NCBI RefSeq assembly: GCF_022811925.1 | Contig: NZ_CP065511.1 | Coordinates: 923,501-987,500, forward strand | Reading direction: 5' to 3' | From: Cytobacillus oceanisediminis | GTDB taxonomy: Bacteria > Bacillota > Bacilli > Bacillales > Cytobacillaceae | DNA length: 64,000 nucleotides | Part shown: positions 1 through 64,000 of the stretch, piece after piece | Layout of the letters: every line of letters begins with the position of its first letter | Position numbering within the stretch: the stretch's first letter is position 1 | Notes under the pieces: generated by a model | What the model saw: only the letters and a program-made list of their open reading frames with translations | Databases searched by the model: none | Told to the model about the DNA's origin: nothing | Program-made: the position numbers and the translations under genes

Positions 1-1266
1 GCCAGCGGGATCAACAAGCGCAAATTTGAAGAGTTGCGAGAAGAAGAACGCATCATTATTTACCGTAGGCTCATACGTTCCTTGATGACTGATGCTCATT
101 ACGACAATGTGGTAAAAGGTAGCGAGCACGGCCGTCACGTTCTCTCGGAATTGATAAACTCAATCTTTGATATTGATAAGATGCTGTACTTTGTCGCTCC
201 AGAGTGGTGGAAGCCCCGTAAGCATATGCAGAAATTTAAGACTTTGTCCGACATCCAGACACAGCTTGACGGTAACCTCGTTCCCTGGCCTGATAGTCCT
301 CCGCGGAAAGACAATTACCTGATTACTGAAAAATCGCAACCAGCACCGTTGGGCAGTTCGCTCGGATGGCTTTTGCAATTAGACGGGGACAATTTGCGAA
401 ATACCTTCCTTAACGCACCCTGGGTTAAAGCAGTTATCCCTGTACGGCCCGGAAAGGAGAAGGCTGCTATAAATTGGCTACAAAACGCTAATATAGAGGG
501 GGTTGATGGCCTGAAATGTGATTACGCTGCTCCAGAAGATGAACTAAACCAAATCAAAACGAGGTTGGGACTAGAACCTGAAGCGACAGTCACCATACAA
601 AACGCAATCGACTATCTTTGCTTTCAAGTTGCAGAGAAACATGAGGAATCCAATAAAGTCAACACTTATCCGGAAACTGAGCTAAACGTTGATAACAAGG
701 TTACTTCAACTCCAGTTGAAAAGGTCTTTGAGCATGGTTTTTATCCACTACAAAATGGCTTCCGTGTAGACCCGAACGATCCAAATCGGGATCCTAACAA
801 TAAAGATAAGAACTTCCAAGTTTTCGACCAATGGATTGAAGTACTACCGACTGATCAAATGGTCCCTGTCGAGGTAACCTACAACCCGCTTACAGGGAGG
901 CAAATTCCCATAGAATGTGAACGAGAGTCTGGAATACCTGAAGTAATGGAAATAATCATCGATAGTACCATTACAGATACTTCTACTGCACCTTATCCCG
1001 GCCATGTTGTGAAACTAGGTGATAAGGGAGCAGAGGTGAAAAAGATTCAGGCTCGTCTCAATGAAGCGAATATTGATGTTAATATTGATGGTATTTTTGA
1101 CCCGAATACTCAGATGAAGGTAAAAGAATTTCAAAAAAGATTCGAGCTTCAAGTTGACGGAATAGTTGGTCCAGAAACTTGGCACACTCTCTTTAACTCT
1201 GATTTAAAAGCAGCGCCTCATTTACGAAGTCTTGGGATAGAGGCGTTAGGTAATCCGGAGAGTTGA
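1..1266 (+). CDS. Peptidoglycan-binding domain protein, 5' end cut by window
   Basis: The reading frame is open from base 1, so the true start lies outside the window; a TTG at 34 is the first possible internal start but no ribosome site supports it. The C-terminal part (about bases 1000-1200) matches a PG_binding_1 repeat: LGDKGAEVKKIQARLNE, DGIFDPNT, VKEFQKRF, DGIVGPETW. That domain binds cell-wall glycan-peptide. The upstream 300 residues, rich in acidic and aromatic residues, are not recognised; no catalytic motif or signal peptide is visible. A strong hairpin terminator follows at 1487. Domain call is secure; overall role (wall-associated or phage-like protein) is open. Confidence 0.6.
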   Translation, partial: ASGINKRKFEELREEERIIIYRRLIRSLMTDAHYDNVVKGSEHGRHVLSELINSIFDIDKMLYFVAPEWWKPRKHMQKFKTLSDIQTQLDGNLVPWPDSPPRKDNYLITEKSQPAPLGSSLGWLLQLDGDNLRNTFLNAPWVKAVIPVRPGKEKAAINWLQNANIEGVDGLKCDYAAPEDELNQIKTRLGLEPEATVTIQNAIDYLCFQVAEKHEESNKVNTYPETELNVDNKVTSTPVEKVFEHGFYPLQNGFRVDPNDPNRDPNNKDKNFQVFDQWIEVLPTDQMVPVEVTYNPLTGRQIPIECERESGIPEVMEIIIDSTITDTSTAPYPGHVVKLGDKGAEVKKIQARLNEANIDVNIDGIFDPNTQMKVKEFQKRFELQVDGIVGPETWHTLFNSDLKAAPHLRSLGIEALGNPES

Positions 1267-1412
1267 TCAAAAGTTGCACTAAATCCTTGTTGTACAATAG
1301 GGTTGATTCATAATCCATCCGACAACTAAGCCATACTTATGAAACGGTCGGCGTTGAGTAGGAGACCGAATATTAGAAGCTTTATGTAAAATAGACACAC
1401 AAAGAAATATGT

Positions 1413-1450
1413 TATTCTTATTCCGTAATCGGGCGCGATTGTTTAATAAC
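1413..1450 (+). repeat. Degenerate box B repeat
   Basis: TTCTTATTCCGTAATCGGGC followed by GATTGTTTAATAAC keeps the spacing of box B (see copy at 3366). It is the leftmost trace of the repeat family, about 450 bases before the recombinase. Confidence 0.5.
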
Positions 1451-1486
1451 ATAGGCAGAAAATGATCAATTTTAATACTACAATAT

Positions 1487-1530
1487 AAGAATCCTTTTTG
1501 ATTAAACTTTTTTCAAAATGGATTCTTTTT
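1487..1530 (+). terminator. Hairpin terminator
   Basis: AAGAATCC at 1487 pairs with GGATTCTT at 1520, extended inward by TTTTTGA against TCAAAAT, and ends in a T-run. It separates the wall-binding gene from the recombinase region. Confidence 0.75.
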
Positions 1531-1688
1531 ATTTATTGTAAAATGCTGGCTCGTAAGATACAAAACAACAAAGAGACTAACTAATAACCAAGGGGTATGA
1601 GGTGTATTTAAGCTATGTCTACTTTGCCCCTGGTTACAGCAACGCTGGTACTGGGCCAATATGAAAATCCACTTTAAAAGCTACAACA

Positions 1689-1775
1689 GGAGAATAGAGT
1701 CATTCTAGAGATACCGGCTTTCTCTGCAGCATCCGTCCGAGTCATTCCTTGTTCCAGAAGATGAGTAATAACTAA
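1689..1775 (-). pseudogene. Helix-turn-helix remnant
   Basis: On the minus strand a short open stretch reads LLEQGMTRTDAAEKAGISR, which resembles the helix-turn-helix of a transposase or resolvase. There is no start and the frame stops soon after, so it is read as a remnant. The rest of 1531-1785 holds nothing else recognisable. Confidence 0.35.
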
Positions 1776-1785
1776 CAAGCACATC

Positions 1786-1820
1786 CTTATTGAACTAAAG
1801 GGTGCAATTACTTAATAAAT
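1786..1820 (+). repeat. Box A repeat before recombinase
   Basis: TTATTGAACTAAAGGGTGC followed by a short spacer and CTTAATAA. TTATT and AATAA form the outer arms of a dyad. It lies about 75 bases upstream of the recombinase start. Confidence 0.7.
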
Positions 1821-1894
1821 TCTATAAAACTAGTATATTTTTTAGTTTTCAGGCGGATAATGTTAATAATAGAACGGTCAGGGAGTTGTTCATT

Positions 1895-2726
1895 ATGCTT
1901 GTATCTGAAGCCTGGAATCTTTATAAAGCAGATAAACAAATTCAGGGATATTCTTCTCAAACCTTAAAGGTATATAAAGTGCAAATGTCTTTATTAATCA
2001 AGTACTTTGGAGATATTAAAATCACTGATATTACAACAGAATCCATTAAATTATTTCTTGGAGAAGTTGCTGCAGAGTTAAAAGCTTCTAGTCTCTGTCA
2101 TCGGATACGTTTTATAAAATCATTGTTTAAATGGGCTCAAGAAGAGAAATACGTTTCTATTAACCCGGTATCTACTATTAAAGAACCTAAGCCAGAGAGT
2201 AGAATTCCTAAGTTTCTTACGGAAGAGGAAATTGAATTGCTTCGTGAAGCATGTAAAACAACTTTTGAGAAAGCTATTTATGTATTCAACAGGCTGTAGG
2301 ATAGGAGAAGTTGTAAACTTAGATAAGCACTCAATAAATATGGCAGAACAATCCGTTATCGTTTTTGGAAAAGGAAAAAAAGAAAGAGAAGTGTATTTTA
2401 ATACTCAATGTAGTATTTGGTTAAAAAGATATCTAGAAGAAAGAGCTGATGATCAACAAGCGTTGTTCGTTACGATTCGAGCACCACATCGAATGAATAT
2501 TGCACAAATGAGATATGTCATAAAACAGATTTCCAAAAGATCACGAATAAATAAGTGCATTCACCCACATCAACTTAGACATAGCTATGCAACTACACTT
2601 ATTAATAATGGGGCGCCATTAGAGGTTATACAAAATTTAATGGGACACGAAAAAAGCGAAACTACCAGAGTCTATGCATACCTGAGCGGCCACTTGAGAC
2701 GTGAATTATATAAGAAATTTTTTTAG
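1895..2726 (+). pseudogene. Tyrosine recombinase/integrase, frameshifted
   Basis: Two overlapping frames together give a complete tyrosine recombinase of about 275 residues. Frame one (ATG at 1895 after GGGAG at 1881) carries the SAM-like core-binding domain up to FEKAI near 2275. Frame two carries the catalytic domain: box I arginine in STGCRIGE, the beta-hairpin lysine in GKGKKERE, HPHQLRHSYAT (H-x-x-R), GHEKSET and the nucleophile tyrosine in TRVYAYL. All catalytic residues are present. The shift lies near 2275-2290, where a typical XerC-like alignment lacks about two residues, so a small deletion is likely. It is transcribed in the same direction as the cassette genes, flanked by repeat copies on both sides, and resembles XerC/phage integrases more than a typical IntI. 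It is the only recombinase in the window that could act on the repeats, but may now be inactive. Confidence 0.8.
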
Positions 2727-2780
2727 GTGCTGCTTTGCAGCATTTTTTATTGAACTAAAGGGCAGGTTTGTTCAATAAGG
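2724..2780 (+). repeat. Cassette-boundary repeat, short terminator plus box B
   Basis: After the recombinase stop comes GCTGCTTTGCAGC plus T-run, then box B whose arms ATTGAAC (2749-2755) and GTTCAAT (2770-2776) are perfect inverted repeats around a 14-base spacer. Confidence 0.8.
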
Positions 2781-2790
2781 ATAGTCTTAA

Positions 2791-2828
2791 TTGACTTGGG
2801 AAAAATACCCCTAAATATAATTTAGGGG
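2791..2828 (+). promoter_or_regulatory. Promoter with palindrome overlapping -10 and ribosome site
   Basis: TTGACT at 2791 and TATAAT at 2816 (19-base spacing) precede the next gene. CCCCTAAAT (2808-2816) and ATTTAGGGG (2820-2828) form a perfect 9-bp inverted repeat covering the -10 and the likely ribosome site, so it may be an operator or an RNA hairpin that limits translation. Confidence 0.5.
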
Positions 2829-2838
2829 TGATGAAAGA

Positions 2839-3345
2839 ATGAACAAAAGGTTTTCTCTTTTATTACTTATGTTCAGTATCATAATTTGCGGAACAAATAA
2901 TGTAAATGTATTAGCCAATTCAAAAGGAGAAAGAAAGCCTCCTAAAAGTGTATGTGTAAAGGAATTTGAAAAGAAACGGATAGAATTTGATGACAGTGTA
3001 CTAAAAGATATTGTTAAGAGCTACAACTTAGACTTATCTGGATATCAAGAATTTAAGCACAGTTACTTAAACTTAAAAGTAGGGGATAAAATTAATGACC
3101 ATTCTGATAAAGTTTCATTACAGCATTTATTTGTAGGTCATAGTATTGGCTCAATGCGATTGTTTTTAGAGAATGGCTTAGAAGGGTCAAAAGGATATTT
3201 TCTTTATAAAAGAATCGAAGGAAACAATGTCAAAAAGGAATTGCATAAAATGGGTGAAGTTTGGGTTGTTATGTCAGTAGATGAAAAGAAAGCAGAAAAG
3301 CTGCAACTGATGCCTTTTAATTGGAACAAATGCACTGAAAATTGA
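2839..3345 (+). CDS. Secreted protein of unknown function
   Basis: The 168-residue product starts with a typical signal peptide: MNKRF, a hydrophobic stretch to about residue 22, then VLANS as a plausible signal-peptidase I site. The mature part is charged, has two cysteines (about residues 39 and 165) that could form a disulfide, and matches no family I recognise. The ATG at 2839 follows AGGGGTGATGAAAGA. It is a single-gene cassette with its own promoter, bounded by repeats at 2724 and 3366. Export is well supported; role unknown. Confidence 0.7.
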   Translation: MNKRFSLLLLMFSIIICGTNNVNVLANSKGERKPPKSVCVKEFEKKRIEFDDSVLKDIVKSYNLDLSGYQEFKHSYLNLKVGDKINDHSDKVSLQHLFVGHSIGSMRLFLENGLEGSKGYFLYKRIEGNNVKKELHKMGEVWVVMSVDEKKAEKLQLMPFNWNKCTEN

Positions 3346-3365
3346 CAATTACTGATATAAACTCT

Positions 3366-3452
3366 TTCAACTAAAATATGCAATTGTTCAATATCAGCTG
3401 CCGAACCAGGCGGCTTTTTTGTTGAACTAAAGGAGCAGGTTTAAGCAATAAG
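3366..3452 (+). repeat. Cassette-boundary repeat, complete (box A, terminator, box B)
   Basis: Reference copy. Box A (AACTAAAATATGCAATTGTTC) is followed by hairpin AGCTGCC-gaacca-GGCGGCT with a T-run, then box B (TTGAACTAAAGGAGCAGG, TTTAAGCAATAAG). Box A is just after one gene and box B just before the next. Confidence 0.85.
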
Positions 3453-3559
3453 TAAAAAAGATAACTTAGTTCGACGTATTGATCTAAGAAGGATTAATGC
3501 GTCTTTTTGTTGAAATTATTGTACAACATCCAAAAAATATACGAGAAGTGTGAGGAATA

Positions 3560-4378
3560 ATGAAAGTACTCGTACTAGGTGGGAAGGGGTTTCTTGGCTC
3601 TTCTTTAATTGCCCAGGCAAATAAAAAAAAGGTAACTATTTACGGAACTTCACGTCACGCAGTAGATAAAAAGAATATCATACAAGTAGATGTTAATAAT
3701 TTCTCCTCTTTAAAAGGGATGATAGCTGAAATTAAACCAGATGTTATTGTCTGGACTCTTATGAGTAACGATAACGAAATGGAATTAATCCACACAGGTC
3801 TTAATAATTTGTTGACAGTCATTAAACCTGAAACAAAACTTATTTTCATTTCAACTGATGCCGTATTTACTGAAGGGCTAGGAAACTATAAGGAATCGGA
3901 TACAATAGGTTTTCTCCCAAATGATGCTCCTCTTTCTGTATATGTAAATGCAAAACATACGGGAGAACAACTAATTAGGCATCTCCATAACAATCATATA
4001 ATTGTTCGAATAGGACCACTCTATGGTGACCGAAATAATATAGAAAAAAGAACAAACCGAATCATCCGATTAATGGAGGAAAATCAAGAAGTTAAAGCAG
4101 CAACTAATTTATACCGTACATTTACACACGTTAATGATTTATCGAATGCAATACTTGAATTGATTTACAATGAATTTACAGGAACTCTACACTTAGGACC
4201 TAAACAGAGCATAAGTTATTTTACATTTTATGAAAGACGGTTAAAGCAACTTGGAATTCATACGACTATAACACCATACGAAATAGATACGGATAAAGAA
4301 AGGTATGTTTCTCTAGATACTTCACTTAACACTCAAAAGGCAAACAATTTAATAAAGACTACTTTTCAAATAATATAA
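3560..4378 (+). CDS. RmlD-like NAD(P)-dependent sugar-nucleotide reductase
   Basis: A 272-residue extended short-chain dehydrogenase of the dTDP-4-dehydrorhamnose reductase type. It has the N-terminal Rossmann motif GGKGFLG (residues 7-13), an ISTDAVF strand after the cofactor fold, and the catalytic pair in YVNAKHTGE (Y-x-x-x-K). The family reduces nucleotide-bound deoxy-sugars or acts on related sugar substrates. No rml genes are nearby, so a complete rhamnose pathway is not encoded here and the substrate is unknown. Start ATG follows GTGAGG. It is a single-gene cassette between repeats at 3366 and 4390. Confidence 0.75.
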   Translation: MKVLVLGGKGFLGSSLIAQANKKKVTIYGTSRHAVDKKNIIQVDVNNFSSLKGMIAEIKPDVIVWTLMSNDNEMELIHTGLNNLLTVIKPETKLIFISTDAVFTEGLGNYKESDTIGFLPNDAPLSVYVNAKHTGEQLIRHLHNNHIIVRIGPLYGDRNNIEKRTNRIIRLMEENQEVKAATNLYRTFTHVNDLSNAILELIYNEFTGTLHLGPKQSISYFTFYERRLKQLGIHTTITPYEIDTDKERYVSLDTSLNTQKANNLIKTTFQII

Positions 4379-4389
4379 AAATAAAATCC

Positions 4390-4431
4390 TTATTTAGCTA
4401 TAGGGGCAGGTTGTTGAATAAGAACTGCAGC
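4390..4431 (+). repeat. Box B repeat
   Basis: TTTAGCTATAGGGGCAGG followed by TTGTTGAATAAG; lies after the RmlD-like gene without a clear box A. Confidence 0.65.
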
Positions 4432-4687
4432 AAATAAAGCTAAAGTTGTGAAAGGATTTGCACAGAAGTGATCTATTAGAGTTCAAAAAAAGGATTGTAT
4501 TTATGTAAACAACTGTAAGGATTTAAAACACGTTGAGTTTTTGTATGCATTTGTTAATTTGGTTGAGATCATGGGTTGAGAGTTTGGTCTAGGTAGTTCC
4601 CTAAAAGATGAAATAGGAATAAGATTTCGATATTAGCTAGGTATTTGAACTATGCTTGCTTTGCTTCAATATGGAGCAAAGCATCTT

Positions 4688-4722
4688 TCTTTTTCGGCTA
4701 ACGGGACAGGAAATTGTTTAAA
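4688..4722 (+). repeat. Box B repeat
   Basis: TTTTCGGCTAACGGGACAGG followed by AAATTGTTTAAATC, upstream of the AraC-type regulator. Confidence 0.55.
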
Positions 4723-4834
4723 TCAATCGAATTACCACATTATTGTGTTATTAGAACCGACATTTTTAGGCAATATATGTCGGGCAGCAAAGCCTGCTTT
4801 CTTCTAAAATGATTATTGGAAAGGGATGGAATAG

Positions 4835-5680
4835 ATGGATTGGCTGGAAAAAATGAATAACGTATTGGATTATATTGAACAAAACCTTGATAGTGAAATT
4901 GACTATAAAAGGATGGCAGCAATTGCTTATACTTCGGAGTTTCATTTCTCAAGGATGTTTTCATCTATTTCTGGTATATCATTATCAGAATACATTAGAC
5001 GAAGACGTCTAACAGCTGCAGCTTTTGATATTCAAAAAAGTGATATGCGGATAATAGATATAGCAGCAAAATACGGTTATGATTCTGTTGATTCATTTAC
5101 CCGGGCTTTTAAAAAGACACATGGAATGACGCCTTCTGCTGCCCGTAAAAATGGAATGCAATTAAAAGCCTTTCCAAGAATCTCTTTTCAAATTTCTATT
5201 AAAGGAGATGTAGAAATGGATTACAGATTAGAGAAAATCGACTTTGAACTAAGAATTGTTGGAAAGGGAAGACCGGTAAAAACTAGTAGAGCATTCAAAA
5301 CCATACCTTCAATATGGAATACTGCGAAAAAGGATGGATTTATGCAAAGGCTAATAGATATGTCATGGGAAAATCCAAAATGTACACTTGAAGGTCTATT
5401 GGGGATTTGCGGTAATGAAGCTGCTATTACAGATGAAGAGTTTGAGTATTTTATGGGGGTGAGATATGAGGAGGAACTCCCGAAGGATCTAAGAACAATT
5501 TGTATACCTCCAAGTACATGGGCTGTCTTCCCCAATATACCTAATGCATGGAAAAGGTTGTATTCAGAATGGGTTCCGACTTCTGGCTATGAGTTAGCAA
5601 ATTTGCCTTGTATTGAATGTTATTACGGACCAAAGCATCAACCAAGGCATGAGTTATGGGTTCCAGTGAGATCAAGATAA
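4835..5680 (+). CDS. AraC family regulator with GyrI-like ligand domain
   Basis: The 281-residue protein has two AraC helix-turn-helix units in residues 1-107 (MAAIAYTSEFHFSRMFSS, then IIDIAAKYGYDSVDSFTRAF and GMTPSAARK). Residues about 130-281 form a GyrI-like/SOUL effector-binding domain that senses small or amphipathic compounds. This order is typical of Bacillus Rob/BmrR-like regulators of drug response. The ATG at 4835 follows AAAGGGATGG. No transporter is next to it, so its target cannot be inferred. Intact cassette cargo. Confidence 0.85.
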   Translation: MDWLEKMNNVLDYIEQNLDSEIDYKRMAAIAYTSEFHFSRMFSSISGISLSEYIRRRRLTAAAFDIQKSDMRIIDIAAKYGYDSVDSFTRAFKKTHGMTPSAARKNGMQLKAFPRISFQISIKGDVEMDYRLEKIDFELRIVGKGRPVKTSRAFKTIPSIWNTAKKDGFMQRLIDMSWENPKCTLEGLLGICGNEAAITDEEFEYFMGVRYEEELPKDLRTICIPPSTWAVFPNIPNAWKRLYSEWVPTSGYELANLPCIECYYGPKHQPRHELWVPVRSR

Positions 5681-5996
5681 AAGAACGTTCTATAATTGAA
5701 TTCCTTATTAAGGTAAAGGGGGAAATGGAATAAGCCATATTGAAAATCAAGTGAGGGTGTTATTACTTATGTAGACCAAGATGAAGAAGCCGACTTCTAT
5801 TCTGATGAAGAAGAGGGATGCTGCGTTTGTTGTACCAACGAGGGTAGTTGTTAAATAAGAAGAGGTTATTACAAAAGGAGAATTCAACCAAAATTGGAAA
5901 TCCAAATTTATGGGGTGCAGCCTTAAAGAAAAAAGGAGGAGGTAATTTTATTAAAAGGGAGAATTTAATAAGCATATTATTGAGAGGAGTTTGAAG
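5681..5996 (+). other. Intergenic region with degenerate box B copies and coding scraps
   Basis: Degenerate box B copies at 5701-5734 (AGGTAAAGGGGGAAATGGAATAAG) and 5829-5861 (TACCAACGAGGGTAGTTG, TTAAATAAG). Between and after them are short open stretches without start codons, one encoding a cysteine-rich tail ending GCCVCCTNEGSC. These look like gene remnants. Confidence 0.4.
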
Positions 5997-6521
5997 ATGT
6001 ATCATAGCTTAAGCGATTTTTATGCATCTTGGGAATTTGAGGCAGGAGCTACAAGCAGGATTATTAAAAATCTCACGGATGAATCATTAAAGCAAGAAGT
6101 CACTCCAAATCAATGGTCTTTAGGACGTATTGCGTGGCATACGGTCACTTCTATTATAGTTATTAGTTCACAGGCAGGATTAAGGTTTGACGCTCCTGAT
6201 GAAGACTGGTCTGTCCCATCATCTGCTAATTTCATTGCTGAAAGCTATATTAAATCTTCACATGAATTTGTTGAGGCTTTGAAAACTCAATGGACTGATC
6301 AGACCCTATTGGAACAAATTAATTTCTTTGGAATAAACATGACAAAGGGAAGTCTTTTATTATTTTTAAGCCAACATCAAACTCATCACCGGGGACAAAT
6401 GACTATTCTAATGAGACAAGCAGGAATTAGTGTTCCAGGGATTTACGGTCCTTCAAAAGAAGAATGGGCACAATTTGGAATGGCTGAACCAAAACAGACT
6501 TTATTTGACAAAAATTTTTAG
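5997..6521 (+). CDS. DinB family protein
   Basis: A 174-residue four-helix DinB/YfiT-type protein. The expected metal-binding histidines are present in RIAWHTV (about residue 48) and SQHQTHHRGQ (about 130). Members bind a divalent metal and several in Bacillaceae are thiol transferases that use bacillithiol; the exact reaction here is unknown. ATG at 5997 is chosen over an in-frame TTG at 5991 because GAGAGGAG sits seven bases upstream of it. It is one of three DinB genes in separate cassettes (also 55107 and 57320). Confidence 0.8.
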   Translation: MYHSLSDFYASWEFEAGATSRIIKNLTDESLKQEVTPNQWSLGRIAWHTVTSIIVISSQAGLRFDAPDEDWSVPSSANFIAESYIKSSHEFVEALKTQWTDQTLLEQINFFGINMTKGSLLLFLSQHQTHHRGQMTILMRQAGISVPGIYGPSKEEWAQFGMAEPKQTLFDKNF

Positions 6522-6589
6522 AGACTGGATTGCATCTAGATATTTAATCAATTCACTATTATACAAAGCAAAGCCCCCTAATAACTGAC

Positions 6590-6657
6590 TTATGAACCAG
6601 CTGCCATCTAAGGCGGCTTTTCTTAATGGGCTAACGATGCAGGATAGTTAAAGAAGT
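6590..6657 (+). repeat. Cassette-boundary repeat, terminator plus box B
   Basis: AGCTGCC-atctaa-GGCGGCT with T-run, then GGGCTAACGATGCAGG and ATAGTTAAAGAAG. Box A is weak. Confidence 0.75.
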
Positions 6658-6754
6658 TTTTCTTTTCTGGATAGGTGCAAACTGTGTAGGAGGACCTTAT
6701 GAAGGAATTGTATAAGTTGTTAGAAAATAAATTTTCATATAGAGGTGGAATTAT

Positions 6755-8419
6755 ATGCCTAAAATTGACAATATGTTAGCAATTCTATGGATGCTTCGTT
6801 CAGGTGAAAAAATTACTGCAAAACAAATTTCAGAAAAGTTAGAGATGAATATAAGGACTGTGTATCGTTATATTGATACAATTTCAACAAGTGGCGTACC
6901 TATAATTTCAGAACCAGGACATAACGGTGGATACACTTTATTGAACAACTTTATTGAGGCTCCTCTTTTTTTTGATTTTGAGGAGCAAACTTCACTATTT
7001 CACGCTGCTGTTTTTGCAGAAGAAGCCGGATATTATGGAGGTGAAGCACTAAATAGGGCCATTTCTAAACTAAGTAAATACTCAAATCAAGAGCAGGAAA
7101 CAAAGATAAACCAACATTTAACTAGTCTTGAAGTAATAAGTCGATTAAGTTCACTCTCTATGAAACCTTATTTGAAGGAGTTGGAACAGGCCGTTGCTGA
7201 CGGGTACTCAGTAAAAATTCTCTACCATAAAAGTGGCGAAAAGCAATTAAATTATAGATTGGTCGATCCGTACAGAATTATCTATTGGAATAATATGTGG
7301 TATGTGATTGGATTTTGTCATCTTAGGAATGATATCCGTAGTTTTAGAGTAGATCGAATTGAAAGTCTAATGCTAACCGAAAATAAGTGTAACCGGCCAG
7401 AAAATTTTTCAGCACGTGACTTTTTTATAAAAAACCTTCTTCCAACTATGGAAGATAAGGAAGGGATTATTCCTTTGGTTATTAATGGAGATAAAAGTGT
7501 ATTGGCTGATATTTGCCAACATTGGTTTTTAGGACATTATTTACAAGAACGGACTTCAAATCAAGCAGTTTTTCTTCTTGAAGAAGATATAATACATACA
7601 TATGTACCTTATTTACTTTTACCGTACAATAAATCTATTAAAGTTATTGAGCCTATAAGTCTTAAGAAAAGACTTATTGAAGTTCTGTCGGAATTAATAA
7701 AATTTCATCATGATAACTTCCTGACGTTAACTGTCAGGAAGTTATTTTATAATTGCTATATAAATTGTGATTGGGAGTGTTGTTGGATGCAAACAAAAAA
7801 AGTTTTTCTATATGTATTTAATTCAATGTCGGACTGGGAATATGGATATTTAATTGCTGAACTAAACTCAGGAAGATACTTCAAAAAAGATTTAGCACCT
7901 TTAAAAGTAATTACAGTAGGAGCTAATAAAGAAATGATTATTACTATGGGAGGACTGAGCATAAAACCAGATATTTCCCTTGATGAATGTACTCTTGAAA
8001 GTAAAGATCTGTTAATTTTACCGGGAGGGACTACTTGGAGTGAAGAAATTAACCAACCTATCTTGGAAAGAATAGGCCAAGCTTTAAAGCTTGGCACTGT
8101 TGTTGCTGCAATTTGTGGTGCAACTGAGGCCCTGGCGAATATGGGATACTTAGATACTAGAAAGCATACAAGTAATAATTTAGAATACACTAAAATGGTA
8201 TGTCCTAACTATAAAGGAGAAAAGTTCTATGAGGGGGGATCTGCCGTATCTGATGCGAATTTAGTTACTGCATCAGGAATAGCTCCTCTGGAATTTGCGA
8301 TGGAAGTACTGAAAAAATTAGATGTATTTGCACAAGATACATTACATTCCTGGTATAACCTAAATAAGACTCATAAATCTGAATACTACTTCCAGTTAAT
8401 GAATTCAATAAATAGCTGA
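6755..8419 (+). CDS. WYL-domain regulator read through into a DJ-1/PfpI protein (fused ORF)
   Basis: One 554-codon frame covers two proteins that are usually separate. Residues 1-320 are a YafY-type regulator: N-terminal helix-turn-helix (ITAKQISEKLEMNIRTVYRYI), WYL ligand domain (about 150-210, LVDPYRIIYWNNMWYVIGF) and WCX tail. Residues 345-554 are a DJ-1/PfpI amidotransferase-like domain with LILPGGTTW and nucleophile elbow AAICGATEA. An internal ATG at 7787 after GGGAGTG fits an independent start for the second protein. The join spans a 13-bp inverted repeat (7713-7725/7733-7745) that looks like a terminator, and TGATAA stops lie at 7711 in another frame, so a one-base indel probably removed the original stop. 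The regulator may control the DJ-1 gene. Whether a fusion is made is unknown. Confidence 0.75.
   Translation: MPKIDNMLAILWMLRSGEKITAKQISEKLEMNIRTVYRYIDTISTSGVPIISEPGHNGGYTLLNNFIEAPLFFDFEEQTSLFHAAVFAEEAGYYGGEALNRAISKLSKYSNQEQETKINQHLTSLEVISRLSSLSMKPYLKELEQAVADGYSVKILYHKSGEKQLNYRLVDPYRIIYWNNMWYVIGFCHLRNDIRSFRVDRIESLMLTENKCNRPENFSARDFFIKNLLPTMEDKEGIIPLVINGDKSVLADICQHWFLGHYLQERTSNQAVFLLEEDIIHTYVPYLLLPYNKSIKVIEPISLKKRLIEVLSELIKFHHDNFLTLTVRKLFYNCYINCDWECCWMQTKKVFLYVFNSMSDWEYGYLIAELNSGRYFKKDLAPLKVITVGANKEMIITMGGLSIKPDISLDECTLESKDLLILPGGTTWSEEINQPILERIGQALKLGTVVAAICGATEALANMGYLDTRKHTSNNLEYTKMVCPNYKGEKFYEGGSAVSDANLVTASGIAPLEFAMEVLKKLDVFAQDTLHSWYNLNKTHKSEYYFQLMNSINS
7713..7748 (+). terminator. Former intergenic terminator inside the WYL/DJ-1 frame
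   Basis: ATAACTTCCTGAC and GTCAGGAAGTTAT form a perfect 13-bp stem with a 7-base loop, then TTTTAT. It lies between the two domains and is now translated as DNFLTLTVRKLFYN. Confidence 0.6.
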
Positions 8420-8607
8420 GCTAAAAAATCTACTTAGCAGTTTTATATTAGTTCAAATAAAAATAATGAAGTAACTGAAAAGCTCACTTTCTCTATTTTG
8501 TTTTGTAGAGAGTTGGGCTTTTTAAGTTGGAAATTCCTTATCGCTGTAAATCCGCATTTTCCTGCCGTTACCTCATATTGAAGTTACGTGCAACATTCCT
8601 GAAAGAA
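8420..8607 (+). terminator. Intergenic region with terminator
   Basis: Around 8479-8525, AAGCTCACTTTCTCTA pairs imperfectly with TAGAGAGTTGGGCTT and is followed by a T-run, ending the DJ-1 transcript. No gene is supported in 8420-8802. Confidence 0.55.
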
Positions 8608-8715
8608 GTTTGTGAACAAATGTACTTAAGCTATAGGGTGCGTTACTTTTATATCCAGCTGCCATCCCAGGTGGCTATTTTTATTGAACTAAAGGGGCAG
8701 GTTACTTGAACAAGG
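8608..8715 (+). repeat. Cassette-boundary repeat, complete with extended box A
   Basis: Extended box A (TGTGAACAAATGTACTTAAG, CTATAGGGTGC), hairpin AGCTGCC-atccca-GGTGGCT, then box B TTGAACTAAAGGGGCAGG and TTACTTGAACAAGG. Confidence 0.9.
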
Positions 8716-8802
8716 AACCAATTTAATTTTAGACTTTTGAAGAAGATTACTGGAATATTATGCTAAACTTAATAAAACGATATTGAAGGACTGATTTTAT
8801 TA

Positions 8803-9227
8803 ATGGAAATTAGGAAACCTAATGATTCAGAACTTAAAAATATTATTTTACTATCGCCCCTAGCTGTATTTGATGGCACATTAGGTGAAGTAAAACCTAC
8901 AAATGAAAAAATCAAACATCTTGTTGAACCACTGCTGGAGAAGGGAAGCTATTATTTAATAGCAACTGAGAACGATAAATTAATGGGCTGGATTCTTATA
9001 GGGGCAAGTAAAGACCAATTCACTGATAAGATGAATGGATTTATTTATGAACTATTTGTTAGAGAAGAATTTAGAGGAAACGGAATTTCTAAACAGTTAA
9101 TGAGAACAGCCATTTACCATCTAAGACAAGATGGACACTCCGAAGTCCGTCTAAGTGCATTTGCAGGGAATCAAGCTAAAAAATGGGCTTTAATATAAGA
9201 ACAGTTTCTATGAGTTTGCCATTATAA
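8803..9227 (+). pseudogene. GNAT acetyltransferase with C-terminal frameshift
   Basis: Residues 1-127 are a GNAT fold with the acetyl-CoA loop in YELFVREEFRGNGISKQLM. The frame then reads GNQAKKWALI and stops at 9198. In another frame from 9183 the sequence continues MGFNIRTVSMSLPL to a stop at 9225-9227, which is the expected GNAT C-terminus. The family's usual LYEK before MGF is missing, so a deletion of about 13 bases explains the shift. The truncated protein lacks the last strand and is probably inactive or impaired. Cassette between repeats at 8608 and 9240. Confidence 0.75.
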
Positions 9228-9239
9228 GCAACTGGTTTC

Positions 9240-9331
9240 TTTCACTAATGGGTGCTTGAATTCAAGAAGGTAATGTTGCTGCGGCAGCCTTTTTTTATTT
9301 AACTACCGGGGCAGTTTTGTTCAAGAAGAAC
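9240..9331 (+). repeat. Cassette-boundary repeat, complete
   Basis: Box A CACTAATGGGTGCTTGAATTC, hairpin TTGCTGC-GGCAGC with T-run, box B TTTAACTACCGGGGCAG and TTTTGTTCAAGAAG. Confidence 0.85.
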
Positions 9332-9372
9332 GATAATATTGTCTTAGAAACAATAAGAAAGGATGTTTATTA

Positions 9373-9831
9373 GTGGAAATACGCAATGTGAAAAGTTCTG
9401 ATTATTACGTGATATCACCTTTGATTAACGAGTGGTGGGGTGGTAGGCCAATGTCCGATAAGTTGCCAAAGTTGTTCTTTGACCATTTTGATAATACAAG
9501 TTTTATTGCTGAAAAAGATGGTCAAATCATTGGCTTTCTAATTGGTTTTTTGTCTCAATCTAACACTGATGTTGCATACATACATTTTGTTGGTGTAAAT
9601 CCCGACTTTCGCAGGATCCAAATTGGAAAGCAACTTTATAATGAATTTTTCAAGGTGGTAAAAATGAATAATAGAAATGTTGTTCGTGCTGTAACTTCAC
9701 CAGTAAATAAGGATTCAATTGCAGGTTTTCAGATCGAAAAGGGTGACAAAGAAATTGATGGAGTATCTGTATTTACTGATTACGATGGATCAAGTCAAGA
9801 TAGGGTATTGTTTGTTAAAGAGGTAAATTAA
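9373..9831 (+). CDS. GNAT acetyltransferase (INEWWGGR type)
   Basis: A 152-residue GNAT with N-terminal INEWWGGRPM, AYIHFVGVNPDFRR strand and loop RRIQIGKQLYNEF that corresponds to the acetyl-CoA-binding motif. GTG at 9373 follows AAAGGATG. Clear paralogue of the protein at 42206 (shared WWGGR, YIHFVG(V/I)NP, LYN-FF, TSPVN, QDR-LF), which sits in the right cassette region. Compared with that copy, the segment after TSPVN (IAGFQIEKGDKEIDGV) differs from the usual YHKSMGF and may be partly decayed. Substrate unknown. Confidence 0.75.
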   Translation: MEIRNVKSSDYYVISPLINEWWGGRPMSDKLPKLFFDHFDNTSFIAEKDGQIIGFLIGFLSQSNTDVAYIHFVGVNPDFRRIQIGKQLYNEFFKVVKMNNRNVVRAVTSPVNKDSIAGFQIEKGDKEIDGVSVFTDYDGSSQDRVLFVKEVN

Positions 9832-9867
9832 AACTTATTCTTGCTTTGCTAACTCGTATTTATTTTT

Positions 9868-9932
9868 TTGATTAGCTGCCAACCCCGACAGCTTTTCTTG
9901 TTCCATAAAAGGGGCAGGTTAATGCAATAAGG
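9868..9932 (+). repeat. Cassette-boundary repeat, terminator plus box B
   Basis: TAGCTGCCAACCCCGACAGCT with T-run, then CCATAAAAGGGGCAGG and TTAATGCAATAAG. Confidence 0.8.
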
Positions 9933-9954
9933 AGTATTGTTAGTAGATTTTAAT

Positions 9955-9984
9955 TTGCATTTATTTACTGTCAATCGTTATAAT
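9955..9984 (+). promoter_or_regulatory. SigA-type promoter of the FabH-like cassette
   Basis: TTGCAT (9955) and TATAAT (9979) with an 18-base spacer, placed just after box B. This shows a cassette carrying its own promoter. Confidence 0.6.
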
Positions 9985-10032
9985 TAGCACCAGGTATTAA
10001 TATCAACTTCTAATTTAAGGCGGGTGGATTAT

Positions 10033-11040
10033 ATGATAGGTGCTAGAATAACAGCTATAGGGACATATGTACCCGAAAAAAAGCTAACAAATTTTGATCT
10101 TGAGCAAATGGTCGATACAAATAATGAATGGATTATTCAAAGGACTGGCATTCATGAACGCAGAATTAGCCATCCTAATGAATTTACGAGTGATTTATGT
10201 GAAGCTGCCGTAAAGGATTTAATGCAAAGATATAATAAAAAAGTTGAAGATGTAGATATGATAATCGTAGCAACAAGTACGCCGGATTTCCCATTTCCTT
10301 CTGTTTCAAGTATCATTCAAGACCGTTTAAATATTGGTCAAACAGGTGCCATAGATATAAGTGCGGCATGTGCAGGGTTTGTTTATGCATTACATACAGC
10401 TCATACTTTTATCGCCTCTGGACTCCATAATAAGGTGCTTGTTATCGGAGCGGATACATTATCAAAAATTACTGATTATACTGATAGAAGTACATGCATT
10501 TTATTTGGTGATGGTGCTGGTGCGGTATTGGTTGAAAAGGATGAACAATCAAAAAGTTTCATTGGGTTTAATCTCGGAAGTGACGGGAGCGGAGGACAGC
10601 ATGTTTACCGAACAGGGTTATCAAAAAAGGTTAATGGTATTGAGTTACTCGATACTCAATTTCTTGTACAAAACGGCAGGGAAGTTTTTCGATGGGTTGT
10701 TAGGAATGTTCCTAAGAGTGTAAAAAAAATTGTAGAAAAAACGAAAACGAGTTTAGAACAAGTTGATTGGTTTATTCCTCATAGTGCTAACTTACGGCTA
10801 ATTGAGCCCATTTGCGAGAAATTAGAATTCCCAATGGAAAAAACTCTTTATAGCCTAGTCAACTTTGGAAATACTTCTGCTGCAACTATTCCATTAGCTC
10901 TTGACCTTGGAATTCGTGAGGGAAAAGTTAATAATGGAGACAGAGTTCTTATGTATGGATTTGGATCTGGTTTAGTTCACGCTGGTCAACTTTTAGAAAT
11001 AAATTTTGACGAGCAAACTAATATTCCAACACAGCTGTAA
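10033..11040 (+). CDS. 3-oxoacyl-ACP synthase III-like (FabH family)
   Basis: A 335-residue thiolase-fold enzyme of normal FabH length. Catalytic residues are all visible: cysteine in ISAACAGF, histidine in FIPHSANLR and asparagine in NFGNTSA. FabH condenses acyl-CoA with malonyl-ACP to begin fatty-acid synthesis; secondary copies are often tied to special lipids or metabolites. ATG at 10033 is preferred to the in-frame GTG at 10024, because AAGGCGGG at about 10016-10023 is well spaced for it. It stands alone as a cassette, without acyl carrier protein or other fab genes, so it is likely an accessory copy. Intact. Confidence 0.88.
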   Translation: MIGARITAIGTYVPEKKLTNFDLEQMVDTNNEWIIQRTGIHERRISHPNEFTSDLCEAAVKDLMQRYNKKVEDVDMIIVATSTPDFPFPSVSSIIQDRLNIGQTGAIDISAACAGFVYALHTAHTFIASGLHNKVLVIGADTLSKITDYTDRSTCILFGDGAGAVLVEKDEQSKSFIGFNLGSDGSGGQHVYRTGLSKKVNGIELLDTQFLVQNGREVFRWVVRNVPKSVKKIVEKTKTSLEQVDWFIPHSANLRLIEPICEKLEFPMEKTLYSLVNFGNTSAATIPLALDLGIREGKVNNGDRVLMYGFGSGLVHAGQLLEINFDEQTNIPTQL

Positions 11041-11065
11041 CATAAAAAGATTGTGAAGGATTATA

Positions 11066-11136
11066 CTTAATCTATCAGGTGCAAAATTTGAACACTGGTA
11101 GCTGCTATGGTAGCAAAACTAAGTTCAAATAAATAA
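11066..11136 (+). repeat. Degenerate cassette-boundary repeat
   Basis: ATCTATCAGGTGCAAAATTTG then GTAGCTGC-TATGGTAGC and ACTAAGTTCAAATAAATA. Order is kept but all parts are degenerate. Confidence 0.5.
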
Positions 11137-11152
11137 TTTCAAAGGTGATTTT

Positions 11153-11831
11153 ATGAGTTCATTAAAAGGAAAAAAGATTTTAATTACAAGTGGAGGAACA
11201 CTTGAAAAATGGGACAGTGTTAGAGGTCATACTAATCTGGCGAAAGGTACTATGGGTTGTTATCTCGCTGAAGAAGCGTTAAGAAAAGATGCAGAGGTAA
11301 TTTATTTACACGGCTATTTTGCGAAATTACCTGAAAATCATAGAGATATGACTTTATATCAATTTGAAGGTATTTATGACTTAGGTGAAAAATTAAAAAA
11401 AATTGTACAATCTGAACATATAGATGTTGTAATAATGGCTGCAGCTGGTTCAGATTGGGTTATTGATAAAATAGTAGATCAAAGTGGAAATCAAATTTTA
11501 GAATCTGGAAAAATGTCTAGTGACGAATCTCCAATAATTCATTTTAAAAAGGCTCCTAAAGTATTATCACAAATAAAAAATGGAATTCAATTTATTACTT
11601 GTAGGATTTAAGTTAGAACATACAAATGAAGTTGATTTCTTAATCGAAAGAGCTAATCTACGAATGATCACTTCTAATGCAGAATTTATGGTTGCTAATA
11701 AATCAGGTTCACTATATGGTGAGGAAGAGAAACATTATATCGTTATAAAAGATCAAAAACCTCGTTGCTATTCAAGTAAAAAAGAAACTGCCATAGGGTT
11801 AATAAATTTACTTGAAGGCTATTTAAGCTAA
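11153..11831 (+). pseudogene. CoaB-like phosphopantothenate-cysteine ligase, frameshifted
   Basis: Two overlapping frames make one DFP/CoaB-type protein. The first (11153-11611) has ITSGGTLE, IMAAAGSDW and KMSSDESPIIHFKKAPKVL; the second continues LLVGFKLEHTNEVDFLIERA to 11831. These match the nucleotide-binding loop, AAA-SDW and VGF-xE motifs of phosphopantothenate-cysteine ligase, a coenzyme A biosynthesis enzyme. The shift lies at about 11590-11605. CoaB is normally fused to CoaC; this stand-alone copy is an accessory paralogue. Probably inactive unless the shift is a sequence error. Confidence 0.75.
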
Positions 11832-11837
11832 CCATTT

Positions 11838-11914
11838 GTTGTTCAATTAAAGGGTGAGATGCTTTAAAAGCATCTCTTTTTTGTTTAATTGTGAAGAAAT
11901 GCACTTAAACGAAA
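11838..11914 (+). repeat. Box A copies, the second interrupted by an IS
   Basis: First copy: TTCAATTAAAGGGTGAGATGC with hairpin GAGATGC-TTTAAAA-GCATCTC and T-run. Second: GTGAAGAAATGCACTTAAAC then ACGAAA (11909-11914), where box A is cut by the IS110 element; its missing half resumes at 13531. Confidence 0.75.
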
Positions 11915-12047
11915 CCAGCTAATAGTTTGTCAACATTTTTCAATGAAATAGAATTTTATATTATGGTATGCTAAAAATAAGCATGCCAAATAACCTTCCT
12001 AACCTGGATGTTTGGAAAGTTTTGCTTTTATTAGTCTATCTGGGTAG

Positions 12048-13283
12048 CTAAGCTAGATCTTGGAAAGTCGTTCTGCTTTTCAAAAGGGCATAAATCCATT
12101 GTAAAAGCTTATTGGCACAGGCTATTATTGCTACTTTAAAGGGTTTTCCTTCTTCCCGTTTTTTATCATAGAATTCTCTCAACCTTTTATTGCGAGGGAT
12201 TAGTTCCTCCGTCGTTTTGCTTTTCCTGGAATCCCGAATAGCACACCTAACGGCCATATACAGTGTATGCCTAAGTCGGCTTGAACCTCTTTGGGTAATC
12301 CTGTTTACGGTTCCTCTGAATTTACCTGATTCAAAGATACTCGGGTCAATACCAGCGAATGCGACAAGCTTTTTAGGGTGATCAAACCGTTCAATCTCGC
12401 CAATTTCGGAAATGATCGTTGCAGCGATCTTTTCTCCGATCCCAGGGATTGATTGGATGATTTTATATTCTTCAATATCTTTTGCCAAGGCATCTATCTC
12501 TTCTTCAAATTTGGATAGATGCTTTTGGTATTCCAGAAGCATTTTTATATACATTTCCACGCTTAAAATGTGGCTTTGGTAGATATTTTCCCTAAAGGGA
12601 TTTTGGCTTGCAGCAGCTAAAAGGGATATTGCTTTTGTCTTAGCCCATTTGATGGAGCGCCTTGGACATAACTTTTTTATTGTGTTAGTAACTGTCTCTT
12701 CGCCTGCTTCTAAGATACTTTGAGATGTTGGAAATTCAAGTAAGGTGAGTAGAGAGACAACAGAATATAAGTCCCCAAACACTCCTCTATATACTGGAAA
12801 CACCTGATCCAAGACGGCTTGGAATTGCAGTTTTGTTTGCACATAAATCCCCGTAATATTTTCGTGCTGTCTAGTCAGGTTTCGAAGGTTCAAGAGCTGG
12901 ATACCGCGTTTTTTATAAGGTACCAAATCCTCCTTGTAATACATCTCGCAGAGATGATTGGCATCAATTATATCTGTCTTTACCTTTCTTAAACTTGAAC
13001 TCTTTGCCCGATATGAGACTAAAGGGTTAACAATAATGATCAAGTATCCTCTTTCCTCAAAATAATGGACTACCGGAGTATGATAGTGACCGGTTGACTC
13101 CATGACTAATGGAGGTTTTACCCCAGTTATTCTCTCAACATCTGAGAGAAAGGAATGCAGTTTTTCCAGACCTTCAAGAGTGTGTTCAACTTTAAAGCTT
13201 TTTTGATAAGGTTTTTTCTTATCCAGGAAAGCTTGTATCTGGCTTTCACCTTTGGCTACATCCAGTCCAACCACTGGATTCAT
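12048..13283 (-). CDS. IS110 family transposase (DEDD)
   Basis: A 411-residue intact transposase. The N-terminal RuvC-like domain shows the acidic residues in VGLDVAKG (D8), VMESTGHY and KTDIIDAN. The C-terminal Tnp domain has the helix-hairpin-helix IPGIGEKIAATI and GSSRLRHTLYMA with the catalytic serine. This family recombines via RNA-guided choice of target and donor. ATG is preceded on the minus strand by AGGAGGAG. It is the only one of the three IS110-type genes in the window without a frameshift. Confidence 0.92.
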   Translation of the reverse strand: MNPVVGLDVAKGESQIQAFLDKKKPYQKSFKVEHTLEGLEKLHSFLSDVERITGVKPPLVMESTGHYHTPVVHYFEERGYLIIIVNPLVSYRAKSSSLRKVKTDIIDANHLCEMYYKEDLVPYKKRGIQLLNLRNLTRQHENITGIYVQTKLQFQAVLDQVFPVYRGVFGDLYSVVSLLTLLEFPTSQSILEAGEETVTNTIKKLCPRRSIKWAKTKAISLLAAASQNPFRENIYQSHILSVEMYIKMLLEYQKHLSKFEEEIDALAKDIEEYKIIQSIPGIGEKIAATIISEIGEIERFDHPKKLVAFAGIDPSIFESGKFRGTVNRITQRGSSRLRHTLYMAVRCAIRDSRKSKTTEELIPRNKRLREFYDKKREEGKPFKVAIIACANKLLQWIYALLKSRTTFQDLA

Positions 13284-13489
13284 TGGCTTCTCCTCCTAAA
13301 TCATATTTGCCGGTACCCCTAATCCTTCTTGCAGTATCATAGCTTCGCTTGTTATACGAGATCAACGTCCCAACCAGCCTCAATCATGTTTCTACAAGTA
13401 GGGGGCGAACGGTTTAGTTGACGGGATCATGTCCCACGGGTGCTTACGTTCTACCCCGGCTACGGTTATCATATATCGATATAAAAAAT
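13284..13489 (-). ncRNA. Candidate guide (bridge) RNA region of the IS110 element
   Basis: About 200 non-coding bases between the IS edge and the transposase start, more G+C rich than surrounding DNA, with several short complementary runs. IS110-group elements encode a bridge RNA at this place. No sequence comparison was possible, so boundaries and identity are inferred. Confidence 0.4.
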
Positions 13490-13523
13490 GGTCAACCAGA
13501 AATATTTTCATTTCTAGTTGACC
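13490..13523 (+). other. Hairpin near the IS110 edge
   Basis: GGTCAACCAGAAAT and ATTTCTAGTTGACC form a 13-of-14 bp stem with a 6-base loop within the non-coding end of the IS. It may shield the transposase from outside transcription. Confidence 0.55.
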
Positions 13524-13530
13524 TTATAAT

Positions 13531-13613
13531 ACGAAAGGGTGCTTTGCTTAAAGAGCTGGCTGCTAAGATACAGCCTTTTCTTATGCAATAAACGGGGCAG
13601 GATTGTTTAAGAT
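13531..13613 (+). repeat. Cassette-boundary repeat, right part after IS
   Basis: Resumes box A (ACGAAAGGGTGCTTTGCTTA), hairpin GGCTG-ctaagata-CAGCC with T-run, box B CAATAAACGGGGCAGG and ATTGTTTAAGA. Confidence 0.85.
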
Positions 13614-13682
13614 ATTTGACACTTCTATTTTGTGTAAAAATTAATTATAATGAATAATTATTATATAAAAGGGAGATTAACA

Positions 13683-14150
13683 ATGATTATAAATCCTGCA
13701 ATATCTTCTGATGCACCAGTAATTCATGATTTAATGATTAAGGCATTTATGGAATATAAGAATGATATTCCACCATCAAGTGCTTTAGAAGAAACTGTTC
13801 AGTCAGTATTAGACGCTTTAGAAAAAGAAGAAAAAGCATTGATTGCTTATGAAGATAATCAACCAGTTGGAATGGTGCGATTTCAGATAAAAGACGAGGG
13901 TTTGTATTTTTATCGTTTGTCAGTTATTCCCGAAAAACAAGGTAAAGGCATTGCAAAAATTATATTAAAGTCTTTAGAGGATTACGTAAATAAAATTGGA
14001 GTTCCTACAATACTATGTAAAGTCAGAACGACAGTAGCTAAGAACATAAAGCTATATAGTTCCATTGGTTATCATGTTTATGATGAAGAGATTGTACATA
14101 AACCAAACGGTATAAATATTAAAGTTGTTTCTATGAAAAAAGAACTTTAG
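13683..14150 (+). CDS. GNAT family acetyltransferase
   Basis: A 155-residue GNAT with YFYRLSVIPEKQGKGIAKIIL (motif A, acetyl-CoA pyrophosphate loop QGKGIA) and C-terminal KLYSSIGYHVYDEE. ATG at 13683 follows AAAGGGA with good spacing; an upstream in-frame ATG at 13650 lacks a ribosome site. TTGACA at 13616 lies directly after box B and could be the -35 of its promoter. Substrate unknown. Complete, single-gene cassette. Confidence 0.82.
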   Translation: MIINPAISSDAPVIHDLMIKAFMEYKNDIPPSSALEETVQSVLDALEKEEKALIAYEDNQPVGMVRFQIKDEGLYFYRLSVIPEKQGKGIAKIILKSLEDYVNKIGVPTILCKVRTTVAKNIKLYSSIGYHVYDEEIVHKPNGINIKVVSMKKEL

Positions 14151-14228
14151 TTATTCAAGTAACAGGTGCGATTGTCCAATAAGGATAGTCGCTTCTTGTG
14201 TTAAAGGGACAGTTTAGTCTAAGAAGGA
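14150..14228 (+). repeat. Cassette-boundary repeat, box A and box B without strong hairpin
   Basis: TTCAAGTAACAGGTGCGATTG, then TGTTAAAGGGACAGTTTAG and TCTAAGAAGG. A GGATAGTCGCTTCTTG spacer replaces the usual hairpin. Confidence 0.65.
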
Positions 14229-14264
14229 ATGATAAAATAGAATTAAAAAATGGAGGGGAAATTA

Positions 14265-14990
14265 ATGTTAATCGGACATATTAAGGAGATTGTTCGTCAT
14301 CCCGTAAAATCCTTTTACGGAGAGAGCGTACAGAAAACAAGAGTAATGGATTATGGTTTGTACGGAGACCGTAGCCATACTTTTTTAGATAAAACAAGAC
14401 CAGGGAAGTTTTTAACAATAACGCAGTTTCCAGAGATGGTTCGATACAAAGCAAGATTTGTAGGAGAAGAGTTAATGGAGGAGTATCCTAAGATTGAAAT
14501 AATGACACCTGAAGGTAAGATTCTTGATTGGGGTAATGAAGAATTAACTAAAGAAATTGAAAACAAATCGAAACGAAAAATTTCTCTTATTACATATTCC
14601 CCTTCAAATGTACCTTTAGGGGCGATTGAAGAAGAACACATTCAACTTGTTACGGACGCTTCATTACAAGAATTGAAACAAATTTTGGGAAAAACAGAGA
14701 TTGATTATCGACGTTTTCGTCCCAATTTACTTATATCATTAAAAGATAAAATCCCGTTTATCGAAGAGAAATGGTTTGGGAGACGAATTAGAATAGGGAA
14801 CGAAGTTGAATTAGAATTAAAAAGGCATTGTGAAAGATGTATGATTATTACTGTTAACCCCGATAGTGCAGAACGAGATTCTACTTTACTGAAAACAGTT
14901 GCAAAAGAAAGAAATAATTATTTTGGCGTTTATGCTACTGTTATTAGAACTGGTGAAATTAATGTGGGTGATGAAGTTCTTCTTGAATAG
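14265..14990 (+). CDS. MOSC domain protein
   Basis: A 241-residue MOSC protein with HPVKSFYGESV near the N-terminus, LYGDRSHTFLD, YRRFRPNLLI and the conserved cysteine motif HCERCMIITVNPD. MOSC domains bind a sulfur-carrying molybdenum cofactor and act in sulfuration or N-hydroxylated compound reduction; the partner reductase is not nearby. ATG at 14265 follows GGAGGGG; an upstream ATG at 14250 overlaps this ribosome site. Intact cassette cargo. Confidence 0.85.
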   Translation: MLIGHIKEIVRHPVKSFYGESVQKTRVMDYGLYGDRSHTFLDKTRPGKFLTITQFPEMVRYKARFVGEELMEEYPKIEIMTPEGKILDWGNEELTKEIENKSKRKISLITYSPSNVPLGAIEEEHIQLVTDASLQELKQILGKTEIDYRRFRPNLLISLKDKIPFIEEKWFGRRIRIGNEVELELKRHCERCMIITVNPDSAERDSTLLKTVAKERNNYFGVYATVIRTGEINVGDEVLLE

Positions 14991-15059
14991 ATTTTTGGTT
15001 TGGTAAAACAGCACAAATAATTAACGAAATACCTTTCAGTAAATGGGGGGCAAGCTGAA

Positions 15060-15111
15060 GTTTGTGAAGAAATGTACTTAAAGTAACGGGTGCGTTTAGT
15101 TAAACAAAGGG
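15060..15111 (+). repeat. Extended box A repeat, last copy of the left region
   Basis: TTTGTGAAGAAATGTACTTA, AAGTAACGGGTGCG and TTTAGTTAAACAAAGG. The repeat family is then absent until 29757. Confidence 0.7.
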
Positions 15112-15193
15112 GAATTGAAAAGACGTAGAAATGTTAGGTTAGGTAAGTAGCTATCAATTATTTTGGAATGTTTATTCACCAGGAGGTGTGTAT

Positions 15194-15592
15194 TTGTCAA
15201 AGGGGTTGCTCCATCATATCGAGCTGTACGTATCAAATCTGGAAAGGTCATCCGAATTTTGGGGGTGGTTTCTCGAGGAGTTAGGATATGTATCTTTTCA
15301 AAAGTGGGAATTCGGACAAAGCTGGAGACTAGGTGAAACCTACATTGTCTTTGTGCAGGCAGAGGAACGCTTTCTTGATATTCCATATCATAGATGCCGA
15401 GTGGGGCTGAATCATCTGGCATTTTATGCTGAATCACGGCTTCACGTTGATGAAATAACGAATGTATTAGAGGCTAAAGGGGTCAATATCCTTTATAAAA
15501 ACAAGCATCCTTTTGCGGGAGGAACTGCTCATTACGCAGTCTATTTCGAAGATCCTGATCGAATGAAAGTTGAATTAATTGCTCCTTTATAA
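15194..15592 (+). CDS. Glyoxalase/VOC family protein
   Basis: A 132-residue single-module VOC protein: LLHHIELYV at the first strand, LNHLAFYAE in the middle and DPDRMKVELIAPL at the end give metal-ligand positions (His, His, Glu). AGGAGG at 15181 is seven bases before TTG 15194 and only one base before GTG 15188, so the TTG start is preferred. Reaction (glyoxalase, dioxygenase or resistance type) cannot be set. Confidence 0.78.
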   Translation: MSKGLLHHIELYVSNLERSSEFWGWFLEELGYVSFQKWEFGQSWRLGETYIVFVQAEERFLDIPYHRCRVGLNHLAFYAESRLHVDEITNVLEAKGVNILYKNKHPFAGGTAHYAVYFEDPDRMKVELIAPL

Positions 15593-15649
15593 AACCTGGT
15601 CTGCTTCTATTAATGATAGGCAGTGATATTTATGAGTAGGAGGCGCAAA

Positions 15650-16078
15650 ATGTTTATTGTAAATGTAGAAGGAGCTATAAGGAAAAATGACAAGTGGCTC
15701 ATTGTTGAAAGAAGTAAAAAAGAGGAACATGCAGGTGGTTTGCTTTCCCTTGTTGGAGGAAAGGTGGATTTAGAAGGAAACTCATCAAATATTTTAGAAA
15801 GAACTGTAAAGCGTGAAATTTTAGAGGAAGTCGGTGTAAAAGTAAAAGACCGTTTAATTTATGTACACAGTACTTCTTTCGTAACAGATACTAATCAAAA
15901 TGTAGTCGATATTGTTTTTCTTTGCGAATATGAATCTGGTGATGCATTACCTTTATGTTCCGATGAGGTCGAAGAGGTGTTATGGCTAACAACTGAAGAG
16001 ATATTACATCACCCTAATGCGCCTGTTTACTTAAAGGAAAGCATTAAATGTGCTGAAGCCTTGATTCCAGTCCATTAG
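15650..16078 (+). CDS. NUDIX hydrolase
   Basis: A 142-residue NUDIX protein. The core REILEEVGV of the NUDIX box is intact, but the upstream half (GGKVDLEGNSSNILERTVK) is longer than consensus and the usual glutamate before it is replaced, so metal binding may differ. The family cleaves nucleoside diphosphates linked to another moiety. ATG at 15650 is six bases after AGGAGG (15638), better than earlier in-frame ATGs. Ends at a bidirectional terminator. Confidence 0.8.
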   Translation: MFIVNVEGAIRKNDKWLIVERSKKEEHAGGLLSLVGGKVDLEGNSSNILERTVKREILEEVGVKVKDRLIYVHSTSFVTDTNQNVVDIVFLCEYESGDALPLCSDEVEEVLWLTTEEILHHPNAPVYLKESIKCAEALIPVH

Positions 16079-16120
16079 TAGCAGGGTTCTTCTTAATCTC
16101 GTAATTGGAAAGAAAAAAGC

Positions 16121-16158
16121 AGCCCAATTTCTCATTAATAATTTTGAGAAATTGGGCT
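16121..16158. terminator. Bidirectional terminator
   Basis: AGCCCAATTTCTC (16121) and GAGAAATTGGGCT (16146) form a perfect 13-bp stem between convergent NUDIX and hydrolase genes. Confidence 0.85.
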
Positions 16159-16183
16159 TTAAACTTTTCTAACTATTATTTTA

Positions 16184-17023
16184 TCAGGAACTATGCTTTG
16201 CAACAGAATCTATAATCTGATTCCAGTCTTCACTATGAATCTCATGTCCAGTTCCAGCAAGTGTCAGCAATTCAGAATGCGGGATGGCTTTCTTAAGCGC
16301 AAGTCCGTGCTCGTATGGAAGGGCCGGGTCTTCTGTTCCGTGAATAATGAGAACTGGTACGCGTATCTCATTCATTCTATCGTAATAGGCTTCTCCACCC
16401 TGTAGCATGGCATGGTTAAATCTGCTCGGCAAATGATTGGCACGGTCTGCTTCTCTTGCTGCCAGCTTATACATTCTTTCTTGTTCGAAAGGTTTGGAGC
16501 CGGCTAGTGTTTTCCATCCTCCCGCGAGATACGGAATAGCCGCATCCCGATCCGACCAATCGATGGAAGCGCTCTTCGTGTGGTAATCCAGGATTTTCTG
16601 ATCCATTGGCGGGAGCTTTTCTATCTCAGTTCCAAATACACTTGATGCAATAAGTGTAAGTGTCAATACACGTGCCGGATATCTTAAGGCAAGAATCTGT
16701 CCGGTTAATCCGCCCATGGACATGCCGACGATATGGGCCCGGTCAATGTGATAAGCATCAAGTACGCCTGCTGCATCGTCAGCCAAGTCTGTTATTGTAT
16801 AATTGGAAGTTCCGTGTTCATAAGTGGTCGATCTGCCCAGATCCCGATGATCGTAACGAATGACAAATCTCCCCTGATCAGCCAGACGGAGACAGAAATC
16901 CTCGTCCCACCAGTCCAGTGAAGACATTGCGCCCATGATCAAAAGAATTGCTGGATCCTTAGAGTTTCCAAAGCTCTCTGTACATATATCCACATTATTT
17001 ATTTTCATTATTTGTTCACTCAT
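16184..17023 (-). CDS. Alpha/beta hydrolase
   Basis: A 279-residue alpha/beta-hydrolase fold protein. Nucleophile serine lies in the elbow GMSMGG (about residue 101), the acid in HGTEDPALP and the histidine in AGTGHEIHS. It resembles esterases of the RdmC/aclacinomycin methylesterase kind, but substrate is unknown. Start ATG on the minus strand is preceded by GGAGGTAAAAT. Monocistronic, convergent with NUDIX. Repeat-free chromosomal block. Confidence 0.82.
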   Translation of the reverse strand: MSEQIMKINNVDICTESFGNSKDPAILLIMGAMSSLDWWDEDFCLRLADQGRFVIRYDHRDLGRSTTYEHGTSNYTITDLADDAAGVLDAYHIDRAHIVGMSMGGLTGQILALRYPARVLTLTLIASSVFGTEIEKLPPMDQKILDYHTKSASIDWSDRDAAIPYLAGGWKTLAGSKPFEQERMYKLAAREADRANHLPSRFNHAMLQGGEAYYDRMNEIRVPVLIIHGTEDPALPYEHGLALKKAIPHSELLTLAGTGHEIHSEDWNQIIDSVAKHSS

Positions 17024-17475
17024 ATTTTACCTCCGTATAATCGTAAATATCGCAGATCAGATTGTTTCCGGAGCATTTAGGCCTGCCCCTGTTCATTATC
17101 TGTGCCGAATCCACTTGATAATCATGACGAGGCCTCCTTTGAATTTTTTACCAAGGGACTCATCCCTATATGTATTACCCTAACATATCTCTAAGAACTT
17201 TAAAGCCGAATTTTCCGGTGGTTTCTGCTTTAGACTGAGTGAGGAGATGTGGGCATATGGAATAAAAAAGAAATAAAAAGAGCCGTATTTACGCTAAAAA
17301 CTGTAAATACGGCTCTTTTTTGAATTAACCATTGAAATAAATGAATTCCTGTGGTAAATTTATATAGATGTGCATTATAAAAATAAAGTTAAGTATATTA
17401 TCCCTATCTTAATTATATAATGCAATCGATTCGTTTGTCAACCTTTTTATAAATTTTTTTAAAGGAGTGTTTGCT
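17024..17475. other. Intergenic region between divergent genes
   Basis: Apart from a perfect hairpin (AGCCGTATTTAC at 17281 with GTAAATACGGCT at 17303, flanked by A and T runs, a bidirectional terminator), the region holds only AT-rich promoter-like sequence. No gene is supported. Confidence 0.6.
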
Positions 17476-19812
17476 ATGAATTCAAAACTTCAGCAGGAGC
17501 AAAAACGATTGGATGGTGTTATGGAGACGATTACGGAGGAAGTCCGCAGATTGGAAGAAGAAACCTCCAGGCGCAAAAACGAAGTGGTTCATATCCGCAA
17601 ACACTTTTGGGATGAAGTGAAGGTGAATACGGATACCTTTGATGATTATTTGGAGACCATTATCGGTTTGAGGCAGGAGGCACAGGCTCTGTCTGTCAGC
17701 CAGAGTACCCATCGGCATGCTTCCAAGCGCTTGTCTGCCTTGCGCCGGATGGAGGAGGTGCCCTATTTCGGCCGGATCGATTTTACGGAAGAAGGATCTT
17801 CAGAACAGGAGCCTGTTTATATTGGCATTTCTACGCTGAGAGATCAGAGCGGCGAGAATTTTCTTATTTACGACTGGAGGGCGCCGGTTTCGAGTGTGTA
17901 CTATGATTACCAGCCCGGCCCGGCTAAGTATGAAACACCCGGAGGCGCAATTGAGGGCACATTGGAGAAAAAGTGGCAATATTTGATCCGCCGCGGTGAA
18001 CTTCAATCCATGTTCGATACGAGTCTGACCATTGGGGATGAAATTCTGCAGCAGGTTCTCGGCAAGGGAACTGATAAGCATATGCACAATATTGTCGCGA
18101 CCATTCAACAGGATCAAAACCGGATCATCCGCCATGATCAGGGAAGGCTGCTTATTGTTCACGGTGCAGCTGGAAGCGGCAAGACGTCAGCTGCCCTGCA
18201 GCGGATTGCTTATCTGCTTTACAAGTACCGGGAAAATCTGAATGCTGATCAAATCATTCTGTTTTCACCTAATAGGATGTTTAACAGCTATGTATCCAAT
18301 GTGCTGCCGGAGCTCGGGGAAGAAAACATGCAGCAGGTTACCTTCCAGGAATATTTGGATCATCGGCTGGGTAAAGAGTTCGCCGTAGAAAATCCATATG
18401 AGCAATTGGAGTATGTTTTAACTGCTGTGAAAACCCCTGAGTACAGATCGAGGGTTGCGGGCATTAAATTTAAAGCATCTGCCCGTTTTTTTGAGGCGAT
18501 TAATGCTTACTTGAAGTCGCTGGAGTTATCGGGAATGATGTTTAAGGATATAAGTTTCAGAGGAAATTCAATCGTTGCTGCTCAGCAAATGGCAGATCAA
18601 TTCTACAGCAGTGGCACTTCACTCCGTTTTCATAACAGACTTGAGAAGCTGGCGGATTGGCTTATTAAGAAAATTACTGAAGCTGAAAAAGCCGAACGGT
18701 CCAAGGAGTGGGTACAGGAGGAAATTGAACTGCTCAGCAATGAGGAATACCATAAGGCGCATGCCTACCTGGCGAAAAAACGCGGCTTTACAGGGGATTC
18801 GATTCATGATTATGAAATCGAGCCTGAAGCGTTAGCCCGCCTGATTGTCCGGAAAAAATTCAAGCCGCTGCGAAAACAAATCCGGGCCATGCGTTTCATT
18901 GATTTTAAGGCGATATACAAGCAGCTTTTTGCAGATCCCCTGAAAATCCGAGAGTGGATGGAAGAGGAGATGCCGGCAGAATGGGCTGCTATCTGTCAGT
19001 CGACTCAGGAAATGCTCGATGAAGGCAGATTATGTTATGAAGATGCTACTCCATTTTTATATGTGAAAGAGCAAATTCAAGGCTTTCAGACAAATAGTGC
19101 GATTAAACATATTGTGGTGGATGAGGCGCAGGATTACTCTCCGTTTCAATTTGATTTCTTAAAGCGTTTGTTTCCTGCATCCAAGATGACGGTGCTCGGT
19201 GATTTTAACCAGGCGATCTTCGCCCATGCCAGCGAAACGGCTGATTTTCACACACTCACCAGCCTGTATGGACCGGATCAGACAGAACTGATTAATTTAG
19301 CGAGGAGCTACCGGTCGACTAAACCGATCATCGAATTTACACGAAGACTGGTTCCTAACGGGAAAGAGATTATCCCGTTTGAACGCGATGGCAAGCTGCC
19401 TGAGCTGAAGCAATTATCCGATCAAACCGAACTGCACAGCTTCATTGCCTCTCAGGTTGCTGACTGGAGAAGCCAGGGGCTTAACAGCATGGCCATTATC
19501 TGTAAGTCTGCAGAAGAAAGTGCACAGGCCTATGAAGCCCTGTCCGGCATCGAGGGAATAAAACTCCTGAAAAGCAACTCGACCGAATATGAAGAAGGAG
19601 TTGTTGTCGTACCTTCGTATTTATCCAAGGGCATTGAATTTGATGCCGTTATTATTTATGATGCATCGGAAAGTGTATATGGTGATGAAAGCCTGCGAAG
19701 AGTGTTTTATACCTCCTGCACGAGAGCGATGCATGATTTGCAGCTCTGCAGTGTGGGTGAACCGAGTCCGTTCTTGCAGGATGTTTTGCGGGAAGGTCTC
19801 ATTCAGGTTTGA
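17476..19812 (+). CDS. helD: UvrD-like superfamily I helicase, HelD type
   Basis: A 778-residue protein with a long N-terminal coiled-coil arm (residues 1-70), Walker A GAAGSGKTSAAL (about 230), Walker B VVDEAQDYSP, LGDFNQAIF and the C-terminal helicase motif SYLSKGIEFDAV. HelD binds RNA polymerase and helps release stalled or post-termination complexes. Length and N-terminal arm fit HelD rather than UvrD/PcrA. ATG at 17476 is eight bases after AAAGGAG; the GTG at 17467 overlaps that site. Followed closely by an MFS exporter. Confidence 0.85.
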   Translation: MNSKLQQEQKRLDGVMETITEEVRRLEEETSRRKNEVVHIRKHFWDEVKVNTDTFDDYLETIIGLRQEAQALSVSQSTHRHASKRLSALRRMEEVPYFGRIDFTEEGSSEQEPVYIGISTLRDQSGENFLIYDWRAPVSSVYYDYQPGPAKYETPGGAIEGTLEKKWQYLIRRGELQSMFDTSLTIGDEILQQVLGKGTDKHMHNIVATIQQDQNRIIRHDQGRLLIVHGAAGSGKTSAALQRIAYLLYKYRENLNADQIILFSPNRMFNSYVSNVLPELGEENMQQVTFQEYLDHRLGKEFAVENPYEQLEYVLTAVKTPEYRSRVAGIKFKASARFFEAINAYLKSLELSGMMFKDISFRGNSIVAAQQMADQFYSSGTSLRFHNRLEKLADWLIKKITEAEKAERSKEWVQEEIELLSNEEYHKAHAYLAKKRGFTGDSIHDYEIEPEALARLIVRKKFKPLRKQIRAMRFIDFKAIYKQLFADPLKIREWMEEEMPAEWAAICQSTQEMLDEGRLCYEDATPFLYVKEQIQGFQTNSAIKHIVVDEAQDYSPFQFDFLKRLFPASKMTVLGDFNQAIFAHASETADFHTLTSLYGPDQTELINLARSYRSTKPIIEFTRRLVPNGKEIIPFERDGKLPELKQLSDQTELHSFIASQVADWRSQGLNSMAIICKSAEESAQAYEALSGIEGIKLLKSNSTEYEEGVVVVPSYLSKGIEFDAVIIYDASESVYGDESLRRVFYTSCTRAMHDLQLCSVGEPSPFLQDVLREGLIQV

Positions 19813-19872
19813 TCAGGTCAGGTGTATCCTATAATCAAATCTATATTTAACATAGAAAGAAGGATTGATCGA

Positions 19873-21393
19873 ATGTCGCAGCAAACCAATACGGATCAAA
19901 ACAAACCGCCGTATGGCATGATCGCCATTTTATTTATCGGGGCTTTTGTAGCGATATTGAATGAAACATTGCTGAATGTAGCTCTCCCATCCATTATGGA
20001 AGAATTTGATGTGAATGCAACTGCCGTACAATGGCTGTCTACAGGCTATATGCTTATTAACGGGATTTTAATACCGGCGAGTGCATTCTTCATTCAGCGA
20101 TTTTCCGACAAGAAATTATTCATTACAGCCATGTCACTGTTTACTTTGGGAACATTCCTGGCCAGTATTGCGCCTGCATTTGGTGTGTTATTAGGGGCTC
20201 GGATGATTCAGGCTTCAGGATCGGCGATTATGATGCCGTTATTAATGAATGTCATGCTTACCGCATTTCCGGTCGAGAAAAGAGGGGCTGCAATGGGGAT
20301 GTTTGGTCTTGTCATGATTACAGCTCCAGCGATTGGGCCGACTCTTTCAGGATGGCTGATTGAACATTACAGCTGGAGAATGTTATTTGACCTTGTTCTG
20401 CCAATTGCCCTGTTAACCGTAGTTTTTGCAGTCTTTAAATTAAAAGATATTACACCGCAGAGAGCGATTAAGCTTGATTTCATCTCTCTGGTATTATCAA
20501 GCATTGGATTTGGCGGACTGCTTTATGGCTTTAGTTCAGCAGGGGAAAAAGGATGGGATAGCCCCCTCGTGTACGGCACAATTGCGATTGGGGCAATTGC
20601 TTTAATTACCTTTATAATCCGTCAGCTACGGATGGATGATCCTATGCTTGAGTTTCGCATCTACAAATATCCGATGTTTGCCCTGTCATCGGCCATTTCA
20701 ATCGTGATAGCTGTCGCCATGTTTTCAGCGATGATTTTGATGCCCATCTATGTACAGACCATCCGCGGAATTTCACCAATGGATTCGGGTCTATTGATGC
20801 TTCCGGGAGCGATTGTTATGGGGATCATGTCTCCCATTACAGGAAAACTCTTTGATAAGTATGGGGCAAGAGTTTTGGCGGTGATCGGGCTGACCATTAC
20901 CGTTGTAACATCTTATTACTTCAGCAGAATCGGCATGAATACGGCCTATTCTACCCTTGTTCTGCTGTATACCTTTCGGATGTTCGGGATGTCAATGGTT
21001 ATGATGCCTGTCATGACCAATGGATTGAATCAGCTGCCGGCGATAAATAATCCGCACGGAACCGCTATGAATAATACACTGCAGCAGGTATCCGGCGCCA
21101 TTGGCTCTGCGCTGCTGATTACCGTCATGAATAACCGCACGAAAGAAAAAGCAGAGGAACTGGCAGGTGACACACTGGCCAATATGAGTGCAAGTGCAGC
21201 TCAGCCATCTGCACAGGCCGCAGCTGATATGCAGCAGCAAATCATGAATGAAGCGATGCTGCATGGCATTAATTTCACTTTCTTCCTTTCTGCATTGATT
21301 GCGGTGATCGCCCTCATACTTGCTTTCTTTATTAAAAGAGTGAAACCCCATCATGAAAATCAAACAGGTGAAGAAGCGGCTGTTAAAGATTGA
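19873..21393 (+). CDS. MFS drug exporter, DHA2/EmrB-QacA family
   Basis: A 506-residue, about 14-helix transporter. It has LNETLLNVALPSI in helix 1, the WLSTGYML helix and the motif C-type stretch ITAPAIGPTLSGWL typical of proton antiporters of the DHA2 family (LmrB-like). It should export amphipathic drugs across the membrane. ATG at 19873 follows AGAAAGAAGG. Spacing of about 60 bases from helD-like gene suggests co-transcription. A strong terminator follows. Confidence 0.87.
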   Translation: MSQQTNTDQNKPPYGMIAILFIGAFVAILNETLLNVALPSIMEEFDVNATAVQWLSTGYMLINGILIPASAFFIQRFSDKKLFITAMSLFTLGTFLASIAPAFGVLLGARMIQASGSAIMMPLLMNVMLTAFPVEKRGAAMGMFGLVMITAPAIGPTLSGWLIEHYSWRMLFDLVLPIALLTVVFAVFKLKDITPQRAIKLDFISLVLSSIGFGGLLYGFSSAGEKGWDSPLVYGTIAIGAIALITFIIRQLRMDDPMLEFRIYKYPMFALSSAISIVIAVAMFSAMILMPIYVQTIRGISPMDSGLLMLPGAIVMGIMSPITGKLFDKYGARVLAVIGLTITVVTSYYFSRIGMNTAYSTLVLLYTFRMFGMSMVMMPVMTNGLNQLPAINNPHGTAMNNTLQQVSGAIGSALLITVMNNRTKEKAEELAGDTLANMSASAAQPSAQAAADMQQQIMNEAMLHGINFTFFLSALIAVIALILAFFIKRVKPHHENQTGEEAAVKD

Positions 21394-21404
21394 TTAATAG
21401 GCTG

Positions 21405-21445
21405 AAAACCGGGTGGTATCCAGTTCCGATACCGCCCGGTTTTTT
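21405..21445. terminator. Bidirectional terminator
   Basis: AAAACCGGGTGGTATC pairs with GATACCGCCCGGTTTT (one G-U pair), followed by T-run; lies between convergent MFS and DHODH-like genes. Confidence 0.85.
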
Positions 21446-21454
21446 ATTTAGCCA

Positions 21455-23239
21455 CTATTTTTTTAATAAAAAAGGGGCGGTTGCAATAACGCCAATCACA
21501 TACAAAAGCAAAGCGAAGTAAGCAGGAAGCAAGTGGATGAAATCCGTATAGTTAATAAAAAAATGAGTTAAGATCCCGGCGGCAAATGCCGGAATGGCCC
21601 CAATGGTGAAGGTCCACCACACCCATCTTTCCCCCTCGCGGATTCCCCATAAAGCCAGCATCAAGACGAGCAAGCCCACACTTAATAGTGCACTTCCAAA
21701 TCCCGCACGGTCATGTGCGATCACAGGAATTAGCCGATCGTTAAATTCGTTCAGAGCTTCAGGAGTCAGGCAAAGATAAGCAAGGTCCGTTGGTACAAAT
21801 ACATGTGAAGCTCCTATGGCGGAAATGACCATCCCGCCAATAGCTAATGAAAACCCCAGTATCACAAAGCAAAGCTGGCCGAATAAGCTCAGCTTCCACT
21901 GCGCACTGTTGAAAAGATTTGAACTGGAGGGAGATGCAATTGCTGTTCTTGATTTTGCATATCCCAATATAAATAAGGGAAGTAAAATAAGCCAAAACAG
22001 CCCATGAAGCCAATCGAAATAACCGTAGCCAATAAACAGGACAATTCCCAGGAAGCCGATAGTGCCTGCTATATTTACTGCTTTTCTTGCCCAGTGGAGG
22101 CCATTTCTTATTCCATGCCTGGCAAGCTGCATATAGATGATTCCGCCTGAAATCATCGTTCCTGACAGCGTCATTCTGTCATGAGCCATAAAATATAAAA
22201 TGGCAGGGTTAAAATAAATAATATCTTTCCTAAAGATTCCCAGAAATCTCTCATCATAGGGAAGGATCACCGAAGTCATGCTGAAAAACAGGGCAATGAA
22301 CCCTGCAATGGCAATAGCTAAGCCAAACAGCCAGTACCAGCGCCATCCCTCCACATTGGCAGTCTCCTTCGGAAATGTGCTGGTATAGGCCTCATTAATC
22401 CTCTTCGGCAATCCGGGTCCAGTAAAAATGTACTCATCGCTTAACATAGTTAAAGAAGCTCCGCTTTCCAGCAGTTTAATAGCATCTGAAGGCTCTTTAA
22501 TACAGCCTGAAGTGATGATGGGGAAATCTTCGCTGAACAGCTTCCTGAGAGTTCCAAGCTTATGAATGAGTTCTTCCGGGGAATCCTTTCCTGTAAGGAG
22601 AATTCCGTCCGGGCTATAGTCCAGGCTGAGAATATCATCCTGCGAAATAGAAAGGATGATAGGTTTATTTAATTCATATTTAAATTGGTTAAATTGGCTC
22701 GCTGATTGAAAAGTATGGCTGCCCAAAATAAATCCGTCGCTAAAAGGAAGTAATTCTTCACAAATTTGGATGGCCTCTTGATAAGTTCCTTCAACGTTTA
22801 TAAGAAGCGGAATTTTCTTTTTCTTTAGAGAAAGCAACTGTTTCTTAGCAGCCGTTAACTCTACTGAAGCGTCCATTAATCTATGTATCTTTTCTTGTTT
22901 CGGGTCTACATATAGTTCTTCTGCTGACCCTCGAATAGAAACGGGCCCGATTTCAATAAAACCAAACCCCAGATTATGAAAAGCCTTCATCCCGGTTAAG
23001 TGAGGATCAATCCTGCCGCTTAGTCCGACTGGAGTGGAAAAATGAACGCCAAATACATTTTTCGCAAGCTTTCTGGAGGGTTCCATATGACCAAGAAATT
23101 CGATTAATCCTTCCCCTATACGGCTGGATGATATCATGCTCATCCCGCGATGGATAAACTCCCTGCTGAAGGAAGCGGGCAGCTTCTGAAGTATGGGCTT
23201 AAAAATAGGATGATACGACCAATCCGGCAAACAAAACAC
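21455..23239 (-). CDS. DHODH-like barrel fused to a multi-pass membrane domain
   Basis: A 594-residue protein. Residues 1-285 resemble class 2 dihydroorotate dehydrogenase (FGVHFSTPVGLSGRIDP, LGFGFIEIGPVSIRG, ITSGCIKEPSDAIKLLESGA), a flavin-binding TIM barrel. From about residue 300 to the end are roughly eight hydrophobic helices (LFGLAIAIAGFIALFF onward). Normal PyrD has only a short membrane contact, so the large C-terminal domain is unusual. It may be a membrane flavoprotein that passes electrons to quinone or has lost dehydrogenase activity. The pyrimidine operon is not nearby. Confidence 0.7.
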   Translation of the reverse strand: MFCLPDWSYHPIFKPILQKLPASFSREFIHRGMSMISSSRIGEGLIEFLGHMEPSRKLAKNVFGVHFSTPVGLSGRIDPHLTGMKAFHNLGFGFIEIGPVSIRGSAEELYVDPKQEKIHRLMDASVELTAAKKQLLSLKKKKIPLLINVEGTYQEAIQICEELLPFSDGFILGSHTFQSASQFNQFKYELNKPIILSISQDDILSLDYSPDGILLTGKDSPEELIHKLGTLRKLFSEDFPIITSGCIKEPSDAIKLLESGASLTMLSDEYIFTGPGLPKRINEAYTSTFPKETANVEGWRWYWLFGLAIAIAGFIALFFSMTSVILPYDERFLGIFRKDIIYFNPAILYFMAHDRMTLSGTMISGGIIYMQLARHGIRNGLHWARKAVNIAGTIGFLGIVLFIGYGYFDWLHGLFWLILLPLFILGYAKSRTAIASPSSSNLFNSAQWKLSLFGQLCFVILGFSLAIGGMVISAIGASHVFVPTDLAYLCLTPEALNEFNDRLIPVIAHDRAGFGSALLSVGLLVLMLALWGIREGERWVWWTFTIGAIPAFAAGILTHFFINYTDFIHLLPAYFALLLYVIGVIATAPFLLKK

Positions 23240-23434
23240 CTCCCATTTATTTCTATTTTAGCATATAGGTTTGGGATGGGTGTTGCCGTTAGAAAAGTAT
23301 ATAAATAATAGGGACGATTGGATCGCCCCATAGTACACCATAGTACATTCCAAAACATATCATTTGACAAATTTGCTATTTTCATAGAAAAAGGATATTG
23401 ACGAAACGAGTAGGGGTATGTAGAATGTAGTAAG

Positions 23435-23449
23435 TGATAATAATTATCA
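23435..23449 (+). promoter_or_regulatory. Fur box
   Basis: TGATAATAATTATCA is a perfect 7-1-7 inverted repeat identical to the Bacillus Fur core consensus. It lies 34 bases upstream of the iron-binding lipoprotein and predicts iron repression of the operon. Confidence 0.9.
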
Positions 23450-23482
23450 ATATCAAATACATATATAAAGGTGGAAAGAAAC

Positions 23483-24556
23483 ATGAACTTATCAAAATTA
23501 CTAAAGCCTTTTATCGCAACAACAGCTCTAACCCTTACTCTGGCTGGATGCGGGGGAGAAAGCACTTCTGAGGGTAAAAAGGACACCGCTTCCAAAAAGG
23601 AAGAGCAGGTAGTCAATGTCTATACTGCCAGACATTATGAGGCAGATGATCAAGTATACAAGGATTTCACAGAAGAAACGGGCATTAAAGTCAATGTCGT
23701 TAAAGGGGAAGCCGAAGAACTGATTGAGCGTCTAAAGCGTGAAGGCGAAAGCACGGAAGCCGATTTATTCATTACTGTGGACGGCGGTGTCCTTGCGCAC
23801 GCAAAAGAAAATGATATACTTCAGCCTGTTGAATCTGATGTAATCAATGAAAATGTACCTGAGAATTTGCGCGATAACGAAAACAAATGGATTGGAATGG
23901 CTACAAGGGCACGTGTAATCGTGTATTCGAAGGACAGAGTCTCACCTGATCAATTATCCACTTATGAAGATTTAACAAGCGATAAGTGGAAGGGCAAAGT
24001 GCTCGCCCGCTCTTCAACCAGCCTTTACAACCAGTCCCTGCTTGCTTCTTTCATTGAATTAAATGGTGATAAAGCGGCAGAAGAATGGTCAGAAGGCATT
24101 GTGAAGAACTTCGCCCGCCAGCCGGATGGCGGGGACCGAGACCAGGCTAAAGCCATCGCAGCCGGCATCGGTGATGTGGGGATTATGAATACGTACTATG
24201 TAGGACTGCTTGCCAATTCATCTGACCCTGAAGAAGTGAAAGTGGCGGAAGGTTTGGGCGTATTCTTCCCTAACCAGGAAACAAACGGCACACATGTGAA
24301 TATCAGCGGAATTGGGTTAACGAAGCACAGCAAAAATCCTGAAAATGCGACGAAGCTGATCGAATATATGACTGGCAAGGATGCTCAGGAATATTTAGCA
24401 GCAAACAACTATGAATTCCCTGTTAATCCTGAAGCGGAAAAGCCTGAAATCCTTAAGTCATGGGGTGACTTTAAGATGCAGGAGCTTGACTTTGATACTT
24501 TAGGCAAGCATAACCAAAAGGCTATTGAAATCTTTAATAAAACAGGCTGGAAATAA
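23483..24556 (+). CDS. Iron(III) ABC transporter substrate-binding lipoprotein
   Basis: A 357-residue extracellular solute-binding protein with lipoprotein signal and lipobox LAGCGG (Cys about 23). The mature part begins VVNVYTARHYEADDQVY, typical of FbpA/FutA ferric-binding proteins, with tyrosines in MNTYYVGLL as iron ligands. ATG at 23483 follows AAAGGTGG; an in-frame GTG at 23471 overlaps it. First gene of a three-gene operon under a perfect Fur box, with permease and ATPase genes following at once. Confidence 0.9.
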   Translation: MNLSKLLKPFIATTALTLTLAGCGGESTSEGKKDTASKKEEQVVNVYTARHYEADDQVYKDFTEETGIKVNVVKGEAEELIERLKREGESTEADLFITVDGGVLAHAKENDILQPVESDVINENVPENLRDNENKWIGMATRARVIVYSKDRVSPDQLSTYEDLTSDKWKGKVLARSSTSLYNQSLLASFIELNGDKAAEEWSEGIVKNFARQPDGGDRDQAKAIAAGIGDVGIMNTYYVGLLANSSDPEEVKVAEGLGVFFPNQETNGTHVNISGIGLTKHSKNPENATKLIEYMTGKDAQEYLAANNYEFPVNPEAEKPEILKSWGDFKMQELDFDTLGKHNQKAIEIFNKTGWK

Positions 24557-24558
24557 TA

Positions 24559-26205
24559 ATGAATACGGAATCTGTTAAACATTTCTTTCGAAAGGATTTT
24601 AACGGATGGTGGCTGGTAAGCTTGATTGGGGCGGCAATGATTTTGCTGCCCATCTTGTTTATCTTTTTTTCTATTTTCCAGGAACCGAATGAAAATTGGT
24701 TTCAGATCAGGGAGTATCTATTAAAAAATTATGCTGCCAATTCGATTATCCTGGTTGTGCTGACAGGGGTTTTTACAGCTATATTGGGAGTAAGCCTGGC
24801 CTGGCTCATAGCTGCATACGACTTCCCGATGAGGCGCTTTTTCAGCTGGGGGCTGATTCTTCCGCTGGCTATTCCTCCTTATATCGCAGCCTATACCTAT
24901 CGAACAATGTTGAGCTATACAGGGGTTGTTCAGGTAACCATAAGGAACGAGTTCGATTATCAGATTAACCCGGAATGGCTTTCCATATCCTCGCTTAAAG
25001 GTGCTGTATTTATATTTACGATTTTTCTATTTCCGTATGTATATATCATTTGCAGAGCTTTTCTTGAAAATCAAAGCTCTTCCTACCTTGAGAATGCAAG
25101 GCTTCTGGGGAGAAAACCCTTTGCCATTTTTGTGAGAATTGTACTGCCGCTCTCAAGACCGGCAATCGTTGCTGGAGCTGTGCTTGTTATTTATGAGGTT
25201 TTGAGTGATTATGGAGTGACAAGCTATTTTGGCATTCATACGATTACGACAGCCATATTCCAGACTTGGTTTGGCATGTATGATGCAGATTCAGCCATGC
25301 GCCTGGCTGCATGGTTAATGGTCATCATAGTTGGATTGTTTTTTATTGAAAAATTGCTCAGGCAGGGGAGACGGTATAATATCAGCAGCAAATCCAGGCC
25401 CCTGGGACGCCAAAAGCTGAAGGGGCTTCGGGCTGCAGCGGTTTTTATCTACTGTTCGGTGATTTTCCTTCTTGGGTTTTTAATACCTGTGGTTCAGCTG
25501 CTGGCATGGTCCAGGCTGACTTTCACGAAGGTGTGGAACGACACGTTCTTTACATTATTAAACCAGACTGTTTTTGTTGGAATAATCTCTACGGCACTGA
25601 TTCTTTTATTTGCCGTGATTATCGCAAATGTAACACGGTCCCATTCCTCCGGAGCGTACATTTTATCCAAGCTGGCAACAGCAGGATATTCGATTCCCGG
25701 AGCGATCATTGCGATTGGAGTCCTTGCGTTATTTATAGAACTTGATTCTGTGCTTGCGCCATTTTACTCTTATATGGGGTGGGGTAAAGCTCCCCTTATC
25801 TTAAGCTTATCTCTGGCCATGCTGGTGATTGGCTATACCATACGATTTATGGCAACAGGCTATAATGCTGTTGAAATCGGATTTGAGAAAATAGGGAACA
25901 AATATACAGAAGCATCAAGGATGCTGGGCTTCGGCGTCACAAAAACCTTTTTCAAGGTGGATTTGCCCTTGATTAAAGGCGCTTTATTCAGCGGTTTTAT
26001 TCTAACATTTGTAGAAATTATTAAAGAGCTTCCATTAGCTTTGCTGCTCAGGCCATTTAATTTTGATACCCTTGCCACGAAGACCTATCAATACGCAAAA
26101 GATGAGATGATTTATGAGGCGGCCATACCTTCCCTCATGATTATTCTCATAAGTGTTATATCTGTTGCGGTGTTTCAAATGATTGATAAGAAGGTGAAGA
26201 AATGA
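24559..26205 (+). CDS. Iron(III) ABC transporter permease
   Basis: A 548-residue FbpB/FutB-type permease with about 12 helices and two copies of the inner-membrane domain, each with an EAA-like loop (ENARLLGRKPF and EASRMLGFGVTKTF) that contacts the ATPase. It starts two bases after the lipoprotein stop and overlaps the ATPase gene by four bases, so translation is coupled. Confidence 0.9.
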   Translation: MNTESVKHFFRKDFNGWWLVSLIGAAMILLPILFIFFSIFQEPNENWFQIREYLLKNYAANSIILVVLTGVFTAILGVSLAWLIAAYDFPMRRFFSWGLILPLAIPPYIAAYTYRTMLSYTGVVQVTIRNEFDYQINPEWLSISSLKGAVFIFTIFLFPYVYIICRAFLENQSSSYLENARLLGRKPFAIFVRIVLPLSRPAIVAGAVLVIYEVLSDYGVTSYFGIHTITTAIFQTWFGMYDADSAMRLAAWLMVIIVGLFFIEKLLRQGRRYNISSKSRPLGRQKLKGLRAAAVFIYCSVIFLLGFLIPVVQLLAWSRLTFTKVWNDTFFTLLNQTVFVGIISTALILLFAVIIANVTRSHSSGAYILSKLATAGYSIPGAIIAIGVLALFIELDSVLAPFYSYMGWGKAPLILSLSLAMLVIGYTIRFMATGYNAVEIGFEKIGNKYTEASRMLGFGVTKTFFKVDLPLIKGALFSGFILTFVEIIKELPLALLLRPFNFDTLATKTYQYAKDEMIYEAAIPSLMIILISVISVAVFQMIDKKVKK

Positions 26206-26900
26206 ACATCCTTACAATTCATAACCTGACATTTTCATTTCCAAAAGCTCATGTTCCTGTAATTGAAGATTTTTCTTTTACAATGGACGAAGGGGAGATC
26301 GTTGGCATACTTGGACAAAGTGGAAGCGGGAAGAGCACGCTTCTTCGATTGATTTCAGGTCTTGAAATTCCAAGGGCGGGCACGATAGAAATCGCCGGTA
26401 CAGAAGCAGCAGGCAAGAAGACTTTCCTGCATCCGGAAGATCGCGGAGTGGGCATGGTATTTCAGGACTACGCGCTTTTTCCTCATATGTCAGTAAAAGA
26501 TAATCTTTTATTCGGCTTATCCCGCCTGTCACGAAAGGAAAGATTGCCGCGTGTCAGGGAGATGCTTGAGCTTGTGCAGATGACTGATTTTGAAAAAAGA
26601 TATCCGCATCAGCTAAGCGGCGGGCAGCAGCAGAGGATTGCTCTGGCCAGGGCTCTTGCGCCAAAGCCGAAATTGCTGCTGATGGATGAGCCATTCAGCA
26701 ATTTGGATGCGAATTTAAAAGGCTCGATCAGGGATGAACTTCGGGAGATCCTGAAAAAGGCAAACATGACCTGTATCATGGTGACACATGATAAAGAAGA
26801 TGTAGAGGCCATCTGCGACAGAAGCATCGTATTTGGAAAACCTGAAGGATCACAATATGAAATCAATGAAAAGGAAAGTAAGCTTACATTTGTAAGATAA
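26202..26900 (+). CDS. Iron(III) ABC transporter ATP-binding protein
   Basis: A 232-residue ATPase with Walker A GQSGSGKST, Q-loop QDYALFPH, signature LSGGQQQR, Walker B LLMDEPFSNLD and switch His in VTHDKED. It is about 100 residues shorter than FbpC and lacks the C-terminal regulatory domain, as in many Bacillus members. Overlaps the permease stop (ATGA). A terminator follows at 26907. Confidence 0.92.
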   Translation: MNILTIHNLTFSFPKAHVPVIEDFSFTMDEGEIVGILGQSGSGKSTLLRLISGLEIPRAGTIEIAGTEAAGKKTFLHPEDRGVGMVFQDYALFPHMSVKDNLLFGLSRLSRKERLPRVREMLELVQMTDFEKRYPHQLSGGQQQRIALARALAPKPKLLLMDEPFSNLDANLKGSIRDELREILKKANMTCIMVTHDKEDVEAICDRSIVFGKPEGSQYEINEKESKLTFVR

Positions 26901-26906
26901 CACTTT

Positions 26907-26933
26907 AAGGCTCGCTGAAAAGCGGGCCTTTTG
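26907..26933 (+). terminator. Terminator of iron ABC operon
   Basis: AAGGCTCGCT-gaaa-AGCGGGCCTTTT forms a short stem with one mismatch and a T-run. Confidence 0.75.
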
Positions 26934-27002
26934 ACATTAAACAAACGGTTGTAAGATTTAAAAGTCATAATAGGTAGAAACAAATATTTAATTATTTTTT
27001 TA

Positions 27003-27061
27003 TTGCAAATGCAACAAAAATAAGTTAGATTGAATACATAACATTATTATTGCATTTACAA
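27003..27061 (+). promoter_or_regulatory. Paired operator-like sites before MarR gene
   Basis: TTGCAAATGCAA (27003-27014, palindrome) and TTGCATTTACAA (27050-27061) share the context TTATTGCA...CAACAAAAA and flank the likely promoter. They fit autoregulatory MarR binding sites. Confidence 0.55.
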
Positions 27062-27090
27062 CAAAAAAACGTGTTGAGGAGCTGAGTACG

Positions 27091-27540
27091 CTGGAAATTC
27101 TCCGTGAAATTGGCATGATCGCAAGGGCTCTGGATTCCATAAGCAATATCGAGTTTAAAGAGCTTGACCTTACAAAAGGTCAGTACCTGTACCTTGTGCG
27201 AATATGTGAAAATCCAGGCATAATTCAGGAAAAGTTAGCTGAGATGATAAAAGTAGATCGGACAACAGCGGCCCGAGCGATTAAAAAGCTTGAAATGAAT
27301 GGCTTCATAGAAAAGAAAGATGATGAACAGAACAAGAAAATCAGGAGGCTCTTCCCAACAGAGAAAGGGGAAAAAGCTTTTCCTTTTATAAAAAGAGAAC
27401 ATGAATATTCCAATGCGATTTGCTTAGAAGGACTTTCCGAGAAAGAAGCTGAAACCATTTTCGAGCTGCTTCAAAGGGTTAGAAAAAATGTAGAAAAAGA
27501 CTGGGAATATGTGAAGAAGGGGAACAAGAGAAATTATTAA
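27091..27540 (+). CDS. MarR family regulator with probable CTG start
   Basis: A winged-helix MarR regulator: KGQYLYLVRI, IIQEKLAEMIKVDRTTAARAIKKLEMNGFIEK is the recognition region and the wing follows (DDEQNKKIRRLFPTEKG). The first ATG is 27115, but the family normally begins MEILREIGMIARAL; that sequence is encoded upstream, starting at CTG 27091, nine bases after AGGAG (27077). A CTG start is therefore proposed. It is followed by paiA-like and paiB-like genes with short gaps, so it may regulate them and itself through the two sites upstream. Confidence 0.8.
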   Translation: MEILREIGMIARALDSISNIEFKELDLTKGQYLYLVRICENPGIIQEKLAEMIKVDRTTAARAIKKLEMNGFIEKKDDEQNKKIRRLFPTEKGEKAFPFIKREHEYSNAICLEGLSEKEAETIFELLQRVRKNVEKDWEYVKKGNKRNY

Positions 27541-28071
<531 letters not shown>

Positions 28072-28093
28072 TTTTTTCGAAGGGCGGATGGTT

Positions 28094-28717
28094 ATGTATA
28101 TTCCAAAATACTATAAAGTCACAAATGCGGATGAAATTTGGGAGTTTGTTCAAAGTAACTCGTTTGGCACGATGGTCACAGTAAAACAAGGAAGACCCAT
28201 TGCTACGCATCTGCCATTGCAGTTAATGAAAGAAGGAGATACGTGCTATTTAACAGGGCATATGGCTTATGGGAACCCGCAATGGAGAACATTCGAAGCC
28301 TCTGAAGATGTGCTGGTGATGTTCCAGGGGCCACATGCTTACATTTCTTCCTCCTGGTATGAAGAAGAAAATGTACCGACATGGAACTATCAGGCTGTCC
28401 ATGTATATGGTCAAGCGAGTATTCTGAGTGAAGAGGAATTAAAGAGGGACCTGGCCATGCTGCTTCAAAAATATGAAAAGCATCGCAAAAATCCTGTCTT
28501 ATGGGATAAGCTTTCTCCGGAGCTTTTAGAACAGCAGCTGAAAGGAATTGTTGGATTCAAGATTAAAGTACAGGAAATTCAAGCTGCCAATAAACTAAGC
28601 CAGAACCGTAATGAAAGAGACTATCAAAACATCATTCATAAACTCTATGAAGAGAATGATCTTAATTCTAAGCAAATGGCCCAGCTGATGGAGGGAAAGG
28701 TGAAAAAGGGATTATAA
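28094..28717 (+). CDS. paiB: PaiB-like transcriptional regulator
   Basis: A 207-residue FMN-binding split-barrel protein of the PaiB family (MYIPKYYKVTNADEIWEFVQ start, THLPLQL, GHMAYGNPQW, VPTWNYQAVHVYG). In Bacillus PaiB acts with PaiA in negative control of sporulation and degradative enzymes. ATG 28094 is six bases after AAGGGCGG; 28088 is too close. Ends at a hairpin terminator near 28728. Confidence 0.85.
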   Translation: MYIPKYYKVTNADEIWEFVQSNSFGTMVTVKQGRPIATHLPLQLMKEGDTCYLTGHMAYGNPQWRTFEASEDVLVMFQGPHAYISSSWYEEENVPTWNYQAVHVYGQASILSEEELKRDLAMLLQKYEKHRKNPVLWDKLSPELLEQQLKGIVGFKIKVQEIQAANKLSQNRNERDYQNIIHKLYEENDLNSKQMAQLMEGKVKKGL

Positions 28718-28727
28718 GTTTATAGGA

Positions 28728-28760
28728 AAAACAGAGGAACCCAGATGGCCCTCTGTTTTT
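28728..28760 (+). terminator. Terminator after paiB
   Basis: AAACAGAGG pairs with CCTCTGTTT, followed by T-run. Confidence 0.8.
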
Positions 28761-28854
28761 TAGTATTTGGAATATTATGTTAGCATAGGGGAATATCGAA
28801 CTTATTTTACATGAAACGAATTAATATCAATCTCATACATTAGTTATTAAAAGG

Positions 28855-28867
28855 GAGGTGAAACCTC
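28855..28867 (+). promoter_or_regulatory. Hairpin on ribosome site
   Basis: GAGGT-gaa-ACCTC is a 5-bp hairpin that includes the Shine-Dalgarno core GGAGG of the following gene. It may reduce its translation. Confidence 0.4.
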
Positions 28868-28870
28868 GAT

Positions 28871-29158
28871 ATGAAAATCATTTTATTTTTGGCCATACTC
28901 GGTTTATGCCTGATTGGTTTTAATTGGCTTATGGGATATAGAAAAAATCATATCACCATTGATCTGGATGAGAGGTATGTGGATTTTAAAGAGTATGTTG
29001 AAGCAATACAGAGTGAACTTGTCAATCAAGGGAGAGATGCCAGTTATATAGGGAATCGAAAATTTGTCATTGATGGCCGTACCTATATTTTCATAGAACG
29101 CAATGTTTCGATGGGAGGTGTTCCCTTGCAAAGAACCATTCTGAAACCGGAAAAATGA
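28871..29158 (+). CDS. Small membrane-anchored protein, unknown
   Basis: A 95-residue protein with an N-terminal membrane segment (ILFLAILGLCLIGFNWLM, residues 4-21) and a charged tail of about 70 residues probably outside or at the membrane face. No family recognised. ATG 28871 follows AGGGAGGTG at ten bases. Monocistronic. Confidence 0.65.
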   Translation: MKIILFLAILGLCLIGFNWLMGYRKNHITIDLDERYVDFKEYVEAIQSELVNQGRDASYIGNRKFVIDGRTYIFIERNVSMGGVPLQRTILKPEK

Positions 29159-29194
29159 CTGACCTGAAGGTGTTAAAGGGCGATAGCGGAAGAC

Positions 29195-29224
29195 AAAACA
29201 TCTTCCAGCTCGGAAGATGTTTTA
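29195..29224. terminator. Terminator between convergent genes
   Basis: AAAACATCTTCC and GGAAGATGTTTT form a perfect 12-bp stem, serving the trmL-like gene and possibly the small membrane gene. Confidence 0.8.
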
Positions 29225-29692
29225 TTTTAGATGGGGAAATCCCTGCTGGCGAAGAGCCTCATACACCAATATAGCAGCTGTGCTCGAAAGGTTGAGTGAA
29301 CGGACATTATCATTCATGGGTATTCTTAAAAAGTGATCTTTATTTTCTTCCAGTAAGTCTTTTGGCAAGCCCGTTGTTTCTTTTCCAAACATAAAATAAT
29401 GTTCCTTTGAAGCATCGCTGAAATCAAAGGATGAATGTGCTTGTTCACCAAAGGTTTCAATATAGTAAAACTCCCCCTGGTTTTGTGAAAAAAAGTCATC
29501 CATTGAATCATAATACGTTATGTTCACGGATTCCCAGAAATCAAAGCCTGCCCGTTTTATCATTTCTGCATCTGTTGAAAAACCAAGCGGCCGGATTAAA
29601 TGCAAGGAAGTATCCGTTGCAGCGCAAGTAAGGGCAATATTTCCGGTATTGGCCGGAATATCCGGCTGATATAGTACGACATGTATGGCCAA
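29222..29692 (-). CDS. trmL: tRNA (cytidine/uridine-34 2'-O)-methyltransferase
   Basis: A 156-residue SPOUT methyltransferase. VLYQPDIPANTGNI at the N-terminus, GKETTGLP and IPMNDNVRSLNLSSTAAI form the trefoil-knot SAM site typical of TrmL (CspR). It methylates the wobble base of tRNA-Leu. Full length, single gene on the minus strand; a housekeeping gene at the edge of the right cassette region. Confidence 0.92.
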   Translation of the reverse strand: MAIHVVLYQPDIPANTGNIALTCAATDTSLHLIRPLGFSTDAEMIKRAGFDFWESVNITYYDSMDDFFSQNQGEFYYIETFGEQAHSSFDFSDASKEHYFMFGKETTGLPKDLLEENKDHFLRIPMNDNVRSLNLSSTAAILVYEALRQQGFPHLK

Positions 29693-29756
29693 GGATTGTC
29701 ACCTCTATCTTCATTTTACCCTCCAAATTATAGCATATTGATTGGGCGCATTAGAA

Positions 29757-29793
29757 ATTATGCTAACGAGGCAGCTTAGTTGGACAAGCACGG
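29757..29793 (+). repeat. Box B repeat, first copy of right region
   Basis: ATTATGCTAACGAGGCAGC followed by TTAGTTGGACAAGC, directly upstream of trmL and downstream-oriented to the next plus-strand gene. Confidence 0.7.
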
Positions 29794-29850
29794 TTTGGAT
29801 AATTATGATGGAATTTATCGGAAATGGTAATATGAGGAAGGTGGAGGATT

Positions 29851-30246
29851 TTGATCTTTTTAAAACCACTGGAATTAATAATATTCTTGGCTTTCACATT
29901 ATTATTTGTTTGTGACTATTTTCCAGATAATCCGCTTGCGTATAAAACCCCAAAAAACGTGGTGATTATACTGTTTGTTGGGTTATTTCTGACCAGTTTC
30001 TTCATTAAAAGATATAGAGACACTAATCGGGAATTAGCCTTAAAATGGCAATTATGTTCGATCGCCTATATCCTTTTCTTAATGGGGTTGCTAACAGTAT
30101 TTGGAGGGCAATCCGCCTCAGGAATATCATTTGATAATGGTTTCTTATGGATTGGATTCCTTATTTCGTCAATAGAAATATTTTCTAATTGGAAGAAAAT
30201 AAAACAGTCAAAAACTACAAATAGTGAAGAAACACACGTAAAATAA
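29851..30246 (+). CDS. Small integral membrane protein
   Basis: A 131-residue protein with four predicted membrane segments (LELIIFLAFTLLFVCDY, VVIILFVGLFLTSFFI, LCSIAYILFLMGLLTVF, FLWIGFLISSIEIFSNW). No family recognised. The likely start is TTG at 29851 just after GGTGGAGG; spacing is short, so the start is uncertain. Single-gene cassette between repeats at 29757 and 30241. Confidence 0.6.
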   Translation: MIFLKPLELIIFLAFTLLFVCDYFPDNPLAYKTPKNVVIILFVGLFLTSFFIKRYRDTNRELALKWQLCSIAYILFLMGLLTVFGGQSASGISFDNGFLWIGFLISSIEIFSNWKKIKQSKTTNSEETHVK

Positions 30247-30347
30247 ATGGTGCTTATGTTCAGGATCAGCTGCCGAATAAGGCGGCTTTTTCTTATTTAG
30301 CAAAAGGGGCAGCCGTTTTCGCTTCTTTTATTGAGGGAGTTTAGTAT
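30241..30347 (+). repeat. Cassette-boundary repeat with intact IS1111 target
   Basis: Box A AAATGGTGCTTATGTTCAGG, hairpin AGCTGCC-gaataa-GGCGGCT with T-run, box B AAAAGGGGCAG continuing CCGTTTTCGCTTC and TTATTGAGGGAG. The last part equals the sequence right of the IS at 47770, so this appears to be the unoccupied version of that target. Confidence 0.85.
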
Positions 30348-30499
30348 AAAAACTTTTTCTCTAAATTTAATTTGAGTACTAGTCGAACTTTTATAAGGTA
30401 TTGCTTTTCTAATGCAGGAAACATTAATGAATTGGGATAACCAAACTAAGACAGATTCTGTTTTTTATAAAAAAATCCTCTTTTCTAGAACGAAGGATT

Positions 30500-31063
30500 T
30501 CACACATTTTCTGTTTTTTCAATTTGGATCCTATATTTAAAATTTTTAGGAGTATTGGTATCATAAGAAGCTAAAATATTATTTAGTTCAGCCTCAAATT
30601 CCTCAATAGATCTTTCACTGGTTTTTGCAAGATCAATTTTAATAGTTGGTTCTGGTTCGGAAAAACTTATTACACGTTGAATATCTGTATAATTTTTTCC
30701 TTCTATATAGTCAAATAGAACACCTTCGATTTTAGCTAAATTAGTCTCTGTCTGAACTTCCTCCAGAGGTCTTTTAGTTATGTCATATCTATATTGTTCC
30801 ATTTCTTTTTTAGCAATTTGCTTTGATAGATATTCCTTTAGTTCTTTTTCACTCTTTGCTGAATCCATAAAAATATAGATAATTGATTCTTCATGACTTA
30901 CCGAATAGCCAAATAAACCAAATTCATCATCCACAGTGTCAAGAACAGACATGATCTGGCTGCTCTTATCTTCCTCATTAATGGGAGCATCATCTTTTTT
31001 TACAGCCAAATCAAATACAAAGAGTGCAGCAACGATTGTTAAGATTGAAGCAAACTTCTTCAT
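30500..31063 (-). CDS. Signal-peptide protein, paralogue of 54361 (DUF4030-like?)
   Basis: A 187-residue protein with an N-terminal hydrophobic segment (MKKFASILTIVAALFVFDLAV) and an acidic soluble part. Shared with the protein at 54361: the hydrophobic start, DDEFGLFGYS versus FDEYGLFNSQ, SEKELKEYL versus SEQELLEYL, EVQTE, DYI-GKNY and TSERS-E. This suggests duplicated or separately captured cargo. It may belong to the DUF4030 group, but I am not sure. Minus-strand orientation is a minority in the array. Confidence 0.65.
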   Translation of the reverse strand: MKKFASILTIVAALFVFDLAVKKDDAPINEEDKSSQIMSVLDTVDDEFGLFGYSVSHEESIIYIFMDSAKSEKELKEYLSKQIAKKEMEQYRYDITKRPLEEVQTETNLAKIEGVLFDYIEGKNYTDIQRVISFSEPEPTIKIDLAKTSERSIEEFEAELNNILASYDTNTPKNFKYRIQIEKTENV

Positions 31064-31186
31064 GTCATCCTTCTTTCATAATAGTTTACCATATTTACCC
31101 AAGGGGAATTGCTGTCTTTTCAAATATTTATCTACCCGGATATAAATTTGTCTTGTTTGGATATTAGATATTGTTTAAAAGGGATC

Positions 31187-31232
31187 TCTCTTGTTTCTTA
31201 TTCTACAAACGGGGCAGTTTAGTTGAATAAAG
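31187..31232 (+). repeat. Box B repeat
   Basis: TTCTTATTCTACAAACGGGGCAG part, then TTTAGTTGAATAAAG. The rest of 31064-31395 is AT-rich promoter-like sequence without a gene. Confidence 0.75.
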
Positions 31233-31395
31233 AAGGAGTTTTTTAACAGAGGTATTTTGTTAAAAGTTTCTATTCGAGTTAAAGATATAACAAATTTTAT
31301 AGCGATTTACTTTACATCCTTTGCAATAAGGTTGCATAATGATCTATTGTATAGGATGTATTTTTCATATACATATCTAAAGGAGAGTGTAACTT

Positions 31396-31752
31396 GTGAG
31401 CAAAACCTGTGTTCCGACTGGCATTGAACTAAAAGACACTGGCTTTGGATATACGTTGTCCTTAATAGGCGGTAAATATAAAATGATCATTATATATTGG
31501 CTGTCTGAACATAAGGTTATGCGGCATAATGAGCTGAAGCGAAGTATTGGTACCATTTCCTTTAAAACGCTAAGCATCATGTTAAAAGAGCTGGAGGCAG
31601 AGGGCCTTATCATACGCAAGGAATTTCCCCAAATACCTCCAAAAGTTGAATATTCATTATCTGACCGTGGTCTTTCTCTTGTTCCATTGTTAAATATGAT
31701 GTGCGAGTGGGGAGAGAAAAATCGTTTGCCAGCTCTGGATAATGCAGAGTAA
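31396..31752 (+). CDS. HxlR family regulator
   Basis: A 118-residue winged-helix HxlR-type protein: ALSLIGGKYKMIIIYWLSEHK-like entry, RHNELKRSIGTISFKTLSIMLKELEAEGLI recognition helix and VEYSLSDRGLSL wing. GTG start at 31396 follows AGGAGAGTG. It is convergent with an NAD(P)H oxidoreductase, a pairing common for HxlR regulators that respond to quinones or aldehydes. Confidence 0.85.
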   Translation: MSKTCVPTGIELKDTGFGYTLSLIGGKYKMIIIYWLSEHKVMRHNELKRSIGTISFKTLSIMLKELEAEGLIIRKEFPQIPPKVEYSLSDRGLSLVPLLNMMCEWGEKNRLPALDNAE

Positions 31753-31774
31753 GCCTTGCTAACTTTTAAAATCA

Positions 31775-31810
31775 AAAGAAGTATTTCTCAACAAAAATAC
31801 TTCTTTTTTA
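31775..31810. terminator. Bidirectional terminator
   Basis: AAGAAGTATTT and AAATACTTCTT with T-run between convergent HxlR and oxidoreductase genes. Confidence 0.8.
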
Positions 31811-31831
31811 TAGCTTTAAATAAGCGGCCTA

Positions 31832-32392
31832 TTACAGGTTGTCAACAAAATTCAAATAATCCTGAGCGCTTTTTTCCAATTTGCTTGTACCCGGCTCATT
31901 TTCTTCTTCTTCGTTTCCACCCGGCTCACTTTCTTTGCCATAAAACGCAAAAAACGATCGATAATCTGCATTGCAGTACAAGAATGTCGTTTTAAATGGA
32001 ACTAAAATTTGTTCAAGTGTATACTGATATCTCCCAGTTTCACTATAATCTTCTTTTTTGATTCCGGCAGATACACCTAAAGCTACTTTACGATTCTTTA
32101 ATTTATCGCCTCCATTTGAACCATAAGCCCATCCATAAGCTAAAACATCGTCAAACCATTTTTTAAGGAGAGGCGGACAATTAAACCAATATATAGGGAA
32201 CTGCAAAACAAGATTACCATGTGATTCAACCAATTTTTGTTCTTTTTCCACGTCTATGTTTCCATCAGGGTAAACCTTAGACAATTCGTGAACAGTATAC
32301 TTTTCCGGATGTTTTTTCAGTTCTTCTACCCATCGCTTATTAATGACGGATGTTTCTATGCTGGGATGTGTTACGATAATAAGAGTTTTCAA
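31832..32392 (-). CDS. NAD(P)H oxidoreductase, flavodoxin-like (KefF/MdaB type)
   Basis: A 186-residue quinone-reductase-like flavoprotein: IIVTHPSIETSVIN for FMN phosphate, LQFPIYWFNCPPLLKKWFDDV and AYGWAYGSNGGDKLKNRK are family hallmarks. A low-complexity insert EPGGNEEEENEPG near residue 160 contains a small direct repeat and is unusual. Likely reduces quinones or electrophiles; the neighbouring HxlR gene may control it. Confidence 0.85.
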   Translation of the reverse strand: MKTLIIVTHPSIETSVINKRWVEELKKHPEKYTVHELSKVYPDGNIDVEKEQKLVESHGNLVLQFPIYWFNCPPLLKKWFDDVLAYGWAYGSNGGDKLKNRKVALGVSAGIKKEDYSETGRYQYTLEQILVPFKTTFLYCNADYRSFFAFYGKESEPGGNEEEENEPGTSKLEKSAQDYLNFVDNL

Positions 32393-32618
32393 AGACTTCT
32401 CCTCCTTAAGTAATATTTATATCTTAATGATAAAGTGAACACTACAAATATGTAAGTATGCACTTTTAGTACAGGTACTTACATAAAGGTTAGTGTTAAA
32501 TCAGTCATAAAAATTTTTTCTATAAGGGAGGACCAGCGAACCAATCGCTAAGTAAAATAGCTACATTCTCAGGTCACCGTACGTAATGTGAAAAGATCGT
32601 GTACTAAGTCATTTTTTA

Positions 32619-32658
32619 CCTATTCAAGAACAGGGCACTTTTCTTTAATAAGAAGGCG
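32619..32658 (+). repeat. Degenerate box B repeat
   Basis: TATTCAAGAACAGGGCAC then TTTTCTTTAATAAGAAGG. It opens a longer stretch (to about 32745) similar to 37805-37915. Confidence 0.55.
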
Positions 32659-32712
32659 TCTTTTTGATATGCCCCTACACATTAAGGTATCTGATTTTGT
32701 TAAGGCAAAGAA

Positions 32713-32785
32713 ATATTGTGAAGATTTTCACTTAAACTAAAGGGTGCATTACTTTAAGATCCAGCTGCCAACTCAGGCGGATTTT
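32713..32785 (+). repeat. Extended box A plus terminator
   Basis: TGTGAAGATTTTCACTTAAA, CTAAAGGGTGC, TTTAAGAT, then hairpin AGCTGCC-aactca-GGCGGA. Box B is missing and replaced by a GNAT remnant. Confidence 0.8.
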
Positions 32786-32920
32786 CCGGCCTGGGCTGCA
32801 GAAGTACAAATACAAGGACGAATTGCTCTATATAGCACTTCTAAGGACAACTTAGCATCTCAATCTGTGGCAAGGAAACTACAATTAGCTCAGTATGGAA
32901 CAGACATTCATATAAGTTGA
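32786..32920 (+). pseudogene. GNAT C-terminal remnant
   Basis: Starting directly after the repeat hairpin, 44 codons read AWAAEVQIQGRIALYSTS and ASQSVARKLQLAQYG to a stop. This is the C-terminal motif of a GNAT acetyltransferase (N-x-A-S-Q-x-V-A-x-K-L) without any N-terminal part. The gene was cut at the repeat. Confidence 0.7.
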
Positions 32921-32939
32921 TTAACACAGGACTGCTTTT

Positions 32940-33030
32940 GCATCTAATAGGGCAATAATCCAGGAGGGATTATTGCTTCTTTTGTTAAAGTCACTATTGG
33001 GCAAACGGGGCAGAATACTTCAATAAGATT
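32940..33030 (+). repeat. Cassette-boundary repeat with alternative hairpin
   Basis: AGGGCAATAATCC-aggag-GGATTATTGC hairpin with T-run, then box B GGGCAAACGGGGCAG and AATACTTCAATAAG. Confidence 0.75.
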
Positions 33031-33072
33031 TTGTATAATGACTATATAAAAAACTTAGGTTGGGGTGATTTG

Positions 33073-33495
33073 GTGTCAATAAAAGGCATTAATCATTTTT
33101 TATTTTCAGTTTCCAATTTAGAAGCTTCTATTGAGTTTTATAAAAATGTGTTTGGTGCAAAGTTGTTAGTTAAGGGAAAAAGTACTGCCTATTTTGATTT
33201 AAACGGTATATGGCTTGCCCTTAATGAAGAAAAGGATATTCCTCGTACTGAAATTTGCCAATCATATACACATATAGCTTTTTCAATAGAAGAAGCGGAA
33301 TTTGATAATATGTACCGTAAACTAAAAGAATTGAAGGTAAACATCCTGTCAGGTCGTCCAAGAGACGAAAAAGATAAAAAGTCTATTTACTTTACTGATC
33401 CAGATGGGCATAAGTTTGAATTTCATACTGGTACTTTACAAGACAGACTAGATTATTACAAAAAGGAAAAAACACATATGGAGTTTTACAATTAA
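33073..33495 (+). CDS. fosB: FosB-type fosfomycin resistance thiol transferase
   Basis: A 140-residue VOC-superfamily enzyme with strong FosB features: [19 protein letters not shown] (metal His), [14 protein letters not shown] (second His) and [20 protein letters not shown] (Glu ligand), followed by [16 protein letters not shown]. FosB opens fosfomycin's epoxide by adding bacillithiol or cysteine with a divalent metal. GTG at 33073 follows GGGGTGA; upstream in-frame codons back to an ATG at 33031 are not conserved. TATAAT at 33034 may be the -10. Intact and bounded by repeats at 32940 and 33540, so it is resistance cargo. Confidence 0.92.
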
Positions 33496-33539
33496 ATGAT
33501 TTTAGTTGGTTTGATGAGTTTTTGAAGGATTGCAATGTA

Positions 33540-33620
33540 ACTGGTGCTTATATTCAAGATCAGCTGCTAATCAGACAGCTTTTTTCTTATTAAACTAAAG
33601 GGGCAGGCTAATTTAATGGA
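33540..33620 (+). repeat. Cassette-boundary repeat, complete
   Basis: Box A CTGGTGCTTATATTCAAGAT, hairpin AGCTG-ctaatcaga-CAGCT with T-run, box B TTAAACTAAAGGGGCAGG and CTAATTTAATGG. Confidence 0.9.
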
Positions 33621-33660
33621 ATTATTATCAGTTAATAATATTTTGTAAAGTGGTGAATTC

Positions 33661-34191
33661 ATGAATATTATAGATAAATTTGGTGATGTACCTAAAATAG
33701 AAACGGAACGTCTCGTTCTTAGAAAAATCACATTAAATGATGCAGAAGATATGTATTTATATGCCTCGAATGAAGAAGTAACGAGATATGTAACGTGGGA
33801 TACTCATTCTTCATTATCAGATTTTATTAATTCATTTTTACCTCAATATGATGCTCCATGGGGGATTGAGCTAAAAGAAAATGGTAAATTTATTGGAACA
33901 GTTCACTTTGTTTGGTGGCATCCAAAACACAATAGTGCTGAAATTGGATATGTTCTATCTAAAGAATACTGGGGCAAAGGGTTAATTACCGAAGCAGCAA
34001 AGGCAATCATCTCTTTTGGGCTCGAAAGTATGAACTTAGTTCGTATTCAGGCAAGATGCTTCTTAGAAAATGAGGGTTCAGAGCGTGTTATGGAAAAGTT
34101 AGGTATGTCTTTTGAAGGTATAAGTAGAAAAGTAATGTATGTTAAAGGGGAACATAAAGACTTAAAGGTGTACTCTTTATTAAAGTTTTAG
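33661..34191 (+). CDS. RimJ/RimL-type GNAT acetyltransferase
   Basis: A 176-residue GNAT of the RimJ/RimL group: ETERLVLRKITLNDAEDMY start, EIGYVLSKEYWGKGLITEAAKAII (motif A) and NEGSERVMEKLGMSFEG. The group acetylates ribosomal proteins or small molecules; target unknown. ATG at 33661 follows AAAGTGGTG. Complete cassette. Confidence 0.85.
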   Translation: MNIIDKFGDVPKIETERLVLRKITLNDAEDMYLYASNEEVTRYVTWDTHSSLSDFINSFLPQYDAPWGIELKENGKFIGTVHFVWWHPKHNSAEIGYVLSKEYWGKGLITEAAKAIISFGLESMNLVRIQARCFLENEGSERVMEKLGMSFEGISRKVMYVKGEHKDLKVYSLLKF

Positions 34192-34310
34192 AGTTTTTAC
34201 CAAAGATTTAACGTAGTAAACAAATTATGTACTACCTTTTATTTTTTTTTGTTTCAACTGATGAACGTTATTTTACAACAGTCGTATTTAGATATAAAAG
34301 AAAAAAACGT

Positions 34311-34388
34311 AACCAGCGGGAATCTGCTCATCAATTTTACCGCAGGATGGGATATCAGGCAAAAACTACAGGGTTTGTTAAGAATTTT
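34311..34388 (+). pseudogene. GNAT C-terminal remnant
   Basis: Twenty-six codons read NQRESAHQFYRRMGYQ then KTTGFVKNF, the end of a GNAT protein (N-x-x-x-x-x-x-F-Y-x-x-x-G-Y). No N-terminal part is present. Region 34192-34552 otherwise holds a hairpin (GAGAGGGCAGCAGCCTTCTC, T-run, near 34444-34472) before aprX. Confidence 0.6.
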
Positions 34389-34552
34389 CAATGGCAGAAT
34401 CAGATAATGGAGCCAACATACAAGTTTAATAAACTTATTTGTAAGAGAGGGCAGCAGCCTTCTCTTTTTTTGTATCTCCATGGGACAAACACCGTTCCCT
34501 TTTTTCTGCCTTTTCATAGCTTGTTACTAGCTTATGGGAAAGGAGGACAAAC

Positions 34553-35902
34553 ATGTTTGGATTTTCAATGATACAAATGGTTCGTACACATGCGGATAAG
34601 CTGGATTTGCAGCTCCGACAAGATTTGATTCACCTTTATACCCCTTTTAAATGGACACCCTGCTTTTTACATTCTCCTTTGGAAAAAGTACTGAAAAGAA
34701 CCAAAAACTTTCCTGTAGTTGTGGAATTTAAGAAAGGCTGCAGTTTTTCTGATGCAGTAGAGGAATGTCATGCTGTTTCACAAAGGCATTTCAGAGCAAA
34801 GGTAAATAGAAGCTTTTCAAGCATTTCCTGCTGCAGTATGGATATGACGCCAGCCGCACTAGATGATCTATTAACCTCTTGCTCCCATATTCATAAAATC
34901 CATTACGATCGAAGAGTACAAGCACTGCTCGACGTCGCTACACCCTCTGTTGAAGCAGGAGAAGCGCTGAGAGAAAGCAATTTGCTGACAGGGCAAGATG
35001 TAACGATTGCCGTAATTGATACTGGAGTTTACCCTCACCAGGATATAGGGGATCGTTTAAAACATTTTAAAGACTTTATTAATAACCGTACAGCAGCGTA
35101 TGACGACAATGGCCATGGTACCCATTGCGCCGGTGACGCTGCCGGTGATGGTACCGCCTCGGGCGGAATATATCGAGGGCCTGCACCGAATGCAAATATT
35201 ATTGGTGTCAAAGTATTGGATAAGCTGGGTTCAGGTTCCCTGTCCACTGTCATGGCAGGGGTTCAGTGGTGCATTGAGTATAACAGCACCCCGGAAAACC
35301 AGCCGAAAATTGACATCATAAGTATGTCGCTGGGAAGTTCACCTGTAGGGGATCCGGAAGATGACATGATGGTAAAAGCGGTTAATGCAGCATGGGATGC
35401 CGGTATTGTTGTTTGTGTTGCAGCAGGAAATTCAGGTCCGAATTTTGGAACGATTGCCAGTCCTGGAATCAGCGAAAAGGTCATAACAGTCGGGGCCATG
35501 GATGATTGGAATACACCCGTTCGTGAAGGTGATATAATCGCAAACTTTTCAAGTCGTGGAACCCTATCAAGTCAGTTGATTAAGCCAGATGTTGTAGCAC
35601 CTGGTGTAAATATCATATCATTACGGTCGCCAAATTCATATTTGGATAAACTGCAAAAATCAGCACGTGTGGGTACTGAATACTTCTCATTATCCGGAAC
35701 TTCAATGGCAACGCCAATTTGTGCTGGAGTTGCCGCATTAATTCTAGAAAGCAACAGACAGCTGTCACCGGATCAGGTCAAAAATAAACTTATGACCGGT
35801 GCTGAAACATGGGGGAATCCCCAGAATGAAAATAATAAATATATATATGGAGCCGGTTATATAAGCGCCAAAAATTCAATCCTGGAAACAAACAATCAAT
35901 AA
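34553..35902 (+). CDS. aprX: Subtilisin-family serine protease AprX
   Basis: A 449-residue S8 protease closely matching Bacillus AprX from the first residues (MFGFSMIQMVR) to the end. Catalytic triad: Asp156 (AVIDTG), His188 (DNGHGTHCAGD), Ser384 (LSGTSMATP); oxyanion Asn293 (AAGNSG). No signal peptide, in line with an intracellular protease expressed in stationary phase. Residues 1-125 are a proregion-like part. ATG at 34553 follows GGAGGAC. It lies inside the right region but without its own close repeat copies, so it may be ordinary chromosome between cassettes. Terminator at 35910. Confidence 0.93.
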   Translation: MFGFSMIQMVRTHADKLDLQLRQDLIHLYTPFKWTPCFLHSPLEKVLKRTKNFPVVVEFKKGCSFSDAVEECHAVSQRHFRAKVNRSFSSISCCSMDMTPAALDDLLTSCSHIHKIHYDRRVQALLDVATPSVEAGEALRESNLLTGQDVTIAVIDTGVYPHQDIGDRLKHFKDFINNRTAAYDDNGHGTHCAGDAAGDGTASGGIYRGPAPNANIIGVKVLDKLGSGSLSTVMAGVQWCIEYNSTPENQPKIDIISMSLGSSPVGDPEDDMMVKAVNAAWDAGIVVCVAAGNSGPNFGTIASPGISEKVITVGAMDDWNTPVREGDIIANFSSRGTLSSQLIKPDVVAPGVNIISLRSPNSYLDKLQKSARVGTEYFSLSGTSMATPICAGVAALILESNRQLSPDQVKNKLMTGAETWGNPQNENNKYIYGAGYISAKNSILETNNQ

Positions 35903-35909
35903 AAATTCA

Positions 35910-35938
35910 AAGCGATTCTTCTAAAGGGAATCGCTTAA
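35910..35938 (+). terminator. Terminator after aprX
   Basis: AGCGATTC pairs with GAATCGCT around a short loop. Confidence 0.7.
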
Positions 35939-35990
35939 TTCTATTATTAGGTACATACTAAAAGAAAAGAATTATCCGAAGGAGAAAAAT

Positions 35991-36484
35991 ATAACAAACC
36001 AACGTAAATTAGTAATATTTATTGCAGCAAGTTTGGATGGGTACATCGCTGCAAAGGATGAATCACTGGATTGCTTTTTAATGTTGAAGGGGAGGGCGAT
36101 AACGGTTTTTCAGCTTTTTATAAAACAGATGACACAATCATAATGGGGAGAAAAACATATGACTGGGTTAATGAAGCACGAGAATGGCAAGTTTCCATAT
36201 GAAAACAAAGAATGCTATGTTTTTTTTAATTTGTCCATAGGTACACTAAATATGTAAAGTTTATTAACCAAGGTCTAACCTCTTTTAGAGAAACTAAAGC
36301 ACCAGGATGGAAAAAAATATTGATCGTTGGCGGAGGGGCCTTGCTGCATTCTTTTATAAAAGAAAAATTGATAGATGAAATCATCCTTACGGTTGCTCCT
36401 GCAGTAATTGGACGGGGAATCCCATTGTTTAAAGAAGGTGATTATGAACCTGAACAGATTTTCAAAAAACATTTAACTCAATAA
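35991..36484 (+). pseudogene. Dihydrofolate reductase/RibD-C-like protein, multiply frameshifted
   Basis: Reading across frames gives IAASLDGYIAAKDESLDW, IIMGRKTYDWV, PYENKECYVF, ILIVGGGALLHSFIKE and ILTVAPAVIGRGIPLF, the layout of a RibD C-terminal/DHFR-like protein. At least two single-base indels are visible: a lost base near 36080 (after LD) and an extra A near 36170 (GTTAATGAAG). The start codon position reads ATA (35991) after AAGGAG. It is non-functional. Confidence 0.8.
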
Positions 36485-36499
36485 GCACAACTTCTAATT

Positions 36500-36575
36500 A
36501 AATAAACGAAGGCTTATGTTCAAGACCAGCTGCTGAATTTTGCAGCTTTGTTTGTTCGACTACCATGAAAATAAG
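36500..36575 (+). repeat. Cassette-boundary repeat, complete but box B weak
   Basis: Box A AATAAACGAAGGCTTATGTTC, AAGACC, hairpin AGCTGC-tgaattt-GCAGCT, then GTTCGACTACCATGAAAATA. Confidence 0.7.
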
Positions 36576-36757
36576 TTTCCTTAAGATTAGATAAATGACA
36601 TTCCTTAAGAAGACCCTGCTTAATCGTTTAAAAAAAGAGGAGAGCGTTAAAATAATAAATCTATGGATTGGTTGACTGGATTAAGGTCAGTATCAGTATT
36701 GACACTTCCTATCCATTTTCATTCTCTGTGGTGAAGCGCTGATTTTTGCGCTTCATG
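36576..36757 (+). other. Intergenic sequence with hairpin
   Basis: TGAAGCGC (36732) and GCGCTTCA (36748) form a stem with T-rich loop. No gene is supported in 36485-37125; the rest is degraded sequence and repeats. Confidence 0.45.
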
Positions 36758-36876
36758 GATGACTAACGGGTGATATTGACTCAGGAAGGATTAACGCATT
36801 TTCTATTCAAGTAAAAGTGCAGTTTAGTTGAAGAATAGTCTTTAGCTCTTATTCAACAATCGGTCCATTTAATTGA
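36758..36876 (+). repeat. Tandem box A / box B-like copies
   Basis: ATGACTAACGGGTGATATTG, then TTCAAGTAAAAGTGCAG and TTTAGTTGAAGAAT, then a variant CAACAATCGGTCCATTTAAT. The last part resembles 47808-47867. Confidence 0.65.
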
Positions 36877-36980
36877 GTTAAGTGGTTGAAAAAAATCCTT
36901 ACTTTTATATGCAGTAAAAAGTATTGTGAAAAATCAGAAAAAAGTGATTCATCAACGGTTTTTAAAGTTCTACATAAAAT

Positions 36981-37021
36981 AAAAACGCCAATCCTCCGAT
37001 TCATATGGGTTTGGCGTTTTT
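36981..37021. terminator. Terminator
   Basis: AAAAACGCCAA and TTGGCGTTTTT enclose a 19-base loop with extra ATCC/GGGT pairing; positioned downstream of the minus-strand DUF3231 gene. Confidence 0.75.
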
Positions 37022-37125
37022 CTACCTTTATAGTTGTGTTTATGTAAACCTAAAATTGCATTTGCTTGTTTTTGCTCTGCCTAATTTTTACCTTTATCAC
37101 TCACGTAGATATCACTATAGAATTT

Positions 37126-37680
37126 TTAGCCTAATGGTTGTTGAGAACCAGGTGGGACGTAAAAAGGTGGGACTTTAATCCATCCGCGCTTGCGCATTAA
37201 ATGTTTTAATCTAGTCGCGAAAGCTAATTTTTCTGCTTGAAACTGAATAAACAATATACCTACATCTGTACGAATCGATTCTGAAGCAGCACTAGCAGCA
37301 CGCATAATTAAGCTAATAATTTTTAAAGATAATTCGTTTGCAATTACATCATCCGTTAATTTAACACCGAAAGGAACACTGTTAGGGTCTGATTTTGGCA
37401 TATCTTCAGGGGCAGAAGGCAATGTAATTCCTTCCTTAATCATAAAATCATGAAGTCGTTCCCTCTGACTGTTCCCTAGTTTCATGTCTTCTTCAAGTAT
37501 TGCTTTTAGTTCATTATCCGTCGTGGTATTTATACCTGCTTGAACAGAAACTTTTGCTAATTCAAGGCCTGCTAAGTAAATCCAGCATGCCATCACTTCT
37601 CCAACATGAAGAGGTTGATCTTCATCTTGATCTGTCATCGATTTCATGGTATCCATAACTGTTTCCCATACATTTAGCAT
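37126..37680 (-). CDS. DUF3231-type protein
   Basis: A 184-residue, mostly helical protein. HVGEVMACWIYLAGLELAKVS, RERLHDFMIKEGITLPSAP, VPFGVKLTDDVIANELS and IRTDVGILFIQFQAEKLAF fit the DUF3231 (ferritin-like, CotF-like) group. The second copy at 53174 keeps H-GEV, GI-LP-APPDRP, PVGARFTD and SIREDIAMMYGQF. Function unknown; a four-helix fold is inferred. ATG follows GGAGGGATC on the minus strand. Confidence 0.75.
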   Translation of the reverse strand: MLNVWETVMDTMKSMTDQDEDQPLHVGEVMACWIYLAGLELAKVSVQAGINTTTDNELKAILEEDMKLGNSQRERLHDFMIKEGITLPSAPEDMPKSDPNSVPFGVKLTDDVIANELSLKIISLIMRAASAASESIRTDVGILFIQFQAEKLAFATRLKHLMRKRGWIKVPPFYVPPGSQQPLG

Positions 37681-37799
37681 GTGATCCCTCCTGATTTTTT
37701 AGCTTATTTACTTATATTGTTTGTTGCATATGAATATCTATTCAACAGGTGAGAATGAGAACAATTAGGGAATGCTTGATCACAATTGTTGCCATAAGA

Positions 37800-37990
37800 A
37801 AAAACATGTTAAGTAAGAGGACGTCTTTTTGTAATGCTCCAACACATTTAAGAGATTAGATATTGTTAGGTAAAGAAAAGATTGTGAAAATTTCCATTTA
37901 AACTAAAGGGTGTGTTGATCCAAGAAGGATTAATCGCCTTTTTTGTTGTATTCCTTATTGGACTAACGAAGCGGATAGTTGAAGAAGAAA
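37800..37990 (+). repeat. Extended cassette-boundary repeat
   Basis: AGAGGACGTCTTTTTG, ATTGTGAAAATTTCCATTTA, box A AACTAAAGGGTGTG, hairpin-like GGATTAATCGCC, then box B TTGGACTAACGAAGCGG and ATAGTTGAAGAAG. The first 110 bases are also found at 32640-32745. Confidence 0.75.
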
Positions 37991-38031
37991 TAAATGGTGA
38001 TTTGCCTCTAAACAAGAAGGAGGAAATTTAT

Positions 38032-38382
38032 ATGCTCTTTATGCTGATTGTCAAAGCCTCGAAGAATTCGGAAGCCGGTCAGCTCCCGAGCCCTGAACTC
38101 ATGGAAGCTATGACGAAGTACAATGAGGAATTAGTCAAGGCAGGCGTGCGGGTTATGGCTAAAGGACTCCATCCAAGTTCAAATGGGATTCGCATTTCGT
38201 TTCCGCATCCAGGGGAAAAGCCGGTGGTTACCGAAGGCCCATTTACAGAATCGCAAGAATTGATTGCCGGCTTCATTCTGATTGATGTGAAGTCGAGGGA
38301 AGATGCCATCGAATGGGCCATGCGGATGCCGGACCCCCAAGGACATGGGGAAGGTCAGATTGAATTGCGTCAAGTATTTTAG
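38032..38382 (+). CDS. YciI-like/DGPF-domain protein
   Basis: A 116-residue YCII-related protein: MLFMLIVKASKNSEAG, GPFTESQELIAGFILIDVKSREDAIEWAMRMP are typical. Such proteins have a dimeric ferredoxin-like fold; many are fused or linked to sigma factors, but function is unknown. ATG at 38032 follows AAGAAGGAGG; a longer in-frame opening from 37912 runs through the repeat and is not coding. Base composition is richer in G+C than adjacent cassettes, suggesting a different source. Confidence 0.82.
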   Translation: MLFMLIVKASKNSEAGQLPSPELMEAMTKYNEELVKAGVRVMAKGLHPSSNGIRISFPHPGEKPVVTEGPFTESQELIAGFILIDVKSREDAIEWAMRMPDPQGHGEGQIELRQVF

Positions 38383-38410
38383 GCATCAGAGGGAATAGGC
38401 GGAATGGTTT

Positions 38411-38437
38411 TACTGTTGTACTAACGGGGCAGGTTAG
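38411..38437 (+). repeat. Box B repeat, left part interrupted by IS
   Basis: TTGTACTAACGGGGCAGG and TTAG up to 38437, where the IS1111-like element begins. Confidence 0.75.
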
Positions 38438-38540
38438 CATTCCTGTAGATCGTTATTTTTGAGCTTTGAAAAAAATAGGGCTCCTCAGTAAGATATGAGT
38501 AAGACACGACTCTAACTCAAACTTAGGAGGAACCCTTACT

Positions 38541-39814
38541 ATGAAGTTTAAAATGCAGGACAAACAAAATCAACTAATAGAAAGAATTACTGATAAACAT
38601 CTTGTGGTTGGTGTGGATATTGCACAACAATTTCACGTAGCCAGAGCAGTGAATTTCCGTGGGATTGTAGTAGGAGATCCAATCACTTTTCCAAACAACG
38701 AAGAGGATTTTCGTCCCTGTTAATCTGGATTAATAGCATTAAAAGATTACATAAACTTGAGGCTGCCATAGTTGGTATGGAACCTACCGGTCATTATTGG
38801 ATTAACCTTTCTAAATGGCTGATGAAACAAGATATTGAGGTAGTGACAGTTAACCCTCATTTGGTGAAAAGAAATAAAGAAAACCGTGATAATACCCAAT
38901 CAAAGAGTGATAAAAAAGACGCTCTTGTAATAGCCGATATGGTGAAGAACGGTTACTATGCCTTTGTGAGGAATACTTCTGAGTCGTTTGAAAAGCTCAG
39001 GGTGCTCATGTCAAATCGGGATGTCATTGTTAAGAGGCTTGTAAGCTCGATTAATCAATTGAATCGCTGGGTGGATATTGTCTTCCCCGAGCTTAGGCAA
39101 GTATTTAAAGACATCACTGCTAAAGGGGCCATCGCAACACTTCGGCTTTTCACATCTCCGATGGAACTGGGTTCCATGAAGCCTGAAGAGATCGTGGCCG
39201 GGTGGAAGTTACTGATGAAGCGACAGCCTGGATTAAAGAAAGCCTATTTACTCCTCAATGTAGCCAGGAAATCAGTTGGTACAAGGCAAGCATTAGAAGC
39301 TTATAAATTTCATCTTGAACAATTACTCGAAGAGTATGACCTTGCGATTCAACAACTTGAAAGAGTTGAGCTGGCAATTAAGGATGAACTACCTAAAATT
39401 CCTTTCGCGAATAAGTTACTTATGATTAAGGGAATTAGTGAAATTTCGTTAGCTGGTATTTTAGGGGAAGCAGGAGATTTAAGTGGTTTTTCACACGGCA
39501 ACTCTTTACTTCGCCATGCAGGACTCCATCTAGCCGAAGCCAGTTCAGGGAAGTGGAAAGGGCAAATTATCATTTCAAAGCGTGGAAGATCAAGGTTAAG
39601 ACGTTTCCTCTATTTAGCTACTATGAGTCTGGTAATGAACAACCCGGAATTTAAAGCCCTCCACTCGAATAATGTTAAGGTCAAGAAAATGAAAAAAATG
39701 AAATCTATAATGAAGCTGATCGGGAAGTTAGCTAGGATCTTTGTAGGGATAGCGCGAAAAAACGAAGCTTATTGTGCCAAGAAGGTCCAGCCGTTAACTG
39801 AGTTGGCAGCGTAG
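38541..39814 (+). pseudogene. IS110/IS1111 family transposase, frameshifted
   Basis: Frame one (38541 to about 38715) has VVGVDIAQQFHVA with the first catalytic Asp; frame two continues with IVGMEPTGHYW (Glu), KSDKKDALVIADM (Asp pair), helix-hairpin-helix MIKGISEISLAGIL, and KRGRSRLRRFLYLATM. A single frameshift near 38715 separates them. The DEDD residues are all present across frames. ATG follows AGGAGGAACCC. About 40% similar by eye to the transposase at 46080. Confidence 0.88.
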
Positions 39815-39939
39815 TTCAATTCACTTTTTCTCGAAGAGAATCATTACCCCTTATATTTTTAAAGGTCGAGTGTTGGCTTATTCGCAGGATTTCAAATATG
39901 TACGGAGTATCAGGTTTGTTCAACAAAAGGGCACTGACC

Positions 39940-40085
39940 CATCAGGTTAGCATAACTGGCCTCCACCCCTTGGATAGGCATGACGAAGGAATGAGAGGGC
40001 AATTGACCCGTTGAGACATGGGAGGGAAAGCCTCCAAGGGCTGGCGTGGAGAAGTACATCATATGGTAGAATTTGGAGTGTAATC
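39940..40085 (+). ncRNA. Candidate seek/bridge RNA, copy 1
   Basis: Non-coding, G+C-rich stretch downstream of the transposase with GGCCTCCACCCC, GACGAAGGAATGAGAGGGCA, CATGGGAGGGAAAGCCTCCA. The middle motifs recur in copy 2 (47430-47610), with paired CCTCCA/TGGAGG-like runs. IS1111 elements encode their guide RNA downstream of the transposase, so this is the expected place. Confidence 0.6.
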
Positions 40086-40207
40086 CTACTCCTCTATTTA
40101 ACTATGTCTTCACGTAGCCATTTGTCCAGAATCTACTTTTTTCAATTTAGAAATATATATCCATGGAAGATGAAATCCTGCGAATAAGCGAGCATTCGTG
40201 AGTAAAC

Positions 40208-40448
40208 CGTATTAAACTGAGGGAGTTAAATAAGTCCATATCCAATTAGAACTTCTATAAAATTGGAAGTTCAATTTTTCCGCGAATATTAACGATAAAC
40301 TATAAAAAAACTAAATAATTAAAGAATAGGAGTAATGTTAGAAGGCATCATTATTTCGTGTATTCTGGTTACAAATGAATAATGAAAATGTTTTTGTCAA
40401 TTTAAAAGGGAGACATATTCAATAACTTACTTTTTGGAGGTATAAGTA
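40208..40448 (+). other. Intergenic region right of IS copy 1
   Basis: Begins with the continued repeat tail (CTGAGGGAGTTAAATAAG), then AT-rich sequence. AATTAGAACTTC-tataaaatt-GGAAGTTCAATTTTT (about 40246-40280) is terminator-like. No gene is supported before 40449. Confidence 0.45.
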
Positions 40449-40625
40449 ATGGCTAAAATTCCTATTAGACCAATTATTAAATTTACTAAAGAACAAGGGC
40501 CAAAGGCTGGTAAATTTGTGAAAGAAAATTGGAAGGATATTAGTAAAGTAATTGCGGGTGGTGCGATAAATCAAATAACTAAAAACAGAAAAGAAGAAAA
40601 ACTAAATCAGGAAATATCATTATAG
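40449..40625 (+). CDS. Small basic protein, unknown
   Basis: A 58-residue lysine-rich protein (MAKIPIRPIIKFTKEQGPKA start; then WKDISKVIAGGAINQITKN). ATG follows GGAGG at eight bases, and a second small gene starts four bases after its stop, so the two form an operon. No family recognised. The pair could be a small two-component system such as toxin-antitoxin, but no motif supports this. Confidence 0.6.
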   Translation: MAKIPIRPIIKFTKEQGPKAGKFVKENWKDISKVIAGGAINQITKNRKEEKLNQEISL

Positions 40626-40629
40626 AAAA

Positions 40630-40938
40630 ATGCGTTATTTTCAATATCAATCTGAAGAATTACCAAATTTAAATAATAAAACGCGGAAAGAATTACTACA
40701 ATGTAAGATAGAAATTGAACAATTTATTCAACAAATAGAAACTGAGGAAAATAAGGGACTTGCTATAAAAACCGGTTCACTCCAAAGAATAAACAATTGG
40801 AATAATATTCTTATTCAAATTGAAGATAAAATGTCGGCAAAAGATTATCAAGAATTGTTACTTATTTACAATGATCCAAATTATCAAAGCAAATATTATG
40901 AAGGATTTGAAAAATTTATAAGTAATACAAAAAAGTAA
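40630..40938 (+). CDS. Small helical protein, unknown
   Basis: A 102-residue, highly charged and probably helical protein (RKELLQCKIEIEQFIQQIET; MSAKDYQELLLIYND). Starts four bases after the previous stop, without its own strong ribosome site, so translation is likely coupled. No family recognised. Located between IS copy 1 and the repeat at 41185. Confidence 0.6.
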   Translation: MRYFQYQSEELPNLNNKTRKELLQCKIEIEQFIQQIETEENKGLAIKTGSLQRINNWNNILIQIEDKMSAKDYQELLLIYNDPNYQSKYYEGFEKFISNTKK

Positions 40939-41184
40939 TAGAACAGGGGATATGGAAGAGCTGTATACTTATCTTCAAGCAAAAACCAATAAAGATAGAA
41001 CCACAATTGAAAAAGATTTCCAGAGCTAGATTGACATATAAAAATATAGTAAGTCTGTCGACAATAACTAATTGAAATAATATATTGTATTAAACTTGAA
41101 TCATCATCAATAGCAGTAGACAAATAAACAATTAGAAAATTTAAAAAGTAAAATTTGTTTGAAAATTATTACGCTTTTTGTTGA
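40939..41184 (+). other. Intergenic region, no gene seen
   Basis: AT-rich sequence without supported gene, hairpin or repeat until 41185. Confidence 0.4.
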
Positions 41185-41272
41185 ATTCAACTAACAACTG
41201 CTTATGTTCAAGATCAGCTGCTAATCTTCAGCTTTTTTCATATTGAACTAAAGGGGCAGGTTAGTGAAAGAG
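41185..41272 (+). repeat. Cassette-boundary repeat, complete
   Basis: Box A TTCAACTAACAACTGCTTATG, TTCAAGAT, hairpin AGCTG-ctaatctt-CAGCT with T-run, box B TTGAACTAAAGGGGCAGG and TTAGTGAAAGAGG. Confidence 0.9.
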
Positions 41273-41370
41273 GGCGTTTCCAAAAAACAGGAATTCTTTT
41301 AGTAATACAGAATATTTGTTATGAATAAACTTTGAGTTCCGGGTGTAGTACATGGTTATTAAAAGTGGGT

Positions 41371-41398
41371 GGCCGGGAGAAATCCTGGCTTTTTTTAG
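41371..41398 (+). terminator. Terminator-like hairpin
   Basis: GGCCGGGAGAAATCCTGGC with a run of T's; no intact gene precedes it since the repeat at 41185, so it may be left from a lost cassette. Confidence 0.5.
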
Positions 41399-41494
41399 TT
41401 AAATGAATCTCTATCTTATGTTTCCAAAATTTTTATTTAAATTTAACTTTTCTTTGAGTATAATTATCTAAATTACTCATAAAGGATGGACACC

Positions 41495-42109
41495 ATGTTC
41501 AAAAAATTCTTTGGAAGAAACTATACAGTTGCTGACTTCTGGATTTGGTTTGAAAAGAATTCACAAGACTATTATCGGTTAAAAGAAGAAAATTTAAATT
41601 CATTGTTCAACAAACTAAGTAAACAGTTATCTAAGATAAATGATGATTTAGCATTTGAATTTAGTGCAGATCTTATAGAAGGAAAGAGAGAGTTTATAAT
41701 AAGCGCTGATGGCATCTTGTCTGCCTTTCCAGACGTCATTGACCTTGTTGAAAATGCACCCCAACTTGAAGGCTTTAAAATAATTGCCTTTCGCCAAAAA
41801 AGTGCTGTTGATGATATTTCCACTATAGAATATGATGATATAAGTTTAGGGCCTGATGATGTCTATTTCACTTACAGAAAAAATGGTGATACTTTAGACA
41901 TTGTTCTATATCTCAGAGGCTATGACTCTGATTTTGAAGAATGGGAAAATGCTGCCTTTATATTATTAGACACTATTATTGGAGAGTATGATGTTGCTAC
42001 TAAAATAGGAAGCATTGATATGCTACCTTATAAAGAAAGTCCTAATTTAAAATCCATTTTAGAATTACCTTCATTAATAGATAAGGAAGTAAGGGGGATA
42101 AGCTTATAA
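41495..42109 (+). CDS. Conserved hypothetical protein
   Basis: A 204-residue soluble acidic protein. It contains EFIISADGILSAFPDVIDLV and LEGFKIIAFRQ, a combination I associate with a family of uncharacterised bacterial proteins, but cannot name it. ATG 41495 is eight bases after AAAGGA (41481); an upstream ATG at 41486 overlaps that site. No membrane segment. Cassette between 41185 and 42125. Confidence 0.65.
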   Translation: MFKKFFGRNYTVADFWIWFEKNSQDYYRLKEENLNSLFNKLSKQLSKINDDLAFEFSADLIEGKREFIISADGILSAFPDVIDLVENAPQLEGFKIIAFRQKSAVDDISTIEYDDISLGPDDVYFTYRKNGDTLDIVLYLRGYDSDFEEWENAAFILLDTIIGEYDVATKIGSIDMLPYKESPNLKSILELPSLIDKEVRGISL

Positions 42110-42124
42110 GGCTTATCCTTTATT

Positions 42125-42171
42125 AGATAGCAGCTCTTATTGTACTAAAGGGGCAGTTTAATAGAAGAAGA
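42125..42171 (+). repeat. Box B repeat
   Basis: AGCTCTTATTGTACTAAAGG then GGCAGTTTAATAGAAGAAG. Confidence 0.8.
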
Positions 42172-42205
42172 TAATATAAATATTAATGAAAGAGGATGTC
42201 TTGAA

Positions 42206-42652
42206 ATGGTTACTCGGAATGTTATTGAAAATGATTATAATAAAGTAATAGATGTTATTAATGATTGGTGGGGAGGTCGGGAAATGAAACATTTGTTGCC
42301 TCGATTATTCTTCGAACATTTCCAATCGACGAGTTTTATAGTTGAAGATGAAGACAAAAGTTTGTCGGCTTTCCTTATTGGATTTGTCTCTCAAACACAT
42401 CCTAACGAAGCTTATATACATTTTGTTGGTATTAATCCTGAACTTAGAAATAAAGGATTAGCAAGAGAATTATATAATTTATTCTTCTTAAAAGTTCGTA
42501 ATTTAGGGTGCGATACAGTTAAATGTATAACTTCTCCAGTTAACGAAGGTTCGGTTGCATATCACAAGTCAATGGGTTTTACTCTTACTTTAGGAACGGA
42601 TTATGCTGGAAAAGGACAAGACCGTATTTTATTCTCTAAGTACATAGGTTAA
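42206..42652 (+). CDS. GNAT acetyltransferase (INDWWGGR type)
   Basis: A 148-residue GNAT with INDWWGGREM, EAYIHFVGINPELRNKGLAR (motif A, R-N-K-G-L-A) and VAYHKSMGF. It is the intact counterpart of the gene at 9373. Start ATG follows AGAGGATG. Substrate unknown. Paralogues in separate cassettes suggest repeated capture or duplication. Confidence 0.85.
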   Translation: MVTRNVIENDYNKVIDVINDWWGGREMKHLLPRLFFEHFQSTSFIVEDEDKSLSAFLIGFVSQTHPNEAYIHFVGINPELRNKGLARELYNLFFLKVRNLGCDTVKCITSPVNEGSVAYHKSMGFTLTLGTDYAGKGQDRILFSKYIG

Positions 42653-42678
42653 CATTTTTATCATTTTAAAGTCGATGT

Positions 42679-42771
42679 GTTTTAGCTAACGGGTGAAAGA
42701 GTTGAAGATCCAGCTAGGATTAGCAGCTCTTTTTTCTTATTCGACTAACGGGGCAGTTTAGTTTAATAAGG
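42679..42771 (+). repeat. Cassette-boundary repeat, complete
   Basis: Box A TTTAGCTAACGGGTGAAAGAG, hairpin AGCT-aggatt-AGCAGCT with T-run, box B TTCGACTAACGGGGCAG and TTTAGTTTAATAAG. Confidence 0.85.
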
Positions 42772-42963
42772 GAAATAGTTTATGTAGATAGAAAAGAAGG
42801 CTCCTGAAATAGCATAAAGGGTTCCGTTTTGGGGTGCATAATCTATAAATGACAATAGAAATGTCCTGTGAATTGGTACAGGACATTTTGCAGTAATTGA
42901 ACGAACCCGTGGTATTGCACGCAACATTAGCCAACTCTTGAAGGAGTTCTTAATAGAGAGTCG

Positions 42964-42997
42964 TTTCATCAAAACGGGGCATGTTAGTTGAAGAAGA
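42964..42997 (+). repeat. Box B repeat
   Basis: TTCATCAAAACGGGGCATG then TTAGTTGAAGAAG. The interval 42772-42963 holds a short hairpin (AATGTCCTGTG/ACAGGACATT near 42859) and no gene; it may be an emptied or decayed cassette. Confidence 0.7.
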
Positions 42998-43048
42998 ACA
43001 TAGAATACTAAGGTGCAATGCTAGATGCTTAAGAGGCATTATTATCTC

Positions 43049-43593
43049 TTAAGCATCTGGAATCATTGTAATAGCAACTGTTCGAACTGCAGTATCTTCT
43101 GCATTATTTTCACTTGTATTATGATAGTACTTATTAATTAATTCATTTAATTCATTTTGGAATTGCTTGAATTTTTCATCATCTAACGCTAACGCGGCTA
43201 AAGAAAAAGTAGCACTATCCTCTGAATTGTTTTGTTCTTCTAATTTTTTAAGATAACTTTGATATTGATACAAAAGAGATAATTGGTAGTAAGTAACATA
43301 ATCAAGTTTCTGCTGTTGCGATGCTTTTTTCCATTCCTCCGCATCGATTTTAGCCTCATCTTCTATTAAAGCATAATATTTTTCAGAAACTGATTTCACT
43401 TTTTTTCTTTAATAACGTGAATAATTCCAGAATCCATCATAATTTGTAACTGTCTATATAGAGTTGCTTGAGGTACATCTTTAATGATTTTGACCATTTC
43501 TAAAGGTGTTAATCCATTTTCTTTATTTCTCATTAATGATTGGCAAATTTTCATTCTAACGGGATGCATTAAAACATCAACTTTATTGACCAT
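43049..43593 (-). pseudogene. ArsR-like HTH regulator split at an A-run
   Basis: Two abutting frames on the minus strand. The first (43396-43593) holds a winged-helix DNA-binding domain (VLMHPVRMKICQSLM, TPLEMVKIIKDVPQATLYRQL, SGIIHVIKEKK). The second (43049-43399) continues VKSVSEKYYALIEDEAKI with a helical C-terminal domain. They join in one frame if the A7 run at 43400-43406 has one more A. So this is one regulator of about 180 residues inactivated, or phase-varied, by slippage. It is divergent from the hydrolase at 43800 with a palindrome between. Confidence 0.78.
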
Positions 43594-43633
43594 AATATCC
43601 TCTTATTCATCCAATTTTTCATTCCTATTATAA

Positions 43634-43693
43634 ATAATGAGAATTATTATTGCAATCATCCAACTTTTTATTTATCATTATCGATAATGATAA
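43634..43693. promoter_or_regulatory. Palindromic operator region
   Basis: TTATCATTATCGATAATGAT plus AA (43672-43693) is a perfect 22-bp palindrome; AATAATGAGAATTATT (43634) is a second dyad. Both lie between the divergent regulator and hydrolase. The GATAATGATAAT array also resembles metalloregulator (Fur-type) sites. Confidence 0.65.
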
Positions 43694-43799
43694 TGAAAGT
43701 TGGTTATGCAGAGTTAAATGCTCTTAAAGATATTGATTTTTAGCTTTTCTCTAAGGGCGTTAATCTAAGACTATTACTTTTATGAGAGGGGATAAGAAA

Positions 43800-45729
43800 A
43801 TGATAAAAAGAATAGGATTGATATTAACAGTTAGTATTATTATGTTTTTGACTGTTTTTGGACTAAGTACAAAACTTAGTTTTGCAGCGGAAATAAAGAA
43901 AATTAACGGGGAAACACCTTCGGGTATTCCATTGAATGAGATGGAAGAAAAGATAGATCAATATGTATCGCAGTATTTAGATAAAACAACACCAGGGGTT
44001 GCAATTGCAGTTGTGAAAGATGGTCAAATTATTCTCTCAAAAGGCTATGGATATGCGGATGTTGAAAAGCAAATTTCAGTTGATCCATCAAAGACAGTTT
44101 TTGAATGGGCATCCATAAGTAAATTATTCACTTGGACATCTGCAATGCAATTAGTTGAACAAGGTAAACTTGATTTAGATGAGGATCTTAAAACATATCT
44201 ACCTTCTGACTTTGCAAAAAAACTTAATTTCCAACAAACTGTTACAATGAGAGATCTTATGAATCATGCTGCTGGATTTGGAGACTACGCCTTTGATACA
44301 ATTGCTTTTTCAAAGGATGGATTATTCCCTCTTGAAGAAGCATTACTACTTGATAAATCTAAACAGTATTATAAAGTGGGAACAGCTAGTTCGTATAGTA
44401 ACTATGGAGCATCTCTTGCTGGTTATGTAGTGGAATGTATAAGTAAACAGCCATTTCATGATTATGAACGGGAACATTTATTTAATGTACTTGAGATGAA
44501 TAATACAACGGGAAATACAACATTTGATGATAATAAAAAACTTTTAGAAACAAAAGCAAAGGGATATTTACCAAATCCAGAAGGAGGTTTCCTTCTTGGT
44601 AATTGGTCATATGTTTCTCATTATCCGGCAGGTTCTATAAACGGTACGGTAGAAGATTTGGCAAAATATGCAATTGCAATAACTCCTGAAAAAGGTCAAA
44701 AATCACCACTATTCGATAATTCAGTTACATTAGAAACTATGTTTTCACCAAGTTACAGTTTAGATGGAGAAATGGTTGGAACGGCACATGGTTTTTTTGA
44801 ATATTTGGGAGAATACCGTACTATTGGTCATGGAGGTAATACTGCAGCATTTTCAAGTCAATTTGCGATAGTACCTGAAGAAAGATTTGGAATTGTAATC
44901 CTTACAAATGCAAGTGCTGAAATGGACATTCTATTTGGAGTACAAGAATTGTTAATTGGTAAAAAGCATACAGAGAGTAAAGTTCCTTATCAAAAACTAC
45001 CTTCTTCAAATGAAGTAGATGGAAAATATGTTCCATTTCAACGGCAAGAGGGAAATTTTTTAGAATTTGCAAATTATCAAAATTTATATACTGTTAGTGC
45101 AACGAACAAAAATGAAATCACAATGAGTTTAGGGCAATATAAAGGTACTTATGTACAGACGAAACCATATTATTATGAACTTGTTAAAGAAAATTTCCTA
45201 TTTTTAGAAATGCGTATCCCATTTTAAAATTCAAAATGGAAGAAGGCAAAGTGAAACAGATAATTGTAGGACATGGTATGGATTTATCTGAACTACCACC
45301 TGATAGAACAATCCCAGTTTTAATTGCTAGTGTTTTAGTATTATTAAGTACAACTCTATATTTCTTAATTGCACCACTGATTTTACTCATTCTTAAATTT
45401 AAAAATAGAAAGAAACAATTAGAATTAGAAGATAAAAGATTTAATTTCTACTATTCAATGTTAATATTATGTGGTACAACGACCGTTTTAAACAATCTAA
45501 TATGTATTACTAGAATTATGATGAATAAATTCCGTACTTTTGCGGAGGTCAAACCTCATCTTTACTGAATTATCCTTTACTCGTATGTACAGTTATTGTT
45601 CTTCTCTATCAAATATATGAGAAAAATAGTAAGTTCTAAAAACGTAAAGTATTTTATATTCTTACACTTACTTTGTTAACTTTATTATTTGCATTATTAA
45701 TAGGATGGAATTTCTTTATTGTTGTATAA
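43800..45729 (+). pseudogene. Beta-lactamase-family serine hydrolase with membrane C-terminus, frameshifted
   Basis: Residues 1-475 form a secreted class C/D-alanyl carboxypeptidase-like hydrolase: signal peptide (RIGLILTVSIIMFLTVFG, SFAAE), catalytic Ser-Lys in WASISKLF, YSNYG and HGGN. The frame stops at 45227; the C-terminal membrane domain continues in other frames (VLIASVLVLLSTTLYFLIAPL from 45236, LLNYPLLVCTVIVLLYQIY from about 45565, LTLLFALLIGWNFF to 45729). The catalytic domain could still be made and exported without its anchor. ATG 43800 follows GAGAGGGG. Divergent from the ArsR-like gene. Confidence 0.78.
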
Positions 45730-45887
45730 ATAATTATCTAACTATGATTGTCAGTGTTGTTGAACAATTTTATATGGAAAATCATGAGTGAAGAATGGAA
45801 GAACCCACAAATTGGTGAAGTAAATCAAATATTACAGTTCCGAGATTTTCATTAAAAAAGTTAACAGCACTTTATATAATTATCTTG
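45730..45887 (+). other. Intergenic region, no gene seen
   Basis: AT-rich sequence with short open scraps after the decayed hydrolase; the repeat begins at 45888. Confidence 0.4.
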
Positions 45888-45962
45888 TTCAGCTAACAGG
45901 TGCTATTACTTTAAGATATTAGCTGCCAAAAGGCGGCTTTTTTTGTTGAACTAAAGGGGCAG
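45888..45962 (+). repeat. Cassette-boundary repeat, box B interrupted by IS
   Basis: Box A TTCAGCTAACAGGTGC, CTTTAAGATATT, hairpin AGCTGCC-aaaa-GGCGGCT with T-run, box B TTGAACTAAAGGGGCAG ending at 45962, where IS copy 2 begins. Confidence 0.9.
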
Positions 45963-46079
45963 CATTCCTGTAATGAAGGAAAATGGAGTTTGAACAAAAA
46001 AATAACCTCTTGGTAGAATGAGAGAGTCCTGAAGCCGGCAAGCGAAAAGGACATTACTCAAATACCAGGAGGCTTTAAA

Positions 46080-47379
46080 ATGAATTATAACCAGAATAAG
46101 AAGATTGCTCAAATTACTCCTTACACCCTAATTATAGGGGTGGATATCGCGAAATTCAAGCATGTGGCACGTGCCCAGGATTTCAGGGGAATGGAGTTTG
46201 GAACCCCTTGTTATTTTGAAAATACAAAAGAAGGTTTTGAGCATTTTCTTCATTGGATTTCGGAAACGAAGAAAGCACACAGTATGGAGAAAGTGATTGT
46301 CGGTATGGAGCCAACAGGTCATTATTGGTTTAACCTGGCTCATATTTTAAAAGAGAACGAGATTAAGTTTGTAGCTGTAAATCCCTTGCACGTCAAGAAA
46401 AGCAAGGAGCTTGATGATAATTCTCCAACTAAGAATGATGTAAAAGATGCCAAGGTCATTGCCCAGTTGGTCAAGGACGGAAGATACGCCGAACTTATCA
46501 TACCGCAAGGTGTTTATGCCGAACTCCGTGTAGCAAAGAAAATACGCGATCTTTTAACCGAGGACCTTCAAACGGTCCAAGGCCAGGTGCATAACTGGAT
46601 TGACCGGTATTTTCCGGAATTTCTTAAGGTCTTTAAGAAGTGGGAGGGCAAGGCTGCATTACAATTCTTACGGCTTTATGCTCTACCGTATGAAATAGCC
46701 AATTTCACAGAAGATGAATTGCTTTTCCATTTAAGAAAATCCGTAAAAAGAAGTGTAGGTGCTAATAAGATTCGGGAGTTAAAGCAAGCAGCGAGTCAGT
46801 CCATCGGACTTCGCCAAGGCTCTGAGATGGCAAAAATGGAGCTTAAAACTCTTCTGGCTAAATATGATTTGATTCAGAAGGAATTCGAAGAATTGGACGG
46901 AAAAATAGATTACCTGCTTGATGAAATTCCAGGTGTAGCCCAAATGTTAGCGGTCAAGGGTGTTGGAAGAGATACAGTCGCTGGTTTCTTTGCGGAAGTG
47001 GGTGACCTACGTGAGTACACTCACTCACCCCCGACAAATTATTAAGCTGGCTGGCTTGAGTCTGAAGGAAAATACGTCTGGAAAGCATAAGGGAAAAACC
47101 ACCATCTCCAAGAGAGGACGGAAGAAGCTAAGGGCTCTGTTGTTTAGGGTTTGCATGATTCTAGTTGCCAAAAATTCAGCTTTTAAGGCCCTGCATACTT
47201 ACTTTACACAACGGCCAGACAACCCGCTAAAGAAGATGCAGTCCCTTATCGCTTTGTGTAATAAATTGATTCGTATTTTCTTTAGTATAAGTAAAAAGCA
47301 ATTTGAATTTAGTGAAGAAAAGATGTTAAAAGATATCCCTCACTTGGCAGGATCAAAGAAGGCAGAACTGGCCGCTTAA
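46080..47379 (+). pseudogene. IS110/IS1111 family transposase, frameshifted by 4-bp duplication
   Basis: IIGVDIAKFKHVA, VGMEPTGHYW and KNDVKDAKVIAQL carry the DEDD residues; helix-hairpin-helix AVKGVGRDTVAG; the C-terminal KRGRKKLRALLFRV follows in another frame. The break is at ACTCACTCACCCCC (47019-47032): removing one TCAC restores YTHPRQIIKLAGLSL. This points to a recent slippage event. ATG follows AGGAGG. Confidence 0.9.
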
Positions 47380-47429
47380 TTCTGGTTTCGTTTAGATTAG
47401 AAATAGTCCTTGGCTTATAGTTTTGGAGA

Positions 47430-47610
47430 CATTTGAAGCACGGATTAGTCGGCAAAGCAACTAAATTACGGGCATGGACCCTGTGGGGCAGCATGGCCGA
47501 CATCCACCTCATGGAAAGGTTGGACGAAGGAATTTGAGAGCGAAGACTCTGTGAGGCATGGGAGGGTTGACCTCCATGAGAAATGTGGACATCCACCAGT
47601 GCGATCATAT
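47430..47610 (+). ncRNA. Candidate seek/bridge RNA, copy 2
   Basis: Non-coding stretch after the transposase: GGCCGACATCCACCTCATGG, GACGAAGGAATTTGAGAGCG, GCATGGGAGGGTTGACCTCC, TGTGGACATCCACC. Motifs and order match copy 1 at 39940-40085. TGGATGTC-like and GACATCCA runs, and CCTCATGG/CCTCCATGAG, can pair, suggesting several stems. Confidence 0.62.
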
Positions 47611-47769
47611 TTTTACTCATCCACCAATTTCTGTAATTGGTTGGTTAGTGGGTTATAATTCTTTTTTCTTTAATGGTCCAAATATATCCTTTCAAGTGAT
47701 AAATCTCCAACAATAAAGGACTTACCGGCAGGTAATTAACTATGAAAATCTAAGAAAACAAGAGTAAAC

Positions 47770-47867
47770 AGCCGTTTTCGCTTCTTTTATTGAGGGAGTT
47801 TAGTTGAAGAATCGTCATTAGGTTTTTTTCAACAATCGGGCCATTTTCTTGAACAAGAGAAGGAATT
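47770..47867 (+). repeat. Repeat tail after IS plus variant box B
   Basis: AGCCGTTTTCGCTTCTTTTA, TTGAGGGAGTTTAG, TTGAAGAATCG, then CAACAATCGGGCCATTTTC and TTGAACAAGAG. First 35 bases equal those at 30311. Confidence 0.8.
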
Positions 47868-47951
47868 ATTTGTAAGAAAATCGAAGTTAATCAAAGATGT
47901 TATTTAGTTTAGCTTCGGACGTGCTACTTAACATTAAGGAGGAAATCGATT

Positions 47952-48368
47952 ATGAGCGACACACAGACAATACGAGGGCTCACCACTGTCAGTTTTTGGA
48001 CGGATGATCTAGCAGCGGCAAAGAAGTGGTACGCCAAGCTATTGAGCATTCAACCATACTTTGAACGTCCAGGATATGCCGAGTTTCGCCTCGGCGACTA
48101 CCAGCACGAGCTGGGTCTGATCGATAGACGATTCGCGCCCGATGGTTCAGTTACCGGCCCAGCCGGTGCAGTAGTGTACTGGCACGTCGACAATGTAGAA
48201 GCAACTTTCAAGAAGCTGCTCTCTATGGGAGCAAAAGAGTACGAGGCACCCACAGAGCGCGGAGAGGGATTCATCACTGCTTCTGTGGTAGATCCTTTTG
48301 GGAACATCCTAGGCATTATGTACAATCAGCACTATTTGGAGGTTCTAGGTTCGACCAGAAAAGCGTGA
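47952..48368 (+). CDS. Glyoxalase/VOC family protein, G+C-rich
   Basis: A 138-residue VOC protein: TTVSFWTDDLAAAKKWYAKLL, YQHELGLIDRRF, VVYWHVDNVEATFKKLL and ASVVDPFGNILGIMYN. ATG follows AAGGAGG. Codon third positions are clearly more G/C-rich than in neighbouring cassettes (for example GCG, CTC, CGC runs), suggesting a distant donor. Reaction unknown. Confidence 0.8.
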   Translation: MSDTQTIRGLTTVSFWTDDLAAAKKWYAKLLSIQPYFERPGYAEFRLGDYQHELGLIDRRFAPDGSVTGPAGAVVYWHVDNVEATFKKLLSMGAKEYEAPTERGEGFITASVVDPFGNILGIMYNQHYLEVLGSTRKA

Positions 48369-48454
48369 CCCCTGCCGTTGGCATTCACAGTCCACCTAGG
48401 CTTTGCAAGTTGCACTGTGGGGTAAAGCAATTATCTGTGCAGTGGCAGCAGACT

Positions 48455-48685
48455 CTCTTTTATATATATGACTTCATTAATATAAAGCCAAATTTTTCTC
48501 TGTTATTCATTTTGGTATGGGCGTTTATAAGTGTTGGGATAGAGCGAATCTCTGAGTACATAGGGATCTTTCACTATCAAAATGGATATAACATCTATTA
48601 TTCTTTTGCTATTTATTTAGTGGTTCAAAGTTTTTGGGTGATATTTTACAGGATTATTAAAGCATATGGAGAAAAACAACTTTAA
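48455..48685 (+). pseudogene. C-terminal fragment of a CBO0543-like membrane protein
   Basis: From about 48455 the frame reads YIYDFINIKPNFSLLF, VWAFISVGIERISEYIGIFHY and YSFAIYLVVQSFWVIFYRI: two or three membrane segments that match the end of a CBO0543-type membrane protein. The first 30 codons of the open frame (from 48365) are unrelated and overlap the previous gene's end, so this is a truncated remnant joined to foreign sequence. Confidence 0.55.
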
Positions 48686-49021
48686 AATGTAATGGTAGCT
48701 GTTTGTATATTGTCAGAATTTTTATACAAATGATATCACTAAGCTAATCAATAAATGCTGTGAATAAGCAATAAGTAATTTTGTTGCAGAATTAAAAGCA
48801 ATGTGTGAAGAAGCATTAGAGTTATAAAACACTTATATACAATTAGGGGTAAAGAAAACATACTGTTCTTTAGTAAAAAAGGTGACTTTTTATCTTCGGA
48901 TAAACAGTAGCCCTCTCCCTTACAGGAAGAGGGCTATTTACCTTTATTTTAGCTGCATAATGGAGCACGTTTTGTGCATGTAACCGGTGTATTTGCCGTT
49001 TTCTTTCATAGCTATTCTCAA
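48686..49021. other. Intergenic region with terminator
   Basis: AGCCCTCT (48909) and AGAGGGCT (48928) form a terminator serving the minus-strand DoxX gene. A short scrap (FVAELKAMCEEALEL, near 48780-48826) looks like a gene remnant. Nothing else is seen. Confidence 0.5.
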
Positions 49022-49375
49022 CTACTTAACAATTTGAATAAAGGTAATTACGATAGCTAAAGTAAGCATAGTTAAAGCATTTAACCCCATAATCGGTCTA
49101 TGTTTGGCTCTTAAGAAGTGAGCATGTAAAGCACCAAGCATAAGAATAATAATTAGGGATCCTGAAAGCAAAATAAATTTAGGAAGCCAAAATCCTATGA
49201 TCAATCCACCTACGCTCAAACTTTCCAAGAAAGCAGTTAATTGCATAAACCATAGGGGGTAACGATATTCGCTCCAGTGCTTAACCATTGACTTGGTACG
49301 TGTTAATTTCATCGAAATGGATATTGCGAAAATCAAAATTAAAATAATTTGAATGGTTACCGTTATAACATCCAT
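49022..49375 (-). CDS. DoxX-like membrane protein
   Basis: A 117-residue protein with four hydrophobic helices (IQIILILIFAISISM, PLWFMQLTAFLESLSVGGLIIGF, ILLSGSLIIILMLGALHAHF, LTMLTLAIVITFIQIV), typical of the DoxX_2 family. ATG on the minus strand at 49375 follows AAAGGAGG. Divergent from a Crp/Fnr-type gene with a palindrome between, suggesting control by it. DoxX proteins are linked with redox stress; role unproven. Confidence 0.78.
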   Translation of the reverse strand: MDVITVTIQIILILIFAISISMKLTRTKSMVKHWSEYRYPLWFMQLTAFLESLSVGGLIIGFWLPKFILLSGSLIIILMLGALHAHFLRAKHRPIMGLNALTMLTLAIVITFIQIVK

Positions 49376-49445
49376 ACAGTTTCCTCCTTTTGTATAATAG
49401 ACGTAGCTGCTATACATGAATTCTAGGCTTTTTTGTTTAGTGAGT

Positions 49446-49463
49446 ATGTAGTCTGGACTACAT
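49446..49463. promoter_or_regulatory. Operator palindrome between DoxX and Crp/Fnr genes
   Basis: ATGTAGTC-tg-GACTACAT is a perfect 8-2-8 inverted repeat placed between divergent genes, fitting a Crp/Fnr-family dimer site. Confidence 0.7.
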
Positions 49464-49488
49464 TCCGCAGAATTTGGGGGAGGGCTAT

Positions 49489-50196
49489 ATGGATAAGATT
49501 AAGTATTTATCGAGAATACAGCTTTTGGGGGATCTGGAACTGGAAGAATTAAAGAAATATGAACCGGTCATACCCATGAAAGTTGTGAAAAAAGGTACCA
49601 TTATTAGTTCTCCTCATATGGATCAAAAGATATTGTATTTAATCAAATCGGGTAAAGTTCGTTTGTATAGATTAACTGAAAGCGGGAAAGAGTTTACAGT
49701 TGATATTTTAGAAACTGGGCATTTGTTTGGAGATATTGGTACGTTTACAACAGGTTCTGAAAATTTATATGCTGAGACATAGGAAGATTCTGTTATTTGC
49801 AGAATAGATAGAGTGCAGTTTGAAAAAATAATACATGAAAATCCAAGTATTTCATTAAAGCTTCTTGAAATAATCTCCAGCCGTTTAAAGGAAGTCGAAG
49901 AGTTATTAGAGTATATGGCATATAGCAGTGCAAGGAAACGGCTTTTATTCCTGTTAAATAAACTTACAGAAAAGTTTGGGGATAAATTGTCTAGCAGCAG
50001 TCCGGGAGATTGGATTGCACTTGATATTTACATAACTCATCAAGAATTAGCAATGATGATGGGCAGTATTCGTGAAACAGTGACAGCACTTTTAAATGAA
50101 TTGAATGCAGAAGGAATTGTACGCAAAGCAGGAAGGCGAGGAACAATGGAAGTTCATAGTGTACGCCTAAAATGTGCATTAAAAGAGGACGGATAA
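49489..50196 (+). pseudogene. Crp/Fnr family regulator with in-frame TAG
   Basis: Complete Crp/Fnr layout in one frame: cyclic-nucleotide-like beta-roll (GTIISSPHMDQKILYLIKSGKVRLYR, GHLFGDIG), dimer helix (SRLKEVEELLEYMAYSSARKRLLFLL) and HTH_Crp (ITHQELAMMMGSIRETVTALLNEL). A TAG at 49780-49782 interrupts AET-EDSVIC. Without readthrough the DNA-binding half is lost. ATG 49489 follows GGGGGAGG. No cysteine cluster for an iron-sulfur centre is visible, so it is not a classic Fnr. Confidence 0.82.
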
Positions 50197-50243
50197 AAAT
50201 CAGCACTTATTGCAGAGAGCATTGGTGACTGCATTTACACCGA

Positions 50244-50284
50244 ATATTCTTAGTAAGCAAACGGGGCAGCATAGTAAAGAAAGC
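50244..50284 (+). repeat. Box B repeat
   Basis: TTAGTAAGCAAACGGGGCAGC then ATAGTAAAGAAAG. Confidence 0.7.
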
Positions 50285-50382
50285 AAATTTCATTATGTAC
50301 AATAGTAAATTACATTATTTACAAGATGTTGGTATGGGATTCTCGATTAGTATTTACCGGATTAAATAAAGGAGAGAAGGCT

Positions 50383-50754
50383 ATGAGTAAATCATTTATT
50401 GAACAAGTACATTATATTAGAATTCCTGTAAAAGATTTAGAACTGTCTGCACAATGGTATAGAGATGTATTAGAGCTCCAGTTACTAAACAATACTGAGG
50501 AACTTGCAATTTTAAAAGTAAATGAAGGACCTTTCTTACTTATCTTAGTTCCTACCGAAGATGAAACATTTGCACATTTTACAATTGAAAATGAACAAGA
50601 ATTTAGCATTGGCTTTACAAGTCCAGAATTATCTAAATTTCATCAACACTTAATTGATAATCAAGTTAAGGTCGAGGATATAAAAGAAGATAATGGTCAT
50701 GCCTTTTTCCACTTTTATGACCCAAATGGTAATAAACTTCAAGTACACTGGTAA
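50383..50754 (+). CDS. Glyoxalase/VOC family protein
   Basis: A 123-residue VOC protein: IEQVHYIRIPVKDLELSAQWYRDVLEL, EGPFLLILVP, FSIGFTSPELSKFHQHL and HAFFHFYDPNGNKLQVHW (metal-site ends). ATG at 50383 follows AAAGGAGAGAAGG. One of five VOC genes in the window (15194, 33073, 47952, 50383, 56798). Confidence 0.82.
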   Translation: MSKSFIEQVHYIRIPVKDLELSAQWYRDVLELQLLNNTEELAILKVNEGPFLLILVPTEDETFAHFTIENEQEFSIGFTSPELSKFHQHLIDNQVKVEDIKEDNGHAFFHFYDPNGNKLQVHW

Positions 50755-50777
50755 GATTATAATAAATAAATTACCTT

Positions 50778-50920
50778 ATTTCATTAACGGGTGCTTTAAC
50801 AGAATAAGAACGGGAACGTCCAAATCAGACGTTCCCATATTTTTTGCCTGAAAAACAACAATACTATTTAACAAAGCCTTTCTTTTTAAACAAACAGGGC
50901 AGGTTTATTCACTAAGAATC
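50778..50920 (+). repeat. Cassette-boundary repeat with wide spacing
   Basis: Box A TTTCATTAACGGGTGC, perfect terminator GGGAACGTC-caaatca-GACGTTCCC (50812-50836), and after 45 bases box B AAACAAACAGGGCAGG and TTTATTCACTAAGAA. Confidence 0.75.
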
Positions 50921-50987
50921 TATGCTGTTATATCACATTAGACTATTGTTGCGTAACAAGAATCTTCACTTTTAAATAACTTTGCTA

Positions 50988-51027
50988 AAGAATGTACTTA
51001 AGTTAACGGCAGATAATTGAAGAAGTT
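50988..51027 (+). repeat. Extended box A, degenerate
   Basis: AAAGAATGTACTTAAGTTAACG, GCAGATAATTGAAGAAG; box A start fused to a box B end, as if a cassette between them had been removed. Confidence 0.5.
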
Positions 51028-51089
51028 TTTGGAAGTAATTATAAGGTTAATTATAAAAATAACACACTACTTTTATGTTAGTATTTTAT

Positions 51090-51131
51090 TAAAATAGTCC
51101 CGACCAAATTGAATAGGTAGGGACTATTTTA
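51090..51131. terminator. Bidirectional terminator
   Basis: TAAAATAGTCCC and GGGACTATTTTA form a perfect 12-bp stem, downstream of the minus-strand DUF1272 gene. Confidence 0.8.
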
Positions 51132-51231
51132 CTTACAAGAGGCTTTGATAATGTTAATGAACTCTGTGCAGCCAAAATACTTTCAAGCTTGTGTTCATTT
51201 GTACAAGCTAAATTGAATTTCCTAAGCTGCT

Positions 51232-51432
51232 TTATCTTGAAGTAGTAATGGGACACGTTCCACTAGGCTTAGGGCGTCTAACCAATTCCCCTCCGCAATT
51301 GGGACAAATATAATTCATATTTTCTGTGCAAGGTTCACAAAAAGTACATTCGTGAGTACAAATATAAGCAATGGTTTCTATTGAGCTGCTTTGTTCACAA
51401 GCTTCACAAGACTTTCTCATTTCTAATGCCAT
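51232..51432 (-). CDS. DUF1272-type zinc-binding protein
   Basis: A 66-residue cysteine-rich protein: MRKSCEACE, YICTHECTFCEPCTENM, YICPNCGGELVRRPKP. Nine cysteines, mostly in C-x2-C pairs, suggest one or two zinc sites. Matches the DUF1272 family of unknown function. ATG follows AAAGGAGAG on the minus strand. Located 60 bases downstream of the isochorismatase gene, perhaps co-transcribed. Confidence 0.85.
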   Translation of the reverse strand: MALEMRKSCEACEQSSSIETIAYICTHECTFCEPCTENMNYICPNCGGELVRRPKPSGTCPITTSR

Positions 51433-51495
51433 TTATTACTCTCCTTTGTTAAGTTCTTTTTTACTTACCACACAACAAAATTTTCCAATTTAACT

Positions 51496-52062
51496 TTATA
51501 ACATTGCTAATATTTCTTCTGTTTTTTTAATAATTGCAAATTCTTCATGCAGATTTGCTAAAGTCATCTCATGTATTTTTTCTGCATTAAATGTTTTCCC
51601 ATTGAAACTCTGCCTATCAAAAGTTGCCGTCGCATCTGAAACTAAAAAAGGATTAAAGCCGAGATTTCCAGCCATACGTGTTGTTGTTTCCACACAGTGG
51701 TTAGTCGTCAAGCCTGTTATAACAATATTAGGGCAATTATTTTTCCTTAATATTTTTTCAAGGTTTGTACCAATAAACGCACTATTAACACTTTTGGTAA
51801 TAACAATATCCTTTGGCTGTGGGTTAATCATTTCCTTGAATTCACTTGTTTCGCTTTTATAATAAAAAAGAGATTCTTTATTTTTTGACAAGTGTTTAAC
51901 ATAGATGACTAATCTTTGATTTAAATTCCAATACTCTATTAGCTTTTCGATATTTCTTTCAGCACATGGATTGTTTCTCTTTCCCCAACTGGAATCATCA
52001 AAAGCGCTTTGGACATCGATCACAATTAACGGGACGTTATCATGCAGCTTTATCAAAGTCAT
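51496..52062 (-). CDS. Isochorismatase-like cysteine hydrolase
   Basis: A 188-191 residue hydrolase: catalytic Asp in LIVIDVQSAF, Lys in ITKSVNSAF and nucleophile Cys in TGLTTNHCVETTTRM. The family hydrolyses isochorismate or amide/imide compounds. The start is unclear: ATG at 52071 lacks a ribosome site, 52062 is used here, and a TTG at 52056 is best spaced after GGAGGT. Divergent from an Lrp-type regulator that may control it. Confidence 0.85.
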   Translation of the reverse strand: MTLIKLHDNVPLIVIDVQSAFDDSSWGKRNNPCAERNIEKLIEYWNLNQRLVIYVKHLSKNKESLFYYKSETSEFKEMINPQPKDIVITKSVNSAFIGTNLEKILRKNNCPNIVITGLTTNHCVETTTRMAGNLGFNPFLVSDATATFDRQSFNGKTFNAEKIHEMTLANLHEEFAIIKKTEEILAML

Positions 52063-52201
52063 TACCTCCATAGATTTAATAACTTAATTGTAATAATTCA
52101 CTTTCACTTTTTACATAGATTTATTATTGTATTTTTATTAAAATATTTAATAAATTAAGCTTTTTATAAGGTTACACTTTAAAAATGAAGGTGGCTTTAG
52201 A

Positions 52202-52624
52202 ATGGATGAAATTGACAAGAGAATTTTGGTTGAATTGCAAGAGAATGCACGCATATCGGTGACAGAGCTAGGAAAAAAAATTGGGCTATCCACACCGGCA
52301 ACAAATGAGAGGTTAAAAAGATTAGAGGAAAAGGAAGTTATTATAGGGTATCGAGCTGTTATTAACCCGGAAAAAATAAACAAGCATGTTATTGCTTTTA
52401 TACTTTATGACACAAAGAAATGTAAGGAGTTTAGAGATTTTTGCATTGCCCATCCAAGTGTAATAGAGTGTCATAGGCTAGCTGGACAATTCAGTTATTT
52501 AGTAAAGGTTGTAACAGAAACAGTTCACACTCTTGAGGACTTTATAGACGATTCAATGGTTTATGGACAACCCTCTTCATTAATAAACCTTTCATCACCG
52601 GTAAAACATAAACCTATAGCTTAG
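52202..52624 (+). CDS. Lrp/AsnC family regulator
   Basis: A 140-residue Lrp-type protein: DEIDKRILVELQENARISVTEL, helix-turn-helix GLSTPATNERLKRLEE, then a RAM ligand-binding domain (HVIAFILYDTKKCKEF, CHRLAGQFSYLVKVV). ATG follows AAGGTGG. Divergent from the isochorismatase gene with a 130-base shared promoter region. Confidence 0.9.
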   Translation: MDEIDKRILVELQENARISVTELGKKIGLSTPATNERLKRLEEKEVIIGYRAVINPEKINKHVIAFILYDTKKCKEFRDFCIAHPSVIECHRLAGQFSYLVKVVTETVHTLEDFIDDSMVYGQPSSLINLSSPVKHKPIA

Positions 52625-52689
52625 TTTGCATTATTTCTTTCAGCTGCTGCACAGTACGATAGAAATATGTACTAACGGAGAAGGTGGTT

Positions 52690-52777
52690 ATTCAACTTAA
52701 GGGTGCTTATATTCAAGATCAGCTGCCGAATTGGGCAGCTTTTTTTATTCAACAAAAGGGGCAGATTAATGAAATAT
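52690..52777 (+). repeat. Cassette-boundary repeat, complete
   Basis: Box A TTCAACTTAAGGGTGCTTAT, TTCAAGAT, hairpin AGCTGCC-gaatt-GGGCAGCT with T-run, box B TTCAACAAAAGGGGCAG and ATTAATGAAAT. Confidence 0.92.
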
Positions 52778-52830
52778 AGATATACTCACTAATATACAAA
52801 ATGTTACAATTATTGGTAGAGGAGAAAGAG

Positions 52831-52992
52831 TTGAGTATTTTTCTTTTTGCTGTTATTCACATATTGATAGGATTAGCCTTAATTTATTTTTATGGAAAAT
52901 TGCCAAAGGCACTTACGGTATTTCTATCTGTGTTCTTTATTATTAGTTTTCTTTATTGGGGAACAATTTTAATAAATTCTTCGTTAAGCTAA
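52831..52992 (+). CDS. Mini membrane protein
   Basis: A 53-residue protein made almost only of two membrane helices (FLFAVIHILIGLALIYFYG and LTVFLSVFFIISFLYWGTILI). TTG at 52831 lies six bases after GAGGAG; the ATG at 52801 has no ribosome site. Its stop is five bases before box A of the next repeat. No family recognised; it shows how small a complete cassette can be. Confidence 0.6.
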   Translation: MSIFLFAVIHILIGLALIYFYGKLPKALTVFLSVFFIISFLYWGTILINSSLS

Positions 52993-53072
52993 TGGGTGCT
53001 TATGTTCAAGAACAGCTGCTAATCAGGCAGCTTTTTTCTTATTCCATAAACGGGGCAGGTTAGTGAAACAAA
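52984..53072 (+). repeat. Cassette-boundary repeat, complete
   Basis: Box A AGCTAATGGGTGCTTATG, TTCAAGAA, hairpin AGCTGC-taatcag-GCAGCT with T-run, box B CCATAAACGGGGCAGG and TTAGTGAAAC. Confidence 0.92.
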
Positions 53073-53173
53073 AAGATGATAAAATTCCATCTTATATGTG
53101 GTATTTGACACATACTGTGAAAAAAATATGCTTTAAAAAGGAAAAAAGCGCCTAACAAGAGGCGCTTTATACA

Positions 53174-53719
53174 TTAGCAATCCTTAGATTCATTGTAGTG
53201 TAGAGGAGGGGGGATTAACCATCCTTTTTCTTTGTTAAGCTTTAAGATTTTTAAACCGAATTGTGCCTTTGCCATATGAAACTGACCATACATCATGGCA
53301 ATATCTTCTCGAATACTTTGACCCATTACTTGACTACATGTCACTAATCCAGCAGCTGTATCTTTTGAAATTGATGCGCTAATTTCTGGATCAGTAAATC
53401 TGGCTCCTACCGGGATACTTTCAAGATTTGCATTAGGGCGATCCGGTGGAGCAGGTGGTAGTCCAATTCCATTTGTTTTTAATAAGTCTTGCAATTGATT
53501 ATTCTCGTTTTTTAAACCTTGTATCGCTTCTTCAATGAGTTTTTTTAAGTCTTGATCACCAGAATGGTTAAAAAAAGACTGATATCCTGCAATCATGCCG
53601 TTATTAGTCAAAAGATGAGTCCAAGTCGAAACTACCTCACCATAATGCATGGGTTCATCCTGGGGGTTACCACTTAATATTCCCATAACTACACTCCTTA
53701 TCATTTTTTGAATATTCAT
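53174..53719 (-). CDS. DUF3231-type protein, second copy
   Basis: A 181-residue helical protein similar to that at 37126: MHYGEVVSTWTHLL, NGIGLPPAPPDRPNANLESIPVGARFTD, SIREDIAMMYGQFHMAKAQFGL. Both copies are on the minus strand, opposite to most cassettes. Function unknown. ATG follows AAAGGAGTAAC on the minus strand; a hairpin (AAAAAAGCGCC/GGCGCTTT near 53145-53170) lies downstream as terminator. Confidence 0.75.
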   Translation of the reverse strand: MNIQKMIRSVVMGILSGNPQDEPMHYGEVVSTWTHLLTNNGMIAGYQSFFNHSGDQDLKKLIEEAIQGLKNENNQLQDLLKTNGIGLPPAPPDRPNANLESIPVGARFTDPEISASISKDTAAGLVTCSQVMGQSIREDIAMMYGQFHMAKAQFGLKILKLNKEKGWLIPPPLHYNESKDC

Positions 53720-53863
53720 ATGTTACTCCTTTTAAGTAAAAATGAGTATAAGGATAGTATGTATTTGAATGCAGGAGGATATTCTCTGTAATGGAATTTT
53801 AATGTAAGGATATATATGACTGATTACCAGGGAAAACGGTTTATATTGCACAATTCGAACAGG

Positions 53864-53957
53864 TTATTAAAGTAAAGGGTGCTTACTAAAAGAACTAGCT
53901 GCCATCTTAGGCGGCTTTTCTTATTCCATAAAAGGGCAGGTTTCTTCAACAAGGGAG
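53864..53957 (+). repeat. Cassette-boundary repeat, complete
   Basis: Box A TTAAAGTAAAGGGTGC, hairpin AGCTGCC-atctta-GGCGGCT with T-run, box B CCATAAAAGGGCAGG and TTTCTTCAACAAGG. Confidence 0.9.
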
Positions 53958-54021
53958 CGTTTTTTATGGAAAAATATGGGTGATCCTTTAATTGAGAAAA
54001 CTGCTATTGGAGGTGATAAAA

Positions 54022-54201
54022 ATTCCTAAGGTTGCAATGAAACGATGTTTTTTTGCATTAAGACTATTGGTTTTTATGATTCTCCTGGCATTTGTTATTT
54101 TTAATGGTTTAGAAACAGAAAGTTTTATCGCATTGTTGATAACACCTTTATTCTTCATAGGAAAGCCTTGGTACAGTTATTTTAGAAAAGACCAAAAGTA
54201 A
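54022..54201 (+). CDS. Small membrane protein with unusual start
   Basis: A protein of about 59 residues with a membrane pair (LRLLVFMILLAFVIFNGL and IALLITPLFFIG). The best ribosome site GGAGGTGAT (54009-54017) is placed for an ATT codon at 54022; in-frame alternatives are TTG 53992 (no ribosome site) and ATG 54037 (too far). The start is thus uncertain. No family recognised. Confidence 0.45.
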   Translation: MPKVAMKRCFFALRLLVFMILLAFVIFNGLETESFIALLITPLFFIGKPWYSYFRKDQK

Positions 54202-54245
54202 ATATGTTTAAGGTCATCGTTTTTATTTTATAGATAACGAATAGC

Positions 54246-54316
54246 TTGAGTTAAACTAGGGGTTGCTACGGCAGCCCTTTTTCTTATTCCACTAAGGGGT
54301 AGATTAGTTCAACAAT
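54246..54316 (+). repeat. Cassette-boundary repeat, complete
   Basis: Box A TTGAGTTAAACTAGGGGTTGC, hairpin GGTTGCTACGGCAGCC with T-run, box B TTCCACTAAGGGGTAG and ATTAGTTCAACAAT. TTGA and TCAA arms are intact. Confidence 0.85.
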
Positions 54317-54360
54317 TGATTGGGGTAATTTGGTAAAATGAATTTAAAAAGGAGGGTATA

Positions 54361-54948
54361 ATGAAAAAGTTAAAATCTATTTCTATTTTAATTATAACAT
54401 TTGTCGTACTTCTACTATCTGATGTTTATATCAACAAAGACGACGTTTCTACCAACGATGACGATGATGATGGTAAGGCTCGAGATGACCGTATTGCATC
54501 TGTTATTAACGCTGTATTTGATGAATATGGTTTATTCAACTCTCAAGTAGGTAGTACAGACTCAATAATCCGGATTGAAATGGACGAAGCAAACAGTGAG
54601 CAAGAGCTACTGGAATATTTAGAGAAAAACATATCTAAAGCAGATTTAAGGCACTACAATATAAAAATTTTGAAGAGAAATTTAAAAGAAGTACAGACAG
54701 AGCATGCTATGCTGTTGCTTGAAGGTATTGCAATGGATTACATAAAGGAAAAAAATTATAATGATGTTCAAGTTTATTATCCTAATGGTAAACCAGAACA
54801 AGTATTAAAAATAATTATTAATGAGACAAGTGAACGATCCAGTGAAGATTTAAAAGCTGAGTTAGAAAATTTCTTAGCTACTAAGGGTGCTGAACTTCCA
54901 GTACCACTAAGAGATATTTCATATGAAATTCAGATAATAAAAGTTTGA
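54361..54948 (+). CDS. Signal-peptide protein, paralogue of 30500 (DUF4030-like?)
   Basis: A 195-residue protein with hydrophobic N-terminus (ISILIITFVVLLLSDVYI), an acidic run (NDDDDDGKARDD), and a soluble part similar to the product at 30500. ATG follows AAAGGAGGG. Shared blocks are listed at 30500. Function unknown; presence of two diverged copies in different cassettes is notable. Confidence 0.68.
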   Translation: MKKLKSISILIITFVVLLLSDVYINKDDVSTNDDDDDGKARDDRIASVINAVFDEYGLFNSQVGSTDSIIRIEMDEANSEQELLEYLEKNISKADLRHYNIKILKRNLKEVQTEHAMLLLEGIAMDYIKEKNYNDVQVYYPNGKPEQVLKIIINETSERSSEDLKAELENFLATKGAELPVPLRDISYEIQIIKV

Positions 54949-54974
54949 ATGATTTTCCCTCAGGAAAGTCGTTA

Positions 54975-55045
54975 TCCTTATTCAACTATAGGGTGCTTTT
55001 GCTCAAGAAAGTGTTGCAATGATCTTCAACAATCGGGCAGGGCTT
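54975..55045 (+). repeat. Cassette-boundary repeat, variant box B
   Basis: Box A TTATTCAACTATAGGGTGC, TTGCTCAAGAA, then CTTCAACAATCGGGCAGG. The CAACAATCGGGC variant also occurs at 36858 and 47842. Confidence 0.75.
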
Positions 55046-55106
55046 TTTACAGTGAAGACCGAAGTATTTAGGAAGGAAAAATTTAACTGAAAGGGAGGAA
55101 TCCTTG

Positions 55107-55625
55107 ATGGGAAAGCATCATGCGTTAAAACTGTATGATTATCACGTTTGGGCGAACAAAAAGTTTTTCGAGCGATTGAAAGAATTGCCCAAGGACATTT
55201 ATGATCGGGAAATACAAAGTGTTTTTTCCTCGATTGCGAAGGCACTTGTTCATATTTATACGGCAGATACAATATGGCTCGGTGTAATGCAGGAGAATAG
55301 TATGGAAGAGATTCAAGCTTCTATCGCCATTGCTCAAGAAACGACAAAAGATAAGAGTCTTGAAGAAATGGAAAAGCTGTTTCAAAGTTTGTCAGAGGAA
55401 TATCAAAAGCTTCTTAACAATGTTAGCGATTTGGATAAAGAGATTTCACCAGTGCATCCTAAATTTGGGCGTTTGGATACTCATTTTTCTGAATTGATTC
55501 AGCATGTTGTTAACCATGGCACATATCACCGCGGAAATCTTACGGCAATGATTCGTCAACAGGGATACTCAAGTGTATCTAATGATTATGTTTTTTATCT
55601 TTACGATATCAGCACGTCAAATTAG
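55107..55625 (+). CDS. DinB family protein
   Basis: A 172-residue DinB/YfiT-type protein. The three metal histidines are likely in ALVHIYTADTIW and QHVVNHGTYHRGNLTAMIRQ. DinB proteins here may be bacillithiol-dependent transferases, in keeping with FosB elsewhere in the array. ATG 55107 follows AAAGGGAGG. Complete cassette. Confidence 0.85.
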   Translation: MGKHHALKLYDYHVWANKKFFERLKELPKDIYDREIQSVFSSIAKALVHIYTADTIWLGVMQENSMEEIQASIAIAQETTKDKSLEEMEKLFQSLSEEYQKLLNNVSDLDKEISPVHPKFGRLDTHFSELIQHVVNHGTYHRGNLTAMIRQQGYSSVSNDYVFYLYDISTSN

Positions 55626-55950
55626 TTTTTTGCTTAAATTTATTCCGGAAGGTAAGTAAGGTTTTGTATCTAATTATCGCACTCGGGTTCTTTTAGAGTA
55701 AAGCGTAATGTGTATAGGGCCATTTAAGGGGAATCAGTTTATATCTGCAAATTTTTTCAACATATTAAGACCTGTAGGTTGATAAGACAATTTTACAAAA
55801 TTAAAAAGAATCAAAATCTTATATAAAATGTGATTGATGGTGGAAATCACATTTTAGATTTTGATTAAGAACCAATAAAATCTATTGAAATATTAAAAGG
55901 TGTCATTTCAAGGTTAGTGGAACTTGATAATTTAAAGAATTTTTTATAAA
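55626..55950 (+). other. Intergenic region before cat leader
   Basis: AAAATGTGATT (55825) and AATCACATTTT (55845) make a strong hairpin. A frame scrap (KSIEILKGVISRLVELDNLK) before 55950 lacks a start and looks like a remnant. No other gene is supported. Confidence 0.5.
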
Positions 55951-56017
55951 AAGGATGACTGTCATGAAAAAGCAGTGAAAATAGCCTCCTAAGATAAATT
56001 TAATTATATTAGGAGGC
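55951..56017 (+). promoter_or_regulatory. Translation-attenuation leader of cat
   Basis: AAGGA (55951) precedes a short leader ATG AAA AAG CAG TGA (55964-55978). Then GCCTCCTAA (55984-55992) and TTAGGAGGC (56009-56017) form a perfect 9-bp stem that hides the cat ribosome site AGGAGG. A ribosome stalled on the leader would open it, as in inducible cat genes. With one extra A the leader would read MKKAVKIAS, the nine-codon length of classic leaders, so it may have lost a base. Confidence 0.8.
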
Positions 56018-56024
56018 GTTGAAT

Positions 56025-56672
56025 ATGAAATTTAACATTATTAATCGTGACAATTGGGATCGAAAAGAATATTTTGAACACTATTTACAGCAGCAGACAA
56101 CATTCAGTATAACGAATGAAATGAATATTACTATTCTGATGAAGAACTTAAAGAAAAAGAATTATAAGTTATATCCTGCGTTTATTTTTATGGTTACAAA
56201 AATCGTTAACTCCCACAGAGAATTTAGAATAAGTTTTAACTCAGAAGGTAATTTAGGTTATTGGACAGAGATTTGCCCTCTCTATACAATTTTTGATAAG
56301 AAGACGCACACATTTTCTGGCATCTGGTCACCAAACTTAGCAGTTTTTTCTGAGTTTCATTCTCAATATGAAAATGATGTAGAAGAATACAATGGTACGG
56401 GGAGATTATTTCCAAAAACACCTATACCAGATAATAATATTCCGATCTCTATGATTCCCTGGAGTTCTTTTACGGCATTTAATTTAAATATAAATAATGG
56501 TGGGGATTTTCTCTTGCCCATAATAACTGGAGGGAAGTATTCACAAGTAAATGATGAATTATTCCTGCCTGTCTCTTTACAAATGCATCATGCTGTTTGT
56601 GATGGCTATCATGCTGGAGTTTTTATGAATGATTTACAAAGACTTGCTGATGAAAGTGCAGACTGGATTTAG
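56025..56672 (+). CDS. cat: Chloramphenicol acetyltransferase, type A
   Basis: A 215-residue trimeric CAT: catalytic histidine in LQMHHAVCDGYHAG near the C-terminus, N-terminal FNIINRDNWDRKEYFEHY and WSSFTAFNLNI are typical. It acetylates chloramphenicol with acetyl-CoA in the cytoplasm. ATG 56025 is eight bases after AGGAGG, which is buried in the upstream stem; inducible expression is predicted. A terminator follows at 56695. No plasmid or transposon genes flank it. Intact. Confidence 0.93.
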   Translation: MKFNIINRDNWDRKEYFEHYLQQQTTFSITNEMNITILMKNLKKKNYKLYPAFIFMVTKIVNSHREFRISFNSEGNLGYWTEICPLYTIFDKKTHTFSGIWSPNLAVFSEFHSQYENDVEEYNGTGRLFPKTPIPDNNIPISMIPWSSFTAFNLNINNGGDFLLPIITGGKYSQVNDELFLPVSLQMHHAVCDGYHAGVFMNDLQRLADESADWI

Positions 56673-56694
56673 CTGGTCATTGGAGGAGTATAAC

Positions 56695-56724
56695 AAAGGA
56701 ACTGTGTACAGCAGTTCCTTTTTT
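56695..56724 (+). terminator. Terminator after cat
   Basis: AAAGGAACTG and CAGTTCCTTT with T-run. Confidence 0.85.
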
Positions 56725-56797
56725 ATAGAAATACTAAAGTTTGTAAAGATAACAATCGAAAAACGAAAAGAATAAAATAAGATAGGGGCTAGTTACG

Positions 56798-57145
56798 ATG
56801 ATAAAAGGTTTCGGCGGGATATTTTGGCGAACTAAGAATCTTGATGCTGTGAAAAAATGGTACAGTGAAGTGTTGAAGATTGAAATAGAAAATTGGAATG
56901 GGACTGTGGTTAAACCACAATTAGGGAATGAAACCATCTTTTCTTTCTTTGCCGAGAATGACAGTTATTTTCCAACAGAACAACAAGTGATGTTGAATTT
57001 TCAAGTACATAATCTAAACGAGACTATTAAGCATCTTGAACAAATGGGTGTACCTCTTGTTAAGGAAAAAGAGGTTAGTGAGTTTGGGAAGTTTATTTGG
57101 ATTGAAGACCCTGAAGGTCGGCTGGTCGAGCTTTGGGAGAAATAG
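56798..57145 (+). CDS. Glyoxalase/VOC family protein
   Basis: A 115-residue VOC protein: KGFGGIFWRTKNLDAVKKWYSEVL, VMLNFQVHNLNETIKHL and FIWIEDPEGRLVELWEK with terminal Glu ligand. ATG at 56798 follows AGGGG at a wide spacing. Reaction unknown. Confidence 0.82.
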   Translation: MIKGFGGIFWRTKNLDAVKKWYSEVLKIEIENWNGTVVKPQLGNETIFSFFAENDSYFPTEQQVMLNFQVHNLNETIKHLEQMGVPLVKEKEVSEFGKFIWIEDPEGRLVELWEK

Positions 57146-57162
57146 CAAGTTGTCATTTATTT

Positions 57163-57253
57163 GCTATTGAGCTATCGGGTGCCTATGTTCAAGGTCAGCT
57201 GCCGAAAAAGCGGCTTTTGATTATTAATTAAACAGGCCAGGTTAGTATAAAAA
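57163..57253 (+). repeat. Cassette-boundary repeat, complete
   Basis: Box A TTGAGCTATCGGGTGCCTATG, TTCAAGGT, hairpin AGCTGCC-gaaaaa-GCGGCT, box B TTAATTAAACAGGCCAGG and TTAGTATAAAAAGG. Confidence 0.85.
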
Positions 57254-57319
57254 GGAGTTCCTGTCATTTTGTTGAAATACTCTTTAGTGGCACCTAATTT
57301 TTTTAAGGAGTGGATAAAA

Positions 57320-57790
57320 ATGAATCGAACTGAATTGCTCTTAAGAATGCTTGATACTACATACGATAATGAGAGCTGGTATGCGCCTTTCAAACCTGCA
57401 ATAGAAGGACTCACCGCCGAACAGGCCAGGTGGAGACCGGCAGGAGAGACAACAAAATCAATTTGGGAAAATGTTAATCATCTTATTTACTATAAAGAAA
57501 GACTTGCAGCAAATTTAGAAGGCCGTGAATGGGCACAAAATCTCGATGGGGATCAAACTTTCTGCCTTACAGAACAAATAAATGATGACAGGGAATGGAT
57601 GGCTGTCGTTGAACGCGCAGAAAAGGTTCAACGCAGTTTAAGAGAAGCTTTAATTAAAACAACCACTGAAGTGCTTGAACAAAATTCTCTGGAAGAAAAG
57701 CTATTAGACATAATGCTTCACGATGCATACCATACGGGTCAAATTATTCAAATTAGGAAGATGCAGGGTTCCTGGCCATCACATCGTTGA
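57320..57790 (+). CDS. DinB family protein
   Basis: A 156-residue DinB protein: MNRTELLLRMLDTTYDNESWYAP, IWENVNHLIYYKERL and DIMLHDAYHTGQIIQIRKMQG carry the metal histidines. ATG 57320 follows AAGGAGTGG; an upstream frame opening at 57269 is not conserved. Third DinB cassette. Confidence 0.85.
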   Translation: MNRTELLLRMLDTTYDNESWYAPFKPAIEGLTAEQARWRPAGETTKSIWENVNHLIYYKERLAANLEGREWAQNLDGDQTFCLTEQINDDREWMAVVERAEKVQRSLREALIKTTTEVLEQNSLEEKLLDIMLHDAYHTGQIIQIRKMQGSWPSHR

Positions 57791-57819
57791 TAGGAGGAAA
57801 AGCAGCTGAATAATAGACA

Positions 57820-57851
57820 TAAATAAACGGGTGATTTGCTCCTGGATCCTA
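57820..57851 (+). repeat. Box A fragment
   Basis: ATAAATAAACGGGTGATTTGC directly after the DinB gene and joined to a GNAT remnant without terminator or box B. Confidence 0.55.
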
Positions 57852-57852
57852 A

Positions 57853-58079
57853 GGGGTTATGCAACTGAAGCTGTGAGTAATTTAGTGAAGAAGTTATTTG
57901 TTGAGTTTGATGTGCATCGTATACAAGCCAGCCTTGATGCAAGAAATAAACCCTCACAAAAGTTGTGTGAGCGTATAGGTATGAGAAAAGAAGCTCATTT
58001 CATACAGGATTTTTGGAATATGGATGAATGGACAGAGAGCATTGTGTATGGAATGCTACTTTCAGATTTAAATTTATGA
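57853..58079 (+). pseudogene. RimJ-type GNAT, C-terminal half only
   Basis: RGYATEAVSNLVKKLFVEF (second half of motif A), VHRIQASLDARNKPSQKLCERIGMRKEAHF and WTESIVYGMLLSDL form the C-terminal half of a RimJ/RimL GNAT. The N-terminal 90 or so residues are missing; the truncation point coincides with the box A fragment at 57820. Not expected to be active. Confidence 0.78.
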
Positions 58080-58220
58080 AACTAGCAGCAGGATTGTACT
58101 GAGATTTTTTATATATATTAAATTCCGTTGAAATGCTCCTCGCGGTACTGGTTGAGTTACTTTTCCAGACAAAGTACCCCTAAAGATTTCACTAAACTGT
58201 ATTAATTTGATTATACAGCT

Positions 58221-58302
58221 GCTTTATTGAACTATAGGTGCTTATGCTCAGGGATGCTGCCGAATAAGGCGGCATTTATTATTTAATTAACGGAGCAGCT
58301 TA
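58221..58302 (+). repeat. Cassette-boundary repeat, last copy
   Basis: Box A TTGAACTATAGGTGCTTATG, CTCAGG, hairpin GCTGCC-gaataa-GGCGGC, box B TTAATTAACGGAGCAGC and TTAGTTGAAAT. No copy is seen to the right of it. Confidence 0.88.
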
Positions 58303-58328
58303 GTTGAAATTATTTTTAAAATAAAAAG

Positions 58329-58453
58329 TTGACGCCTTTTGCTACTCGGTGATACAATGTACTTGTAATAAGCAATACTGAATAGCGGAGTTTTCAAAAG
58401 CTGTTCAGTATAAATTTTCCCTGGTACTAAGTAATACTGAATATACGTCAGAC
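58329..58453 (+). promoter_or_regulatory. padR promoter and operator sites
   Basis: TTGACG (58329) and TACAAT (58353), 18-base spacer. Downstream, GGTACTAAGTAATACTGAAT (58423) begins a 31-base element that recurs before the ABC genes (59288-59318) with 27 of 31 matches; likely PadR binding sites. Confidence 0.65.
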
Positions 58454-58474
58454 ACAATAGAGGAGGCTCTGAAC

Positions 58475-58795
58475 ATGGAAAATTTAACTGAAATGCTGAA
58501 GGGTTCGCTGGAAGGCTGTGTACTGGAAATCATCAGCCGACATGAAACCTATGGCTACGAGATTACCCGCCGGCTGAACCAGCTTGGATTTACCGAAGTC
58601 GTGGAAGGGACGGTCTACACCATCCTCGTGCGATTAGAAAAGAAAATGCTGGTGAACGTGGAAAAGAAACCGTCAGATATGGGGCCGCCCCGCAAGTTTT
58701 ACTCACTTAATGATGCCGGCCGCCAGGAACTTGAATTATTTTGGGAAAAATGGGATTTTGTATCATCAAAAATCAACGTCTTGAAGTCAACCTAG
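58475..58795 (+). CDS. PadR family regulator
   Basis: A 106-residue PadR-type winged helix: MLKGSLEGCVLEIISRHETYGYEITRRL, VEGTVYTILVRLEKKMLV and GPPRKFYSLNDAGRQEL. Short (subfamily 1). ATG follows AGAGGAGG. It heads the order padR, DUF1048, ABC ATPase, ABC permease, and likely represses these genes via the repeated 31-base element, with relief by the drug exported. Confidence 0.9.
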   Translation: MENLTEMLKGSLEGCVLEIISRHETYGYEITRRLNQLGFTEVVEGTVYTILVRLEKKMLVNVEKKPSDMGPPRKFYSLNDAGRQELELFWEKWDFVSSKINVLKST

Positions 58796-58866
58796 TTTCA
58801 TAAGATATTCTGTCGGATATTTTTGGAGTGTCTTGTTCAGCTTTATAAAAAAGGAGGAAAAATAGC

Positions 58867-59208
58867 ATGTTGGAAATGTTCAAAAAAATGATTGGTGATA
58901 AAAAAGAATACAAGATGATGATGGCAAGGGTTGAAGCACTGCCTGAGGATTACCAGTTTGTATTTAAGAAAATTCAAAACTACATGTGGAATTTCTCAGC
59001 GGGCAACGGGATGGATATGCTGCACATGCAGTATGAATTAATCGAGTTGTTCGAAGCCGGTGCGGCAGAAGGCAGACAAGTGCTGGAAATCACCGGAGAT
59101 GACGTGGCGTCCTTTGCTGACGAACTAGTGGCAAATGCTAAAACCTATGTCGCCAAGTATCGAGAAGATTTGAATGAGAGTATCATGAAGCGATTGGGAA
59201 AAAAGTAA
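58867..59208 (+). CDS. DUF1048 family protein
   Basis: A 113-residue helical protein: MLEMFKKMIGDKKEYKMMMARV, ALPEDYQFVFKKIQNYMWNF, YELIELFEAGAAEGRQVLEITGDDVASFADELV. This is the DUF1048 family, commonly next to PadR and ABC genes. It may be a partner that modulates PadR. ATG follows AAGGAGG. Confidence 0.88.
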   Translation: MLEMFKKMIGDKKEYKMMMARVEALPEDYQFVFKKIQNYMWNFSAGNGMDMLHMQYELIELFEAGAAEGRQVLEITGDDVASFADELVANAKTYVAKYREDLNESIMKRLGKK

Positions 59209-59287
59209 ATTCTATAGATAATACCGACTGAATAGGTGTTTTACAAATGTATTTATTACCTGCACTATTCAGTTTCATTTTTACCCC

Positions 59288-59318
59288 GGTACTAAGTTAT
59301 ACAGAATATCTGTCAGAC
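59288..59318 (+). promoter_or_regulatory. Second PadR-type element
   Basis: GGTACTAAGTTATACAGAAT, ATCTGTCAGAC: same element as at 58423, placed 62 bases before the ABC ATPase start. Confidence 0.65.
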
Positions 59319-59379
59319 TAAGTAGAGGCTTGTAGGCAATCCAGCTCCGTAAGGCGCTTATTATAAGGAGGAAAAAAGT

Positions 59380-60141
59380 ATGAGCAATGCAGCGATTTCT
59401 GTAAAAGGGTTAAAAAAATCCTTTAAAGACAAGGAAGTCTTAAAGGGGGTGGATTTTGAGGTGCAGCGTGGCTCCATTTTCGCACTGCTGGGCTCAAATG
59501 GAGCGGGCAAGACGACGACCGTCAACATCCTCTCGACGCTGATGAAGTCCGATGGCGGAGAAGCAGGTATTTGCGGCTTTGACGTCCAGCGTCAACCGGA
59601 TCATGTTCGCCAGAGCATCAGTCTGACAGGGCAGTTCGCAGCTTTAGACGGCATGCTCACCGGGCGGGAAAACCTGATGATGATCGCCAAGCTGCGGGGA
59701 ATTTCCAATCCTGCTCAAGTCGCTGACAATCTGCTTGCAAGATTCAGCCTGACCGATGCGGCCAACCGCCGGGCGGACAATTATTCCGGCGGGATGAAGC
59801 GCCGGCTTGACATCGCCATGAGCCTTATCGGGACGCCAGCAGTCATTTTTCTCGACGAACCGACGACAGGGCTTGACCCGGAAGCGCGAATTGAAGTCTG
59901 GGATACCGTCAAGGAACTTGCCGGCGGCGGCACGACCATCTTGCTGACGACCCAGTACCTGGAAGAAGCCGAACAACTGGCGGACCGAATCGCCATCCTG
60001 CATGGCGGAAAAATCATCACGACCGGTACCCTTGCCGAACTTAAAGGGATGTTCCCGCCCGCGAAAGTGGAGTACATCGAGAAGCAGCCGACATTGGAGG
60101 AAATTTTCCTCGCGATCATCGGCAAAAAGGAGGAGATGTAA
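59380..60141 (+). CDS. ABC transporter ATP-binding protein (drug-export type)
   Basis: A 253-residue ATPase: Walker A GSNGAGKTTT, signature YSGGMKRRLD, Walker B VIFLDEPTTGLDPEA and switch in LLTTQYLEEAEQLADRI, of the DrrA/daunorubicin-export type. Base composition is higher in G+C than the cassettes. ATG follows AAGGAGG; permease starts right after its stop. Confidence 0.92.
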   Translation: MSNAAISVKGLKKSFKDKEVLKGVDFEVQRGSIFALLGSNGAGKTTTVNILSTLMKSDGGEAGICGFDVQRQPDHVRQSISLTGQFAALDGMLTGRENLMMIAKLRGISNPAQVADNLLARFSLTDAANRRADNYSGGMKRRLDIAMSLIGTPAVIFLDEPTTGLDPEARIEVWDTVKELAGGGTTILLTTQYLEEAEQLADRIAILHGGKIITTGTLAELKGMFPPAKVEYIEKQPTLEEIFLAIIGKKEEM

Positions 60142-60891
60142 ATGAAAAGCAAAACAGGGGTATTACTAGGGCGTTTAATGCGCAACATTATGCGCAGTCC
60201 GGATACAATTATCACGGTGGCGATTACGCCGATTATGATGCTGCTGCTGTTTGTCTACGTATTTGGCGGCGCCATAGAGACAGGCACGGACAACTACGTC
60301 AATTATTTATTGCCGGGAATCTTGCTGATGGCCATCGCATCCGGCGTTGCTTACACTTCCGTGCGGCTGTTTTCGGATGTTAAGAGCGGGCTGATGGCGC
60401 GTTTCATTACCATGCCCATCAAGCGCTCGTCGGTATTGTGGGCTCACGTGCTGACCTCGCTTGTTTCCAATGCGCTTACTATCATGGTGGTTATCCTCGT
60501 TGCGCTCTTAATGGGCTTCCGTTCCAGCGCTAATATCCTGGATTGGCTCGCGGTAGCAGGGATACTCGGGCTGTTTACGCTGGCGCTGACATGGCTGGCG
60601 GTCATTCCCGGATTGAAAGCGGGGTCTATGGAAGGGGCTACAGCCTACTCGTACCCGCTGATTTTCCTGCCGTTTATCAGTTCGGCCTTTGTTCCCACCG
60701 ATACCATGCCTAAAATAGTCCGTGCGTTCGCTGAGAACCAGCCTGTGACTTCAATCGTGGATGCGATCCGCGCCCTCTTGTATGAAGGGTCTGTTGGCAG
60801 CGGCATCTGGATCGCGCTTGCCTGGTGCGTCGGCATCATGGTCATCTCTTACTTCTTCGCCGTTAAAGAATTCAAACGCCAGTTAGGGTAA
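60142..60891 (+). CDS. ABC-2 type permease
   Basis: A 249-residue permease with six helices (TIITVAITPIMMLLLFVYVFG, YLLPGILLMAIASGVAYTS, LTIMVVILVALLMGF, LGLFTLALTWLAVIPG and others) and NQPVTSIVDAIRALL, typical DrrB-like. Starts immediately after the ATPase stop codon; forms the exporter with it. Confidence 0.92.
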   Translation: MKSKTGVLLGRLMRNIMRSPDTIITVAITPIMMLLLFVYVFGGAIETGTDNYVNYLLPGILLMAIASGVAYTSVRLFSDVKSGLMARFITMPIKRSSVLWAHVLTSLVSNALTIMVVILVALLMGFRSSANILDWLAVAGILGLFTLALTWLAVIPGLKAGSMEGATAYSYPLIFLPFISSAFVPTDTMPKIVRAFAENQPVTSIVDAIRALLYEGSVGSGIWIALAWCVGIMVISYFFAVKEFKRQLG

Positions 60892-60969
60892 GTACACCAT
60901 TATAGGATTAACGGAATCATAGCCCTGCAGGACACCTTTGGGTAAAGGTTAATAAAGCATGCAAATAAT

Positions 60970-61003
60970 GAAAAAGGTGAATCTGCAGTGGATTCACCTT
61001 TTT
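60970..61003. terminator. Bidirectional terminator
   Basis: AAAAAGGTGAATC and GATTCACCTTTTT form a 13-bp stem between convergent permease and SGNH genes. Confidence 0.88.
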
Positions 61004-61004
61004 C

Positions 61005-61775
61005 TTATTGTATGATACTTTTTTTAATGACAAGTGACATGCTTTCAGCTATTTGCTGATAAGTAGCATCATTCGGATGGAAGACGTCACTGGAAAGATC
61101 GCGTTTGGCATCCGTGACCAGATTGAAAGTATCCACTACTTGAACTCTGTATTTCAAGCCTAGTGTACGGGCAGACTCATTCCATTTTTGGATGATGGAA
61201 TCAAATGAATCCCCGTTGGGCGATTGCTTGAATGGATTATAAAGCCCCATATAGAGTATGACTGCATTCGGATTACTTTCACGAATGTTTTTAAACGTCT
61301 TTTCCAAATTGGGAATTTCGGTCTCCACGATGCCAAGGGCGGTTTCTTCAGAATATTTTTTTAGGATCTCTCCGCTATTAAATAGGTTATTTCCCCCTAT
61401 TGTGATAGTAATGATTTTGGCATCTTTAAGAGATCTCTTGACTTCCTTTTGTTCTAACTGGACCAGCAAATCTTCAATCCTTGCACCTCTTACACCCAGG
61501 TTTTGGAAACGTTCAACAGTATTATTTTCTTTAAGTTCATTTCCAACCAGCGGGACAAAACCTTCTCCCTTTGATGAGCCGACACCCCTGGTTAATGAAT
61601 CTCCGAGTGCGATATATGTATCACCAGGTGTGACAGGAACTTCCTCTGATTTTGCTAATATTTCCGCTTGAGGCGGGCTGGTAACATCCATATAGGCACT
61701 GGCAAGGCCATACCCAAAAAGAACTGTCAGCGCAAGGGATAAGGTGAAAAATAACGGCCACATCCATTTTTTCAT
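61005..61775 (-). CDS. SGNH/GDSL-type hydrolase, membrane-anchored or secreted
   Basis: A 256-residue protein with an N-terminal hydrophobic segment (WPLFFTLSLALTVLFGYGLASAYM), then SGNH blocks: YIALGDSLTRG (Ser), GVRGARI (Gly), TIGGNNLF (Asn) and DVFHPND (Asp, His). An esterase or lipase acting outside the cytoplasm is likely. ATG on the minus strand follows AGGAGAGGTC. Single gene. Confidence 0.87.
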   Translation of the reverse strand: MKKWMWPLFFTLSLALTVLFGYGLASAYMDVTSPPQAEILAKSEEVPVTPGDTYIALGDSLTRGVGSSKGEGFVPLVGNELKENNTVERFQNLGVRGARIEDLLVQLEQKEVKRSLKDAKIITITIGGNNLFNSGEILKKYSEETALGIVETEIPNLEKTFKNIRESNPNAVILYMGLYNPFKQSPNGDSFDSIIQKWNESARTLGLKYRVQVVDTFNLVTDAKRDLSSDVFHPNDATYQQIAESMSLVIKKSIIQ

Positions 61776-61882
61776 CGTTTGACCTCTCCTTCTAATGTAA
61801 TTGTATCTAAATTTTTCTCAAATTGAGTATTTAAAAGAGTCATTGTTCGAAGATTTAGTTAGAATAGAAAAAGGGTGATGCT

Positions 61883-62809
61883 ATGAGCTTAAAGCCGACA
61901 GTTCTATTGGAAAATGCAACGAAAATCATTGGAAAGAAAACGATTATTGATAATATATCATTTGAAATTTATCCAGGAGAAGTATTTGGGTTCCTGGGCC
62001 CTAATGGCGCCGGGAAAACCACCACGATCCGGATGCTCGTCGGGCTCATTAAGCCAACGTCCGGAAAGATTCACATCTGCGGTTTTGATGTAAGAAAGCA
62101 ATTCGTTCAGGCGATGCAGCGCCTTGGTTCTATCGTCGAAAATCCCGAGCTGTATAAGTATTTGAGCGGCCGCGAAAACCTGCAGATGTTTGCGCGAATG
62201 CTGCCTGATGTGGATGAAGAACGGATACAGGAAGTCATTGATCTGGTTGATCTGACCGCTAGAATTGATGATCAGGTTCGGACCTATTCATTAGGAATGC
62301 GTCAGCGTCTTGGTATTACACAAGCATTGTTAGGCCGCCCGGATGTGCTTATATTGGATGAGCCTACGAATGGCTTGGACCCGATGGGAATAAAAGACCT
62401 TCGAACATTTATCAGGAAGCTGGTCGATGATACGGGCCTTTCGGTGCTCGTATCCAGTCATATTTTAAGTGAAATCGAATTGCTGGCGGATCGTGTGGCT
62501 ATTATGAGCCATGGGAAAATCGTGAAGGTCGGCAGCGTAAGCGATTTAGTTGGTGCACTGTCATCTGGTGTGGATTGGAGAGTCAGTGATTCTGCTCGTG
62601 CACTTGCTATTTTACAAGAATCCCAGTATGTCCAGGCTGCAGAACTATACGATGACCATACTATACACACTCTTATGGATGAAAGCAAAACCTCAATTCT
62701 GAATGAGGCTTTAATGAAGGCGGGTATTGAGGTATGGACGATCGAAAGGAAAGTGCAGACATTGGAGGACCTATTCATCAGTTTGACAGGAGGCGATCAT
62801 ATTGTCTAA
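61883..62809 (+). CDS. ABC transporter ATP-binding protein (YhcH/BcrA-like)
   Basis: A 308-residue ATPase: Walker A GPNGAGKTTT, YSLGMRQRLG signature, Walker B VLILDEPTNGLDPMG and SSHILSEIELLADRV, followed by the C-terminal extension of BcrA-type exporters. Overlaps the permease start by eight bases. Likely exports peptide antibiotics or lipids; arrangement resembles B. subtilis yhcH-yhcI. Confidence 0.9.
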   Translation: MSLKPTVLLENATKIIGKKTIIDNISFEIYPGEVFGFLGPNGAGKTTTIRMLVGLIKPTSGKIHICGFDVRKQFVQAMQRLGSIVENPELYKYLSGRENLQMFARMLPDVDEERIQEVIDLVDLTARIDDQVRTYSLGMRQRLGITQALLGRPDVLILDEPTNGLDPMGIKDLRTFIRKLVDDTGLSVLVSSHILSEIELLADRVAIMSHGKIVKVGSVSDLVGALSSGVDWRVSDSARALAILQESQYVQAAELYDDHTIHTLMDESKTSILNEALMKAGIEVWTIERKVQTLEDLFISLTGGDHIV

Positions 62810-63800
62810 TCCGAATATGGTTGGACTGATTCGTAATGAAGTGATGAAAATTGCTTCCAAAAAACGCCTGGCGGTTGTCAGCGTTATATTAGTCATTCTG
62901 GTCTCGATGTTTACATATGCACAGTACCGGGAGATACAGGAGAAAATAGAAAAGCAGGGCACTCTGGACTGGCGGGTGGAGCTTCAGCAGGAGATTGTCG
63001 ACCGGCAAAATCGGCTCGCATCGAGTGGAATCCAGGACGAGTTCAGACAGTTCCTTGAATTTGATCTGAAGCAAAAGCAGTACTATCTGGACAACGATAT
63101 CAACCCAAACTATCCTGGAGCCCCTACGTTTATCCGCATCTTTTTCTCACAGGGAGTCACACTTGTCCTGCCTTTATTCATTATTATTATAATGGCTGAT
63201 ATTGTGAGCGGGGAATATAATGATGGCACCATCAAAACATTACTGTCCCGGCCGGTTAAACGATGGAGAATCCTGATGGCTAAATGGCTGACGGTTTTGC
63301 TGTATACCTCCATGCTGATGGCGGCAACCGTGATTGTTTGTTATGGGGTTTCAGGAATCGTGCTCGGATATGATGGATGGACCGCCCCAATTTTGACCGG
63401 ATTTCAAGCTTCTGCATCTGGTGAATTTTCAACGGAATACATCCATACTCTGCCGATGTGGGAATACTTGCTGATGTCAGTTGGACTTGCCTGGGTAGTA
63501 ACAGCGGTTGTTGGAACCATAAGCCTCATGATATCAGTTCTAGTCAAAAATACAGCGACTGGAATAGGGGCGATGATGGCCGTGTTAATCGCAGGCACTC
63601 TGCTATCTTCTATCGGTTCGAGCTGGACGAGTTCCAAGTATTTAGTGAACTTGAACTTTGATCTGATTAACTATTTAGAAGGCCAGGCTCCGCCGATTGA
63701 AGGGATGTCCCTGCCGTTTTCGCTGACCGTTCTCGGGGTTTGGACGGCCGCCTGCCTGGCTGTGGCGTTTTGGAATTTTACTCAGAAGGATATGTATTAA
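62802..63800 (+). CDS. ABC-2 type permease (YhcI-like)
   Basis: A 332-residue permease: one N-terminal helix (LAVVSVILVILVSMFTYAQY), a large extracytoplasmic segment (residues about 45-105), then helices FFSQGVTLVLPLFIIIIMADIVSGEYNDG, TVLLYTSMLMAATVIVCYGVSG and more. DIVSGEYNDGTIKTLLSRPVKR is the ABC-2 hallmark. TTG start at 62802 follows GGAGG and overlaps the ATPase gene. Confidence 0.9.
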   Translation: MSNPNMVGLIRNEVMKIASKKRLAVVSVILVILVSMFTYAQYREIQEKIEKQGTLDWRVELQQEIVDRQNRLASSGIQDEFRQFLEFDLKQKQYYLDNDINPNYPGAPTFIRIFFSQGVTLVLPLFIIIIMADIVSGEYNDGTIKTLLSRPVKRWRILMAKWLTVLLYTSMLMAATVIVCYGVSGIVLGYDGWTAPILTGFQASASGEFSTEYIHTLPMWEYLLMSVGLAWVVTAVVGTISLMISVLVKNTATGIGAMMAVLIAGTLLSSIGSSWTSSKYLVNLNFDLINYLEGQAPPIEGMSLPFSLTVLGVWTAACLAVAFWNFTQKDMY

Positions 63801-63918
63801 GAGGGTCATTTTTCAAGGCTAATCTTACCAATATTTAGAGTTCAGAAATAATTGATTGACAATTGGATGAATTTAAATTATTATCGCTTTAAATAATTAA
63901 AAAGTTGAATATTTTTCT

Positions 63919-64000
63919 TCTTATCCAGAGAGGTGGAGGGACTGGCCCTTTGAAGCCTCGGCAGCAGGTTCTGATGAATACTGTGCCAATTCCAGCAAGC
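63919..64000 (+). ncRNA. SAM-I (S-box) riboswitch, cut by window end
   Basis: CTTATCCAGAGAGGTGGAGG, GACTGGCCCTTTGAAGCC, CGGCAGC and GTGCCAATTCCAGCAAG match the S-box aptamer consensus (P1 5' side, P2 with kink-turn, P3 region and the GTGC-AATTCC-GC segment). It binds S-adenosylmethionine and stops transcription of methionine or cysteine genes; the controlled gene lies beyond the window. Confidence 0.93.

Follow-up and report, generated by a model that had tools for sequence, protein, structure and literature searches.

The described systems closest to the arrays presented here are integrons, the dif (pdif) modules of Acinetobacter, and engineered recombinase-mediated cassette exchange, in which two non-cross-reacting sites and one recombinase allow a swap by two crossovers. 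Short intergenic repeats of the bcr/REP type, many of which carry hairpins, resemble the present repeat when compared by description; to our knowledge, no such repeat delimits gene units that are exchanged. Firmicutes very seldom carry integrons, complete ones being extremely rare, and the reasons "remain unclear" (PMC9024848). In dif modules, genes lie between Xer-type core sites, the modules are of two alternating kinds, and crossover takes place between spacers that are identical or nearly so (PMC13141974); pdif sites are also targets of IS elements (PMC10132070).

Here, we analysed a window of 64,000 nucleotides from Cytobacillus oceanisediminis, i.e. the whole stretch of DNA under study, and find two arrays of small genes bounded by one repeat. 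Long rows of this kind, with paired sites of 30 bases between the genes, occur in soil bacteria related to Bacillus. Judged from sequence comparisons, these arrays very probably form a mobile gene-cassette system, in which units between direct A and B cores are moved whole, most likely by a dedicated XerC/D-like recombinase. The full repeat consists of two recombinase-type core sites, A then B, with a terminator hairpin between them. Both cores share the left arm TTNAACWAAN, followed by a G-rich core that is GGGTGC in A (TTNAACWAAN^GGGTGC) and GGGGCAG in B (TTNAACWAAN^GGGGCAG), while the right arm of each core belongs to the next unit. Core A and core B are usually 56–61 bp apart, in a count that includes seven duplicate loci, as does one of the junction analyses below; these seven were left out for frame orientation, A-A/B-B junction pairs, and unit families. 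The length of the A-hairpin-B piece is near constant, and two independent sites would not require such constancy.

With at most 1 mismatch, box A has 10 matches in the window vs 0.74 expected, and with at most 3 mismatches box B has 13 vs 0.34 expected; in both cases 0 of 100 shuffles had as many. The repeat, put at about 40 copies in a preliminary description, is thus real, and, starting from 10 seed copies, a profile search detects 37 copies in the window (E < 0.1), all on the + strand; after refinement, the profile detects 35 (E < 0.05), again all +. Several genes between these repeats face the opposite way, with the repeats all on one strand. The constant order given earlier (gene, A, hairpin, B, next gene) holds in 15 aligned copies; there are also copies that consist of A alone or B alone, and the box reported at 1413 falls below the site threshold. 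The promoter that was said to follow box B also finds no support, as promoter-like sites in 40.5–58.5 kb are not enriched in a promoter scan (78 vs 72.3 in shuffles). In the same interval, terminator-like sites number 22 vs 8.7 in shuffles. Searched at gathering scores, Rfam gives only a SAM riboswitch at the right end of the window. We also looked for attC-like folding in 73 distinct full sites, and the pairing of A-left with B-right and of A-right with B-left does not exceed that of partner shuffles, an absence of covariation that is not proof. A pairing of CTGCC with GGCAG proposed by RNAalifold was rejected, as it has 5 pairs only and no change on both sides.

Array 1 (1784..15103, profile matches all +, Pfam) carries genes for the recombinase, RmlD-like, AraC/GyrI-like, DinB, DJ-1/PfpI+WYL, and two GNAT proteins, as well as KAS III, DFP, IS110, GNAT, and MOSC (Pfam). 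All features listed here lie on the + strand. Full sites, located by alignment and site scan, are found at 3360..3463 (A core 3376, hairpin, B core 3432) and 13520..13626 (A 13537, B 13594), and by site scan at 9227..9340 (A 9250, B 9308) and 8610..8730 (A core 8636, B core 8694), the latter also by comparison with genome G001. Array 2 (29763..58311, +, profile matches, Pfam) begins with a weak B site (29768) and carries FosM, GNAT, subtilase, DUF3231, YCII, a beta-lactamase-fold protein, VOC, DinB, CatA, isochorismatase, AsnC, and others. Its FosM-family cassette (33007..33600) runs from B core 33007 through the gene (33031–33495) to A core 33542, hairpin, and B core 33600, and its type A chloramphenicol acetyltransferase gene (56019..56672) lies in the stretch from A 54991 to A 57177. 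Further full sites supported by alignment and site scan are at 42673..42784 (A 42691, B 42750), 52684..52790 (A 52701, B 52758), 52974..53085 (A 52994, B 53052), 53859..53966 (A 53877, B 53933), and 57159..57267 (A 57177, B 57234), and the last copy of the array in the window is at 58214..58311 (B core 58292; alignment, site scan, profile). At the full site 45874..45979 (A 45898, B 45956), an IS110-family element is inserted directly after GGGGCAG of B, with the rest of a B right arm at about 47797. The cargo was described earlier as typical of mobile cassettes, and we confirm GNAT, VOC, DinB, and AraC and AsnC regulators, with FosM and CatA above cut-offs.

On the chromosome, we find at least 74 matches (150 of 2705 candidates scored), which lie in 0.86–1.0 Mb and 3.2–3.53 Mb with one outlier, and the refined profile (E ≤ 0.01) gives 0 matches in twenty 8-kb samples (160 kb) of the same chromosome. 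The possibility raised earlier that the repeat is a common dispersed terminator is therefore not borne out. Relative to replication, 73 of the 74 chromosomal copies have one orientation, and the strand is uniform in 38 of 41 array loci (the exceptions, with both strands, being L063, L116, and L131). Of 299 genomes sampled from the order Bacillales, 60 carry repeats, and of 299 sampled from the phylum 3 do, all of them Bacillales. Phage records queried with 90 bases and viral contigs queried with one exact 27-base pattern gave no match, and no description of this system was found in a literature search that left bioRxiv and most subscription papers outside.

Comparisons among genomes reveal that site-bounded units recur at 90–99% identity in other species and other contexts. 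Shared DNA was defined as at least 90% identity over at least 250 bp between loci of genomes that are different as far as known, with seven locus pairs (one genome or near clone) and pairs inside the window's own genome left out before ends were counted. On this basis, 152 of 714 ends of shared DNA have a core no more than 20 bp away at each of the two loci, vs a mean of 0.51 and a maximum of 3 in 200 random rotations of the sites. Not all of these 152 ends are independent, as they derive from 123 locus pairs and involve 180 sites; the other 562 homology ends lie away from cores, and the split of ends into A vs B is approximate, as the aligner can cross the 57-bp hairpin. Breaks cluster at cores although the identity of the flanking repeats is low. 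Right-hand junctions at which a shared unit meets different neighbours are like for like: in 36 of 37 such pairs, an A site is exchanged for another A or a B for another B. The pairs represent 27 unit families, 26 of them uniform (A-A or B-B). Selection for keeping a terminator after a gene could account for part of this agreement.

For example, a 6.45 kb A-to-A block with its left end at A core 8636 is absent from G001, where the junction at the array 1 border keeps the core and right arm and misses about 16 bp of the left-arm region. That border with the conserved chromosome, the A site at 15062..15110 (core 15088, +), adjoins different units in the window, G001, and G003 when relatives are compared. 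The B site at 6618..6658 (core 6636, variant GATGCAG, +) is a junction in two genomes, marking the right end of the left unit in G001 and the left end of the right unit in G024. In G005, the unit 41196..42150 (+; 207-aa protein without family, 95.9% identity), which starts in the window at the full site 41182..41285 (A 41196, B 41253, +), is relocated after, not before, the unit with the beta-lactamase-fold protein (42750..45898, +). The order is thus swapped at about 96% identity, vs 84% in G005 for a 396-bp stretch of core chromosome beside array 1. The left break of 42750..45898 in G005 is at B, and its right break at A was read by eye, as the aligner continues through the hairpin to the next B. 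Neobacillus niacini shares a 6.1 kb block with Mesobacillus maritimus at 99.2% identity, and a core lies at each end of the block.

Some junctions are imperfect, e.g. unit W6650 in G001 has its left end 39 bp inside the core. The two variable bases of core B go with either neighbour and thus do not pin down the exact cut. In G005, the hairpin that precedes the relocated unit shows 82.8% identity to the window copy and 75.9% to its rival, against 72.4 ± 6.6% for random hairpin pairs, so that it may have travelled with either unit. We also considered the near-identical arrays L066 and L068 as a clean single-unit indel and rejected them: their sole large difference (∼2.4 kb) is not at a core and therefore gives no support for cassette movement. 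The relatives compared differ in gene content and order, as the preliminary description required: units are missing, swapped, or moved elsewhere, and the junctions lie in the boxes. Such unit-wise gain, loss, or reordering at the sites is what marks a site-specific mobile cassette system in general.

A dedicated family of XerC/D-like tyrosine recombinases, not IntI, is found inside the arrays. The tyrosine recombinase placed earlier at the left end of the window lies at ∼1.8–2.7 kb, and its Phage_integrase gene is broken, with ORFs 1802–2299 and 2232–2726 in different frames; the left-end ORF 34–1266 encodes a peptidoglycan-binding protein instead. The gene forms a unit of its own between core A (1800) and core B (2759) (1800..2759, +), which recurs in other contexts at 96% in G035 and 86% in G005, and an intact relative lies at 3.312 Mb in another array of the same chromosome. 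Residues R, K, HxxR, H, and Y, which we take to be the active-site motif, are invariant in six intact copies. Among the best 80 of 186 relatives (78 loci), 75 loci have repeats within 10 kb. Repeat matches are antiparallel to the gene in 511 of 517 cases at the 71 type R loci, and parallel in 36 of 36 at the 7 type F loci. Next to type R genes, A is above threshold in 42 and B in 35 of the 71 loci (3 and 2 are of the wrong kind), and both are above threshold at the expected distance in 21. At loci whose sites pass threshold, the recombinase is framed by A and B in the way that the short hairpin piece is, and A-to-B recombinase units of ∼970 bp recur in several contexts. Among the matches listed, a family member (at least 60% identity, fragments included) is present in 16 of 61 genomes, and repeats are found in all 16 of these vs 27 of the 45 others (P = 0.0015). 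As 27 of the 43 repeat-bearing genomes have no family recombinase among the matches listed, their arrays are idle or served by another enzyme.

The likeness to a chromosomal integron, proposed earlier as one of overall logic, stands as an analogy and not as membership. Both systems have small unrelated genes in arrays, recombination sites of a single family that face one way (here 37 of 37 window copies on +, in line with the locus and genome-wide counts above), and a tyrosine recombinase; cassettes are common to several species, some arrays lack a recombinase, like CALIN, and IS110-family elements sit at sites, much as IS1111-attC elements insert at attC. A divergent true integron, with an IntI relative, folded single-stranded attC-like sites, and attI next to the integrase, would fit this layout, the IS110-family insertions, and the antiparallel recombinase of type R loci, but we regard it as extremely improbable. 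Specifically, three intact copies score 89.5–101.3 bits with the integron-integrase profile TIGR02249 vs a cut-off of 265, which agrees with the earlier claim that the integrase type differs, and the best stretches of two proteins skip profile positions ∼181–232. Repeats lie on both sides of the recombinase (158 on the 5′ and 142 on the 3′ side; 41 loci, 9 kb both sides), unlike an attI platform beside an end-located integrase, breaks occur at A and at B, and the A and B arms show no covariation. As neither a pairing signal like that of attC nor an integrase at the array end was found, the system is not filed as an integron. The closest profiles are XerA, XerC, and XerD (∼200–209 bits, themselves below their own cut-offs), which, together with the 27 repeat-bearing genomes without a listed family member, would suit a host XerC/XerD pair that works the A/B sites as in Acinetobacter dif modules, the array recombinase being a passenger. 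Dif modules likewise need identical or nearly identical spacers, and their neighbouring sites alternate in orientation (PMC13141974). The A and B sites are instead direct repeats, on one strand in most loci, and the chromosome's own dif-like site (2588252) is unlike either consensus by eye. Given also that the recombinase family tracks the repeats so closely, this explanation is improbable. Two further differences from dif modules are that chromosomal arrays hold tens of units and that a family recombinase, a candidate for the acting enzyme, lies in many arrays.

The recombinase between A and B, in the frame of a short hairpin piece, could alternatively be a recombinase-borne element with ends A and B, its hairpin copies being MITE-like non-autonomous forms and gene movement a by-product; the ∼970 bp units in several contexts agree with this. 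Yet the units shared between cores include genes and not only A-to-B pieces, the A-A/B-B junction rule would keep an A-to-B piece from leaving by itself, and copies keep one orientation across whole arrays, making such an element very unlikely. An ordinary dispersed terminator or palindrome family, with genes shuffled by homologous or illegitimate recombination, draws on the terminator-like hairpin and on the 72% average identity of random hairpin pairs, which makes the repeats alike enough for a family. It is scarcely credible against breaks at cores despite low flanking repeat identity, copies confined to arrays, and a recombinase family that follows them.

Under the cassette reading, which we favour, the recombinase would bind the arms and exchange strands in the core, and like would pair with like only, because cores must match. 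Stretches from B to B or from A to A would leave as circles and integrate again at a site of their own kind, two crossovers would exchange a gene flanked by unlike sites, and the short A-hairpin-B piece would serve as a transcription terminator, located between genes and itself exchangeable. The broken window recombinase may be served in trans by its intact relative at 3.312 Mb. Compared with engineered cassette exchange, the process would be natural, with tens of sites in a row.

Sites of both kinds are also found on resistance plasmids. On the staphylococcal plasmid pC194, cat lies between A and B sites, as do the cat genes of one plasmid from Bacillus and one from Limosilactobacillus, and dfrK of a Staphylococcus hyicus plasmid lies between two B sites. 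At the pC194 border, the backbone in common with other plasmids mostly starts 80 bp beyond the B core (60 of 1904 matches listed), so there is no clean junction there. It is quite possible, though we put it forward tentatively, that the arrays represent a natural system of gene capture, the third after integrons and dif modules, in which one recombinase family works on long rows of two mutually exclusive cores, genes change places by natural cassette exchange, and terminators are separate parts that can be exchanged as well, and that it is spread over Bacillales and was the route of the pC194 chloramphenicol gene and dfrK to staphylococcal plasmids. With sites defined to the letter, a candidate enzyme, and an explicit rule for crossing, the system is testable at once. 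Our findings suggest that Bacillales have a cassette system of their own, with another recombinase and other sites, and because A/B sites flank plasmid cat and dfrK, it may be an unrecognised source of Gram-positive resistance genes.

The preliminary description had proposed a dispersed repeat built on two boxes, A and B; both lie far above chance in the window, and a profile confirms the copies. Seeded on ten copies, it recovers 37 (E < 0.1), 37/37 on the + strand; twenty 8-kb samples drawn from the same chromosome contain no match to the refined profile (E ≤ 0.01). A full copy comprises two core sites, A (consensus about TTAAACTAAM-GGGTGC-NTTNNTTNAAGA) and B (about TTNAACWAAM-GGGGCAG-GTTWGTTNAANAAG), separated by a terminator hairpin, and each has a short core between imperfect inverted arms. 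Tyrosine-recombinase core sites follow the same plan, i.e. imperfect inverted arms and a short core. The A-to-B core spacing is 56–61 bp in 150 of 232 pieces of up to 150 bp (duplicate loci included), and among the first 41 loci, B closes 76 of the 77 pieces of 50–65 bp that open with A. A conserved TTGTGAAN4TGYACTTAAAC-like stretch stands before several unit-end A sites (8610–8630, 11046–11066, 15062–15082, 32716–32736, and 37882–37902); its start resembles the left arm, inverted, and the stretch is perhaps an accessory binding site.

Repeat orientation is not merely gene orientation, because − strand genes sit among the all-+ repeats of the window. These encode IS110 (12048–13283), flavodoxin-like (31832–32392), DUF3231 (37126–37680 and 53174–53719), DoxX (49022–49417), and isochorismatase (51496–52071) proteins. 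Across 121 loci (41 array, 78 recombinase, and 2 plasmid) minus seven duplicates, the longest frame is parallel to the array in 408 of 483 units of 250–1600 bp. The whole genome holds at least 74 repeat matches (E ≤ 1; 150 of 2705 candidates scored), located at 0.86–1.0 Mb (+) and 3.2–3.53 Mb (−), with a single copy at 2.20 Mb (−). The dif-like site of the chromosome (2.588 Mb), together with GC-skew samples, of which those at 1 and 1.08 Mb deviate, places the terminus between the two repeat regions, and thus 73 of the 74 copies are aligned with replication. Two other genomes, G005 and G035, have a similar-looking layout; G005 departs from it once, at 1.604 Mb, and in G035 the boundaries are uncertain. 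The orientation may stem from selection acting on the genes or from a strand preference of the mechanism.

Units of the window occur in relatives in other contexts. In genome G001, the units at 4630–6655 and 6650–8617 (97%) lie ~3.8 kb apart, and the latter directly adjoins the conserved chromosomal border at 15088; therefore, a 6.45 kb A-to-A stretch is absent there. At this border the A core and its right arm are retained but ~16 bp are missing from the left-arm region, and the left end of the second unit (6650–8617) lies 39 bp inside the core in G001. In G005, the order of units 42680–45962 and 41186–42170 (96%) is swapped vs the window; the hairpin between them is 82.8% identical to the window hairpin before 41253 and 75.9% to the one after 45898, both values being near the 72.4% background. 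Core chromosome next to array 1 (1784–15103) is 84% identical in G005 over 396 bp; set beside the 96% identity of the units, this points to their lateral transfer. Neobacillus niacini PL-B1 and Mesobacillus maritimus have in common a 6.1 kb block (99.2% identity) whose two ends each lie no more than 17 bp from a core. Overall, 152 of 714 shared-DNA ends lie at a core in each of the two loci (for rotated sites, mean 0.51, maximum 3); these 152 involve 123 locus pairs and 180 sites. The other 562 lie away from cores. Shared stretches have the same orientation in 378 cases and are inverted in 13; ten of the latter involve L063 or L229, loci whose own sites do not fix the array orientation; a 1.83 kb IS110 element accounts for two more, and the last is the pair L183/L193.

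Units with different upstream neighbours have a left arm identity of 0.64 and a right arm identity of 0.94, and those with different downstream neighbours show 0.95 and 0.64, respectively. Each arm thus goes with the unit on its own side, left with left and right with right. Of the 37 pairs in the set with different downstream neighbours, 36 have A-A or B-B cores, as do 26 of 27 unit families; we infer a like-with-like pairing that arises from a need for the cores to match. The same pattern could partly be a product of selection for a terminator after the gene. Under the like-with-like rule, a gene between B and A would have no solo exit; it would leave along with the adjacent hairpin, or be swapped via two crossovers.

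The window recombinase, a XerC/D-like tyrosine recombinase (unit 1800–2759), is broken over two frames. The genome has 11 Phage_integrase matches; an intact relative, 66% identical, lies at another array (3312292–3313146). By profile, the family is near XerA/C/D and far under the integron-integrase cut-off, and the solved structure closest in sequence is XerD (1a0p). Two branches make up the family: type F, with 282 aa, runs parallel to the array, and type R, with about 280 aa, runs antiparallel to it. Repeats relative to type R genes are 511 antiparallel and 6 parallel, and relative to type F genes 36 parallel. Repeats lie within 10 kb in 75 of 78 recombinase loci of named genomes (from the best 80 of 186 relatives), and in 41 loci they flank the recombinase on both sides (158 and 142). 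The gene has a tendency to sit between A and B: for type R, A occurs 30–130 bp past the stop in 42/71 loci (wrong kind in 3), B 60–160 bp before the start in 35/71 (wrong kind in 2), and both in 21/71. It is common for arrays to lack a listed family recombinase: 27 of the 43 genomes with repeats have no member among the matches listed.

Three IS110-family transposase genes lie inside the window arrays. One element sits directly 3' of GGGGCAG at B site 45956, the remaining right arm resuming at ~47797, and a second begins 5 bases further on at B site 38426. An IS110-family element or remnant also occurs in or beside a B core at 30296–30340. Integron attC sites are likewise targeted by IS110-family elements. 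The right edge of the window carries a SAM riboswitch (63918–64000).

The repeat is present in at least 43 of 61 genomes, including 36/36 of the window's genus. An order sample, in which 13 candidates were scored per genome, yields at least 60 of 299 genomes and at least 33 of 117 genera, and a phylum sample 3 of 299, 3/3 from the window's order. Phage records gave no match to the repeat, nor did viral contigs searched with one exact pattern. Repeats occur in 23 plasmid records (Peribacillus, Cytobacillus, Sporosarcina, Mesobacillus, Metabacillus, Niallia, and Priestia), and five plasmid records, three of them within these 23, encode the recombinase. In the MobV relaxase plasmid pSP10-6k (5990 bp), an ASCH-domain gene is followed by A sites at 605 and 943 with a B site at 655, and a Peribacillus frigoritolerans plasmid carries group II intron maturases near repeats (13832–15106 and 22084–23412).

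Plasmid resistance genes are also found between such sites. In pC194 (NC_002013), catA (1260–1907) has A at 1098 (25.9 bits) on one side and B at 1970 (38.6 bits) on the other, each on the − strand; 1000 resampled plasmids give top scores of 16.1 and 13.1. Primers for the pC194 cat marker, as given in PMC4403831, fall on an A and a B box. In Staphylococcus hyicus pKKS966, dfrK sits between two B sites (scores of 40.6 and 40.4 bits); the order in a Bacillus arachidis plasmid is B-catA-A, and in Limosilactobacillus reuteri pLRI04 catA is flanked by A and B. Spans of Gram-positive plasmids in which cat or dfrK genes lie between A/B sites comprise 1098–1970 of pC194, 945–1511 of pKKS966, 1552–2449 of locus L257, and 1339–2211 of locus L262. 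By contrast, no A or B site lies within 2 kb of catA on a Priestia plasmid; on a Metabacillus plasmid catA is preceded by A sites alone, and an Enterococcus faecium plasmid has a single B site only. Some of these cat/dfrK genes thus have cassette form, and their flanking sites suggest that they may have been moved by the A/B system.
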